Shown one piece after another: positions 1 through 44,088 of a stretch of 44,088 nt of DNA; position 1 is the stretch's first letter, and each line of letters begins with the position of its first letter. This DNA is from a virus. The notes beneath the pieces were generated by a model. The model was given only the letters and a program-made list of their open reading frames with translations. It did not search any database and had not been told where the DNA came from. Both the position numbers and the translations under genes were made by a program. The stretch lies in IMG/VR virus record IMGVR_UViG_3300032053_004415, positions 1-44,088 of that record, one strand, 5' to 3'.

Positions 1-159
1 ACAGAACTACCGCCACCAATACCAAAGTCGGATGCGGAACGAGAAGCGGATAAAAATCTAATCAAAAAAATACTGAGTAGACAAGATTCGGTTTTACAAG
101 AAGCGGTTACTTGGTTTGTAAAAAACGCTCCCATAGACGTATTAGATAAGTGCCGATGA
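1..159 (+). CDS. C-terminal end of an unknown protein (partial)
   Basis: The window opens inside a reading frame that stays open for 52 codons to a TGA at 157-159. The visible tail is charged, starts with a proline-rich stretch (TELPPPIPKSDAE) and ends in a predicted helix containing VLQEAVTWFVKNAP. The stop overlaps the next gene's ATG as ATGA (156-159), the usual sign of translational coupling in this genome. In T4 the genes before gp32 include those for gp59 and gp33, but I could not match this fragment to either, so no function is given. Confidence 0.7.
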   Translation, partial: TELPPPIPKSDAEREADKNLIKKILSRQDSVLQEAVTWFVKNAPIDVLDKCR

Positions 160-560
160 TGGGGATATTTATGAACGACAAAAGACAATTGTTATGTACT
201 TTTTCTACTTGTGATTTATATAAAGATACGATAGAGAGATTAAAAGATTTTTACGATGTAATCAACAATAAGTTTTTCGTTTTTGTTAACGGCATCGACC
301 CAAATGTGGTATACATTACCTACAATATAATTGCCGGACATTCCTCAAAATATCCTAATACCATTTCAGTTCACAGAAAAAAACAGACAAATACGATATA
401 TACATTGAACGCAATGAATCAGATTATCAAAGATGAAAATGGTGGCAATTTTAATAAAGAGTTTTCTGTAAAGTGGGAATTATATAAGGACTCACTTATT
501 TTAACTGGCGAAGTTTCTCTCCGAATTATTCCCATAAAAATTCTTGTTATTATAAGTTGA
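156..560 (+). CDS. Conserved T4-like phage hypothetical protein upstream of gp32
   Basis: A protein of about 134 residues with no signal peptide or membrane segment. The middle part, with the pattern NTISVHRKKQTNTIYTLNAMN near residues 68-88, looks like a small protein found in many T4-like marine phages whose function I do not know. The start at 156 gives a 4-nt ATGA overlap with the preceding gene. ATG 159 and ATG 171, the latter preceded by GGGGA at 161-165, are alternatives. The strand, spacing and absence of a terminator suggest that it belongs to the same transcription unit as the gene before it. Confidence 0.75.
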   Translation: MMGIFMNDKRQLLCTFSTCDLYKDTIERLKDFYDVINNKFFVFVNGIDPNVVYITYNIIAGHSSKYPNTISVHRKKQTNTIYTLNAMNQIIKDENGGNFNKEFSVKWELYKDSLILTGEVSLRIIPIKILVIIS

Positions 561-593
561 TTTTCATTTGATTTTAGCGTATGGTTAATATGT

Positions 594-665
594 ACTTAGT
601 AAGGCAAGATTTAACCAGTTAGTTAATGATTGACTTACTAAATTAACAAATTAAACATTTAAGGA
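594..665 (+). promoter_or_regulatory. Structured leader of gene 32, candidate autoregulatory operator
   Basis: An 8-bp perfect stem pairs 596-603 (TTAGTAAG) with 634-641 (CTTACTAA). Inside it a 5-bp hairpin pairs 611-615 (TTAAC) with 622-626 (GTTAA). A run of A/T bases without structure follows (642-660), then a Shine-Dalgarno AAGGA at 661-665 and the ATG at 671. In T4, gp32 represses its own mRNA by nucleating at a folded 5' element and spreading over an unstructured A/U-rich stretch to the ribosome site. The layout here is the same, but the fold is a nested hairpin and I could not show a pseudoknot. A weak promoter-like pair (TTCATT 563-568, TTAATA 585-590, 16-bp spacer) lies just upstream. 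Confidence 0.5.
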
Positions 666-670
666 CTTAT

Positions 671-1573
671 ATGCCTATTAATACAGATGCAATCAAAGCA
701 CGTCTCAAATCCCTCGAAAAGAAAGACAAAAAAACAAAAGACGCTATTTGGCGCCCCACTGAAGGAAAACAAATAATTCGAATCGTTCCCAATCAACATA
801 ATCTATCGAATCCATTCATAGAATTGAAGTTTCATTATAACTTTGTTGGAAAGAATTATCTTAGTCCGGCTAGCTTTGGCAAGCCAGATCCGATAGTTGA
901 ATGTGCAGAAAGAATGAAAAGAAGCGGCGACAAGAAACAGTGGTTCGCTGGCCGCAATCTCGAACCTAAGATGAGAACGTTCGCTCCTGTTGTAGTTCGT
1001 GGTGAAGAGGAAAGGGGCGTTCGACTCTGGGGTTTTGGTGTCACAATCTACAAACAATTGTTAGATATGATCAGCGATTCTGAATATGGTGATATCACCG
1101 ACTTGAATGAAGGTATTGATATCGATGTCACTTTTGTCAAAGAACCTGTTGGTAAACAATATCCAGAAACAACGATTAAACCAAAACGTAAATCTAGTCC
1201 TGTAATCGATCCAAAACATCCGAAGGTTAAGGAACTGATGACACTCGTTACGGAAAAACAACCAAATATTTTGGAAGTTTATGAACCAGCTACATACGAA
1301 GAGTTGGCTACGGCTCTTGAAGAATATCTCAAAAAGAGTTCTGAGGGCGAAGCTGAGGAACCAGCAGAAACCAATGTTGCCGAACCAAGTGAAGAACAGC
1401 TTGATAAGGCTGGTGCGCCAACTGTTAAACCAGTAGAACCCGTGGTTAAAGTAGATGTCACCGAAAAAGAATCCGTTACGGAAGAAGTAAAATCTCCTAG
1501 CGCCGAAACTGCAAAAGGTAATGTGGATGAATATACAAAGGCATTCGCTAATATCTTTGATGATCAAAAGTAA
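671..1573 (+). CDS. 32: Single-stranded DNA-binding protein gp32
   Basis: Coats single-stranded DNA at the replication fork and links replication, recombination and repair in T4-like phages. The 300-residue length matches gp32. A basic N-terminal region (residues 1-25, KARLKSLEKKDKKTKD) fits the cooperativity (LAST-like) part. The core has the gp32 layout of a strand motif (IIRIVPN), aromatic residues (FHYNF) and WGFGVTIYKQLLDMI. The C-terminal third from about residue 225 is glutamate- and proline-rich and ends FANIFDDQK, the acidic tail that contacts partner proteins. There is only one cysteine, so the zinc ligands of T4 gp32 are not evident. The Shine-Dalgarno AAGGA fixes the start. A hairpin with a T-run follows the stop. 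Confidence 0.95.
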   Translation: MPINTDAIKARLKSLEKKDKKTKDAIWRPTEGKQIIRIVPNQHNLSNPFIELKFHYNFVGKNYLSPASFGKPDPIVECAERMKRSGDKKQWFAGRNLEPKMRTFAPVVVRGEEERGVRLWGFGVTIYKQLLDMISDSEYGDITDLNEGIDIDVTFVKEPVGKQYPETTIKPKRKSSPVIDPKHPKVKELMTLVTEKQPNILEVYEPATYEELATALEEYLKKSSEGEAEEPAETNVAEPSEEQLDKAGAPTVKPVEPVVKVDVTEKESVTEEVKSPSAETAKGNVDEYTKAFANIFDDQK

Positions 1574-1587
1574 AATAACTTGAAACG

Positions 1588-1610
1588 GTGCCCAAGGATG
1601 GGCATCTTTT
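1588..1610 (+). terminator. Hairpin with T-run after gene 32
   Basis: The 5-bp stem TGCCC (1589-1593) pairs with GGGCA (1600-1604) around a 6-nt loop, with an added G-T pair at 1588/1605 and TTTT at 1607-1610. The stem is short, so it may only weaken read-through from gene 32 into uvsX and so allow much higher gp32 levels. Confidence 0.6.
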
Positions 1611-1637
1611 CATGTACATTTTTGAAAGGAAATTTCT

Positions 1638-2810
1638 ATGAAAAAATCTTCTACGCATGTGGAACATACAGTTGGGTCCACTGATAAAATTGAACGGGAT
1701 GAACTAGCTCAACTTATAGCTGATTCTTTGAACAAAGTATCTAAAGAAGGAAAAATAGCCTATTTTTTGGATGAACAGGAAGATCCATCTATGGTTGTAG
1801 ATTGGATATCCACCGGCTCTACACTTTTGGATTTGGCTATTTCAAACAGGCCCCGCGGCGGTCAACCTGTTGGTCGTATGGTAGAGTTGAATGGGTTGGA
1901 AGGAACCGGAAAATCTCTTATCGCTGCTCATTTATTAGCTAGCACTCAAAAGAAGGGTGGTATCGCTGTTATGATTGATTGTGAAACCTCCGCGGCGCCA
2001 CAATTTTGGACCGCTGTTGGAGTAAACCTTAAGAACTTAATATATGCCCCTCTTACGACAGTAGAAGAGATATTCAAGTATATTGAAAATATTGTTGGTA
2101 TAGTTAGGAAGGCAAATAAAGATAGATTACTGACCATCGTAGTAGATTCTGTGGCTGGAGCTTCAACTGAAAAAGAATTGGAATCCGAACACGGAGTAGA
2201 TGGATACAATACGGCTAAATCGATCATTATATCCAAAGCTATGAGAAAGATTACTAATCTCATAGGTGAACAACGAGTGTTGATTGTATTTACCAACCAG
2301 CTTCGTATGAATATGAACGCTATGGCGTTTGGAGATAAGTATGTTGTTCCCGGCGGCAAGGCTCTCGCGTATCATTGTTCTGTTCGTGTTCGTCTTAATA
2401 GTATCGCCAAAATAAAAAAAGATGATGAAATTGTTGGTATACACTGTAAAGCTCAAGTGGTGAAGAACCGTCTTGGTCCTCCACATCGAACTGCGGAGTT
2501 TGATATTTTCTTTGATTCTGGTATTCAAGATCTTAAGAGTTGGTTGGAGTTTTTAAAGAAACAGGGTGTGGCAAAGGCAGCTGGGGCAACTTATAAGATT
2601 AAGTTAAATGAGGAAGAGTATTCTTTGTCTGCTGCTGAATTTGTCGATAAGGTCAATACCGATGAAAAGTTTAAAGAAGAAGTCTACAAATATATTTGTG
2701 ATACGTATATTATGAAATATCGCGACCCAAATTCTAAAATTGATGAAAACACTACTGAATCTTCGGAAGATGATGAAAATTCAGAAGTCAGTTCCCAAGA
2801 AGATGAATAA
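1638..2810 (+). CDS. uvsX: UvsX RecA-like recombinase
   Basis: ATP-dependent strand-exchange protein that drives recombination-dependent replication and repair. Walker A is GLEGTGKS (residues 86-93). Walker B is LLTIVVDS with the aspartate at about residue 170. A RecA-type DNA-binding segment with VVPGGKALAYH follows near residue 240. The 390-residue length matches T4 UvsX, and the tail is strongly acidic (ESSEDDENSEVSSQEDE). The start has a good Shine-Dalgarno (AAAGGAAA). It lies right after gp32, a neighbour with which UvsX works. Confidence 0.95.
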   Translation: MKKSSTHVEHTVGSTDKIERDELAQLIADSLNKVSKEGKIAYFLDEQEDPSMVVDWISTGSTLLDLAISNRPRGGQPVGRMVELNGLEGTGKSLIAAHLLASTQKKGGIAVMIDCETSAAPQFWTAVGVNLKNLIYAPLTTVEEIFKYIENIVGIVRKANKDRLLTIVVDSVAGASTEKELESEHGVDGYNTAKSIIISKAMRKITNLIGEQRVLIVFTNQLRMNMNAMAFGDKYVVPGGKALAYHCSVRVRLNSIAKIKKDDEIVGIHCKAQVVKNRLGPPHRTAEFDIFFDSGIQDLKSWLEFLKKQGVAKAAGATYKIKLNEEEYSLSAAEFVDKVNTDEKFKEEVYKYICDTYIMKYRDPNSKIDENTTESSEDDENSEVSSQEDE

Positions 2811-2822
2811 TAAAAACGTTTT

Positions 2823-2954
2823 ATGTTAACAAATTCAGAAAAAAATACGATATTTTCCGTTTGGGAAAATATAAAAAAAGAGAAAGAAAATGCCATCGCT
2901 AATGGAATAACTTCTATTCAGAGGAATAGTGTTCTATTAGTCGATGGCTACTGA
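2823..2954 (+). CDS. N-terminal fragment of the 5'-3' exonuclease in the upstream frame
   Basis: A 43-codon frame begins 12 nt after uvsX and ends at TGA 2952-2954. Its last residues (NSVLLVDGY) are the start of the FEN/RNase H nuclease fold, where VDG supplies the first metal-binding aspartate. The rest of that fold (DNTFLRAF and onward) is encoded in the +1 frame beginning at 2944-2953. The two frames therefore appear to be one protein split by a frameshift at UAC-UGA-C. Reading through gives VDGYDNTFLRAF, close to VDG-x-N-x-x-x-R in Taq and T5 nucleases but one residue longer. No strong Shine-Dalgarno precedes the ATG. Confidence 0.6.
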   Translation: MLTNSEKNTIFSVWENIKKEKENAIANGITSIQRNSVLLVDGY

Positions 2955-3900
2955 CAATACTTTTTTGCGGGCATTTTGTTCTTTAGGAACGATGAACGAA
3001 GATGGATTACACACCGGTGGCATATCCGGGTTTTTGAAGAGTGTGGGATATGCCATCAAACTTCTCAAGCCTGAACGTTGCGTCATTGTATTTGATGGTC
3101 CTGGAGGATCTTTAAAACGGAGAAAAATTTACCCAGAGTATAAAGATCACAAAAAGACAAAAATTCGTTTAAACAGGATTTACGAAGATGATATTGGTTT
3201 GGATGGAGAAGAAAAAAATCTCAAGAAACAACTACAGAGGTTAGTATCATATCTTTCCATACTTCCTGTTCATATGTTGTCGTTGGATCACGTAGAAGCG
3301 GATGATACAATGGCATACTGTGCATTGGACTGCTTCAAAAATTGGGGTGTGTATTTAATGTCGTCGGATAAGGATTTTCTACAATTGGTGGATGATAGAG
3401 TAAAGGTATGGAGTCCCACTAGAAAGAAATTATATTCTCCTCAAGATGTGTTAAATGAATATGGAATACATCCAAAAAACTTTGTTATTTATCGAGCTTT
3501 GGATGGTGATACTTCTGATAATATTCCTGGGGTTAAAGGGTGTGGGTTAAAAACTATTATAAAATATTTTCCATTTTTATCAGAGGATAGAAAAGTGGAA
3601 GTGTCAGAAGTTTTAAAACATTGTGAGAAAAATATAAATAGTGGTAAGAAGATTTATCAAAAAATATTAGATAATAAATCGGATGTAGACAGAAATTTTG
3701 AGTTAATGCAGTTGGTAGATACTGCAATTCAGACACATGCTCAGTTGAAAGTCAATGAAATATTGGATACTCAAAAACCGAAAATGAATAGATATGAATT
3801 TATTACGTTAATGTCCGAAGATAAAATGTTGAATAATATACCAAATTCTAATTTTTGGCTTAATGAGGTATTTACTAAACTTGATTATTTTATAAAATAA
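2944..3900 (+). CDS. rnh: 5'-3' exonuclease / RNase H of the FEN family (main frame)
   Basis: Expected to remove RNA primers and 5' flaps from lagging-strand fragments. Conserved blocks follow in order: VFDGPGGSLKRRKIYPEYK (residues 50-68), HVEADDTMAY with the acidic metal ligands (116-125), MSSDKDF (139-145) and DGDTSDNIPGVKGCG (187-201), the helix-3-turn-helix DNA-binding hairpin. The ATG at 2944 has no Shine-Dalgarno at a useful distance and would produce a protein lacking the first catalytic aspartate. The real N-terminus is most likely the 2823-2954 frame joined by a +1 shift. Otherwise the gene is broken or contains a sequence error. Confidence 0.9.
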   Translation: MATDNTFLRAFCSLGTMNEDGLHTGGISGFLKSVGYAIKLLKPERCVIVFDGPGGSLKRRKIYPEYKDHKKTKIRLNRIYEDDIGLDGEEKNLKKQLQRLVSYLSILPVHMLSLDHVEADDTMAYCALDCFKNWGVYLMSSDKDFLQLVDDRVKVWSPTRKKLYSPQDVLNEYGIHPKNFVIYRALDGDTSDNIPGVKGCGLKTIIKYFPFLSEDRKVEVSEVLKHCEKNINSGKKIYQKILDNKSDVDRNFELMQLVDTAIQTHAQLKVNEILDTQKPKMNRYEFITLMSEDKMLNNIPNSNFWLNEVFTKLDYFIK

Positions 3901-3904
3901 CTAT

Positions 3905-4051
3905 ATGAATAAAAAAATGAATCGTAGTGTTCGTAGGAAGATTATGCAATATTTACATATAGACGAAGAATTATCAACGTTCAAACAGAATAAATATGAA
4001 TTTCTTCAAGTTCAAAACAGCGGAACTAGTGAATTATGTAGTGGCGATTAG
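3905..4051 (+). CDS. Small basic hypothetical protein
   Basis: A 48-codon frame starts 4 nt after the exonuclease stop. The N-terminus is basic (MNKKMNRSVRRKIMQYLH) and the C-terminal part overlaps the start of the next gene in another frame. No clear Shine-Dalgarno is visible, so translation would depend on coupling to the gene before it. The composition of the first 20 residues looks like a real small phage protein. The last part may simply be the shadow of the next gene. Function unknown. Confidence 0.4.
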   Translation: MNKKMNRSVRRKIMQYLHIDEELSTFKQNKYEFLQVQNSGTSELCSGD

Positions 4052-4394
4052 TAAAATTGCAGAAGAAAATGTGGAGGGATATTGTTTGAATCCAGGTTCC
4101 ACTACTCCTGTTATAAGATTATCAAAAAATTTAATTAACCACAATAGAGCCAGAAGGCAACTGGCTATTATTTTGGAGGAAATGCTTCATGCTCACGCAT
4201 TTCCACTGACTGAAAAAGTAGTAAGAAAATATGCTGCTAATACCTCTAAACTATTATATAAGTTTGGATGGCGTTGGCAAAAAGAAGATGACGTAAAAAT
4301 GGTTATTTCAAAAAGGAAAAATAATGCGAAAAAGAAAAACGGAAAAACAGTTAGATCAAGACAAAAAAGGGCGGGAAAGAACTCGCAGATATGA
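3996..4394 (+). CDS. Hypothetical protein with an EExxH motif
   Basis: A 132-residue protein. The centre reads LAIILEEMLHAHAFPLTEKVV (in part) and is followed by LLYKFGWRW. A similar block, usually with a full HExxH motif and a final LW-x-x-GYR, occurs in small phage proteins that look like minimal zinc peptidases. Here the first histidine is glutamate (EEMLH), so catalytic activity is doubtful. The tail from about residue 108 is almost entirely lysine, arginine and asparagine and overlaps the next gene by 71 nt. The peptidase comparison is from memory of motif patterns and is an inference. Confidence 0.6.
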   Translation: MNFFKFKTAELVNYVVAISKIAEENVEGYCLNPGSTTPVIRLSKNLINHNRARRQLAIILEEMLHAHAFPLTEKVVRKYAANTSKLLYKFGWRWQKEDDVKMVISKRKNNAKKKNGKTVRSRQKRAGKNSQI

Positions 4395-4569
4395 AGAAAA
4401 ACAAAAGGTGGAAGAAGTTAGAAAAGAGGAAACGAAACTCACAAAAGAAAACGACGACGGCATAAGAGCGCAAAAGTTTTATGAAAAGATTGAGAATGGA
4501 GAATGGGAGGAAAAATATAAATCTTATAAAGTGGATGAAAACGGAAAGTTTCTTCGTTGGGTAGATTAA
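4324..4569 (+). CDS. Highly charged hypothetical protein, predicted helical
   Basis: An 81-residue protein with an excellent ribosome site (AAAAAGGA before the ATG). Residues 1-45 are almost all lysine, arginine, glutamate and glutamine, consistent with a long helix or coiled coil. The C-terminus (IENGEWEEKYKSYKVDENG) is better mixed. It overlaps the preceding gene out of frame and ends just before a strong terminator. Function unknown. Confidence 0.6.
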   Translation: MRKRKTEKQLDQDKKGRERTRRYEEKQKVEEVRKEETKLTKENDDGIRAQKFYEKIENGEWEEKYKSYKVDENGKFLRWVD

Positions 4570-4571
4570 GA

Positions 4572-4612
4572 GGGGTTGGTTTTTGCCAACCCCCATTCCC
4601 CATTTTGTTTTT
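4572..4612 (+). terminator. Rho-independent terminator
   Basis: A perfect 8-bp stem, GGGGTTGG (4572-4579) with CCAACCCC (4586-4593), has a 6-nt loop. A T-rich run follows at 4603-4612. It closes the gp32-to-small-gene block just before the convergent gene at 4634. Confidence 0.8.
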
Positions 4613-4633
4613 GCCGATGTGCCTGTATAGAAA

Positions 4634-5476
4634 TTAACCTGCCCATCCTTTGGGCGGCTTAGCGTACTTTTCAGTAAAACTTTTAGGAAAAGAGACTTTC
4701 GTTTCGTTTGTAAGAGGAACTCCCATTTCCACTAAAGATTCTCTGCTTGCATAATAAATATCAAGAGATAACAACAATTCTCCCTTTTCAAAATTAACTT
4801 CTACTACTTTTTGTTCTTTTTTCTGACCCCATCCGGTTTCCATGTTAAACCCAGAGGGTTTTAAGGATGCTCTTAACATAGATATGTCCGATGTGTCACA
4901 AGCGTATGTTGGGTCGCCGGAAGATAACTTCATATATTCGGTATCATTGTCTCTGTAACACCACATATCATCCTGCGGAGTAGTAAGAGAGTCATCATTG
5001 TTAAAATCCGGATCACAACAAGTTATATAAGGATAATTCCAATATGGATCTTTTGGAGATGGTATATGCTCTTCGTTTTTTATAACTATATGAGGATATA
5101 TTTTTTCATTAAATATTCTTATTCCGATGACGCCTCTATTTTTTTCCAATTCATTTCCTTTTTCAGATACATACCCCCCTCCTTTTGATGTGAATTTGAA
5201 TGCTCCTACGTGATCATCAGAATATCTGAATCCTTTAACTTTTAATGGATGATACGAGTCTATTACATATCCAGTACCATCTTCACTGGCTGGATTTCCA
5301 TCCATAACGGATAACCCATCTACGGAACCAACAACTAAAACTCTGTTATAGGTGTTGTTTTTTATTTCTATTTCATATTCGGAACCTTCCTTGGCTTCTA
5401 CGTATATTTTTCCTTCGTGATGATACTGTTTGCAACGATTGCCGTTGACTAGAATGTTGATGTCGAAATTTGGCAT
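4634..5476 (-). CDS. Conserved hypothetical protein, possible virion or surface protein
   Basis: 280 residues, no signal peptide or membrane segment. The stretch from about residue 45 to 120 (NRVLVVGSVDGLSVMDG, then GYVIDSY, VKGFRYSDD, AFKFTSK, GVIGIRIF) matches a beta-rich domain I associate with uncharacterised bacterial and large-virus proteins, with no established role. The C-terminal half contains several cysteines (CCDPDF, MWCYRD, YACDTS) and a final strand-rich segment. A Shine-Dalgarno (AAAGG) precedes the ATG and a late-promoter-like TATAAATT lies about 26 nt upstream. It is the only minus-strand gene in the replication block, which fits late expression. Function unproven. Confidence 0.75.
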   Translation of the reverse strand: MPNFDINILVNGNRCKQYHHEGKIYVEAKEGSEYEIEIKNNTYNRVLVVGSVDGLSVMDGNPASEDGTGYVIDSYHPLKVKGFRYSDDHVGAFKFTSKGGGYVSEKGNELEKNRGVIGIRIFNEKIYPHIVIKNEEHIPSPKDPYWNYPYITCCDPDFNNDDSLTTPQDDMWCYRDNDTEYMKLSSGDPTYACDTSDISMLRASLKPSGFNMETGWGQKKEQKVVEVNFEKGELLLSLDIYYASRESLVEMGVPLTNETKVSFPKSFTEKYAKPPKGWAG

Positions 5477-5495
5477 AATCTTACCTTTCTATTTT

Positions 5496-5509
5496 TATTT
5501 TAATTTATA
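5496..5509 (-). promoter_or_regulatory. Late-promoter-like box for the gene at 4634-5476
   Basis: On the minus strand 5509-5502 reads TATAAATT, one base from the T4 late consensus TATAAATA. A start about 13 nt downstream would leave a leader of about 20 nt with the AAAGG ribosome site. Such boxes occur by chance in AT-rich DNA. The position, not the sequence alone, makes it plausible. Confidence 0.35.
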
Positions 5510-5637
5510 GTAAAGCGGTCCATACAACCGATTTCGATTAATACATATCTACGGGAATATGTTTTCTCTCAAAAATATTTTACGATAAATAATCCCCGAC
5601 GATATTTTTCATTAACGAGTTTATATTTGTACTTTAC

Positions 5638-5708
5638 ACCGAGACATAAAAACTTCACCTCGGTATAATATGTTTACATTCGTCGGATGGTGAAGTATTG
5701 TTACCGAC
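5638..5708 (+). repeat. Nested, mutually exclusive inverted repeats before gp41
   Basis: Three pairings share arms. ACCGAG (5638-5643) pairs with CTCGGT (5659-5664). CTTCACC (5653-5659) pairs with GGTGAAG (5689-5695). GTCGG (5682-5686) pairs with CCGAC (5704-5708). The first and second cannot form together, because both use C5659 and adjoining bases, and the loop of the third contains the 3' arm of the second. If transcription comes from upstream this could act as a switch or attenuator. If it starts at the TATAAT inside, only the last hairpin is in RNA and the others could be an operator in DNA. Confidence 0.4.
5641..5669 (+). promoter_or_regulatory. Sigma70-like promoter of the gp41 helicase gene
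   Basis: GAGACA (5641-5646) and a perfect TATAAT (5664-5669) are separated by 17 bp. The predicted start near 5676 gives a leader of about 50 nt containing the ribosome site AAAGGAG before the ATG at 5727. The -35 box matches TTGACA at only four of six positions. Confidence 0.5.
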
Positions 5709-5726
5709 AACTGTAAAGGAGAATTT

Positions 5727-7136
5727 ATGGCAGATCAAGATGTTGATAATCTTAAAAAATACGGGCCCGAATTTCAGACAAAATGTATTTCAAGTATCTT
5801 ATCGGACAAAGCTTTCATAGAGAGAATTTTTGATATACTTCATACCGATTATTTTGAGTCGGATTCAAATAAATGGATAGTAGAACAGATAATGAGTTAT
5901 TTCATTCAGTATAAAGAATTGCCTACACTAAACGTTTTTAAAGTAAAAATAGATGGTATTGACAATGAAGTGTTAAAGAAATCCACCATCGAACAATTGC
6001 GTTCAGTATATGCTAAACTTACCGATTCGGATATCAAGTTTGTCAAAGAACAATTTTTGGAATTTTGTAGAAATCAGAAACTAAAATGTGCTATTATACA
6101 ATCGGTGGATTATTTGAAACTTGGTCAATATGATAGTATCAAGTGTGTAGTGGATGATGCTCTTAAAGCGGGAATGGAAAGAAATTTGGGACATAATTAT
6201 AAAGAGGATATTGATGTTCGCATGAGTTCTACAGCTAGAGATTGCGTTCTAACTAACTGGCCTATTATTGATACACTAATGGACGGTGGGTTGGCCAGAG
6301 GAGAACTTGGGTTTATTGTGGGCCCTACCGGTTCAGGAAAATCGTGGCTATTGGCTCGCCTTGGAGCTGAAGCTATGAAACAAGGAAAAAATGTTATTCA
6401 TTTTACATTAGAGTTAAATGAAAATTATGTTGGACTTCGTTACGATTGTTGTTTCACTGGTATCGATTTTCAGGATATAAGAAACCACATCGATACGGTC
6501 AGACAGAAGATTGATAAGAAGTTTGTGCCTGGCCAATTGTTTATCAAAAATTATCCAAGTAAATCCGTCTCTCCTCATATATTGAAGCTTTATGTTGAAA
6601 GATTGCAGATGATTTCTAGCGTTAAGATAGATTTAATTGTGGTTGATTATGCTGACTTGTTAAAGCCGTTAAATGCGGAGAGGAACTCCAATTCTTATAG
6701 TGAAGCTGGTAGTGTATATGAAGAATTAAGAACGGTCGCCGGGGAATTACAGGTTCCCATTTGGTCTGCCTCCCAAGCTCATCGGGCTGCGCACGAAGAA
6801 GACGTTATTCAAGCTCATAACGTGGCCGATTCTTATAGAAAAATTATGGTGGGTGATTTCGTGTTGTCTTTATCACGAAAGATGGAAGATAAGGCTGCTC
6901 AAACCGCTCGTATTCATGTCATCAAAAATAGATTTGGTCAAGATGGATTAACATTTCCAACGCTTTTCAACTCTTCGAATGGTGATGTTCGAGTTCATGA
7001 TCCGAGTTCAAAAGAAGGGATGGAACTTCAAAGAAAGATGGGAGATTCAGGCGATGCCGTAAAAGATATTATTGGCGGTCATTGGAAAAAGATTAAGCAA
7101 CGTAATAATAATGGAACCGATAACGATTCGGATTGA
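5727..7136 (+). CDS. 41: Replicative DNA helicase gp41 (DnaB-like)
   Basis: Hexameric 5'-3' helicase that unwinds the fork and works with the primase. The N-terminal 160 residues form the helical domain. The RecA-fold motor follows, with Walker A GPTGSGKS (residues 199-206), Walker B DLIVVDYADLL (near 305), an SQAHRAA segment (near 350) and HVIKNRFGQDG (near 395), the DnaB-type motif with the arginine contact. The 469-residue length matches T4 gp41. The start has a strong Shine-Dalgarno (AAAGGAG). The C-terminus is polar and disordered. A TTTAAGGACT ribosome-site element, also seen at gp32, precedes the following gene. Confidence 0.94.
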   Translation: MADQDVDNLKKYGPEFQTKCISSILSDKAFIERIFDILHTDYFESDSNKWIVEQIMSYFIQYKELPTLNVFKVKIDGIDNEVLKKSTIEQLRSVYAKLTDSDIKFVKEQFLEFCRNQKLKCAIIQSVDYLKLGQYDSIKCVVDDALKAGMERNLGHNYKEDIDVRMSSTARDCVLTNWPIIDTLMDGGLARGELGFIVGPTGSGKSWLLARLGAEAMKQGKNVIHFTLELNENYVGLRYDCCFTGIDFQDIRNHIDTVRQKIDKKFVPGQLFIKNYPSKSVSPHILKLYVERLQMISSVKIDLIVVDYADLLKPLNAERNSNSYSEAGSVYEELRTVAGELQVPIWSASQAHRAAHEEDVIQAHNVADSYRKIMVGDFVLSLSRKMEDKAAQTARIHVIKNRFGQDGLTFPTLFNSSNGDVRVHDPSSKEGMELQRKMGDSGDAVKDIIGGHWKKIKQRNNNGTDNDSD

Positions 7137-7181
7137 TTTATTTTAAGGTTATTTTAACAATGGAATTTTTAAGGACTGGAT

Positions 7182-9815
7182 ATGAATAAAATTAGTGTGA
7201 GGTTTGATGATGTAAAAGATCAGACAACAGAAGAGTATTTTAAAGGAAATAAGTTTTCAATAGACGCGTTTCGTAAAAAGTATTCCATAAACGATTCAGA
7301 GACTTATGTTCAGGCTTTGAAACGGGTGTGTGATTATATTGCATCAGTTGAAAAAACCGACGAATTGCGAAAATGTTGGAGCGAACGTTGGTTTGATGAA
7401 ATAGCCCAAGGTTGGTGGCATCCAGCCGGTTCCATCATGCAAGGTGCCGGATCTAATAGAAAAATTAGCCTGGCAAATTGCACGACTATATCTCTTGGTG
7501 CTCTACGTGATGATGAAGAATGGGATAATCTTGAATCCATCGTTAGAAATACAGCATATACAGTAGCTAAATGTGCCGCTTATAGGCAGGGACTTGGTGT
7601 AGATTTTTCCCGCCTACGCCCCAGTGGAACCAAACTTTTGAATTCAGCTAATATTTCCACCGGCCCTATTCATTGGATGAAGTTTATAGACGATATAGCA
7701 TATTACGTAGGTCAAAAAGGAAGAATTCCCGCGTTTTTGTTTTCGTTAAATATCAACCACCCAAGCGTGGAAGAATTTATCACGTCTAAGAGCGATTATA
7801 CCAAAATACAAAATGCCAACATATCTGTTCAACTTACAGAGGTGTTTTATAAAGCTGTTGAAGACGATAAGGATTGGGAAATGTCCTTTGTTACTCCGGA
7901 GGTCAAAAGAGGAGATAAAGTTTATATTGATGAACACAGCGTAGATAAAGATAGCCACAGAGAAAAGGAAACGGGCAAGTGGTATAAACTCGCTACTCAC
8001 ACCAAGGAAGAAGAAAAAACCTCCAAAGTGGTAAAGGCCAGAAAGTTGATGGAACTAATTGCTAAAAGTATGTGCAGTCACGCCGAGCCAGGAATACAAA
8101 ATATTGATATCGCTCGAAAGTATTCCAATTCGGATTACATGTATGATCCTAATGATGAATATGATAGTAGAATTATTGGTACAAATGCGTGCAGCGAACA
8201 ATACCTCTCTAGAGAAAGCTTATGCGTACTAGCTTCTCTTAATGTAGGAAGATTTTCAGGTATAAAAGAAATTTATATGACGCAGCTGGAAAGGATCGCT
8301 CCGTCAATGAATAGATTTTTGGATAACGTCAATGAGTGTGAGTTGGTGTATCAAACTTACGCCACTCCACATCAGAAAATGGCGATTGAAAAACTTCGCA
8401 GAATAGGTGCTGGAATAACCAATCTTGTTGAATGGTTATTTAGAAAAAAACTTATCTATGGAACTACAGAAGCTAATAACGAGACAGAAGAGTTTGTTAA
8501 ATACTTCAATTATTGGCTTTATGTTGGTTCTGAACAACTTGGTCGTGAAAAAGGAAATTTTGGATTATTTAAAAAAGATAAGTGGAATGTTTCTCCGTTT
8601 GTAGTTAGAACTATTGAAGAGTCGAAAAGGATTGCCGAGCAGTTTAAAACGCCTATATTAAAAGGAACCCACGCTAGAAATGTTACTTGTTCGTCTATTG
8701 CTCCAACGGGAACGCTTTCACTTATGTTCCGTGATATGGTTATGAGTTATGGTATTGAACCTGCTTTTTTCTTGTATTTTTGGAAACGAACAAGAATGTC
8801 GGGTAAGTATGAATATTATTTTTGCGTCCCAAAAGCAGTAAAAGATGCTTTTGGAGAAGCTGGGGTTCCGATACCCATGCAATCGGACACAATCCAAGAT
8901 GATTGGGATGGAAAACATGGAAAATCTATTGCAAAGTTTATTGATGAAAACTTGGAAAAAGTTGGTATAAAGAAATTTAAAACTTCCACTGAAATCGATC
9001 CTATGGATAAATTGCAGATGATGTCACAAGTGATGAAATGGGTTGATTCATCTATTTCGACTACCTATCTTTTGCCAGACGGATCAGATTGGAAACTGGT
9101 TCAGAAGTTTGTTTTGGAATCCCATAAAAAAGAAGTTAAATCTATAGCCGCATTTCCTGATAAGAAAATGTATGGAATCGTCACTTCTATCTCTTTCAAA
9201 GATCTAGCGATCAAGTTGAAAGAAGAAGGTATTGTTATACATCCTCAGAATTTTTCGGATGATGAATTAAAAGAATTAAATATTTCAAGGCAAGAAATAA
9301 ACACCAATTGTAGTGGTGCTCCAAAACGATTACATACGTTAGAGGCTGATATTTATACGGTGGTGGTGAAAGGTCAAAAATTCGTAATAGTGATAGGGAT
9401 GCAAAACGGAAAACCGTATGAAATTTTTGGCGGCCATCTGGATGGATTGGGATTGAAATGTCCTCACAAAAAAGGAAAAATTACGAGGGTGAAGAAATCT
9501 CAATATTCTCTTGAGTTTGATGATATAACAATTGAAGATTTTTCTAAACAATTTACACCAACAGAACAGATTCTCTTTCGTTTGGCTTCTACAAGTCTTA
9601 GACACGGTGTTCCTATAATATTTGTAGTTGACCAACTTCAAAAAGCTACGGAGGATATAACTTCTATGGCATCTGCTGCAGCTAGAGTGTTAAAAAAATA
9701 CATAATTGATGGTGAAACTGCTCATGGTCAGAACTGCCCATCGTGCGGTCACATTCTGGTGTATATTGATGGTTGTGTGTCTTGCGGAAATTGTGGATAC
9801 TCCAGATGTAATTAA
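7182..9815 (+). CDS. nrdJ: Adenosylcobalamin-dependent (class II) ribonucleotide reductase
   Basis: Reduces ribonucleotides to deoxyribonucleotides for phage DNA synthesis, using coenzyme B12 to make the radical. The core motifs are ordered as in the family: SLANCTTISLG with the redox cysteine (residue 100), GQKGRIPAFLFSLNINHPS, and NACSEQ with the catalytic Asn, Cys and Glu (335, 337, 339). TCSSIAPTGTLS, the substrate-phosphate loop, comes next. The C-terminus carries CPSC (852-855) and CGNCGYSRC (868-876), the cysteine-rich tail typical of class II enzymes. The 877-residue length is normal and no intein is visible. No radical-generating beta subunit is near, as expected for this class. A good Shine-Dalgarno (AAGGA) sets the start. 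Confidence 0.93.
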   Translation: MNKISVRFDDVKDQTTEEYFKGNKFSIDAFRKKYSINDSETYVQALKRVCDYIASVEKTDELRKCWSERWFDEIAQGWWHPAGSIMQGAGSNRKISLANCTTISLGALRDDEEWDNLESIVRNTAYTVAKCAAYRQGLGVDFSRLRPSGTKLLNSANISTGPIHWMKFIDDIAYYVGQKGRIPAFLFSLNINHPSVEEFITSKSDYTKIQNANISVQLTEVFYKAVEDDKDWEMSFVTPEVKRGDKVYIDEHSVDKDSHREKETGKWYKLATHTKEEEKTSKVVKARKLMELIAKSMCSHAEPGIQNIDIARKYSNSDYMYDPNDEYDSRIIGTNACSEQYLSRESLCVLASLNVGRFSGIKEIYMTQLERIAPSMNRFLDNVNECELVYQTYATPHQKMAIEKLRRIGAGITNLVEWLFRKKLIYGTTEANNETEEFVKYFNYWLYVGSEQLGREKGNFGLFKKDKWNVSPFVVRTIEESKRIAEQFKTPILKGTHARNVTCSSIAPTGTLSLMFRDMVMSYGIEPAFFLYFWKRTRMSGKYEYYFCVPKAVKDAFGEAGVPIPMQSDTIQDDWDGKHGKSIAKFIDENLEKVGIKKFKTSTEIDPMDKLQMMSQVMKWVDSSISTTYLLPDGSDWKLVQKFVLESHKKEVKSIAAFPDKKMYGIVTSISFKDLAIKLKEEGIVIHPQNFSDDELKELNISRQEINTNCSGAPKRLHTLEADIYTVVVKGQKFVIVIGMQNGKPYEIFGGHLDGLGLKCPHKKGKITRVKKSQYSLEFDDITIEDFSKQFTPTEQILFRLASTSLRHGVPIIFVVDQLQKATEDITSMASAAARVLKKYIIDGETAHGQNCPSCGHILVYIDGCVSCGNCGYSRCN

Positions 9816-9867
9816 AATCAAAGAACTTCCATTTATTCTAAAGTTTTATATATTTATATGTTGATAT

Positions 9868-10245
9868 ATGGTAATCGAACTCACAACAGTATTAGAAATA
9901 ATCCCTCCTATAATCGCTGCGGTAGTAACTTACATTATCGCCAGTAAAAAAGCCAAGATTCAATATGCTAAAATGATGACGGATATTCAAAGTAAAGCTA
10001 TTCAAACTGTCGTGAGTGAAGAAGAAAAAATGCGTAAAGAAATTTGGGAAGAACTGAAAATCGTTAGAAAAGAAAACGAATTTCTTAGACTGGAAATCTC
10101 TGAAATTAACAAAAAATTGTATAATTCTGGAGAATTGGTAGAAACATTGAGAGAAGAAATCGCCGTGCTTAAATCTTCTATTGCAGTTTATAAAGAAGAA
10201 TTGAATCGTAAAGATAAACGAATAACGGAATTAGAAACGATATAA
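9868..10245 (+). CDS. Small membrane-anchored coiled-coil protein
   Basis: 125 residues. Residues 4-25 (LTTVLEIIPPIIAAVVTYIIA in part) form one hydrophobic helix followed by positive charges (SKKAK), so the N-terminus is likely outside and the rest in the cytoplasm. Residues 45-125 are a long charged heptad-like helix with no proline, consistent with a coiled coil. It resembles spanin-, holin-accessory- or scaffold-like phage proteins only in outline, and no family can be named. Confidence 0.65.
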   Translation: MVIELTTVLEIIPPIIAAVVTYIIASKKAKIQYAKMMTDIQSKAIQTVVSEEEKMRKEIWEELKIVRKENEFLRLEISEINKKLYNSGELVETLREEIAVLKSSIAVYKEELNRKDKRITELETI

Positions 10246-10258
10246 GGAGAGTAATGAT

Positions 10259-10573
10259 ATGAATTCAAAACGTCAACAAAAGGTGTTCATTGTTAATGAA
10301 GTAGAGACTGATATTCCGCAAGCTGAAAAAGAAGTTTTGATTCACCACTCCGACGCCTCAATAGATACCTACACAGATTATAAAAAATTATTGTATAAAT
10401 TACACAAAAGTTTCAAATTTCAATACGCAATTGGTATTATTCATGAAAATGGTTCCAAGGCTAAACCATCAGTCATATCAAGTTTTGTAAGACAATTGAG
10501 CCCAGAAATACGGATTATCATCTATAATTCAATTGACGGTTTGAAACAACAACTTCAAGAAATAAAAATTTGA
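10259..10573 (+). CDS. Hypothetical protein
   Basis: A soluble protein of 104 residues, 13 nt after the previous gene and with an AAGGAG ribosome site. Alternating strands and helices (QKVFIVNEV, YAIGIIHENG, IRIIIYNSIDGLKQQL) suggest a small alpha/beta fold that resembles a receiver domain in outline. No phospho-acceptor pattern was found. Its stop region overlaps the -35 box of the next promoter. Function unknown. Confidence 0.65.
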   Translation: MNSKRQQKVFIVNEVETDIPQAEKEVLIHHSDASIDTYTDYKKLLYKLHKSFKFQYAIGIIHENGSKAKPSVISSFVRQLSPEIRIIIYNSIDGLKQQLQEIKI

Positions 10574-10598
10574 CATTAGTAGTTGAATCGGTTATGTT
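10570..10598 (+). promoter_or_regulatory. Sigma70-like promoter placing the start at the mom-like ATG
   Basis: A perfect TTGACA (10570-10575), a 17-bp spacer and TATGTT (10593-10598). The predicted start lies at about 10605, the A of the ATG itself, so the mRNA would be leaderless. No Shine-Dalgarno is present. The -10 flank (CGGTTATGTTATCAACATG) resembles the promoter at 12611-12638. Confidence 0.55.
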
Positions 10599-10604
10599 AT
10601 CAAC

Positions 10605-11393
10605 ATGTCTATCGAAGGTTATTTCGATCCAACTAAATTTATTATAAAAGAAATAGATAAATCTTCTGCTGAAGATATGATCGTAAGGCATCATTACACA
10701 CATAAATGGTCATTATGTCAAGTGGCTTATGGTATTTTTTATATTTCAGAAGAAGAATCGGATTTTTTTGATGCTAAAGAAGAAATCCTTATAGGATGCA
10801 TGGTTTTTGGTCATCCTGTCGGTAGAAGTGCTGCTGAATCGGTTTCTGATATCATCAAAATTGATGAAGTTTTTGAGTTGACTAGATTGGTTTGTTTGGA
10901 TGGTGAAGAATATGGAAAGAACTTAGAAAGTTATTGTTTGACTTATGCTTTAAAGTTGTTGAAAAAATCCTTTCCGAATATCAAGGCTCTCATTACTTAT
11001 GCGGATGGAGAACAAGGTCATAAAGGAACGATATATCAAGCCTGTGGGTTTTACTATCAGGGGAACTCTTCTCTAGCTTTAATGCCTAATTATTCTATTT
11101 CTTTGATTGGACCTCCAAATTATAACTGGATGCATTCAAGAACGGTATCTGCCACATATGGTTCTCATAATGTTGAATATTTAAAAAAACGAATAGGCCA
11201 TACATTTTGGAGGAAACGAGAGTCTACTAAACATCGATATGTGTGTTTTTTATGTAATAAAATAGAAAAAAAGAAAATTCTATCTAATATCAAACATCTC
11301 TTCTACGATTATCCCAAAGAAACCCATCATATAGATGAAATTCAAGAGATTGTTGTAAATGAAAATGATAAAGAAAATCTCTTTTTTGGATGA
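10605..11393 (+). CDS. Mom-like DNA-modification acetyltransferase (GNAT fold)
   Basis: The Mu phage Mom protein adds a carbamoylmethyl group to adenine N6 in DNA, which protects it from restriction enzymes. This 262-residue protein has the family's layout: RHHYTHKW near residues 28-34, FELTRLVCLDG near 90, and YADGEQGHKGTIYQACGFYY near 145-165, the most diagnostic Mom-family segment. KHRYVCFL near 208 closes the domain. The last 45 residues are lysine-rich and unique. The promoter and start arrangement suggest its own transcript. Family membership is read from motifs. The exact modification cannot be predicted. Confidence 0.85.
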   Translation: MSIEGYFDPTKFIIKEIDKSSAEDMIVRHHYTHKWSLCQVAYGIFYISEEESDFFDAKEEILIGCMVFGHPVGRSAAESVSDIIKIDEVFELTRLVCLDGEEYGKNLESYCLTYALKLLKKSFPNIKALITYADGEQGHKGTIYQACGFYYQGNSSLALMPNYSISLIGPPNYNWMHSRTVSATYGSHNVEYLKKRIGHTFWRKRESTKHRYVCFLCNKIEKKKILSNIKHLFYDYPKETHHIDEIQEIVVNENDKENLFFG

Positions 11394-11421
11394 TTAACCA
11401 TATTTATATTTGGTAAATTAT

Positions 11422-11433
11422 ATCGATATCGAT
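11422..11433 (+). promoter_or_regulatory. 12-bp perfect palindrome upstream of the gene at 11451
   Basis: ATCGATATCGAT is its own reverse complement and sits 18 nt before the ATG at 11451, just ahead of the ribosome site (GGAG at 11441-11444). It could be an operator or simply a weak RNA hairpin. No protein can be assigned. Confidence 0.3.
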
Positions 11434-11450
11434 TTATCACGGAGATTAAT

Positions 11451-12278
11451 ATGAATAAAGATTTTTTGAAAAATTTAGTAAAAGAAACACTAACGGAGAT
11501 GAAAGCTGAGAAGACTGCTGATCGTCCTGCCAAGAAACAACGAATTAGAGAATCTCTAAAAAGTGTGATCGGTCAAATATTGAAAGAATACATCGCTAGT
11601 GTCAATAAACCTAAAAAATCAAAAGACGACATAGAGAAGGAACGAAAGGGATATGCTAAGGATGGTAATGTTCATTTAGATAAAACAAACGAACAGCTCA
11701 AGGATGAAATGGAAAAAATATCAAACGATATCGATAAGAGCATTGAAGTTAAGTGGGATGACCACGGAGATTTGGTTGTTGATGCTAAAGAATTATTCAA
11801 GGTTCGTATTCATCCAATGTGGGATAACAATTTTTACATTGAATCGTGGCCAAGATTGCAGGATCGTGTAGTTGCCGTTGGATTGGATTGGGAGCAGGTT
11901 AAGAATTTTGTTAAAGCCAATTTCAAACATGATAGTGAAGATATTGAAAATACTAAAGTGGACCAAGCTAAGAATAAAGCGATGGATCATCTTGAAGACG
12001 AATCTGGCAAGGGAGAAGTTCCAAAACAAGATTATGAATCCCGAACAACCATAAAGAAGGTTGGTGACACCAAGAAAGACGATAAGGATTATAACAAACC
12101 AGATGTCGAAGATGATGACGATCTTCCTGATCAACCAATGAAACCGGTTGATGTAGACGATATCAAAAAACAGAGTGATCATAAAGAGCATAAAGAAGAG
12201 CCTCAAAAACACAAGGATGATAAACGTCATATAAAGAAAATGAAGATCGGTAGAGGACGAAAACGTGCTTTGAATTAA
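11451..12278 (+). CDS. Highly charged hypothetical protein
   Basis: 275 residues. Residues 1-50 contain two helical repeats of the same flavour (FLKNLVKETLTEMK and SLKSVIGQILKEYI). A folded part with tryptophans (VKWDDHGDLVVDAKE, WDNNFYIESWPRLQD, VGLDWEQVKNFVKANF) spans about 95-160. The final 110 residues are a disordered Lys/Asp-rich tail ending in KKMKIGRGRKRALN. The N-terminal helix motif is common in phage proteins of unknown, often structural, role. The ribosome site GGAG fits this start. It is followed after 1 nt by a small gene, probably co-translated. Confidence 0.7.
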   Translation: MNKDFLKNLVKETLTEMKAEKTADRPAKKQRIRESLKSVIGQILKEYIASVNKPKKSKDDIEKERKGYAKDGNVHLDKTNEQLKDEMEKISNDIDKSIEVKWDDHGDLVVDAKELFKVRIHPMWDNNFYIESWPRLQDRVVAVGLDWEQVKNFVKANFKHDSEDIENTKVDQAKNKAMDHLEDESGKGEVPKQDYESRTTIKKVGDTKKDDKDYNKPDVEDDDDLPDQPMKPVDVDDIKKQSDHKEHKEEPQKHKDDKRHIKKMKIGRGRKRALN

Positions 12279-12279
12279 T

Positions 12280-12549
12280 ATGAAAAAATCCGATCTTAAA
12301 AAATTGATTGAAGAAGTTAATAAAGAGGTGGAAAGAAACCCTCTATATGTTAAAGGATTTCGTCAAGGTGAAAAAGATGGATATGTCAAAGAAAAGGTTG
12401 ACGTAAAAGATCAACCTGATATTTATCAGTTGGGATACAAGAGAGGTTATCAAGCTGGATTTTGGAGATTATACAGCGAAAAGTTGAACAAAGGATTAGC
12501 TGCCGCTGGAGAGTTCATGGGGGGTTTTGTAAACTTAAATCGTAGGTAA
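12280..12549 (+). CDS. Small hypothetical protein
   Basis: 89 residues, starting 1 nt after the preceding stop with no separate ribosome site, so probably translated by coupling. The N-terminus (MKKSDLKKLIEEVNKEVE) mirrors the N-terminal helix of its neighbour. The middle has two similar glycine/tyrosine segments (YVKGFRQGEKDGY and YQLGYKRGYQAGF). It is the last gene before a terminator. Function unknown. Confidence 0.65.
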   Translation: MKKSDLKKLIEEVNKEVERNPLYVKGFRQGEKDGYVKEKVDVKDQPDIYQLGYKRGYQAGFWRLYSEKLNKGLAAAGEFMGGFVNLNRR

Positions 12550-12575
12550 ACGTTTTGGTAATAATTCATAAGAAG

Positions 12576-12600
12576 ACACACCATTTCGGTGTGTTTTTTT
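12576..12600 (+). terminator. Rho-independent terminator
   Basis: A 7-bp perfect stem, ACACACC (12576-12582) with GGTGTGT (12588-12594), has a 5-nt loop and is followed immediately by seven T. It ends the block of genes starting at gp41. Confidence 0.85.
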
Positions 12601-12610
12601 ATTTTCTCAC

Positions 12611-12638
12611 TTGACATCCTATAAAAGAGTGGTATTGT
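12611..12638 (+). promoter_or_regulatory. Sigma70-like promoter of the AAA+ gene
   Basis: TTGACA (12611-12616), a 16-bp spacer and TATTGT (12633-12638) preceded by GTGG. The predicted start is about 12645 and the ATG is at 12648, so the message would be almost leaderless. The core closely matches the promoter at 16843-16870 (same spacer and the same GTGGTAT flank). Confidence 0.65.
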
Positions 12639-12647
12639 ATCTCAACA

Positions 12648-12962
12648 ATGAAAACCCCGAATCTAATCAACATGGCAAATATAGACGTTACGAAAATGCT
12701 AGCGGATTGTTGGAGTCTAAAACCCAACGACCTGATTATTGACAAACTTAAATGGAAGTATATGGTATGGTCCGTATTGAGAGGAAAGAACATCCTCTTT
12801 GTTGGTCCCACTCGTTGTGGAAAAACTAAAGCCGCTCAAAGTGTTTCTGAAATATTTTCTGAAATTAAAACTGAAATTGTTGATGAAAACCAATTGGACG
12901 TTCTTAAATCCGATAGAAGCATTAAAATAGAAAAAATAGAGGAAGTTTCAGATGAAAAGTAG
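12648..12962 (+). CDS. CobS/MoxR-like AAA+ ATPase, N-terminal piece
   Basis: 104 residues carrying only the start of an AAA+ domain: RGKNILFVGPTRCGKTKAA with Walker A at residues 53-60, then AQSVSEIF, the helix after the P-loop. In intact relatives the next residues are RPF-x-x-N-x-G-x-T-Q-D-x-R, and these are found in the gene at 13752. After residue 68 the sequence changes to a lysine/glutamate-rich tail of about 35 residues with no AAA+ features. A GIY-YIG endonuclease gene lies between the two pieces. They may assemble into one ATPase, as shown for the split ribonucleotide reductase of phage Aeh1. An alternative start is ATG 12672. Confidence 0.8.
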   Translation: MKTPNLINMANIDVTKMLADCWSLKPNDLIIDKLKWKYMVWSVLRGKNILFVGPTRCGKTKAAQSVSEIFSEIKTEIVDENQLDVLKSDRSIKIEKIEEVSDEK

Positions 12963-13000
12963 AGTTGGAATATACTTATATCTGTAATAGAAAGTATATT

Positions 13001-13765
13001 ATGATGGTGATTTATAAAACTATAAACCTAATAAATGAAAAATATTATGTTGGAAAACAACAAAGATATACAAAGTCATATTTAGGTTCTGGTTCAGCAC
13101 TAAAATCTGCCATAAAGAAATATGGAAGAAGAAATTTTAGGAAAGAAATCTTAGAAATTTGTAAATCAGAATCCGATTTGGAAAAAAAAGAATTGGAGTG
13201 GTTGGATAAACTAAACGCTATAAAGGATAAAAACTCGTATAATTTAGTAAGAGAAACATCGCCCAATAAACATAGAAGTTATACAGACCCAAAATATAGA
13301 AAACGATTGAGTAATTCTATTAAAAAAATATTTAACACTCCAGAATCACATATTCGGTTAAGCAAACAAAATAGAGGAAAAAACAACCCGATGTATGGTA
13401 AAAAAAGATCGAAAGAGTTTAAAAAAGTGGTTAGCAAAATCCATTCGGGAAAAGTAGTATCTGACGAAACCAGAGAAAAAATACGAAATAGTCGAATAGG
13501 AAGAAAAGCATCGTCTGAAACAAAAAACCGGATGAAAGAAAGCCAGCGCCATCGTTGGGATACTATAAAAGTAAAAATGATATTAAACAACAATCACATG
13601 TGGAGTTTCGACAATAGATATGATTTTATATCTTTTATAAAAGATTATAATAATTCTATACCAAAAGGAAAAGTAAGAGGGTCAGGTCCTAAAAGAATTA
13701 ATTGGAAACGAGCAATAAAAAATGAATATGACTTCATAAAGGTACATAAAAATGAAAAAATATAA
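13001..13765 (+). CDS. GIY-YIG homing endonuclease inserted in the AAA+ gene
   Basis: A mobile endonuclease that cuts related phage DNA lacking the insertion and so spreads its own gene. The N-terminal 90 residues hold the GIY-YIG domain (MVIYKTINLINEKYYVGK, then LKSAIKKYGRRNFRKEIL and ESDLEKKELEWL). NUMOD3-like DNA-binding repeats follow, with the pattern GKNNPMYGKKRSKEF. The region is more AT-rich than its surroundings. ATG 13001 is chosen because the GIY motif begins two residues later. A TTG at 12965 in frame is less likely. The stop overlaps the start of the C-terminal AAA+ piece by 14 nt. Confidence 0.88.
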   Translation: MMVIYKTINLINEKYYVGKQQRYTKSYLGSGSALKSAIKKYGRRNFRKEILEICKSESDLEKKELEWLDKLNAIKDKNSYNLVRETSPNKHRSYTDPKYRKRLSNSIKKIFNTPESHIRLSKQNRGKNNPMYGKKRSKEFKKVVSKIHSGKVVSDETREKIRNSRIGRKASSETKNRMKESQRHRWDTIKVKMILNNNHMWSFDNRYDFISFIKDYNNSIPKGKVRGSGPKRINWKRAIKNEYDFIKVHKNEKI

Positions 13766-14552
13766 AGTTACATATAAAAAATATAATAGACCATTGTTTA
13801 TTTTCAATTGCGGGTCTTCTCAAGACGCTCGAGCTACTTTAATAGGTAATACTTACTTTAAAAAAGACACAGGAACAATTCTCTGTAAATCTGAATTTGT
13901 TGAAGCAATACAAACACATAACGCAATCATCTTATTAGATGAACTAAGTAGAGGGCATCACGATTTTTGGAATATTTTACTTCCCACTATCGATCCGACA
14001 CAACGGACTCTTAGGTTAGATGAGTCGGAGAATTCTGCCGTAATTCACGTCCTACCAGACGTAACGTTTATGGCTACGGCTAATGTTGGTAATGAATATA
14101 CGTCAACAAAAGTTATGGATAAAGCTTTGACGGCCAGGTTCCCTACAATTATTGAAATGATTCCTTTGGAATATGAAGGAGAAATGGAGTTGTTGAAAAT
14201 TAATCATCCAGATGTTCTTCAAGACGTTTTGGAAGGATTCATTTCTATCTGTCGTATTTCTGATGATACTAAAAAACAATGTAGGTTAGATAATCCAAGA
14301 ATTACCACTTTCATTCCTACCGGAACTGTAGTCGAAATGGCCGAAATGCTTATCGACGGGTTTTCGTTAATGGATATCGCCCAATCTGTAATTTATCCGA
14401 TGTATGACGATTCCGGCGGAGCCGAATCTGAACGGTTGTATGTTAAACAGATTGTTCAGAAATATCTTGATAACAAGTCAGGGGGCGTAAGTTCTCCAAT
14501 CAACGATCCGTTAAATAAGGTTGGAACCTCGGGGAACAAGTTCAGTTTTTAA
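13752..14552 (+). CDS. CobS/MoxR-like AAA+ ATPase, C-terminal piece
   Basis: 266 residues completing the ATPase begun at 12648. From about residue 14 it reads RPLFIFNCGSSQDARATLIGN, the CobS-type segment that normally follows the P-loop helix. Walker B is AIILLDELSR (near 56), sensor 1 is FMATANVGNEYTST (near 113) and the arginine-finger region is MDKALTARFPT (near 128). A lid helical domain follows. The first 13 residues (MKKYKVTYKKYNR) are non-conserved and read from a new start with its own ribosome site (AAAGG 13738-13742). So the insertion gave a gene in two pieces and probably not a dead gene. The partner VWA gene starts 1 nt downstream. Confidence 0.87.
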   Translation: MKKYKVTYKKYNRPLFIFNCGSSQDARATLIGNTYFKKDTGTILCKSEFVEAIQTHNAIILLDELSRGHHDFWNILLPTIDPTQRTLRLDESENSAVIHVLPDVTFMATANVGNEYTSTKVMDKALTARFPTIIEMIPLEYEGEMELLKINHPDVLQDVLEGFISICRISDDTKKQCRLDNPRITTFIPTGTVVEMAEMLIDGFSLMDIAQSVIYPMYDDSGGAESERLYVKQIVQKYLDNKSGGVSSPINDPLNKVGTSGNKFSF

Positions 14553-14553
14553 T

Positions 14554-16833
14554 ATGTCAAAAAAGGTTGAAAATTCGGAAACGTATTCCGATTTTTGGTT
14601 GGACGATGAGTTAATCAGCCAGTTTATTGGCGACGAAACTCAAGAATCCGAAGAGGGCGAAACGCCTTCTGCTCCGATGTTTTCGTTAGATTTGATTCAG
14701 TTAGCGGCATATCGAAAGGTGATATCCAATTTTGTATCCATTCTTACAAATAAAGATGTTCCGGTTAAATTCATTACTACAGGCAATAATTCCAGCGATG
14801 GAAATGTGGTATACCTCTCTTCCTCAATTAAAAAGAAAAAAGATTTTGATTGGAATGTTGGTCTATCTCTCCACGAGGCGGAACACATTGTAAAAAGTGA
14901 TTGGGATATGGTTAAGAAATTTTATACCATCGTTCCACAACATCTTAAAGATAAAGCTAAAAAGAAAAATATCACCAATGAACAATTATGTCAGTTTTGT
15001 AAACACGTTTGGAATGTAATTGAGGATCGTTATATCGATATGTTGGTTTTTACGGATGCTCCTGGATATCGTGGGTATTATGAAGCGATGTATAATAAAT
15101 TGTGGAATAGTAAATCTATATCGGATGGGTTAAAATCCAAATTATTTAGAATATCAAATTTGATTGGATATGAATTTCGTATCACAAATCTTACTAATGT
15201 TGATACCGAGGTTGATGCTCTTCCTGGGTTGAGGAAAATCGCCGAAACGATTGATATAACAAATATTTTAAGATTGAAAACTACTCAAGATAGGGTAGAC
15301 GTTTCTTTTAAGGTTGTAGAAATTGTTTTGGATAATATTGGAAAACAGCCCGTTCAACCAACTGAAACTGATAAGATTATCAAAAAAATTAAGGATGTGG
15401 TGGGATCGCCTTCGCCAAGTGGAGGAACTGGTTCAGATGGTGATGAAGATGATGACGATAATAATAAAAACGATTCAGATTCAGGAGGAGATTCTACGGA
15501 TGATGATGATGAAGACGATTCTAAAAATGGATCTTCTGGAGATAAAGAGGAAAAAGATGGAGAAGAAGATGGAAAAGGATCTGGAGATGATAAATCGTCA
15601 GATTCGGGGTCAGATAAATCAGATAACACATCCGATCCAACCAACCCAGGAAAAGACGATGACTTGTCTGACAAAAAAGTTAAAGCCATAAAAAAAGCGT
15701 TTGAACAGCAGTTAAATTTTCTTTTAAGAAATTACGACAAAGCCAAACAAACCGTATCCAAGGAATCGGCCGATTTGTTAGATATTATCGAAAAGGCTGG
15801 AATTACTTTAAGAATGGCTGGACATGGGTATTCTCAACCTGGAGAAGAAATTCGTGATGGTATTAATTGTATTGTAGTCAATAAGTTGACCAAAGAATTG
15901 ATGGAAAGTGGGCATCACATTTTTCCACTGACCACTATAACCGTGGCCAACAAAACCCCCAATAAATCTTATGAGGATGCCGTAGTTAAAGGGTTTACAA
16001 TGGGCAAGATGTTGGGTAAGAAACTACAAATTCGAAGTGAAACCAACATCACAAAGTATATTCGAAGAATGGCTGGAAAGATTGATAGACGATTGTTGGC
16101 TGGTATTGGCGCCGGGTTGGAAGATATCTTTTTCAAAATTAAAACGGACAAGTATAACAAGGCTCGTCTTCACATCTCCGTGGACGCTAGTGGATCAATG
16201 ATGGATGACAACAAGTGGTGTCCAACCATGTCGTTGTTGGTTTCCATTTGTGTAGCATTTTCTATGGTGGAAAATTTGAAGATATCCGTGTCTTTCCGAT
16301 CTACTCACAGAATGTCTACTGGAGTAGAATTACCTTATATTGTGTTGGCCTATGATTCTGATGTGGATAAAATATCAAAGATACGAAATTTGTTTCCATA
16401 TCTAAAGGCTTCTGGCTGCACCCCCGAGGGGTTGGCGTTCGAATCCACGATGGATAGTTTTATCATCGGTAAGAAGTCGGATGGAACGGATGTCTATTTC
16501 CTTAACATATCTGATGGTGAACCATATTTTTTCCTGAATGGAATTATGAATAAAAGTCGAACCAATTTCTCATATCAAGGTCAAGGAGCGTGTCTTCACA
16601 CCAAAAAGCAGATTGAAAAACTTCGGTCTGCTGGTATAAAGATATTAAGTTATTTTATAGAAAGTGCTGATAGCGGTATAGGATACAATTTATATGGTGT
16701 GTCTGGGATTCCCTATAAGGAAACATTATTCCAACAGTTTAGATTGATGTATGGAAAGGATGCTCAGTTCATTAACATTACCAACGTCTTCCAAATAGCG
16801 AAAACAATTAATGGTCTGTTTCTACAGAAATGA
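14554..16833 (+). CDS. CobT-like VWA-domain protein with HExxH motif
   Basis: 759 residues, probable partner of the AAA+ ATPase, as in CobS-CobT and MoxR-VWA pairs where the ATPase remodels or loads a target selected by the VWA protein. The N-terminal domain contains SLHEAEH near residue 107, an HExxH zinc-peptidase signature. A linker of about 90 residues, near 285-375, is nearly all Asp, Glu, Ser and Gly, as in CobT. The VWA domain near 535-745 has the MIDAS motif DASGSM, then GCTPEGLA and ISDGEP. The ATG at 14554, 1 nt after the ATPase stop, is chosen. An in-frame TTG at 14521 would overlap the upstream gene. Confidence 0.88.
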   Translation: MSKKVENSETYSDFWLDDELISQFIGDETQESEEGETPSAPMFSLDLIQLAAYRKVISNFVSILTNKDVPVKFITTGNNSSDGNVVYLSSSIKKKKDFDWNVGLSLHEAEHIVKSDWDMVKKFYTIVPQHLKDKAKKKNITNEQLCQFCKHVWNVIEDRYIDMLVFTDAPGYRGYYEAMYNKLWNSKSISDGLKSKLFRISNLIGYEFRITNLTNVDTEVDALPGLRKIAETIDITNILRLKTTQDRVDVSFKVVEIVLDNIGKQPVQPTETDKIIKKIKDVVGSPSPSGGTGSDGDEDDDDNNKNDSDSGGDSTDDDDEDDSKNGSSGDKEEKDGEEDGKGSGDDKSSDSGSDKSDNTSDPTNPGKDDDLSDKKVKAIKKAFEQQLNFLLRNYDKAKQTVSKESADLLDIIEKAGITLRMAGHGYSQPGEEIRDGINCIVVNKLTKELMESGHHIFPLTTITVANKTPNKSYEDAVVKGFTMGKMLGKKLQIRSETNITKYIRRMAGKIDRRLLAGIGAGLEDIFFKIKTDKYNKARLHISVDASGSMMDDNKWCPTMSLLVSICVAFSMVENLKISVSFRSTHRMSTGVELPYIVLAYDSDVDKISKIRNLFPYLKASGCTPEGLAFESTMDSFIIGKKSDGTDVYFLNISDGEPYFFLNGIMNKSRTNFSYQGQGACLHTKKQIEKLRSAGIKILSYFIESADSGIGYNLYGVSGIPYKETLFQQFRLMYGKDAQFINITNVFQIAKTINGLFLQK

Positions 16834-16842
16834 AAAAAAGAT

Positions 16843-16870
16843 TTGACAACTTTATAGTTTGTGGTATAGT
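16843..16870 (+). promoter_or_regulatory. Strong sigma70-like promoter
   Basis: TTGACA (16843-16848), a 16-bp spacer and TATAGT (16865-16870) with GTGG immediately before the -10. It is the best match to consensus in the window. The predicted start near 16877 gives a leader of about 43 nt with GAGGA before the ATG at 16920. Confidence 0.75.
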
Positions 16871-16919
16871 ATATCACAAGTTCTAAAAAACAAAAAACAA
16901 AAGTAGAGGAATAAAAGTT

Positions 16920-17288
16920 ATGAATGATAAACCAATAAGAAAAAATAAAACAAATCTAGTAGTTAACTGGCCAGCCACTGACCAATCGTTTACGATTAAC
17001 GAACTGGCTGCGCTTAATGATAATTTCATCCAAATCACCCTTCGAGTCCGCGTCCAGAAGGCAATTGAGGAAAATCGGGTCGTTGCCATAGGCACCAAAA
17101 ATCTCAAGAAGGGGCGCCCACAGTTGGTGTTTGCGTTGAGGCCGGTTTCTCAGGCCGCTTTGGAACATGCCAAGGCCAGCGGTGCTATTTTAGATGATCA
17201 GTCACGTTTGATCACAGTTATGGAAGTTCCTGCTTCTATGACCACGATTACTGTCAATGAGACAGTCAAGGCTACCGCAGTTGCGTAA
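16920..17288 (+). CDS. Small protein with winged-helix-like segment, possible regulator
   Basis: 122 residues. From residue 21 it reads QSFTINELAALN, then ITLRVRVQKAIEENRVVAIG and KKGRPQLVFALRPVS. This pattern of an FTI-x-EL helix, a second helix and a GRP wing occurs in small phage proteins I take to be winged-helix DNA-binding proteins. It has a strong dedicated promoter and clearly higher GC than its neighbours, which suggests high expression or recent arrival. A 12-bp inverted repeat follows 15 nt after the stop. The HTH reading is an inference from local pattern only. Confidence 0.7.
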   Translation: MNDKPIRKNKTNLVVNWPATDQSFTINELAALNDNFIQITLRVRVQKAIEENRVVAIGTKNLKKGRPQLVFALRPVSQAALEHAKASGAILDDQSRLITVMEVPASMTTITVNETVKATAVA

Positions 17289-17303
17289 CAAGACACAGCA
17301 TTG

Positions 17304-17362
17304 ATGCCGTATATATGAGTGAAGAAAATAAGACAAATTTTGTTCGTATATACGGCATTTTT
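17304..17362 (+). repeat. 12-bp inverted repeat spanning a start codon
   Basis: ATGCCGTATATA (17304-17315) is the exact reverse complement of TATATACGGCAT (17347-17358), with a 31-nt loop. The 3' arm runs into a T stretch (17358-17362), so the structure could end transcription from the strong promoter at 16843. The 5' arm ends on the A of the ATG of the small gene at 17315, so it could also hide that start. Confidence 0.55.
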
Positions 17363-17479
17363 GACCAAGAAGAGAATACTATTGTGTATGTTAGTTTGAG
17401 TTATACGGATGTTGAAATTGAAATGACTTCTCTGAGTGAGGAACGTTTTGTTCCGTGTGAATTTGATATAGTCTTTTAA
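17315..17479 (+). CDS. 54-residue hypothetical protein
   Basis: An acidic protein (MSEENKTNFVRIYGIFDQEE) with alternating strand-like segments (NTIVYVSLSYTDVEIEM) that looks like a small beta-rich fold. Its composition is protein-like throughout. Its start lies in the stem of a long inverted repeat and no clear Shine-Dalgarno is present. It converges with the minus-strand gene at 17476, with a 4-nt overlap of stops. Function unknown. Confidence 0.5.
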   Translation: MSEENKTNFVRIYGIFDQEENTIVYVSLSYTDVEIEMTSLSEERFVPCEFDIVF

Positions 17480-17742
17480 GGCGCAGGCTGTTTTTGGGAC
17501 GTTGCCTTTTTGTCTCCGCTGTAAACTGCTTTTCTTTTAAATGATTGTCGGTCTACTGGATCTCTTTTATAATAAATCACCGTTACATTTTTAGATAATC
17601 GCCTCACTATTGATTCTACAAGATTTCGACTGCCGTATCCTACAGGAATATCAAACTCATCATCATATAAAGCGAATTCAGACGGCGACCTTTCAAAATG
17701 ATGATATAACAATATTTCTGGGTTGATTCTTTTTAATCTCAT
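17476..17742 (-). CDS. Hypothetical protein, 88 residues
   Basis: A basic protein with the pattern PEILLYHHFERSPSEFALYDD near residues 8-28 and RNLVESIVRRLSKNVTVIYYKR near 39-60. The tail is lysine- and glutamine-rich (GDKKATSQKQPAP). A GGGAG ribosome site lies 9 nt before the ATG on the minus strand. It is a lone minus gene amid plus genes. No known family recognised. Confidence 0.55.
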   Translation of the reverse strand: MRLKRINPEILLYHHFERSPSEFALYDDEFDIPVGYGSRNLVESIVRRLSKNVTVIYYKRDPVDRQSFKRKAVYSGDKKATSQKQPAP

Positions 17743-17765
17743 GGTATATTACTCCCATATAAATA
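17723..17765 (+). promoter_or_regulatory. Candidate promoters before the DUF4338-like gene
   Basis: TTGATT (17723-17728), a 16-bp spacer and TATATT (17745-17750) share the spacer and the TGG flank of the promoters at 12611 and 16843. An exact T4 late box TATAAATA follows at 17758-17765. Either would give a leader of 65-85 nt to the ATG at 17839. The first overlaps the start of the divergent gene. Confidence 0.35.
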
Positions 17766-17838
17766 TCTCTGAGATGAGATTTATCGATTTTTCATGATGG
17801 TCTGAGTTATGTATCGTAAATCGCTCGGAGAATAAATT

Positions 17839-19005
17839 ATGAGTGAATATTTTGAAGAATTTTTTGACGGCCATGCTTTTGATTTTCAAGTGGAAAAACA
17901 AAAAGTTATAGATAATCTAAATTGGCTTAAATCTTTATCTGTTGAGGAATTTACTTTTTATAAGAAATGGGAAGAAATCCAAGAGTATGGTGACTTGATT
18001 GGCGATTCCAAACAAGTAAAAGCTCAGTTGTGGAGTCCATCAAATATAGACGATCCAGTTCAGACAATAAAAGAAATAGAAACACTTTCTCCAAGAGTGG
18101 TATACGTCGATACTCCTGAACTGCAAAAATCATGGTTAAATCTCCGTGTATTTTGCCATTCTGCTGATTACAATCAAGTTCCAGGAAGATATAGAAAATT
18201 TCTAATAATGGATGGAGATAGGTATCTTGGATTTCTCGCTGTGGGTAGTGATATTATCGCTACAGATGCTAGAGATAGTTGGATTGGATGGAATAAAGAA
18301 ACCAGAGAAGGCGGCAAACTTACTTTTTCTGCTGTAGGTAGTACAATAGCTCCAACACAACCATTAGGATACAATTTTTTGGGTGGCAAACTATGCGCTC
18401 TATTGGTCACTTCACAAGTGGTCAGAGATAACTGGAAAAAATCATATGGGAATACTTTAACAGGAATGACCACCACTAGCCTATATGGATCTTTATCACA
18501 ATATAACAATTTAAAATGGTGGCACAAATGCGGTCATTCAAAAGGCAAGGTTCTTATAAAACCAGATCAAAGATTTTATAAAATATGGCACGATTGGTTG
18601 AAGACAAATCGTTCCGAAGAATATATTAAAGCTATGACTCAGAAAGAAGGAGTTTCTGGCCCTGTTACTGGAGCCAAACTTCGTGTGTTGGATATGATAT
18701 GTGATGTAGTGGGCATAAAAGTTTCTGATTATCAACACGGATATTCAAGAGGAATATTTTATTCTTGTTTTTATAATAATACAAAAGAATTTTTACGTGG
18801 AGAAATTAAAGAAAATGATTTAATAATAAAAGATATAATGAACGAAGAATGTATGTTAAGTTGGTGGAAAAATAAAGCCGTCGAAAGATATAAAAAACTT
18901 ATTTTGGAAAAAAGAATAAAAATCGAAAAATTGTTTTATAATAAAATGTTTGGAATGAAATATACCAAAGCTAAAGAAATTTATTTTTCAGAAGTGGGTA
19001 GATAA
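17839..19005 (+). CDS. DUF4338 (Druantia DruA-like) family protein
   Basis: 388 residues. The central part has the DUF4338 pattern: GFLAVGSDIIATDARDSWIG (in part), WNKETREGG, SQVVRDNWKKSYGNTLTGMTTTS (in part), and NNLKWWHKCGHSKGK. DruA, a protein of the Druantia defence system, carries this domain, whose chemistry is not established. Similar stand-alone proteins occur in marine T4-like phages. The N-terminal 110 residues are helical and acidic. The C-terminal 90 are lysine-rich with a DYQHGYSRGIFYSC motif. A ribosome site GGAGAA precedes the ATG. It is one of two such genes here, close to a Mom-like gene. Confidence 0.78.
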   Translation: MSEYFEEFFDGHAFDFQVEKQKVIDNLNWLKSLSVEEFTFYKKWEEIQEYGDLIGDSKQVKAQLWSPSNIDDPVQTIKEIETLSPRVVYVDTPELQKSWLNLRVFCHSADYNQVPGRYRKFLIMDGDRYLGFLAVGSDIIATDARDSWIGWNKETREGGKLTFSAVGSTIAPTQPLGYNFLGGKLCALLVTSQVVRDNWKKSYGNTLTGMTTTSLYGSLSQYNNLKWWHKCGHSKGKVLIKPDQRFYKIWHDWLKTNRSEEYIKAMTQKEGVSGPVTGAKLRVLDMICDVVGIKVSDYQHGYSRGIFYSCFYNNTKEFLRGEIKENDLIIKDIMNEECMLSWWKNKAVERYKKLILEKRIKIEKLFYNKMFGMKYTKAKEIYFSEVGR

Positions 19006-19126
19006 TATTCAACAAGAGTGTTATTTAATTCATTATTGAATATAATAACTTGATTTATTTTCAAGATGTGATAAGTTAAGTCATAAAGTGTGAAAAACAC
19101 AAATTTGCAAGAAAGGAAAACTAAAT

Positions 19127-19345
19127 ATGGTTGCACGTAAAAATCGTAAGAATAGAACGGCGTTTGTCGGTAATGTTACTCCCGCTGGATTGGGTATTTT
19201 CTACTCCATCCCTCTTAAGGGAAACACCGATGTAGGTCAGAGACTCACTCTTAAGGTGGGTAGGAACAGAATCGATTTGACCGGCAGTCAGGTCCGAGCA
19301 GTTCAGCGAGTTATTACTCGCGCTCGTCGCCTCGCTTCCCGTTAA
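19127..19345 (+). CDS. Small, very basic hypothetical protein
   Basis: 72 residues rich in arginine (MVARKNRKNRTAFVG at the start, VITRARRLASR at the end) with a short strand-rich centre (GQRLTLKVGRNRIDLTG). The charge suggests nucleic-acid binding, but no family is recognised. GC content and codon choice are clearly higher than those of its neighbours, like the gene at 16920. The ribosome site (GAAAGGAAA) is strong and a very stable terminator follows, so it looks like a short, well-expressed unit. The 121-nt gap upstream holds small hairpins and a TATAAT at 19041-19046 without a convincing -35 box. Confidence 0.7.
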   Translation: MVARKNRKNRTAFVGNVTPAGLGIFYSIPLKGNTDVGQRLTLKVGRNRIDLTGSQVRAVQRVITRARRLASR

Positions 19346-19373
19346 TTCTAATAAAACAAAGGGTTATGACAAA

Positions 19374-19400
19374 AGGGGGCGGCAAACCGCCCTCTTCTTT
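19374..19400 (+). terminator. Strong rho-independent terminator
   Basis: The GC-rich stem GGGCGG (19377-19382) pairs with CCGCCC (19387-19392) around CAAA. It extends by three more pairs on each side (19374-19376 with 19393-19395) and is followed by a T/C-rich tail with TTTT. Confidence 0.85.
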
Positions 19401-19406
19401 TCATCT

Positions 19407-19697
19407 ATGTTAACATCATATTGTATATTCATATTCATAGCAGTTGGAGTGTTAATTTGGTCAGTTATAAGATTAGAAAAACTTATAAACCAAATAAATA
19501 AACGGTTATATCGCATTGATAATGATATAAATACTTTACATTCTAACCAACGTGTAATAGATTCAAACGTAAGAAACATAAACGGTCAGATAACAAGGTA
19601 TCTAAAACATGGGCAGAAAAAAGAAAATCGATCAGGAAATCTACGGGAAAACGTCCGACGAGAAATTCAAAACCAGAAAAGAAATATCGGAGAATAA
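19407..19697 (+). CDS. Small membrane protein with coiled coil
   Basis: 96 residues. Residues 3-21 are hydrophobic (SYCIFIFIAVGVLIWSVI) and form one transmembrane helix, followed by a heptad-like helix (RLEKLINQINKRLYRIDNDI) and a basic tail. The tail overlaps the gp62 gene by 89 nt in another frame, so only the first two thirds are free of overlap. The fold resembles small phage membrane proteins such as spanin-like or lysis-accessory factors, without a firm match. Confidence 0.55.
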   Translation: MLTSYCIFIFIAVGVLIWSVIRLEKLINQINKRLYRIDNDINTLHSNQRVIDSNVRNINGQITRYLKHGQKKENRSGNLRENVRREIQNQKRNIGE

Positions 19698-20148
19698 GCC
19701 TAAATCTTTAGGGTTGTTCGATCATATCAAACATATCAGGACTATTCAAGATCCCGATTACTATAACAATCTTAACGACGAAGACAGAAAGTCATTCAAC
19801 CACTTCATGATATTGAGAGCATTATCAATGAATCCTGCTCTCACCGATGATATATCGGTTCTTTTTAGATATTTTGATAAAATGCCTTCCAATCGGTTCT
19901 ATACACTGTTGATTTCGTTAATTCCAGCGGATAAACGATTTTATCCGTGGGTCAAATCACAGAAAAAAGTAAATAAAGTCGTTGTAGAATTTATATCACA
20001 AAAGTTTGAAGTCTCTCCTCGTGAAGCCGAAGAATATCTATACATATTGTCCAATACGGAATCAGGACAAAAAGAGTTGTTCAAAATTTGTCAGGGGTTC
20101 GGTTTGACAGAAAAAGAAGTCAATAAACTTTTGTTGGAGAAAGAGTAG
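19609..20148 (+). CDS. 62: Clamp-loader small subunit gp62
   Basis: With gp44 it loads the gp45 sliding clamp onto DNA. The 179-residue length matches T4 gp62 (187). After a basic N-terminus it has LGLFDHIKHIRTIQDPDYYNNL (in part) and DEDRKSFNHFMILRALSMNP, the family's opening pattern. A segment with FYTLLISLIPADKRFYPWVKS (in part) follows. The C-terminal helices (EVSPREAEEYLYIL) fit the collar region. An AAGG ribosome site lies 11 nt before the ATG. The gp44 and gp45 genes are not in the window. Confidence 0.85.
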   Translation: MGRKKKIDQEIYGKTSDEKFKTRKEISENKPKSLGLFDHIKHIRTIQDPDYYNNLNDEDRKSFNHFMILRALSMNPALTDDISVLFRYFDKMPSNRFYTLLISLIPADKRFYPWVKSQKKVNKVVVEFISQKFEVSPREAEEYLYILSNTESGQKELFKICQGFGLTEKEVNKLLLEKE

Positions 20149-20150
20149 TT

Positions 20151-20864
20151 ATGAAAAAAACAAAAATTATAGGAATTGGAGGGCTATCCAGGTCTGGAAA
20201 AGATACATTTGTAAAAGTAGCACATAATATTTTGAAACAGAATGGGTATGACACCTGCCATCTTGCTTTTGCTACAGCATTAAAGAATGAAATCCAACAG
20301 ATGTTTAGAAATAACAATTTTAATTTAGATATTTGGACTGATGATACTGAAAGGAAGAAACGGCTCCGTGACCTTCTCGTATGGTGGGGTTGTATGAGAA
20401 GAGAGTTAGGTGACGGTAATTATTGGATAGATAGAATTCAAGAAAGATTTGAGTTGATACAGAGAACTTACTCTCAAGAAGTATTGGATAAATCTGTATT
20501 TTTTGTTTCTGACGTTCGTTTCCCCAATGAATCTAAGTGGATTCACGAAAAATGGGGCGGTTGGTTTATTCATGTAAAGAAATATTCTATGCGATATGAT
20601 AACGTGCAAACGTTTGATGATGGAAATGTAGAACATTCAGACGCAATGCATCGAATGTATGATTCTGCACCCAACGAAGAAGAGGCTAAACAAGATCCTC
20701 TCATACAGGAACACGCTGATGATAAATTAGAGTTGGAAAATGTCATTGAAAGAGAAACTAGATTAGGTAATAAAATAACTGTCGCTGACTTGCCGAATAA
20801 TACTTATCTATTGAATGAGGTAAGGTTATGTCTGGCGAAGGTTCCTCTTTTAAAAATTAAATAA
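20151..20864 (+). CDS. Deoxynucleoside monophosphate kinase
   Basis: Phosphorylates dNMPs to dNDPs for phage DNA synthesis. The P-loop is GIGGLSRSGKDTFVK (residues 7-21). RDLLVWWGCMRRELGDGNYWIDR (in part) near residues 74-95 and FFVSDVRFPNE near 118-128 are the segments typical of T4 gene 1-type kinases, with the DVRFPNE motif near the active site. The 237-residue length is close to the T4 enzyme. It begins 2 nt after gp62, so the two are co-translated. Together with the class II reductase it supplies precursors. Confidence 0.85.
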   Translation: MKKTKIIGIGGLSRSGKDTFVKVAHNILKQNGYDTCHLAFATALKNEIQQMFRNNNFNLDIWTDDTERKKRLRDLLVWWGCMRRELGDGNYWIDRIQERFELIQRTYSQEVLDKSVFFVSDVRFPNESKWIHEKWGGWFIHVKKYSMRYDNVQTFDDGNVEHSDAMHRMYDSAPNEEEAKQDPLIQEHADDKLELENVIERETRLGNKITVADLPNNTYLLNEVRLCLAKVPLLKIK

Positions 20865-21064
20865 CGATACATAAAATTAAAAGAAAACAAATATCGGAAA
20901 ATACTAAAAATTTAATATTGGATCTTTTTTGTAATAAAAAAATTGGTATAGTGAATATTTCTAAAGAATTATCTAAAATCGGAATAAATTACGGATCAAA
21001 AGCAATTAGAAATTTTCTAATAAGAAATAATGTGTATATAAAACAACAGAGGACAAAACAATGA
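20861..21064 (+). pseudogene. HTH-like open frame without an ATG
   Basis: An open frame of about 67 codons lies between the dNMP kinase and the second DUF4338-like gene. It reads IGIVNISKELSKIGINYGSK and then IRNFLIRNNVYIKQQ, the layout of a small helix-turn-helix often found in mobile or regulatory phage proteins. It has no ATG. Only TTG 20918, GTG 20951 or rarer codons could start it. Its TGA overlaps the next ATG as ATGA (21061-21064), as in a translated, coupled gene. It may be a decayed gene, a remnant of a homing endonuclease or a gene with an unusual start. Confidence 0.35.
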
Positions 21065-21786
21065 AATTTTTTGATATACAAACCGAGGAGGAATATCCGA
21101 TTTTTTTAGATGAATGTAATAATACTGAAAAAAATAAAAAATTTGCTTTTATTATTAATAAATATCATAGTTATAAAAAATTTAATCCTGGCCCGACAAG
21201 GCGAATACATTGGTTAATATATGAATCGGAAACGACAAAATTAATAGGAGCAATCGGATTGTCGAGTGCAACAATAGCAATAAAATGTAGAGATGATTAT
21301 ATTGGATGGAACAAAGAACAGAGAATAAAAAATTTGGGTATGATAGCTAATAATTCCAGGTTTTGTATAATACCAAATAAATCGATTCTAAAAAATATTG
21401 GAAGTATGATACTGAAACAATTGTCCATTGTAGGGTCAAAAAGATGGAAAGAAAAGTATGGCGGTATGTTATCTATGATAGAAACTTACGTACAAATTGA
21501 AAGAAATGATGAATATAATGAACATAAAGAAAGAAACGGATCTGTATACCGAGCATCCAATTGGATCGAAATTGGTCATACATCCGGAAATAGTATCCGA
21601 AAAGCCCCATTATCAAGTTGGAAAAAAGAATCGGGAATTCGTGGAGAGTTGGCAAGAAACAACCCAAAATTGGCGATGGAACGATATGGGTATGGGGGAA
21701 AGGAATATATAGTATCAAAATCACCAATTAAAATAATGTTCATAAAATCTTTAGTTTGGAATTGGAAAAAAATATTATTATCATAA
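21061..21786 (+). CDS. DUF4338 (Druantia DruA-like) family protein, short form
   Basis: 241 residues, almost only the DUF4338 core. Motifs in order: RRIHWLIYES, KLIGAIGLSSATIAIKCRDD (near 60-80), YIGWNKEQR, NNSRFCIIP, WKEKYGGMLSMIETYVQ, then SVYRASNWIEIGHTSG near residue 165-180. The last is the clearest family signature, comparable to YRAANWxxxGxTxG in DruA proteins. It shares RD-x-x-IGWNKE-x-R with the gene at 17839, so the two are distant paralogues. The gene is more AT-rich than the gp62 block, which suggests separate acquisition. The biochemical role of the domain is unknown. Confidence 0.85.
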   Translation: MKFFDIQTEEEYPIFLDECNNTEKNKKFAFIINKYHSYKKFNPGPTRRIHWLIYESETTKLIGAIGLSSATIAIKCRDDYIGWNKEQRIKNLGMIANNSRFCIIPNKSILKNIGSMILKQLSIVGSKRWKEKYGGMLSMIETYVQIERNDEYNEHKERNGSVYRASNWIEIGHTSGNSIRKAPLSSWKKESGIRGELARNNPKLAMERYGYGGKEYIVSKSPIKIMFIKSLVWNWKKILLS

Positions 21787-21805
21787 TTAGTAGATATTTA
21801 TATTT

Positions 21806-23170
21806 ATGATTCTATTGTCATCCATTATAGAAAAAGTTGATATCCAAAAGGCCGATGTAGTCAAAACAGGATTAGAAAAGAAATATGGGCCTGATATTGG
21901 ACCAAACACTTTTGGAGTTGAATTAGAGTATGTTCTTCCTCCACAGGAAGAATTTGAAATGGAAGAACATCTTCATGATGTTGTTCGTTCTTTAATGTGG
22001 AAAGCTAGGAACGACGTTACTGCAAGAGATGATTATATTGATTGGGTTACTGATAAAAGAAGTAATATCAATAGAAGAATAAAATCCAGTGATGAATGGG
22101 ATGATAGTTATGGTCCGATTGATCTGGATACGTGGGAAACTTTTAATCCTGAACCAGAACACGAAGATTATAGTGATGATAAAGAATATGATGACGCACA
22201 TTCTACTTGGGATGATGCTTCATCCGATGTAAAAAAACAATATAGGAATTGGGAATTTGGTGAAAGGTATAATTATACGGAAGAATGGGCCGAATATATG
22301 ATTGAGGCTGATCGGTGGGAAAGTTATATTGATACATCTGACATTGTAAAATCCACTACAGATATAGAAATTGAAGCGGCTTCCGATTATATACGAAAAT
22401 ATATACGTGATGGAGTAGTAAACGGAAACGCTACCAATACAGCATGGGGAGTTGGCCTGGATGGTGATCTTATGGAAATTAGAACTCCTCCTCTTTCTGG
22501 AAACGAAGATTCATTTAAAAAAGTAAGAATCGCTTTGAGTTTTTTGAATGACAAGGATACTCACGGAGGAACGTCTGCTCACGTTCATATAGGGGTTCCG
22601 GAAGATTTCGATGTGTTTGATATGATAGCCATGTCAGATTTAGTTGACGAAGAAAAAGTAAAACAAGCTGTAGGTGCAGATCGTCAGTTAGCTAAATATG
22701 CCGAAACAAATGAGGTTCTTCAAAGAAGTTTGGAAATAGCAATAAGAAAAATATTAACTCAAAATCAAGAAACAAAGCCTGTCAGTGAAGGTAAGTGGAT
22801 AATGAGTCATGATACTTTGAAAAAATTTATTTTGTCGGTCATGGATAGATACAAGGGAACAAACATTCTTCCTGTAATGAAAGGAACTCATCTGACTATA
22901 GAATTTAGATATTTTTCATCCAATGTTAAAGAACACCCGAGTGTATTTGTTCAGTGGATCAAATACTTTTTACTTTTACCAAAAGTAGCCCAAGGAAGAA
23001 ATAGGGTAACTTTAAACAAGGACAAAACCATTCCTATAGTTCTCACACGATTACCTGATAATAAAGTAAGGGTGGAGTTCGTTGTTCGTGGAACTCAACA
23101 AAAACCATCACCAATGCCTGGATTGCCTGCCAAAGATATACGAACTAAAAAAGATAAGGATGTTGTATGA
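21806..23170 (+). CDS. Amidoligase-family protein (COOH-NH2 ligase)
   Basis: 454 residues. The amidoligase_2 landmarks are present: TFGVELEYVLP (residues 35-45, paired glutamates), DLMEIRTPPLSG near 215-230, SAHVHIGVP near 257 and IEFRYFSS near 370. These enzymes use ATP to form amide bonds between a carboxylate and an amine, often on peptides or cell-wall material. A tryptophan- and aspartate-rich insertion (about residues 60-180) separates the first motif from the rest and is unusual. It overlaps the next gene by 4 nt. Substrate unknown. Family assignment rests on motif order. Confidence 0.8.
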   Translation: MILLSSIIEKVDIQKADVVKTGLEKKYGPDIGPNTFGVELEYVLPPQEEFEMEEHLHDVVRSLMWKARNDVTARDDYIDWVTDKRSNINRRIKSSDEWDDSYGPIDLDTWETFNPEPEHEDYSDDKEYDDAHSTWDDASSDVKKQYRNWEFGERYNYTEEWAEYMIEADRWESYIDTSDIVKSTTDIEIEAASDYIRKYIRDGVVNGNATNTAWGVGLDGDLMEIRTPPLSGNEDSFKKVRIALSFLNDKDTHGGTSAHVHIGVPEDFDVFDMIAMSDLVDEEKVKQAVGADRQLAKYAETNEVLQRSLEIAIRKILTQNQETKPVSEGKWIMSHDTLKKFILSVMDRYKGTNILPVMKGTHLTIEFRYFSSNVKEHPSVFVQWIKYFLLLPKVAQGRNRVTLNKDKTIPIVLTRLPDNKVRVEFVVRGTQQKPSPMPGLPAKDIRTKKDKDVV

Positions 23171-23424
23171 CATTGGGGGAATTGAAAAAATCGTTGAGTC
23201 GTTTCGGTGGGGATATGGATGATTGTGAAGTTTTGTTTATGTATAAACTTGGCGAAAAAATAGATTATGATTGTTTGGCTTTTGTAGCATATATTGATGA
23301 GAAAACTATGGGTGATGTATATATCGTTTTGGGTTCAATGAATGCAGCATTAGATCAGTTGAAAAAAGGAAACTTGAAAAATCAGAGTGGCATATCGTTG
23401 ACATCTGAGGGATATAATGTATAA
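23167..23424 (+). CDS. Small protein partnered with the amidoligase gene
   Basis: 85 residues, beginning in a 4-nt ATGA overlap with the amidoligase gene and preceded by AAGGA. The pattern MTLGELKKSLSRFGGDMDDCEVLFMY and later AFVAYIDE (both in part) is shared with small T4-like phage proteins of unknown role. No catalytic motif or membrane segment. Coupling suggests a role or complex with the amidoligase. The stop is 7 nt from that of the converging operon, and no terminator is evident between them. Confidence 0.7.
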   Translation: MTLGELKKSLSRFGGDMDDCEVLFMYKLGEKIDYDCLAFVAYIDEKTMGDVYIVLGSMNAALDQLKKGNLKNQSGISLTSEGYNV

Positions 23425-23430
23425 AATTTT

Positions 23431-23718
23431 TCACCGGTTTAATGTTTTTAAGTGTTTACCTTCATTGTAAAAAATAATACATCCGTCTACTACTTTTTTG
23501 AATATTTCATTTTTTATGGGGGGTAAAGACTGAACGGAGTGGACGTATAATGTTTGGCATCTATTTAATTTGCTCTTTTTAAATTCTTCATCATCACAAT
23601 TACATAATCTTGCGTATTCATCCATACAAGAACAAAAACTTGAAACGGTAGGAGTAGAGTTAGATAGCCCTGCTGATTTTATCAGTTGATTAAATTGAGT
23701 TATTCCGTTAATGACCAT
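23431..23718 (-). CDS. Cysteine-containing hypothetical protein, last gene of the sugar operon
   Basis: 95 residues with a cysteine group (FCSCMDEYARLCNCDDEEF, near residues 28-46) that may bind metal. The rest (LPPIKNEIFKKVVDG) is helical. It overlaps the previous gene in the operon by 11 nt. Small proteins of this pattern occur beside membrane proteins in other T4-like phages, but no function is known. Confidence 0.6.
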   Translation of the reverse strand: MVINGITQFNQLIKSAGLSNSTPTVSSFCSCMDEYARLCNCDDEEFKKSKLNRCQTLYVHSVQSLPPIKNEIFKKVVDGCIIFYNEGKHLKTLNR

Positions 23719-24055
23719 ATAATTGAGTGGTTATTAAATATATCAATAGTGAGAGTATAAACATTACGGGAATAAATATGATATTACTAAATAATAAACA
23801 CGTTATGGTAGATAACCACACATCTAAACAAATCGGACACGTCACTAATCTAACAAAAAAATTATCGTGTTTCATCCGAAGAAATTGTTGATAAGATATA
23901 GTAATATCTTGTTGTTGTTTATATTCTTTATATTCTATAATTTTTAATAATTTACAAAGAGTTCTGTTTAGTTGAGTATATTCTATAAACGCATCCGTTT
24001 TGAACCATATAATCATCACCATTGATATTAAACATGTTAATGTAAAAAAAATCAT
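23708..24055 (-). CDS. Small integral membrane protein with CPIC motif
   Basis: 115 residues with three hydrophobic segments: residues 2-17, about 80-98 and 99-111. Between the first and second lie a polar helix and VRLVTCPICLDVWLS, similar to the CP-x-C-x-x-x-W motif of DUF1360-like membrane proteins. The ATG overlaps the stop of the glycosyltransferase gene by 4 nt, which ties it to the operon. It may anchor or export the glycan machinery, but this is a guess from context. Confidence 0.65.
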   Translation of the reverse strand: MIFFTLTCLISMVMIIWFKTDAFIEYTQLNRTLCKLLKIIEYKEYKQQQDITISYQQFLRMKHDNFFVRLVTCPICLDVWLSTITCLLFSNIIFIPVMFILSLLIYLITTQLYGH

Positions 24056-25386
24056 AAACGAATAAGTTCTATATCTAACGGAGGATTTTTAACAACAACG
24101 TTTTCTTCTATAACATTTTGAATTCGATTTACTTTGATTTTTATTCCTTCACAGTCGAATTCATCTCCAGGAGTCAATTCGTCTTTATAACTGTGAATAA
24201 TATCATTCATTTGTTGGAGATATTTGTAAAGTTCCGGTGTCATAGTATTCATATCTATTTCTAAAACAATATCATCTTCTACAGGTGCATCGGAGAAAAT
24301 ATCTTCTACATTCCATACTCTATAGTATTTTCCAAATTCTGCCCATTGTTTGTCAGATATATTGAGTATTTCATTTGCAGGATTGTGTAGTTTTTGGTAA
24401 CGGTCTTTAGCCATCTGACGAGTTTGAGGTTCATCGATAAATATTTTTTCAAATAAATGATACATACTAAAAATGCCCGTAGCCTGAACAGGCATACAAT
24501 TTTTGAGATTCACAGATATGTTGTATTTGTAATTTGTCTGTGGGTCATCTACGGCTTCATGTTTGAACCGTTTCCACTTTCTTAGAAACCTCTGCATCTC
24601 AACTTGATCAGCCACAGATTGAAGTTGTGTTCTTCTTTGATTTTCAGGTTTCCACCATTCCTTTCCACGGGAAGATGTGCAAGTAAAATGATAAACAATA
24701 GCCGACCAACATTGTTTCATTTTTAATCCTTGCAGACAGAATCTATATAATAAATCCGAATCCTCCCTCGATCTTCTAAACAGTGTATCATGACCTCCGA
24801 TACTCACCCAATTCTTTTTATATAAAGTAAAAGGAGCGAACCAATAATCTGTGATTCTATCGGTTTTTTTAGACTCAGCAAATCGAGTAAAGACATCTAA
24901 ATCAAACTTTTGGGGATCTAAGCCAAAATCGTGAGTAATCTTCTCTGGAGAAGGGGGATGCAATGGAGGTTCAATTCGGGTGGATGATATGATATTGTGT
25001 TCATTCAGGTGTTTAAGAACTTCCAAATCATATTGATGACATATCACTTGATCTGACTGAAGATAGCTTACAATCTCATGAGTAGCCATTTCAAACATGA
25101 GATTTATATTTCGGGCATATCCTAATGGTATTGGAAGAGGATTGACAACGATTTTAAGGTTTGGGAAGATTTCTTTTTGAGTTTTTAGAAATCCGACAGT
25201 ATCTTGATTGTCATTTTCTACGTAAACTAGAATTTCGTGATCTTTTCGACAAAGATTCTGATTTAACGAGCGGAATAAAAGTTCAACGTGAAAACGTTCA
25301 TTAATTGAGGTATTTATACAGAAACTAATTTGTGAAATCATTTTCTTTTTTCGTTCTAATAATGTACCAATTTCGTCATTTTTCAT
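24052..25386 (-). CDS. Glycosyltransferase family 2-like protein
   Basis: Likely transfers a sugar from the nucleotide donors made by the operon. The GT-A start is ISQISFCINTSINERFHVELLF (in part), with EILVYVENDNQDTVGFL near residue 55 and IPLGYARNINLMFEMATHEIVSYL (in part) near 92-115, the nucleotide-binding half. GGHDTLFRRSREDSDLLYRF (in part) near 212 is the acceptor-side motif with the ED pair. A C-terminal extension of about 170 residues is acidic and of unknown function. The start overlaps the preceding stop. The methionine at residue 16 is an alternative. Confidence 0.85.
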   Translation of the reverse strand: MKNDEIGTLLERKKKMISQISFCINTSINERFHVELLFRSLNQNLCRKDHEILVYVENDNQDTVGFLKTQKEIFPNLKIVVNPLPIPLGYARNINLMFEMATHEIVSYLQSDQVICHQYDLEVLKHLNEHNIISSTRIEPPLHPPSPEKITHDFGLDPQKFDLDVFTRFAESKKTDRITDYWFAPFTLYKKNWVSIGGHDTLFRRSREDSDLLYRFCLQGLKMKQCWSAIVYHFTCTSSRGKEWWKPENQRRTQLQSVADQVEMQRFLRKWKRFKHEAVDDPQTNYKYNISVNLKNCMPVQATGIFSMYHLFEKIFIDEPQTRQMAKDRYQKLHNPANEILNISDKQWAEFGKYYRVWNVEDIFSDAPVEDDIVLEIDMNTMTPELYKYLQQMNDIIHSYKDELTPGDEFDCEGIKIKVNRIQNVIEENVVVKNPPLDIELIRL

Positions 25387-26240
25387 ATCATCATGCTTTC
25401 ATACATTTCAAGTATGCCATTTTCTAATCCTGTTAGTGGTAAATTGAGTGTTGATAACATCGACCCATTCCCTGTATATGGCATCCCCCACCCGCCAGTT
25501 TCTATATGTATTTTTAGATTTGGTTTTCCTACTATAAAAGCGATGCTTGTAGCTATATCAGATAATCTATATTTACTCATATAAGATAAATTTAAAGATT
25601 TATAGTTATAATCTACGACATTAGATACCGTCGTCATTATGTATTGTATAACTTTATATACGTCATTTATAAAAAAATAATCCATAAATTTATCTTGATG
25701 AATAACCATGTATTCTCCATTGATGGCTCGTTGTACGTTATTTTTTATTAATCTAAAATTTTCTTCGAGAGGACCAAAACAACCGAATAATCTTAAATTT
25801 ATAACATTATAAGTTTCTTCATATATTCTTCTACATATAATATTTTTAGCTAATCCATAAGCATCGATGGGATGTTTCTTGAATATATTTTCTTCACAAA
25901 CTCTGAGTATTGGAAATCTTCTATCAAATTCTGCCCCCGATCCGAAAGTAAATAATAACCTATATGATTCTTTGTTGTTTAACAAATTTTCAAACATTAA
26001 TAGATTAGTTTGAAGGTTTTCGTATGATTCTGAATCGGTTCTGTTTCCTCCTTTAACAGCGGTATGTATGACTATATCTACTGTGTTTTTCTTAAAAAAT
26101 TCATCTACTTGATATTTATTAGAAACATCTAATTCTTGATGAGTAGGAGAATACACGTCATATCCTTCCAGCCTAAACATAGGAGTTAAACTTCGGGCGA
26201 TAAATCCTTTCCCTCCCGTAATTAAAACATCGTAGTGCAT
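25383..26240 (-). CDS. Extended-SDR sugar epimerase/dehydratase
   Basis: 285 residues. The nucleotide-binding motif is LITGGKGFIARSL at residue 6 (GxxGxxA/G), followed by an acidic D39 region (ELDVS). The catalytic pair is YGLAK near residue 132 with the usual YxxxK, and GSGAEF takes the place of the active-site serine motif. It is shorter than the 310-330 typical of the family. The gene starts at the same base where the previous one ends. Substrate not predictable, probably a nucleotide-4-keto-sugar. Confidence 0.85.
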   Translation of the reverse strand: MHYDVLITGGKGFIARSLTPMFRLEGYDVYSPTHQELDVSNKYQVDEFFKKNTVDIVIHTAVKGGNRTDSESYENLQTNLLMFENLLNNKESYRLLFTFGSGAEFDRRFPILRVCEENIFKKHPIDAYGLAKNIICRRIYEETYNVINLRLFGCFGPLEENFRLIKNNVQRAINGEYMVIHQDKFMDYFFINDVYKVIQYIMTTVSNVVDYNYKSLNLSYMSKYRLSDIATSIAFIVGKPNLKIHIETGGWGMPYTGNGSMLSTLNLPLTGLENGILEMYESMMI

Positions 26241-26716
26241 TATTTTTTAAGATTTAGATATGCTGGTTGTTTATTATACAGAAATGTATCGTAATATGAT
26301 AATAATGCTCTGTCTGTGTCGGGTTTGTAAATTTGTAATCCATTAACACACATACATACATCAACATCCTCCTCCGCCCAGTGTGTGAATCCTAGATATC
26401 CATAATCTTTATCCCTACCTCCACCAACAAGTTTAACCGGAATTTTATCATGACCAAGATAATTTCTGATAAATTCAAATGGACGATAAAGAAGAAATGA
26501 GGTGATGGAATAACAGACAACAATTTTACCTTCCATCGTCATTCCTACAGCCATACCAATCATAAGTTGTTCAGAAGATAAAACATTAAAAAATCTATTA
26601 GTATGTGTATTTCGAATTTTATCTAATAATCCATATCCTAAATCTCCTGTCAAAACAACTATATTATCATCTTTTTCCATTGTTTTACATAAATAATCAA
26701 AAAATAATTTTCTCAT
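26240..26716 (-). CDS. Transketolase-like pyrimidine-binding (C-terminal) half
   Basis: 158 residues equal to the middle domain of transketolase, which supplies the glutamate for TPP. VLSSEQLMIGMAVGMTMEGK near residues 45-64 holds the glutamate. GYLGFTHWAEEDVDVCM near 107-123 corresponds to GxLGxTHxxxEDxA of the family. It needs the TPP-binding half encoded just upstream (26713-27342). The two genes overlap by 4 nt and would be made together. The third (C-terminal) domain of standard transketolase is missing, as in archaeal and split bacterial forms. Confidence 0.88.
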   Translation of the reverse strand: MRKLFFDYLCKTMEKDDNIVVLTGDLGYGLLDKIRNTHTNRFFNVLSSEQLMIGMAVGMTMEGKIVVCYSITSFLLYRPFEFIRNYLGHDKIPVKLVGGGRDKDYGYLGFTHWAEEDVDVCMCVNGLQIYKPDTDRALLSYYDTFLYNKQPAYLNLKK

Positions 26717-27342
26717 ACTAACATCTCCAATGCCTGTTTATAATCTTCTTCTGACATTATTTTGTAATGAGCGTTCAACCCTTTAAGAAATGGAAACGTT
26801 TCAACGGAAGTCTTACATATGGCTATTTGTGGTAAAAATGATACTAATCTAACAGTTAGATAATCAGCATCAATTTCATCATAAGCGGCATATCCGTTTA
26901 TATTAACATACACATGAATATTTTCAATCTTGTGATCGTGAATAAATCTTAACGCTTCCCATATACATCCTTCTGCACATTCTCCATCACTTATTAATAC
27001 ATAAACATGACCATTTTTATTGGATAGTGCTCTACCGACTGCTACTGTTATTCCCATGCCTAAACTTCCAGTTGAACAATAAATTTTATCGTTTTCGTTA
27101 TAATGTGGATGCCCTCCATGACGAAGAAACAATTCTTCGGCGTTAATTCCATCATATTTTTCTAATACAACATATTGAGCCAGAGCGGCGTGCCCACTTG
27201 ATAGAATAAAAATATCTTCTGGCTGTTTTACTCTAAAAATACGATCAATAATATCAACCGAAGAAAAAAAACTCCCTAAATGTCCCAATTTGTGTTTGTA
27301 TGCAATCTCAACGATTCGTTTTTTAAGATCTTTATTGTTCAT
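26713..27342 (-). CDS. Transketolase-like TPP-binding (N-terminal) half
   Basis: 209 residues. HKLGHLGSFFSSVDIIDRIF near 17-36 is the transketolase GH-x-G-x-x-x-S-x-x-D-I signature. STGSLGMGITVAVG near 90-103 and LISDGECAEGCIWEAL near 115-130, followed by NINGYAA, form the TPP/magnesium motif. It could move two-carbon units between sugars, for example making sedoheptulose 7-phosphate, the usual precursor of heptoses, or a rare ketose. Some standard transketolase residues cannot be judged by eye. Partner: gene 26240-26716. Confidence 0.88.
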   Translation of the reverse strand: MNNKDLKKRIVEIAYKHKLGHLGSFFSSVDIIDRIFRVKQPEDIFILSSGHAALAQYVVLEKYDGINAEELFLRHGGHPHYNENDKIYCSTGSLGMGITVAVGRALSNKNGHVYVLISDGECAEGCIWEALRFIHDHKIENIHVYVNINGYAAYDEIDADYLTVRLVSFLPQIAICKTSVETFPFLKGLNAHYKIMSEEDYKQALEMLV

Positions 27343-27940
27343 GGTTTACTGTGAGTATACCACTTTTACCGCTAGGTTTCAAGATTTTATATTTTTCTAA
27401 TGATCTAGCTATCCCAGCATTAACATCACCGTTCCATAAATCATCAAATATTATTATTCCTTTTTTATTACCTATACATAATACAGATAACTCCACGTCT
27501 ATATCTATATCTTTTTCATGATGAGATCCATCGACATAAACAACAGAGATGTTTAGTTTGTTAAGATCGAATAAATCTTTTTCGAGATCGGTTTTGTTAT
27601 TACCTGAATCTTTAACTTTTTGTAAAAATAATTCGGAAACACAATCAAACAATTTTATGTTTGGGCATATAGATATATTGTGAATACAATTTTCTTTTTG
27701 AGTAGGTAACGGAGTACCCCTTTCATGATAGGTATGTCCATCATCAATAAAAGGATCTATCCCGATTACTGTTACGTTTGGGTTGTTTAACGCTATGCTA
27801 CACATAGTTACTCCATCATACACGCCTATTTCAAGATAGTTTCCTGGACAAATTTTTAAATAATTCGTTACATCCAACACAATCCCGTGGTGGCTACAAA
27901 GTAAAGAATTCCCCTTCAATAATTCAATTGGATCAGACAT
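27332..27940 (-). CDS. Class I SAM-dependent methyltransferase-like protein
   Basis: 202 residues with NYLEIGVYDGVTMCSIAL (residues 34-51), the glycine motif that binds SAM, then IGIDPFIDDG and VVYVDGSHHEKDIDIDVEL (near 133-151), the acidic and histidine pair of the Methyltransferase_24/CmcI-like group, and IIIFDDLWNG. It could methylate a sugar or another operon product. The SAM-binding fold is fairly sure but the substrate is not. It overlaps the transketolase gene by 11 nt. Confidence 0.8.
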   Translation of the reverse strand: MSDPIELLKGNSLLCSHHGIVLDVTNYLKICPGNYLEIGVYDGVTMCSIALNNPNVTVIGIDPFIDDGHTYHERGTPLPTQKENCIHNISICPNIKLFDCVSELFLQKVKDSGNNKTDLEKDLFDLNKLNISVVYVDGSHHEKDIDIDVELSVLCIGNKKGIIIFDDLWNGDVNAGIARSLEKYKILKPSGKSGILTVNHEQ

Positions 27941-27945
27941 TTTAT

Positions 27946-28161
27946 TTAAATAACTCTCTTTCTGTTTTTACATTCTTCGCTACAATAATCTTCTGTGGAT
28001 GGAATGGTGGTTCTACACCATATACAATAATCTGTATGTTCGTCTACCCAACGATCAATTAATTTTAATGTTCGTTTTAGATCGTCAATATCTTCTTGTG
28101 TTTTTGGGGCAAAAATTTTAATCCGAACATCGGATACGTTGTTTTCAAATTCATTTTTCAT
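27946..28161 (-). CDS. Small zinc-ribbon-like protein
   Basis: 71 residues. The C-terminal half holds CIWC (near 47-50) and CSEEC (near 60-64), four cysteines spaced like a zinc-binding knuckle. The N-terminal half is charged and helical (TQEDIDDLKRTLKLIDRWVDEH in part). The gene lies 4-5 nt from both neighbours, inside the sugar operon, with no obvious enzymatic role. It may regulate or bind DNA. Confidence 0.65.
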   Translation of the reverse strand: MKNEFENNVSDVRIKIFAPKTQEDIDDLKRTLKLIDRWVDEHTDYCIWCRTTIPSTEDYCSEECKNRKRVI

Positions 28162-28165
28162 ACGA

Positions 28166-29263
28166 TTACCAAATAAAATTATCTCTGTAATATTGTATTA
28201 CACTTGGTAATTCTTTGTCAAATTCACAAGTTATTTTCCATCCTAATGATTTTAGTTTGTTACTATCTATACTATAACGAACATCTTGCCCACTTCTTGT
28301 GTAAGAAAAATCACATATTTCTTCCATATTGTTATTATTCAAACCATTGTCTTTTGATTGGAATGAAAAAAATCCATTCTCATCTTTGTAATTTATAAGA
28401 ATACAATTATTGCCATAAATATTTACCCTAGAATCGGGAATTTGTGAGTCGATTTTTCTTTCAATATTGTGTTTTCCTTTTATACCAAGGATTTTTGCGA
28501 TTTTTGCTACAACTCTCCAATTTTCTATTTCATAATCTCCAGCAATATTATAAATTTCATTTAATTTTCCTTTTTCTACAACAGTTAATATGCCATCAAC
28601 ACAATCATTTATGTGAAGCCATGTTCTGATAGGCAAACCAAGATTATGAAGTGAAATTTTTTTACCAAGAATTAAATTTCGACATGTTTTAGGAATTAGT
28701 TTTTCAGAATTTTGACGCGTTCCCCAAGTATTTGTAGCTCTTCCTATTTTATATTTAATATCATATGTTCTAGCGTAAGATTTTACTAATAAATCTGCAC
28801 TAGCTTTTGAAAAAGAATATGGATTGCTTGGATTATAATTATCCGTTTCTACATGAGACCCGATTCCGATAGCATCTCCATAAATTTCATCAGTAGACAT
28901 TTGATAAAAAAGAGGTCGAATTTTTTTGTGACGAATAATTTCTAATAAATTATGAACGCCATTTATGTTAGATTTTAAAAATTCATTACTGTTTTCTATA
29001 CTATTATCAACATGAGATTCTGCACAAATATTAAATAATATATCTAAGTCTGGAAGATGTTTTATATCATTAATATCTTTATGTTCGAATTTAAATTGTT
29101 TATTATATTTAATTTTAAATTCATCCATTAATTTTGGATAAGAACAATAGGATAATTTATCTACACCATATACATACCACCCCATTGCTAAGCATTTTTC
29201 TGTCAAATGACTTCCAATAAACCCAGCACATCCAGTTATCATGCAAATTTTTATATCATTCAT
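28166..29263 (-). CDS. Nucleotide-sugar 4,6-dehydratase (RmlB-like SDR)
   Basis: 365 residues. CMITGCAGFIGSHLTEK is the NAD-binding motif. CAESHVDNSIENS near 83-95 and STDEIYGDA near 123-131 are typical of dTDP-glucose 4,6-dehydratase (HVDRSI, STDEVYG). The catalytic pair is YSFSK near 153. RTWLHINDCVDGI matches R-x-W-x-x-V-x-D-x-C in the family. It would make the 4-keto-6-deoxy sugar that feeds the 3-dehydratase or epimerase steps. ATG 29263 is chosen, with GGAGG at about 29275-29279. A TTG at 29281 is also in frame. It overlaps the upstream endonuclease gene by 8 nt. Confidence 0.88.
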   Translation of the reverse strand: MNDIKICMITGCAGFIGSHLTEKCLAMGWYVYGVDKLSYCSYPKLMDEFKIKYNKQFKFEHKDINDIKHLPDLDILFNICAESHVDNSIENSNEFLKSNINGVHNLLEIIRHKKIRPLFYQMSTDEIYGDAIGIGSHVETDNYNPSNPYSFSKASADLLVKSYARTYDIKYKIGRATNTWGTRQNSEKLIPKTCRNLILGKKISLHNLGLPIRTWLHINDCVDGILTVVEKGKLNEIYNIAGDYEIENWRVVAKIAKILGIKGKHNIERKIDSQIPDSRVNIYGNNCILINYKDENGFFSFQSKDNGLNNNNMEEICDFSYTRSGQDVRYSIDSNKLKSLGWKITCEFDKELPSVIQYYRDNFIW

Positions 29264-30041
29264 ACATTTTCCATCCTCCAACCGAATTAAATTTTCTTTT
29301 AATTAATTGCCCTAAATTTCCTTGATTTAATTTGTATTTTGTTCTTAAATTATATTGAGTAGATTCTTCGATTCCATGTTTAGGGTGAATAAATTTATAC
29401 ACGTTATTGTCATATTGTGAATGTTTTTCTCCACGTTGTGCATTACTCATTTTTAATCGGGCTTCTATAGAATGAGTTTTTCCTTTTAATTTTTTACTCA
29501 TTTTTAATTTGGTTTCGTCTGAAAGACGTTTTCCAAAAAGATGATTCTTTTTACCTTTACATGCATTACTCATTTTTATTAAAGTTTCAGTTGAAAACAT
29601 TCTTCCTTTAAGTGAATTTCCTATTTTAATTTTTGTTTTTTCGGGAAGACGTTTTCGAAAATGAGGATGATTACTTCCTTTTTTTGCTATACTCATTTTC
29701 ATTCGTGTTTCTGGTGAACGAGTTAATCCTCTACTTGGGCAAATTGAGTTGTATCCTATATTATAAGATTTGAATGGAAACATTTTACACCAATCCAAAT
29801 AATATTGCTCTACCTCTTGTAATTGTTTTGATGATAATTTCTCTTCTATTTTAAATATAAACCCATCCTCTCCATATTTATTCCAAGCATTTTGAAGATA
29901 TAAATTTTTATGTTTATTGTTTTTTAATTCGTTTTTATGATTGATAAATCTACGAGTTATATCGGAAGATGAACCGTAATATACTTTTTCATTATTTATA
30001 TTTGTTATGCTATAAATTCCTGATGTTTTTATTTTTTTCAT
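29256..30041 (-). CDS. GIY-YIG homing endonuclease in the sugar operon
   Basis: 261 residues. The GIY-YIG domain occupies the first 95 residues (SGIYSITNINNEKVYYGSS, NAWNKYGEDGFIF, EVEQYYLDW). At least four NUMOD3-like repeats of the form G-x-x-x-S-x-E-T-x-x-K-M-S follow at 105-215. A short C-terminal HTH-like end completes it. It is tucked between the glycosyltransferase (3 nt) and the RmlB-like gene (8-nt overlap), so translation coupling is kept. It differs in repeat makeup from the endonuclease at 13001. Its host insertion point is a gene boundary, not a conserved codon. Confidence 0.9.
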   Translation of the reverse strand: MKKIKTSGIYSITNINNEKVYYGSSSDITRRFINHKNELKNNKHKNLYLQNAWNKYGEDGFIFKIEEKLSSKQLQEVEQYYLDWCKMFPFKSYNIGYNSICPSRGLTRSPETRMKMSIAKKGSNHPHFRKRLPEKTKIKIGNSLKGRMFSTETLIKMSNACKGKKNHLFGKRLSDETKLKMSKKLKGKTHSIEARLKMSNAQRGEKHSQYDNNVYKFIHPKHGIEESTQYNLRTKYKLNQGNLGQLIKRKFNSVGGWKMYE

Positions 30042-30044
30042 AAC

Positions 30045-31016
30045 TTATAGATAACCTTTCTCTTTCAAATACATATCAACCCGATCCAGGAAAGGTTGAG
30101 GTTTTCCTTTTCCTTGTGTATGTCCTATGAAGTGAGAAATTTTAGATGAAAGACACAAACCCCAACCGCCCATTCCATCTTGTTCGTTTATTTTTCCAAA
30201 TACTGGGTGTGGCCCCCACGACCAATTTGGAACTACATAGTATTCTTTTTCATTCAAAATGTGAGGGTGTTTTCTAGATCTAGCTACATTCATTAAACTA
30301 CAAAACGATTGTTGTTGAGTTTCCAATGCCGTTCTTTGTTCCCCCCATATTTCATTTCCATCCGACCCGATAATACCAGAATAATCAAATAATGATAATA
30401 ATGAAACGAATCTGTCTGTAGACAACCAATCATCATATATTACCAAATCTATACCTTCAAATCCAGAATTAAACCCTAACAGATTTGGATTTCTATATTT
30501 GTAAATATTAACAAATTTTTCTCCATACGAAGACGATAATCGTTGAAAACATACTTTATCACAATTTTGATTGAATGGTTCATATATTAAAATAGGAACC
30601 TCATCTATTAACAATTGTAAAACGTCTTTAAAGTCGGTGTTAATTAGAATATCGTCGTCATAAATCAAATAATAACTTTTTAACAAAACTCGTCTCAAAT
30701 AATGAGGAAGTAAAATGTGATAAATATTATAGAAATTATCAAATCGTTTAATATCCTTATCACTAACTCCATATGCTATTCTGCAATAATCATTAAGATA
30801 ACTTCTAGTATACGGAGTAATATCAAATCCGTAGTTATCTATTAGATCAGACCATTTACTTTTTTCTTCTTTTCCCTCGTTATCCCATAAGATATGAAAT
30901 TCTGGTTCACAATCCATTTCCGATTCTAACATTTTGGTATGAATCTGATGTAAGGCAAAAAACGCCTGTTTGGTTTTATCCCTCATCAAGTTTGCGACCA
31001 CAACTTTGTTTTTCAT
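30045..31016 (-). CDS. Putative GT-A-fold glycosyltransferase
   Basis: 323 residues. YYLIYDDDILINTDFKDVLQ (in part) near residues 116-133 carries the DDD metal-binding motif of GT8-like enzymes. LGFNSGFEGIDLVIYDDW and IGSDGNEIWGEQRTALE near 180-230 are likely acceptor-side segments, and HFIGHTQGKGKP near 295 resembles the HF-x-G-x-x-KPW end of GT8-type proteins. It overlaps the preceding E1 beta-like gene by 4 nt. Family assignment is moderate. The operon context supports sugar transfer. Confidence 0.75.
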   Translation of the reverse strand: MKNKVVVANLMRDKTKQAFFALHQIHTKMLESEMDCEPEFHILWDNEGKEEKSKWSDLIDNYGFDITPYTRSYLNDYCRIAYGVSDKDIKRFDNFYNIYHILLPHYLRRVLLKSYYLIYDDDILINTDFKDVLQLLIDEVPILIYEPFNQNCDKVCFQRLSSSYGEKFVNIYKYRNPNLLGFNSGFEGIDLVIYDDWLSTDRFVSLLSLFDYSGIIGSDGNEIWGEQRTALETQQQSFCSLMNVARSRKHPHILNEKEYYVVPNWSWGPHPVFGKINEQDGMGGWGLCLSSKISHFIGHTQGKGKPQPFLDRVDMYLKEKGYL

Positions 31017-31567
31017 TTTATTACCTTCCAGTTTGGATCGTTATAAGCGTCTCCCCATTCTACGATGATTGTAGATTTTCCGTCTTCTCTTTCATACGCC
31101 CGGCGATATGAGTTAAAAATTTGTTCAGGTGTATCTAACCTAACAACAATAATGTTTCTACACATTAGTTCAAATACATCTGTAAAATCTCCTGTATGTT
31201 GATGGAGTGGAAAAAGTGGTTTTTCAGCTCCTATCGACGTTCTTATAATTATTTTTGTTTTATAGGGTTCAGCACCCATCAGATGTAATTTATCAATATG
31301 ATTTACTATATGATTTGTTGCCAATAACAGAAAGTTCCATCGTGGATATATACTTATAGGAACCGTACCGCCCAAAGCCAGACCAATGCTCATGCCCATT
31401 TGTAAATCTTCCGCAACAGGCATTTCCAATTTCTTTTCAATAGGAACATCTTTCAATGTATTTGTCATAGCAGTTCCTTTATACTCAACTGCTTGACCTA
31501 AAAATAATGTATCCGGCTTTTCTCCCAACCACGTCATTGTCCTTGTTAGTTCTTCGGCATATTTCAT
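31013..31567 (-). CDS. TPP enzyme beta-half (E1 beta/pyrimidine-domain-like)
   Basis: 184 residues. MPVAEDLQMGMSIGLALGGTVP (in part) near residues 48-68 has the glutamate that activates TPP. ISIYPRWNFLLLATNHIVNHIDK (in part) and QHTGDFTDVFELM follow the order of E1 beta of 2-oxoacid dehydrogenases. The C-terminal transketolase-like domain is absent. The pair partner (alpha half) is at 31570-32208, 2 nt upstream. No E2/E3 genes are present, so a dehydrogenase complex is unlikely. Carboligation of an acyl unit to a keto-sugar is a plausible inference. Confidence 0.82.
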   Translation of the reverse strand: MKYAEELTRTMTWLGEKPDTLFLGQAVEYKGTAMTNTLKDVPIEKKLEMPVAEDLQMGMSIGLALGGTVPISIYPRWNFLLLATNHIVNHIDKLHLMGAEPYKTKIIIRTSIGAEKPLFPLHQHTGDFTDVFELMCRNIIVVRLDTPEQIFNSYRRAYEREDGKSTIIVEWGDAYNDPNWKVIK

Positions 31568-31569
31568 AA

Positions 31570-32208
31570 TTAAAATTGTATTCGTTTTCCCGTCCCGGCA
31601 TGAGAATATTTATCTAAATTATACCAATAATACCACAAATTTGACGACACTTTTATTATTTTATCGTTAATTTTTTCTGGTTCGTATGATAATTTGTTTG
31701 TGTTCCATGCCGCGTATGTATCAGTACAAACACTCTTTCCATTATTTTCAATTACATATGTAATAGGTAAACCGAAATTAGTAGCATATTTATAATTTTC
31801 ATGAAAACACCCACTTTCAGAAGTCATGTCCCCGATAAAACACCAAACGTGGTTAGACATTTTTTTTCTCTTAATATCTAATGCTGTTCCGTTAGAAATA
31901 GGAATAATACCCCCAACAATAGAAGAAGAAAATATTTTATATTGAGGATAACAGAGTGCCATAGATCTTCCATCAATAATATCTTTTTTAAGAACATCCC
32001 AGGGAACACCCTTTAATAATACGTGATAGTGTGATCTCCACGAACAAAATATATAATCATCGTCATTTATATGAGAAAAAATTTCTATTAATTGGTTTTC
32101 ATTATTACATGATAAATGGATAACGGAACGAATCGTTTTATTTTCGAAACAATAGGCAATTTCATCCTCAAATTTAATTAAGTCTTCTTTTGTATATTTT
32201 CGTATCAT
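31570..32208 (-). CDS. TPP enzyme alpha-half (E1 alpha-like)
   Basis: 212 residues. SWRSHYHVLLKGVPWDVLKKDI (in part) near 71-92 and SSSIVGGIIPISNGTALDIK (in part) near 115-134 follow the E1 alpha order. FIGDMTSESGCFHENYKYA (in part), then VIENNGKSV near 145-180, is the TPP/Mg motif GD-x(n)-NN. The protein is shorter than E1 alpha of pyruvate dehydrogenase (about 330-400). Together with the next gene it makes a second split TPP enzyme in the operon, distinct from the transketolase-like pair. Confidence 0.84.
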   Translation of the reverse strand: MIRKYTKEDLIKFEDEIAYCFENKTIRSVIHLSCNNENQLIEIFSHINDDDYIFCSWRSHYHVLLKGVPWDVLKKDIIDGRSMALCYPQYKIFSSSIVGGIIPISNGTALDIKRKKMSNHVWCFIGDMTSESGCFHENYKYATNFGLPITYVIENNGKSVCTDTYAAWNTNKLSYEPEKINDKIIKVSSNLWYYWYNLDKYSHAGTGKRIQF

Positions 32209-32217
32209 ATAATAGTG

Positions 32218-33588
32218 TTAAAGTTCATATACATATGTGTTTGGTTTTTCATAATCGTCTAAATTCTTTTTTGGGTTTATTTCATATGCTAATTTTTGTA
32301 ATTTTCTAAGTTCATCTATGGACAATTTATCACTATCCATCACTCCTGGATGTTGTTTTCCATAATCATCCCAGTTGTTCGTCAGAATTTTAAGTCCGTA
32401 TTCGTGATTTTCTGCTTGTTTCCTTAATAATGTTCCAGGATAAGGACAAGCAATAGGAAATGATGTCGAATATATATCCAAACTTTTTGCATAATAGATA
32501 TTTCTCATTGCAGAATCGTATGTTTCTCCTGGTAATCCTAAAATGAAACATCCTACAGAAATTATGTCTGCATCTTTTGCCCACTTAACTGCTTGTTTGG
32601 CCTCTTCTGCAACAACTCGTTTTCCCATTATTTTTAACATTTCGTCATCGCCATGTTCAAATCCGAAGAAAATATAATAACACCCAGATTTTCTCATAAG
32701 TTTAAATAATTCTGGAGTTACAGTATCAACTCTTGTTGAACATGACCATTTTAGTTTCTTGTTTATACCTTTATCTATCATGGTTGTAAACAATTTTTCG
32801 TTCCATGTAGGATTGACCGTGAATGTTTCATCTAATACAGTCAATGCTTCGCATCCAAAATCCACTATATTTCTTTCCATTTCAGCTATAACAGATTCTA
32901 CCGATCTTGAAATTCTCCTTTTACCGAACATTCTTGAACAAAAATTGCAGGTAAAAGGACACCCTCTGCTCGTCACGATAGGTAATTCCAACTTTGTTCT
33001 GTGTGGATCTGAACCAGGATATTTTGATAAATCAAATTCTTCCCAAGCTGGAAATGGTATTGAATCCAAATCGAGAAGTTTGTTATTGACGGTTTTACTT
33101 AACTTTCTGGTTATAATTCCTGGTATTACACTTAAATCGTTTAAGTTATTTAAAATTTTTGGGAACAAGTTTTCAGATTCTCCACATACAACAAAATCGA
33201 ATGTGGAAAATTCAGAAAGAGTTTCAAATGGTATAGCGGTAGTATGCGGCCCGCCGACACCTATCACAATATCTGGAAAATTTTCTTTTATTTTTTCTGC
33301 TACATACGCGGCAGATTTTATTTGAACTGTGAAAGCTGTAAAACCAACAACGGTTGGATGTGTATCCTTGATAATTTTTAATATGCCATCAACATCTATT
33401 TCGTAAGCGGCCATGTCAACATATTTAGTGTTGATGTTTTCTTTTTTTGATATAGCTAACAAATATCCCATGCCCATATGTGGTGGTTGTTGTCGTTGAA
33501 TTTTTTCATCGACTTTCATTTTGTCTTTACGAAGTCGTTCTGAATTTAAGTTTGCACAAGGATTAATTAATAAAAAATCTAGTTTCAT
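32218..33588 (-). CDS. B12-binding-domain radical SAM protein
   Basis: 456 residues. The N-terminal 150 residues have the fold of cobalamin-binding radical SAM proteins (MGMGYLLAISKK, TVVGFTAFTVQI, VIGVGGPHTTAIP). The radical SAM core begins at SRGCPFTCNFC (C210, C214, C217), and FGFEHGDDEMLKIMGK follows near 290. Such enzymes often methylate or rearrange unreactive carbons. In a sugar operon it may C-methylate or otherwise alter a sugar carbon. It needs B12, as does the phage's ribonucleotide reductase. It overlaps its upstream neighbour by 4 nt. Confidence 0.88.
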   Translation of the reverse strand: MKLDFLLINPCANLNSERLRKDKMKVDEKIQRQQPPHMGMGYLLAISKKENINTKYVDMAAYEIDVDGILKIIKDTHPTVVGFTAFTVQIKSAAYVAEKIKENFPDIVIGVGGPHTTAIPFETLSEFSTFDFVVCGESENLFPKILNNLNDLSVIPGIITRKLSKTVNNKLLDLDSIPFPAWEEFDLSKYPGSDPHRTKLELPIVTSRGCPFTCNFCSRMFGKRRISRSVESVIAEMERNIVDFGCEALTVLDETFTVNPTWNEKLFTTMIDKGINKKLKWSCSTRVDTVTPELFKLMRKSGCYYIFFGFEHGDDEMLKIMGKRVVAEEAKQAVKWAKDADIISVGCFILGLPGETYDSAMRNIYYAKSLDIYSTSFPIACPYPGTLLRKQAENHEYGLKILTNNWDDYGKQHPGVMDSDKLSIDELRKLQKLAYEINPKKNLDDYEKPNTYVYEL

Positions 33589-34541
33589 ACTATTTTTCTG
33601 TAATAATCTAATAGAAACTGAACGCTATCAGACAATTTATATTTTGGTTTCCACGATGTTTTATTTACAAATTTATCTATGTTTGGAATTTGCATGGTCA
33701 CGTCCACGGGCCTTAATAACTTTGGATCTTGTTCGTGAGGAACGTCAGGCAATATAGAATAAGATAATAATTCTTTAAGAAAATCTCCAACGGTCAACAC
33801 GTCGGTGCCTCCTATATTGTATTCTTCTCCATAATTACACATATTGGCCGAAACCCAATATGCGTCGGCAGTATCTCTGACATCCATTAGTGTTCTTGTT
33901 GAATCCAAATTTCCGTATGTAATTTTATCGCGTTTTCCCTTCTCAACTTCGACTAATTGTCTGGCAAATGCACTCGAAAAAATATCCGGTCTTCTGGGGT
34001 TGATATATGTAAATGCTCTTGTAATTACACATTTTATTCCATACGAACAATAGTAAGATTTGACCAACTTCTCTTGAGTCAGTTTACTAATAGCATATAC
34101 ATTGACGGGATCTAATCTGTGGGTTTCTACAATGGGTGTATCCTCTTTTCTTACTTGTCCGTAAACCTCCGAAGTTCCGGCATAGTGAACAATCGTCGGT
34201 AATTTCAATATTCTAATGGCTTCTAATAAGTTGATGGTGGAATCCACGTTGTTTTTCAATACGGCAATGGGATTGACGAAACACAATCTTACATTGGCGT
34301 GAGAAGCCATATGAAAAATATAATCGGGCCGAACTTCGTCTAAAACTCTGATGGTAGAACTTAAGTCGGTCAAATCACATTCATGAAGAAATATTCCATC
34401 CTTAATATTTTCAAGATTTTTATTTGACCCGTTGGTGTGCCATCTGGCTATTCCATGAACTTCCATATTAGGAACATCAACCAAATATTCCGCCATATAA
34501 CTGGGACCGCTTCCGTTTATACCTGTTATTAGTGATTTCAT
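33585..34541 (-). CDS. GDP-mannose 4,6-dehydratase/reductase-like SDR
   Basis: 318 residues. SLITGINGSGPSYMAEYL is a GxxGxxG-like motif with a serine/proline variation. MASHANVRLCFVNPIAVLKNN (in part) and AGTSEVYGQV are the SDR landmarks, and YAISK near 150 is the catalytic YxxxK. The ending LRPVDVTMQIPNIDKFVNKTSWKP (in part) matches the GMD/RMD group (LRP-x-DV-x-x-x-x-x-D-x-x-K). It would act on a GDP-(deoxy)-sugar. Whether it is the dehydratase or the RMD-type 4-reductase cannot be told by eye. Confidence 0.85.
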   Translation of the reverse strand: MKSLITGINGSGPSYMAEYLVDVPNMEVHGIARWHTNGSNKNLENIKDGIFLHECDLTDLSSTIRVLDEVRPDYIFHMASHANVRLCFVNPIAVLKNNVDSTINLLEAIRILKLPTIVHYAGTSEVYGQVRKEDTPIVETHRLDPVNVYAISKLTQEKLVKSYYCSYGIKCVITRAFTYINPRRPDIFSSAFARQLVEVEKGKRDKITYGNLDSTRTLMDVRDTADAYWVSANMCNYGEEYNIGGTDVLTVGDFLKELLSYSILPDVPHEQDPKLLRPVDVTMQIPNIDKFVNKTSWKPKYKLSDSVQFLLDYYRKIV

Positions 34542-34542
34542 G

Positions 34543-35022
34543 TTATGTATTTTCGGATTTTAAAGTTCCGTCTTCGTTAATTTCATCATATGGCGGAATG
34601 GTAAATTCTGCTAACACATCAGAGATTGGAGGAGGGTCAAATATGTTTCCTACTACTTTAGTAAAGGTTGATATTAAACTTCCATCGATATTTCCATCTT
34701 TATACCTCAATGTTATTAAAGGTATATTGATACCTCCATCTGACAAAATTCTAAAAGAAACGAGCGTATCACAAAATATAACTTTCCCTTTCTCACCATC
34801 GTTATAAATTGTTTCAACAATATCTCCTTCATATACATCAACACCGTTGGAATCTTTGATACCGGTATATTGTTGAACAGAAATTGATTTGTTGTTCGTT
34901 AGATCTTCCAAAAAAGAATTGAGTGTTGCAGATTTGGGGTCGCCAAGATTCTCCAAAAACAAATCATTAACCCATTTATTCAACGAATGGGACCACACTC
35001 TAAATTTAAACTTTCTACTCAT
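34543..35022 (-). CDS. YopX-domain protein
   Basis: 159 residues. RKFKFRVWSHSLNKWV at the start and SVQQYTGIKDSNGVDVYEGDIVE (in part) near 48-70 are the hallmark of the YopX family found in many phages, whose function is unknown. The tail (DEINEDGTLKSENT) is acidic. The ATG overlaps the stop of the RfbH-like gene. It is an odd presence in a sugar operon. It could be a cargo gene carried along with the others. Confidence 0.85.
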   Translation of the reverse strand: MSRKFKFRVWSHSLNKWVNDLFLENLGDPKSATLNSFLEDLTNNKSISVQQYTGIKDSNGVDVYEGDIVETIYNDGEKGKVIFCDTLVSFRILSDGGINIPLITLRYKDGNIDGSLISTFTKVVGNIFDPPPISDVLAEFTIPPYDEINEDGTLKSENT

Positions 35023-36353
35023 AAATTTTTCATAAACCTTTCCAAAACTTCTCCGATATAATCAATTTGTTCTTTAAGAAGAACCGGGCTCGTCCCCAAG
35101 AAAAACGTGTCGGTAGTGACTTTAGTAGCATTAGGATACTTATCTTTAGGTATATTGTATGCTGCTTCTTCCAGACCGGCATATGCTGGTTGAAGTAATA
35201 GATTACCACCAAAATAATTTCTTGTCTGTATTTTATTATCCTCAAAAAATTGGCAAATATCCGATCTCTTGAACGTAACACCGTCTTTAATAGTCAAAGG
35301 AAATGCAAACCAACTTGGCTTGGCTTTTTCTGTCGCTCTTGGAAGAATAAAACGATCCTCGTATGGTAGAAACTTTTCCATCAACCATTCATAATTCTGT
35401 ATTCTTCTGGCATGGATTTCAGGCAATCGTTCGATCTGCTCTAATCCGATAGAACACTGTAGTTCAATAGGCTTTAAGTTATAACCAATTTCTTCATACA
35501 CATATTTGTGGTCAAACACATAATCTGGCATAGATGGTAGCCAATTGGAAAATCTTTTCTTACACATACCACATTTGAGAAGATTTTGTTTCTTTCCTAC
35601 ACAATAACATCCTCTACCCCACTCTCTCAAACTTCTAACTATGGTTTCCTGTTCTTTTGTTCTACAGGCCACAAAACCTCCTTCTCCCATTGTAATGTGA
35701 TGAGCCGGATAAAATGAACAGGTAGCCAGTTCTCCGAAACTACCCAACAGTTTTCCGTCATATGTAGTTCCAAGAGCATCACAACAATCTTCCAATAGAA
35801 TCAACTTGTATTCCTTTACAAGATTCATCAACTTATCCATGTTGGGTGGGTTAGCTAATACATGAGCGAATGTGATGGCTCGTATATCTTCATGTCTTTC
35901 CAAAGCGCTTTCTACACGATCAACATCAAGGTTTAGATTATCCAATTGAATATCTACAAAAACTGGCTTAAAACCAAATTGGAGTAGTGGATTGAGTGTA
36001 GTAGGAAATCCTGCTACAGGAGTTAAAATTTTCGTTCCTTTCGGAAAATTATACAACCTTCTTGAAGTTAATGCTGCCATCATAAGAAGGTTAGCACTTG
36101 AACCGCTATTCGTGACGATGCCGTATTCCTTACCTAACAATGGAGGAAACTTCCGCTCAAATTCCATTGCTTCTTCTCCGAGAACCAACCACCCTTTAAG
36201 AAATGTATCTATAGCTCTGATATATTCTTTTGAAGAAAGATATGGTCCAGAATATTGAACCCAATCTTCTCCTGGTTTCCAAGTTTTAGAAGATTGTTTT
36301 TCTTCTACGTATTCTTGGACAAGACGAAGGATTTGTTGTAACTTTTCTTCCAT
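35019..36353 (-). CDS. rfbH: RfbH-like PLP/Fe-S nucleotide-sugar 3-dehydrase
   Basis: 444 residues of the DegT/DnrJ/EryC1 fold. The PLP-binding lysine is replaced by histidine in SFYPAHHITMGEGG (H218), as in the E1/ColD deoxygenases. CYC (249-251) and CGMC (261-264) stand where RfbH carries the [2Fe-2S] ligands. WGRG and the HKY-x-Y-x-x-IGYNLK run match RfbH. Known RfbH removes the C3 hydroxyl of CDP-4-keto-6-deoxyglucose toward 3,6-dideoxyhexoses. The second domain and length agree. A TTGACT-N16-TATATT promoter precedes it on the minus strand, with the start codon almost at the predicted start of the RNA. Confidence 0.92.
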   Translation of the reverse strand: MEEKLQQILRLVQEYVEEKQSSKTWKPGEDWVQYSGPYLSSKEYIRAIDTFLKGWLVLGEEAMEFERKFPPLLGKEYGIVTNSGSSANLLMMAALTSRRLYNFPKGTKILTPVAGFPTTLNPLLQFGFKPVFVDIQLDNLNLDVDRVESALERHEDIRAITFAHVLANPPNMDKLMNLVKEYKLILLEDCCDALGTTYDGKLLGSFGELATCSFYPAHHITMGEGGFVACRTKEQETIVRSLREWGRGCYCVGKKQNLLKCGMCKKRFSNWLPSMPDYVFDHKYVYEEIGYNLKPIELQCSIGLEQIERLPEIHARRIQNYEWLMEKFLPYEDRFILPRATEKAKPSWFAFPLTIKDGVTFKRSDICQFFEDNKIQTRNYFGGNLLLQPAYAGLEEAAYNIPKDKYPNATKVTTDTFFLGTSPVLLKEQIDYIGEVLERFMKNL

Positions 36354-36363
36354 AACAATGACT

Positions 36364-36391
36364 AATATACAGTATAAAACCTGAAAGTCAA
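36364..36391 (-). promoter_or_regulatory. Internal sigma70-like promoter for the rfbH-like gene
   Basis: On the minus strand TTGACT (36391-36386), a 16-bp spacer and TATATT (36369-36364). The predicted start near 36357 is about 4 nt before the ATG at 36353, so the RNA would be nearly leaderless. No Shine-Dalgarno is seen. It sits in one of the few gaps in the operon (42 nt). Confidence 0.55.
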
Positions 36392-36395
36392 TTTT

Positions 36396-36920
36396 TTATT
36401 TATTTGAATCTCCTAAAGCGTCTCTTTCTGATAAAATAGGCACAATAGGTAAATAAATATCAAGATCATTCCATCGAATTGTTATTTGTTTTCCTTTTCC
36501 ACTATAATATTCAGTCTGTTTGTAAGAAAACACACAAAACTCTGACAAACAAAGATGCCCGTTAACAAAACCAGCTGGAACTAAAATTTGTAATTTATTA
36601 GAGTCATTAATTGTAAATTTTTCATGTTTTTTATAATTTGGAGAATCCTTTCTCATGTCGGCCACAATCAACAAAATTTCCCCCTTTAAACACTGTATCA
36701 ATTTCCATGTTTTACTATCACCATGAAGACCACGAAAGACATTCTGCCGGGAAATAGAAACATCATCCTGAATAAATCTTAGAGGTTTTCCGTCGAAATC
36801 AGTTAAAATAGAATACTTTTCTTCGTTGAAAGTTTCTACATAAGTTCCTCTAAAATCATAAAAAATTTCTGGCTGAATGATTTTTACTTCCCAGAGTATT
36901 TTACTGCTTTCAATGTTCAT
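36396..36920 (-). CDS. RmlC-like sugar 3,5-epimerase
   Basis: 174 residues, the expected length for the RmlC cupin family (about 180). Motifs: PEIFYDFRGTYVETFNEEKY (near 17-36), FIQDDVSISRQNVFRGLHGD (near 49-68, with the FRGLH catalytic histidine region), KLIQCLKGEI and PAGFVNGHLCLSEF. It would epimerise C3 and/or C5 of a 4-keto-6-deoxy sugar. In Campylobacter such an enzyme acts on GDP-4-keto-6-deoxyheptose. It overlaps the next upstream gene by 4 nt. Confidence 0.88.
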   Translation of the reverse strand: MNIESSKILWEVKIIQPEIFYDFRGTYVETFNEEKYSILTDFDGKPLRFIQDDVSISRQNVFRGLHGDSKTWKLIQCLKGEILLIVADMRKDSPNYKKHEKFTINDSNKLQILVPAGFVNGHLCLSEFCVFSYKQTEYYSGKGKQITIRWNDLDIYLPIVPILSERDALGDSNK

Positions 36921-37843
36921 AATTTTTTCAAATGTTGTACGTTAAAATAAACTGAATCGTGAGGGTTGACCACACGTTTTTTGTTTATTATAAAATATAT
37001 CTCTTCTGCGCCGTTTTCAACAGTATATATAGGTGTCCATCCAAGATTTTGATACTTATCAAAGTTAATTTTGTAGTTTCTAGAATCTTCAAATTCCTTT
37101 TCGGTCAATTTTATTTCTACATTTGGAATGGCTAACGCTATTTTTTCAGCCACATTTCTGATGGTATAGTTAGCATATGTCAAATTAAACACCCCACGAA
37201 TATTGTTTTGAAGACCAAATAAAATCGCTCGGCTAACATCTCTCACATGCAGTATTGGCCTCCACTGTTCGCCCCCAAAAACTGAAAGACATTTTTCGGT
37301 GGCTGCTTTGTATGCCAAATAATTGACTATCAAATCCAAACGGAGCCTTGTAAAGAAATCCCCCAACCCAAACAATGTTCCCAATCTAAAAACAAGATGG
37401 TTTGAGTGGTTTTTTGTAATGTATTGTTCGGCTTCTAATTTGGTTTCCCCGTATAATGAAATGGGATTGGTAGGAGAAGTTTCATCCAACATCCCCTCAT
37501 TAATGCCGTAAACGGAACAAGTAGAAGTAAATACAATCTTTCCTTTATAATTATCTACTAACCATTTGACCGTATTAACATTGACTTCTCGGGTCAATGT
37601 GGGATTTACATCACATGCTTCGGCACCAACTATAGCTGGCAACCATACGACAATATCATATTCGTTTATATTATTAAACGTTTTTGGATCTCTTACATCA
37701 CCGTTGATGAACCTAATTGGCTTCATATATCTGGTTTCATATAGAAGGTTATCTATTACGGTCACTTCATGGTTGTTATCAGTAAATAAATCTGTAAGAT
37801 AACCACCAACATATCCTGCACCACCAGCTATCAATATTTTCAT
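36917..37843 (-). CDS. Extended-SDR nucleotide-sugar epimerase/reductase
   Basis: 308 residues. IAGGAGYVGGYLTDLF is the GxxGxxG motif, VIDNLLYETRYM carries the acidic NAD-binding residue, FTSTCSVYG the catalytic serine/threonine and YGETK (near 130) the YxxxK pair. WRPILHVRDVSRAI is the usual R-x-x-x-H-V-x-D segment. It is closest in layout to the gene at 40252 (same YGETK and LRLDL blocks), so the two are probably paralogues. The start overlaps the stop of the fused nucleotidyltransferase gene by 4 nt. Confidence 0.88.
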   Translation of the reverse strand: MKILIAGGAGYVGGYLTDLFTDNNHEVTVIDNLLYETRYMKPIRFINGDVRDPKTFNNINEYDIVVWLPAIVGAEACDVNPTLTREVNVNTVKWLVDNYKGKIVFTSTCSVYGINEGMLDETSPTNPISLYGETKLEAEQYITKNHSNHLVFRLGTLFGLGDFFTRLRLDLIVNYLAYKAATEKCLSVFGGEQWRPILHVRDVSRAILFGLQNNIRGVFNLTYANYTIRNVAEKIALAIPNVEIKLTEKEFEDSRNYKINFDKYQNLGWTPIYTVENGAEEIYFIINKKRVVNPHDSVYFNVQHLKKL

Positions 37844-39192
37844 AATTTTAATTTGTTATAATTTTTTGATAAAACATCAAACGTTCGTTTCAATATATCG
37901 GAACTAGAATCTACTTTAGATCCACCGGTATATATTATTTTTATACCTAATCTATTACATGTTTCTTTTTCTTTTAAGGATGAATTGTTTTCTGTTCTAT
38001 CTCCACCATTACAAAAAATGTGTGGATTTATCTTTTCTAATGTTTTTGACACAGACCTATCCGAATCTATTGATATAACAACTTCATCGACTCCTTTTAT
38101 ATTTGAAACTATATATGCTCTATTTTTTTCATTTATTACTGAAGGTGTCGATTTTAATTTTGCTTGTTGATCGGAATTTATTATAGCTATTAAATATCCG
38201 CCAAGTTTCTTAGCATTTCTTATATAATCTATATGTCCGGCATGTAAAATTTGAAAATATCCACTAATAGCTACATTTATAGTAAATTTTTTAGTAATTT
38301 TTTTACAAATATCTAATAATCTCTCTTGAGACATTTTAAATTTTAACATATTTATATCTTTATGAACCCACTGAATATTGTCTGTTGTATATCCTCTGTG
38401 ATTATCTATTCTATCTAAAGATGATATTCCTTTTTTACTTCTTGTTGAGAAATATAAATCTTCTCCTGTTAAATTACACTTTCCACTTTGCCATAAAAAT
38501 TGTTTATTCATATCTTCCATCGAGACAGAAAAATTTATATTTCTTAAAAATGCGCCGCGCCTTATTGAAGTATAATAATTTTTAGTAATATATCCAATTC
38601 CTTTAAAATTTTTGTGTGTTATATTTATGTATTTTGGAGGCAATCCGACTTTTTTGGATTCATGAGTATTAAAATGTATCTTTATACACGAATTTATAAA
38701 GCCGGAATCATTTTTATTATTTTTCATTAGATTTATATCTTTATGAACCCACTGTACATTATTTTTTACGTATCCTTTAGATGAATTTATTCTGTCTAAA
38801 GATGCTGTTTTGTCTATAAAAGATAACGGCTCATCAACAAAGAAACATTTCTTGTTTTGTTTATTATACAATTTTTCTAAATAATTAATAGAAATATTAA
38901 ATTTTAAATTTCTTGTTTTGGCATTTCGTTTTATTGAATTAAAATAATCCATTGGAATTATTTCCCCCCCTTTCCATTTAGGATTGTTTGGACCAATTAT
39001 ATTTCTTGAACAACATTTATGACAGTTTTTTGTATGTAAAATATTACTTTTAGTTGTTATATAAATATTATTACAATTACAATTGAGACATTTAACTTTA
39101 TATTTAGAATGAATATTTTTCTTTGATTCTACACATTCTATTATTAATCTATCGTTCAATATCTTTCCGGATAAATTTTCTCGTATTCTCAT
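37840..39192 (-). CDS. HNH-HNH homing-type endonuclease fused to HldE-like nucleotidyltransferase
   Basis: 450 residues. Residues 1-60 look like a NUMOD/zinc-knuckle start (NLSGKILNDRLIIECVESKK in part, CLNCNCNN, CHKCC). Two similar HNH-like units follow: one near 115-160 (SLDRINSSKGYVKNNVQWVH) and one near 235-295 (SLDRIDNHRGYTTDNIQWVH). The last 148 residues are a complete nucleotidyltransferase, INVAISGYFQILHAGHIDYI with HAGH at 317-320, CNGGDRTENNSS near 394-405, as in the C-terminal half of HldE (RfaE). The natural start of such an enzyme would lie near residue 303. The frame is open throughout, so it is a true fusion or an endonuclease inserted at the enzyme's N-terminus. Confidence 0.87.
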   Translation of the reverse strand: MRIRENLSGKILNDRLIIECVESKKNIHSKYKVKCLNCNCNNIYITTKSNILHTKNCHKCCSRNIIGPNNPKWKGGEIIPMDYFNSIKRNAKTRNLKFNISINYLEKLYNKQNKKCFFVDEPLSFIDKTASLDRINSSKGYVKNNVQWVHKDINLMKNNKNDSGFINSCIKIHFNTHESKKVGLPPKYINITHKNFKGIGYITKNYYTSIRRGAFLRNINFSVSMEDMNKQFLWQSGKCNLTGEDLYFSTRSKKGISSLDRIDNHRGYTTDNIQWVHKDINMLKFKMSQERLLDICKKITKKFTINVAISGYFQILHAGHIDYIRNAKKLGGYLIAIINSDQQAKLKSTPSVINEKNRAYIVSNIKGVDEVVISIDSDRSVSKTLEKINPHIFCNGGDRTENNSSLKEKETCNRLGIKIIYTGGSKVDSSSDILKRTFDVLSKNYNKLKL

Positions 39193-39197
39193 ATAAA

Positions 39198-39278
39198 TTA
39201 AATATTTATGACTATTCTAAAAATTAAATTTATCATATCTAAAAGATTAGAATATTCAGATACAATTTTTACTTTCAT
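39198..39278 (-). pseudogene. Short coupled open frame before the fused gene
   Basis: Its ATG overlaps the stop of the heptose-kinase-like gene (ATGA), as with nearly every functional gene start in this operon. It stops after 26 codons (MKVKIVSEYSNLLDMINLIF and six more), just before the HNH fusion. It may be what remains of the original start of a gene disrupted by the HNH insertion. It could be the interrupted nucleotidyltransferase or a lost gene. The function cannot be told. Confidence 0.35.
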
Positions 39279-40255
39279 AAGTTTAATGTTGGTTCAAAAT
39301 AAACATGAGTCACTCCGTTAAATTCTAATTTAACATCTAACACGTTTTTATTGAAAATTTCTTTAGCTTTTTCTTTTACTTTGGGGTCACATATACCCAA
39401 TACAAATCCACATCCTCCACTTCCCAGTAATTTTACTCCATAAGCACCAATAGTCAATAATTTTTCAGCAATCTCGTTAATTTTATTGTTGCTTATTAGA
39501 GATGAAATTTTCTGTTTTTCTTTCCACGATTCTAATAGGAGAGTTCCTATTTCTTTCAAATCTTCTTTTAAAAATGAATTATATGCTGTTTTCGATAACT
39601 CCAATATCTTAGTTTTGTCTTTATTATCGTGAGATTTAGCTATTTCTCCAGAATCGGTTCGTTGGTCGTTAGTATAAACTAAAATCAAAGAATCTTCAAA
39701 TAGTTTTTTAAACTCATATGAAACAGGCAATGGCCGAACGAAAAACTCTCCGTTAGTAGTAATTTCAATTGAATTTAACCCCCCATATGATGCCCATATT
39801 TGATCTTGGATGCCTCCTGGCTCTTTGAGTATTTCTCTTTCAATACAAATGGCTTCTGTTGCAATTTTCTTTTTGTTTATGTTTAATCGATATTCTTTCC
39901 ATAACGCATATAAAATAGACACACAAAACGTAGATGATCCTCCCAATCCTGTTCGTGATGGAATATCAGAAAACATGTGTATGTCAACAGAAGTTTGGTC
40001 CGGGCCACTATAACGTTTAAGAATTTCTCTTATTAGAGGATGTTTAATGTCTTTTATATCGGACACTACCTCTTGTTTAGAGTAAGATATAACAGACATA
40101 TCGGATACTATGCTCGGCCTGAATCTGAAAGACGTGTAAATATATTTGTCTATGGTGGTGCCTATCAATAACGATCCATGTTCTTTGTAGAACGACTCAT
40201 AATCAGTCGATCCGCCGAACAAAGACAATCTGAATGGTGCCTTTACAATTATCAT
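39275..40255 (-). CDS. hddA: GHMP-family sugar kinase (HddA-like heptose-phosphate kinase)
   Basis: 326 residues. Motif 1 is IVKAPFRLSLFGGSTDY (residues 3-19) and motif 2 PSRTGLGGSSTFCVSIL (near 99-115). EPGGIQDQIWASYGGLN near 157 is the segment shared by HddA and related kinases. Motif 3 is LLGSGGCGFVLG (near 279). In the GDP-heptose pathway HddA phosphorylates D-glycero-D-manno-heptose 7-phosphate at O-1, before nucleotidyl transfer. A kinase for fucose-type sugars is the alternative. It overlaps its upstream neighbour by 4 nt, and a nucleotidyltransferase follows downstream. Confidence 0.87.
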   Translation of the reverse strand: MIIVKAPFRLSLFGGSTDYESFYKEHGSLLIGTTIDKYIYTSFRFRPSIVSDMSVISYSKQEVVSDIKDIKHPLIREILKRYSGPDQTSVDIHMFSDIPSRTGLGGSSTFCVSILYALWKEYRLNINKKKIATEAICIEREILKEPGGIQDQIWASYGGLNSIEITTNGEFFVRPLPVSYEFKKLFEDSLILVYTNDQRTDSGEIAKSHDNKDKTKILELSKTAYNSFLKEDLKEIGTLLLESWKEKQKISSLISNNKINEIAEKLLTIGAYGVKLLGSGGCGFVLGICDPKVKEKAKEIFNKNVLDVKLEFNGVTHVYFEPTLNL

Positions 40256-41226
40256 ATATTAGTAAAACTGGTGTTTACATTCTTAATTACAGAATATGCT
40301 CGAATCAATTCTTTTACACCACGATCAAGATCAAATTTACAAGACCACCCTAAAGATTCTAATTTAGCGTTCGATACAACATAGTTTCTTTGGTCTGGAT
40401 CTTTGTTAATAGGAGATTCAGTAATATAGAAATCTGGTATTTGTTTTTTAATGGCTAAACACAAATTCATTTTACTCATGTTAATGTTAGTGTTACCAAC
40501 GTTGAACGGTTGTCCTATCATTGTTTCATAACCATGAATACAAAACTTAAATGTATAGGCAATATCTCTAATATGAATAAAGTTTCTCATGAAATGTGAT
40601 TCAAATAGCACAATGAATTTGTCGTTGAACGCTCTATAAACCATATCGTTGACTAACAAATCTAATCGCATTCTTCGTGATACACCAAATACCGTAGCCA
40701 ATCTCAATGTAATAGCAGATCCACAATCCAATAACGCTTTCTCCGCATCACATTTAGTTTCTCCATACAAAGAAATTGGTTTGAGAGGAGTTTCTTCTGT
40801 GCAATGCACGGTTTGATCATCTACTACTTGCCCTACTCCGTATCCTGAATTGGTAGTTGGATAAATAACAACTTGACTTTTGGATATATTATCAGCCAAA
40901 AATTTAGAACTACCATAATTGACCGCTACAGTTTCCGATGGAAATTTTCTACAAGCGGGCATTCCAACATAAGCCGCTAAATGGATAATTATATCATTTT
41001 CTGATGTGAGTTTTCCAAACAACTTTTCATCTCGAACATCACCACAAATAAATTTAAAGTCGTCACGCCAACAATATTCGGTTAAACATGGTTGTTTATA
41101 CAATAGATTATCCAACACGGTCACATCATATAGTAATGGTTTTGGCCAAGCATCATTAGCAGCCAATAAATGTTCTACCAACACGTTTCCAAGATATCCA
41201 GCACCACCAGTGATCAATATTTTCAT
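40252..41226 (-). CDS. Extended-SDR nucleotide-sugar epimerase
   Basis: 324 residues. LITGGAGYLGNVLVEHL is the GxxGxxG motif, FICGDVRDEKLF follows near 58 and IHLAAYVGMPACRKFPSETV (in part) near 80-100. PTTNSGYG replaces the usual catalytic serine motif and YGETK (near 150) is the YxxxK pair. NFIHIRDIAYTF is the R-x-F-I-H-x-x-D segment. The end (LGWSCKFDLDRGVKELI) is typical of these enzymes. It overlaps both neighbours by 4 nt. Probable paralogue of the gene at 36917. Confidence 0.87.
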   Translation of the reverse strand: MKILITGGAGYLGNVLVEHLLAANDAWPKPLLYDVTVLDNLLYKQPCLTEYCWRDDFKFICGDVRDEKLFGKLTSENDIIIHLAAYVGMPACRKFPSETVAVNYGSSKFLADNISKSQVVIYPTTNSGYGVGQVVDDQTVHCTEETPLKPISLYGETKCDAEKALLDCGSAITLRLATVFGVSRRMRLDLLVNDMVYRAFNDKFIVLFESHFMRNFIHIRDIAYTFKFCIHGYETMIGQPFNVGNTNINMSKMNLCLAIKKQIPDFYITESPINKDPDQRNYVVSNAKLESLGWSCKFDLDRGVKELIRAYSVIKNVNTSFTNI

Positions 41227-42413
41227 ATATTATTCAAAATGTTTGTTAGTTTTATAATTTTTTCTTCTTCCAAGTCAGGATAATTACCTATATACCATCC
41301 AAAATGGTGAACATGATCACAAACTGGATGGTTTTTGTATTCTCCACAAAAAAGATCTTTAAGATATGGTTGACGAAGTTGGTTCCCTCCTCCCGACATA
41401 CCTCTTCTAAACTCTATACTCTTTTCATACATGAGTTTTTCAATTTTATTCCGCAATTCAAAATCCGGAGATTTTAACAACAATGTAAAGGCATAATTAG
41501 AGTTGCCTTCTCTATCAAATTCTACAAAATATTTTTTTGGATCTAAATTATCCAGAAATACGTTCAGGCTGTGTGCTCTTTTTTCGTTATTATTATCTAA
41601 TCTATTGAGTTGGTTGATAGCCAACACTGCGTTTATTTCCGTCGATCGCATGTTGTGGGCCGGATAAACGAAAATAAAATCTTTATTTAAATCTGGGTTG
41701 GCGTCAATAACATATTGTTTTAATACCATATCAGTGCTTTCCCTGAGAAGACCGTGAGAACGAAGAATTCTAGCTAATTCATATACGTTTTGATCATCAG
41801 TGCATATCATACCACCTTCAATGGAGGTCATATGATGAGCATAATAGAAAGAAAAGTTAGATATTAACCCAAACGTTCCTAATTTTTTACCTTTAAACGT
41901 GGCTCCGTGAGATTCACACACATCCTCCACTAAAGCGACTTTGTTTCTTTTACATATATCAAGTATTTCATCAGTAATACCATTATATCCAAGAATGTGT
42001 GTCAAAAATATAGCAGATGTTTTTTCTGTAATTTTACTCTCTAATAAACTCCCGTCTAATGCTAGGTTTTTTAGGTTTATATCACTAAATACAGGATTTA
42101 ATCCTGCATGAAGAATTGATGCTATATCCGATACCCAAGTTAAAGGTGGAACTATTATTTCATTTTTATCACGAAATAAATGTTTTAGTATTAATGTGGT
42201 GATTGTATTAGCAGAACTTCCTGAATTTACAAACACACTATATTTTATACCCAACCATTCGCTCCACAATTTCTCAAATTCTATTACTTTTTTAGAATTG
42301 GTTAAAATAGGCATGGGTTGTTGAGACAAAAAATCCACTAATGATTTAATATCCTCGTCTGTGATATTATTATACATCAACGGCCATTTGTAATCGTGTT
42401 TCGAAATTTTCAT
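41223..42413 (-). CDS. colD: ColD-like PLP 3-dehydratase / DegT-family enzyme
   Basis: 396 residues. SGSSANTITTLIL near 64-76 and the aspartate region VEDVCESHGATFKGK near 162-176 bind PLP. The Schiff-base lysine is replaced by histidine in FSFYYAHHMTSIEGG (H193), as in GDP-4-keto-6-deoxymannose 3-dehydratase (ColD), which makes the precursor of colitose. Unlike the RfbH-like gene at 35019 it has no Fe-S cysteine pair, fitting ColD. ATG 42413, giving an ATGA overlap, is chosen over the in-frame ATG 42428. The neighbouring Fcl-like SDR could supply the reductase/epimerase step (ColC-like). Confidence 0.88.
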   Translation of the reverse strand: MKISKHDYKWPLMYNNITDEDIKSLVDFLSQQPMPILTNSKKVIEFEKLWSEWLGIKYSVFVNSGSSANTITTLILKHLFRDKNEIIVPPLTWVSDIASILHAGLNPVFSDINLKNLALDGSLLESKITEKTSAIFLTHILGYNGITDEILDICKRNKVALVEDVCESHGATFKGKKLGTFGLISNFSFYYAHHMTSIEGGMICTDDQNVYELARILRSHGLLRESTDMVLKQYVIDANPDLNKDFIFVYPAHNMRSTEINAVLAINQLNRLDNNNEKRAHSLNVFLDNLDPKKYFVEFDREGNSNYAFTLLLKSPDFELRNKIEKLMYEKSIEFRRGMSGGGNQLRQPYLKDLFCGEYKNHPVCDHVHHFGWYIGNYPDLEEEKIIKLTNILNNI

Positions 42414-43336
42414 ATACTCATATACCAATCAACAGTTTTTTGTATTCCTTCTTCTAAACGAGTCGGTGGAACATATTTTATTTCTTTTAATAAAGTAGAT
42501 ATATCAAAAACTCTTCTTGGTTGTCCATCGGGTTTAGAGGAATCCCATCTGATTTCTCCTTTATAACCAACACTATCAACAATAACATCCACAAGTTCTT
42601 TTATTTTAATTTCTATACCAGTCCCCAAATTAACAGGACCTTTTCCAGAATAATCCTCTGCTGTTTTTATCATGGCTCTAGCGGCATCATCTACATACAA
42701 AAATTCTCGTGTTGCATTTCCAGTCCCCCACACTTCTATTGATGGTAGATTTTCTCCCCTGGCATCCACAATTCTCTTTACAAGAGCGGCAACCACATGA
42801 GATTTGTTTGGATCAAAACAATCTTCGGGTCCATAAATATTGGATGGTATTAAAACTACAGAATCAAAATTATATTGTTCTCTATAAACCCATGACTGAA
42901 CTACCATAGCTTTTTTGGCGGTGGTATATCCAATCATGCTTCCGTCTGCCAATCCTTTAAAAAAATCTTCTTCTTTATATGGTATTGGAACTTCATTAGA
43001 ATATCCTCCTGATCCAAATGCCACTAACTTTTTTACACCATGGATCATAGAATAATGTAATATGTTTGTGTTTATCATTACATTATCATAATAAAATTCT
43101 GCTGGAAAGGCTTTGTTTGCCCCTATTCCTCCAACTCTGCCTGCTAAATGAAATACCACATCAGGCTTTAGTTGAGACAATAAAGTGTTAACGTCGTTCG
43201 GATCTCTTAAATCTCCGTCGTATCTTGAGATGGGTAATATCTCTTTTATGTTTCTTTTGTAAAGAATTTTTGTAAGAGCCTCTCCGACGAATCCATCTGC
43301 TCCCGTAATTAATACTTTTTTATTATCTAATATCAT
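42410..43336 (-). CDS. fcl: GDP-fucose-synthase/ColC-like SDR epimerase-reductase
   Basis: 308 residues. KVLITGADGFVGEALTKILY is the NAD(P)-binding motif, VVFHLAGRVGGIGANKAFPAEFYYDN is the Fcl fingerprint (in part, near residues 60-85), and YTTAKKAM (near 137) has the catalytic Y-x-x-x-K. IPSNIYGPEDCFDPNKSHVV and REFLYVDDAARAMI also match. Fcl makes GDP-L-fucose from GDP-4-keto-6-deoxymannose by epimerisation and reduction. ColC does the comparable step for colitose. Next to ColD, the ColC role is attractive. The stop overlaps the next start by 4 nt. Confidence 0.9.
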   Translation of the reverse strand: MILDNKKVLITGADGFVGEALTKILYKRNIKEILPISRYDGDLRDPNDVNTLLSQLKPDVVFHLAGRVGGIGANKAFPAEFYYDNVMINTNILHYSMIHGVKKLVAFGSGGYSNEVPIPYKEEDFFKGLADGSMIGYTTAKKAMVVQSWVYREQYNFDSVVLIPSNIYGPEDCFDPNKSHVVAALVKRIVDARGENLPSIEVWGTGNATREFLYVDDAARAMIKTAEDYSGKGPVNLGTGIEIKIKELVDVIVDSVGYKGEIRWDSSKPDGQPRRVFDISTLLKEIKYVPPTRLEEGIQKTVDWYMSI

Positions 43337-44088
43337 ACTATAGAAACCATTCTATTCTTTATGTCAATATAAGTGTTATTAATGCCGTTGTCAAGATTTA
43401 CTTTTGATCCCCAACCTATTTCTTTTTTTATTTTATCTGGGGAACACCACTGACAATCAATTTTGGATCTATTGGTACATTTAATTAACGACACATTTTT
43501 TCCTGATGCTCTAATAATAGATTCACATATATCTATAACGGTGTGTTTTGTATTTGTACAGATGTTATACGGACCCAAAAATGGAGACTCATCTAATTTA
43601 TTCATCAACATTAAAATGGCGTCAATAGCGTCATCAATATAACAATAAGATCGATATTCATCTCCCGTTGTTCTAATTTGAAATGTTTCGTGGAGATCAT
43701 TAATTTTAGCACACATTACAGGAATCAAAGATCCGTCGTTGTAATCATACGATTGGCCCGGTCCGTAAATTCCACATAACCTACCAACGGCTATTCTCAT
43801 AAACGAATTTTGTTGGGCGTGGTATTCTAATGTCATTTCTCCGACGTGTTTAGCCACTCCATATGATAGATCCGAACCAAGAGGATCGTTTTCTCTTAAA
43901 GGATCGTGGTCTAATCTAGTTTTGTATATGTGAGAACTACTAGCATAAAAGAATTTTTTGGCTCCAGCCAAAGACGCGAATTGTATTACATTGGCGTCTA
44001 TTTTCGTGTTTACGGCAAATATATCATATGGATAATTTACATATACATCTATCCCACTTACTCTGGATGCCAAGTGGATAACTTCGTC
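43333..44088 (-). CDS. NAD-dependent sugar epimerase/dehydratase (5' end outside the window)
   Basis: The frame is open to the right edge, so the start is missing. The first visible codons read DEVIHLASRVSGIDVYVNYP, the segment that normally lies about 65 residues into an extended SDR, after the NAD-binding motif. YASSSHIYKTR is the catalytic serine block and YGVAK the YxxxK pair. GRLCGIYGPGQSYDYNDGSL and YRSYCYIDDAIDAIL agree with the UDP-sugar epimerase group. A TTG at 44073 is in frame but is not the start. It overlaps the Fcl-like gene by 4 nt. Confidence 0.87.
   Translation of the reverse strand, partial: DEVIHLASRVSGIDVYVNYPYDIFAVNTKIDANVIQFASLAGAKKFFYASSSHIYKTRLDHDPLRENDPLGSDLSYGVAKHVGEMTLEYHAQQNSFMRIAVGRLCGIYGPGQSYDYNDGSLIPVMCAKINDLHETFQIRTTGDEYRSYCYIDDAIDAILMLMNKLDESPFLGPYNICTNTKHTVIDICESIIRASGKNVSLIKCTNRSKIDCQWCSPDKIKKEIGWGSKVNLDNGINNTYIDIKNRMVSIV

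Follow-up and report, generated by a model that had tools for sequence, protein, structure and literature searches.

The window analysed here, the whole 44,088-nucleotide stretch of IMG/VR virus record IMGVR_UViG_3300032053_004415, carries T4-type replication genes followed by a long block of sugar genes, which raises the question of what a phage would make with so many enzymes and to what it would attach the product. The ORF listing confirms the uninterrupted run of ~25 minus-strand genes described in an earlier note on this DNA: positions 23431-44088 (~20 kb) hold 24 complete ORFs and one 5'-open ORF, the operon being truncated by the contig end. The tight joining also reported there stands for most neighbours, which overlap by 1-26 nt or are spaced by 1-9 nt, the exceptions being 42 nt between 36353 and 36396 and 82 nt between 39192 and 39275. 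We put at about 0.5 the probability that the operon is a functional phage block making activated rare sugars for transfer by soluble glycosyltransferases, with its core cassette leading to a 4-C-branched 3,6-dideoxyhexose and a virion protein or DNA as the acceptor.

That the operon belongs to a phage, as had been proposed, is borne out by its T4-type neighbours, by a sister contig (G001) and by synteny. G001 is 99.993% identical to the window over 43,795 bp, differs from it only in three bases at 23807-23810, and additionally encodes a tail sheath and a baseplate hub. It runs across the 23424/23431 junction without a break and is 100% identical there, which, together with the synteny in several contigs, rules out a chimera at this point. 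The tail-to-tail arrangement with the dNMP kinase/gp62 is common to six other distinct contigs, and gene order is kept on both flanks of the block in G002, where the syntenic block spans ~30 kb and stops before DNA polymerase B, as well as in other contigs. Divergence from G002 is equal for operon genes and core genes (median identities of 54% and 51%). The T4 portal was found in 9/34 and the prohead protease in 9/33 of the records tested, compared with 0/14 control genomes for each. The block is far beyond what chance would assemble: orthologs of most of its genes occur in other phages, and for many the gene order is kept. The T4-type late promoter TATAAATA gave no signal (12 matches, 8 expected), and those of its matches that fall in the block on the operon's strand all lie inside genes; no terminator was detected at the convergent junction, Rfam and tRNA searches gave no match, and the window is without tRNA.

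Profile searches against nucleotide-sugar families revealed an operon rich in such enzymes, with active sites intact. Its core is a five-gene cassette, RfbH - RmlB - TKN - TKpyr - SDRf (- GT2a). The RfbH-type 3-dehydratase (35019-36353), recognized as RfbH-like before, passes the NCBIfam RfbH equivalog cut-off (NF011936, 457.6 vs 423 bits) and, aligned with 3bcx, has a His at the PLP-Lys position together with the Fe-S cysteines. The RmlB-like NDP-hexose 4,6-dehydratase (28166-29281; TIGR01181, 268 bits) matches dTDP-glucose 4,6-dehydratases in the PDB, and its TDE and YxxxK are invariant across 17 aligned sequences. TKN (26713-27342; PF00456, 36.8 bits) is the ThDP-binding subunit of a split transketolase, with the split-chain transketolase 6yak as its best PDB match and SDG...N and His residues invariant in the alignment; TKpyr (26240-26716; PF02779, 63 bits) is the pyrimidine-binding subunit, its E49 invariant in 17 aligned sequences. 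Together they hold ThDP-binding N and pyrimidine domains with catalytic residues present. The transketolase C-terminal domain PF02780 is absent (Pfam) after the 158-aa TKpyr, whereas a second transketolase pair of G002 does carry it. SDRf (25383-26240; PF01370, 73.8 bits) is a short SDR reductase/epimerase whose YxxxK is kept in 84/84 relatives. GT2a (24052-25386), a GT-A fold family-2 glycosyltransferase with an extra C-terminal region, is sub-threshold in Pfam, and its AF2 model (pLDDT 87) matches K4CP, TarP, RmlT and GalNAc-T in Foldseek (E 1e-12 to 1e-8). It is adjoined, in syntenic contigs too, by a DUF1360 protein (23708-24055; PF07098, 23.4 bits), and the last operon gene, a 95-aa ORF (23431-23718), also keeps its place in those contigs. 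Other non-sugar genes within the block encode a GIY-YIG/NUMOD3 homing endonuclease (29256-30041) and a YopX-family phage protein (34543-35022), both profile matches, and a 71-aa Zn protein.

In all 57 of the distinct viral TKN loci that have sufficient flanking sequence, TKpyr follows TKN; SDRf is nearby in 56, a His-type (Lys-to-His) 3-dehydratase is present in 51 and RmlB lies within 8 kb in 50, while a Lys-type DegT aminotransferase occurs in none. No 3-dehydratase was found within the flank in 6/57 loci and no RmlB in 7/57. Fe-S and Fe-S-free 3-dehydratases substitute for one another in the cassette, which indicates that 3-deoxygenation is a required step. Median dN/dS values of 0.08-0.12 across six cassette genes reflect purifying selection, and with the intact catalytic residues they rule out broken remnants. 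The sequence itself shows the gene identities, catalytic residues, linkage, selection and phage location. The core cassette recurs in many uncultured phages and appears to be new; no INPHARED record has a split transketolase above about 35% identity. A genome-contig scan with two query sequences found no cassette locus and one with 17 query sequences found 21, and the cassette is therefore phage-dominated, not phage-exclusive. A collagen-like tail-fibre neighbour is clear in locus L119, and L101 shows a short GXY-rich end; such neighbours are not general and were rejected as a clue to the target.

The probable product of the cassette, we propose, is an unusual sugar that is branched and twice deoxygenated, made much as yersiniose is except that a transketolase would do the work of YerE. 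The RmlB-like enzyme would convert host NDP-glucose (dTDP or CDP) to NDP-4-keto-6-deoxyglucose, RfbH would remove the 3-hydroxyl, the split transketolase would place a two-carbon ketol unit on the 4-keto carbon, SDRf would reduce the new branch, and GT2a would transfer the resulting 4-C-branched 3,6-dideoxyhexose. Of this scheme we infer the sequence of steps, the action of the transketolase on a ketone, and the identities of nucleotide, product and acceptor. The window's operon has no RfbI/DdhD-type reductase (Pfam) and the window no NDP-glucose synthase (PF00483 is absent there and present in 8/33 contigs), and host enzymes would therefore be needed for both. More tentatively, we suggest a dedicated phage pathway, centred on a phage-dominated clade of two-gene transketolases, that would make this sugar and put it on the phage's own virion proteins or DNA. 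To our knowledge, a branched 3,6-dideoxyhexose of the proposed kind is known from no virus.

The remaining genes point to further chemistry. A second module, more variable than the cassette (Gmd-like, ColD-like, Fcl-like and RmlC-like enzymes, a kinase and a nucleotidyltransferase), would yield another sugar, probably GDP-colitose-like or heptose-derived, and for the operon as a whole two or more products are likelier than a single one. The Gmd/Rmd-like SDR of GDP-sugar type (33585-34541, profile match) resembles both 2pk3, a GDP-6-deoxy-D-lyxo-4-hexulose reductase, and 7us5, a GDP-heptose 4,6-dehydratase. ColD is the best PDB match of the ColD-like 3-dehydratase (41223-42428; His at the PLP-Lys position, 64% ortholog in G002), which precedes in coordinate order an Fcl/ColC-like SDR of the GDP-4-keto-6-deoxymannose epimerase/reductase type (42410-43336; NF047922, 280 bits). 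The predicted RmlC-like enzyme is a 3,5-epimerase (36396-36920; PF00908, 137.8 bits), and the predicted minimum of seven extended SDRs was reached (at 25386, 28169, 33588, 36920, 40255, 42413 and 43336), including profile matches at 36917-37843 and, truncated by the contig end, 43333-44088, and one with a 59% ortholog in G002 (40252-41226). Other assignments of the earlier note hold in part. Its heptose-type kinase is an HddA-like GHMP sugar kinase (39275-40255; PDB match 4n3o) for which HddA is the best-scoring family, although its 143 bits fall far short of the 600-bit equivalog cut-off (NF049969); of its sugar types, deoxy and possibly branched fit the cassette, while heptose-derived draws little support from a kinase so far below that cut-off. 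The RfaE2/TagD-type nucleotidyltransferase (37840-39192) is cytidylyltransferase-like (PF01467) and is fused in frame behind two HNH-endonuclease-like regions, its G002 ortholog being a clean 140-aa nucleotidyltransferase. The Methyltransf_24-type methyltransferase (27332-27940) is a borderline match (27.0 vs 26.3 bits). GT2a accounts for one of two expected glycosyltransferases; the second, probable one (30045-31016) is without a Pfam or PDB match, and the suggestion of a GT8-type enzyme comes from two motifs alone, DDD and one resembling HTxGKGKP, both invariant in 3 sequences (its AF2 model, at pLDDT 47, was too poor for use). A B12-binding-domain radical SAM enzyme (32218-33588; CxxxCxxC) exceeds the cut-off for both domains, as anticipated, and has AprD4 as its closest solved structure. 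Besides the transketolase pair, the second of two split TPP enzymes called earlier was recovered as a pyruvate dehydrogenase (PDH) E1-type pair, E1-alpha-like (31570-32208; PF00676, 62.8 bits; PDB match PDH E1 alpha, cyanophage homologs at 36-39%) and E1-beta-like (31013-31567; PF02779, transketolase pyrimidine domain; homologs in S-SM2 and P-TIM68). This pair, a second possible branching enzyme, has a counterpart in a single further cassette locus, L103.

Could the operon simply be an ordinary cyanophage-style 'LPS cluster', making typical O-antigen deoxysugars that alter the surface glycans of the infected host, for example to exclude other phages, with a transketolase of no special branching role? 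Such clusters are known in T4-type cyanophages and host-surface change has been proposed for them (PMC3037559, PMC2984593, PMC7029224), and the window's E1 pair has homologs within the S-SM2 and P-TIM68 clusters. We nevertheless consider this account unlikely, if still a serious contender: a purely pentose-phosphate transketolase would not be expected beside a 3-dehydratase in 51/57 loci, and the initiating phosphoglycosyltransferase and Wzx flippase of a Wzx/Wzy-type surface polysaccharide locus were not found, PF02397 occurring in 0/33 cassette contigs vs 9/14 control genomes and PF01943 in 0/33 vs 13/14, an absence that weighs weakly as the contigs are fragments. A virion protein or DNA is for this reason mildly favoured as the acceptor over a lipid-linked host surface glycan. 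Within our preferred reading, a DNA acceptor, with the sugar forming a base hypermodification of the phage's genome, seems rather improbable. In its favour, a Mom-like DNA modification protein is encoded at 10605-11393 of the window, and sugar hypermodification of DNA occurs in other phages, YerA41 combining sugar genes with modified DNA (PMC7354516); against this, the thymidylate-synthase/dCMP-hydroxymethylase PF00303 is found in only 8/33 of these incomplete contigs, G001 and G002 not among them, so hydroxymethyl-pyrimidine glycosylation is not general.

It is very unlikely that the split transketolase is a pentose phosphate gene for nucleotide supply, like cyanophage talC, that lies among sugar genes by chance. 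While talC, gnd and zwf do sit near such clusters in cyanophages, TKN/TKpyr is without the C-terminal domain, forms its own clade behind a branch of 100/100 support and length 2.08, and is tied to RmlB, a 3-dehydratase and an SDR across distant phages in two gene orders. We give almost no credence to two further accounts: misassembled host DNA, and 'stuffer' DNA without function that would merely serve headful packaging, an idea voiced earlier for the LPS genes of cyanophages (PMC3037559). Both conflict with dN/dS of ~0.1, conserved active sites, the agreement with the sister assembly and the retained synteny, unless selection had been confined to past hosts.

The 2010 study did not decide between function and packaging filler for phage 'LPS clusters' (PMC3037559). 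In the present block, a cluster of this kind can be reduced to a cassette whose order, active sites and selection are conserved across many phages; a defined product is therefore predicted, and its test would call for five small genes. Should the transketolase indeed branch a keto sugar, a pending question of ThDP enzymology (PMC12247030) would be answered by the first enzyme of its kind with a demonstrated sugar-ketone acceptor, and the result would be a virus-made rare sugar with a bearing on phage evasion of host defences or host recognition.

Blocks of this sort are known from cyanophages, and an unprecedented size was accordingly rejected. The earlier statement that sugar genes in known T4-type phages number a few at most is contradicted by large LPS blocks in P-SSM2, S-SM2, Bellamy and RB11-B; Sullivan et al. 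(2010) reported that S-SSM7, P-SSM2 and S-SM2 each have a large LPS cluster (PMC3037559), and annotated sugar blocks of 16-25 kb are found in S-SM2, P-TIM68, Bellamy, SynMITS9220M01 and RB11-B. Like the clusters of P-SSM2, S-SSM7, S-SM2, P-TIM68, Bellamy and RB11-B, the window holds a large contiguous sugar operon in a T4-type genome, a tight array of SDRs, kinases, nucleotidyltransferases, glycosyltransferases and RmlC adjoining the replication/nucleotide module; RB11-B shares RfbH, and S-SM2 and P-TIM68 share PDH-E1-type proteins. However, most window operon genes are not orthologous to cyanophage cluster genes, and the seven co-occurring T4-GC LPS gene families are not shared, with weak cross-matches (27-39%) to S-SM2 and P-TIM68 only. 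Cyanophage blocks follow nrdB/tRNAs, and a location near hli03/phoH and tRNAs marks the class; the window's block instead adjoins dNMP kinase/gp62, on the opposite strand, and in G002 its other neighbour is DNA polymerase B.

Bacterial pathways offer chemical parallels. The Gmd-like, ColD-like and Fcl-like genes, a triad that recurs in 7 loci, correspond to Gmd, ColD and ColC of the GDP-colitose pathway, although the Gmd-like gene is as close to Rmd and heptose dehydratase as to Gmd and the window has no mannose-1-P guanylyltransferase. The Yersinia yersiniose A pathway (Ddh enzymes, RfbH/DdhC, YerE, YerF) likewise clusters a 4,6-dehydratase, an RfbH-type 3-dehydratase, a ThDP enzyme and an SDR; its DdhA-type cytidylyltransferase and DdhD-type reductase are not in the window. 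YerE, which adds a two-carbon unit to CDP-4-keto-3,6-dideoxyglucose (PMC12247030), is a single-chain decarboxylase-superfamily ThDP flavoenzyme, whereas the window's ThDP enzymes are two-gene transketolase-type and E1-type pairs. Likened by description, AviB1/AviB2, Pau11/Pau12 and aldgamycin alpha-KADH2 are PDH-E1-type pairs of the same broad superfamily as the window's E1 pair, and both it and the AviB1/AviB2-type pairs are two genes amid deoxysugar genes. No transketolase has been proven in vitro to accept a sugar ketone, and split-gene transketolases have been proposed to pass hydroxyacetyl units to keto sugars (PMC12247030). Those of miharamycin and amipurimycin, described only from Streptomycetes and nucleoside antibiotics, are by description, like TKN and TKpyr, encoded by two genes and proposed to branch a keto sugar.

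The minus-strand sugar operon of ~20 kb described in the earlier note was confirmed by ORF listing and by Pfam and NCBIfam searches. The IMG/VR virus record of the window is linear (44,088 bp), and its left part carries T4-type replication genes on the plus strand (gp32-like SSB, UvsX, exonuclease, gp41-like helicase, ribonucleotide reductase, gp62-like clamp loader and dNMP kinase). From 23431 to the right end, all sizeable ORFs lie on the minus strand, 24 of them complete and one truncated by the contig end, and nearly all neighbours overlap or are at most 9 nt apart. The same profile searches bore out the proposed list of enzymes except for a second glycosyltransferase, which was not established; besides sugar enzymes, the block includes a non-sugar GIY-YIG endonuclease, a YopX protein and three small proteins. 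At 37840-39192, a nucleotidyltransferase is preceded by two in-frame fused HNH-endonuclease-like regions, whereas its ortholog in the divergent related contig G002 is a plain nucleotidyltransferase of 140 aa; it looks as if either a homing endonuclease captured the start of the phage gene or translation begins internally. Further homing endonucleases are located at 12965-13765 and, within the operon, at 29256-30041 (GIY-YIG), and the sister contig G001 has two additional large HNH enzymes close to its tail sheath gene.

The phage replication region also encodes two DruA-family (Druantia) proteins (17839-19005 and 21061-21786; 74 and 85 bits), neither of which has a match in G002. A Mom-like DNA modification protein (10605-11393; PHROG 1384, 146 bits) lies near the ribonucleotide reductase gene, and two conserved proteins of 770 and 266 aa without assigned function (14521-16833 and 13752-14552) are common to the syntenic contigs and Microcystis phage Mel-JY01.

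Could the block be host DNA, joined to a phage genome during assembly at 23424/23431? The match to G001 and the synteny shared with other contigs show that it is phage DNA. G001 (IMG/VR, 73 kb) is 99.993% identical to the window over 43,795 bp, unbroken across this convergent junction, with only three differences, all at 23807-23810, and on its left side it encodes a contractile tail sheath and baseplate hub. In G002 (100 kb), the genes on either side of the junction are arranged as in the window; the block there spans ~30 kb and stops at a dUTPase, ahead of DNA polymerase B. Median identity between the window and G002 is 54% for operon genes and 51% for core genes, indicating similar divergence. 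The tail-to-tail arrangement recurs in six further contig records, two of which are near-identical to each other.

Within the operon, a cassette combines an RmlB-like 4,6-dehydratase, an RfbH-type 3-dehydratase, a split transketolase (ThDP-binding subunit TKN and pyrimidine-binding subunit TKpyr) and an SDR, SDRf. The identities of these enzymes and their linkage were observed directly. A TKN profile matched 238 viral contigs, whereas 84,980 species genomes of bacteria and archaea yielded only 21 loci. Phage TKN sequences group in a single clade, set apart by a branch 2.08 long (support 100/100); the sole phage row outside it, L041, is a paralog picked in error for that tree. This clade includes 11 cellular rows, mostly an Actinomarina/TMED subclade apart from four nested rows on short MAG contigs. 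The nested cassette copies (L056, L057, L058 and L059), assigned to archaeal and alphaproteobacterial MAGs, may stem from phage contigs that were binned into cellular genomes. Among 57 distinct viral TKN loci with enough flank, TKpyr follows TKN in all 57 and the SDR occurs in 56. In 51 of them a DegT-fold protein has a histidine in place of the PLP lysine, and 50 have an RmlB-like dehydratase no more than 8 kb away. No lysine-type aminotransferase was found near TKN in these 57 loci, while the same search caught three, all cellular. In the cassette, 3-dehydratases with and without Fe-S cysteines substitute for one another, and there are two gene orders, which fits a requirement for the step rather than for a particular gene. 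A T4-type portal gene was detected in 9 of 34 cassette records tested and a T4-type prohead protease in 9 of 33, and neither in 14 control genomes. One record, G012 (IMGVR_UViG_3300032296_003307, 268,739 bp), contains a pair of T4-type portal genes as well as a pair of prohead proteases and is perhaps two joined phages.

Comparable blocks in cyanophages were described as large LPS clusters by Sullivan et al. 2010, who did not decide between a functional role and stuffer DNA (PMC3037559). Here, the enzymes are not broken remnants. The ColD-like and RfbH-like proteins retain the catalytic histidine, whose position was set by mutant PDB sequences carrying Asn or Lys there; TDE and YxxxK are present in 17/17 RmlB-like proteins, the ThDP motif and histidines in 17/17 TKN, the catalytic glutamate in 17/17 TKpyr and YxxxK in 84/84 SDRf relatives. 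Median dN/dS (pairwise Nei-Gojobori, dS 0.1-1.5; pairs not independent) is 0.08-0.12 for six cassette genes. Since these ratios are low and never exceed 0.23, stuffer DNA is very unlikely.

Based on established pathways, the RmlB-like and RfbH-like enzymes would yield an NDP-4-keto-3,6-dideoxyhexose. Such a sugar is what the ThDP enzyme YerE uses as acceptor in yersiniose A synthesis, adding a two-carbon unit before ketoreduction (PMC12247030, PMC4753412); the phage cassette instead has a split transketolase that lacks the C-terminal domain as its ThDP enzyme. Hydroxyacetyl transfer to keto sugars by split-gene transketolases has been proposed, never proven (PMC12247030). By analogy with both, TKN and TKpyr would add a two-carbon unit to the dideoxyhexose and SDRf would reduce the branched intermediate, the most likely product being a 4-C-(1,2-dihydroxyethyl)-type 3,6-dideoxyhexose. 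Cues to the nucleotide conflict, the dehydratase resembling dTDP-type enzymes and RfbH CDP-type ones. The window encodes no NDP-glucose synthase, and thus the host would supply NDP-glucose.

For the acceptor, a virion protein is slightly favoured, while DNA and the host surface are possible. The family-2 glycosyltransferase GT2a looks soluble, is of the GT-A type and resembles K4CP, TarP, RmlT and GalNAc-transferases. PF02397 and PF01943 are absent from all 33 cassette contigs, which means that the phages do not themselves encode a complete path for lipid-linked export; a lipid-linked route could borrow host export machinery. PF00303 occurs in only 8 of the 33, which argues against glycosylation of hydroxymethyl-pyrimidine DNA as a general role. 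In one cassette phage (L119:14707-20624), the operon continues into a 1041-aa uncharacterised protein and a collagen-like tail-fibre protein with 56 GXY repeats that could be a target for glycosylation.

Other genes of the operon suggest additional sugars. The ColD-like, Fcl-like and Gmd-like triad, repeated in seven cassette loci, suggests by sequence a GDP-colitose-like or GDP-6-deoxyheptose product, and G002 additionally encodes GT10- and GT11-type transferases. The kinase is HddA-like and the nucleotidyltransferase RfaE2-like, both scoring far under equivalog cut-offs. The PDH-E1-like pair has homologs in cyanophages and, as a guess, could act as a further branching enzyme similar to AviB1/B2; in G002 its place is taken by a different split transketolase pair with a C-terminal domain (63261-64963). 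The solved structure nearest to the B12 radical SAM enzyme is AprD4, and our guess is that it methylates or deoxygenates a sugar.

The earlier interpretation holds in part. The size of the block is not novel: sugar operons of 16-25 kb occur in the annotated cyanophages S-SM2, P-TIM68, Bellamy, SynMITS9220M01 and RB11-B, P-SSM2 has 24 LPS-cluster genes (PMC2984593), and pelagimyophages carry similar sugar genes (PMC7029224). Among marine viral metabolic genes, ddhC/rfbH appears as an entry on its own (PMC10653327). Within the open-access literature, it is the product logic of the cassette that is novel.
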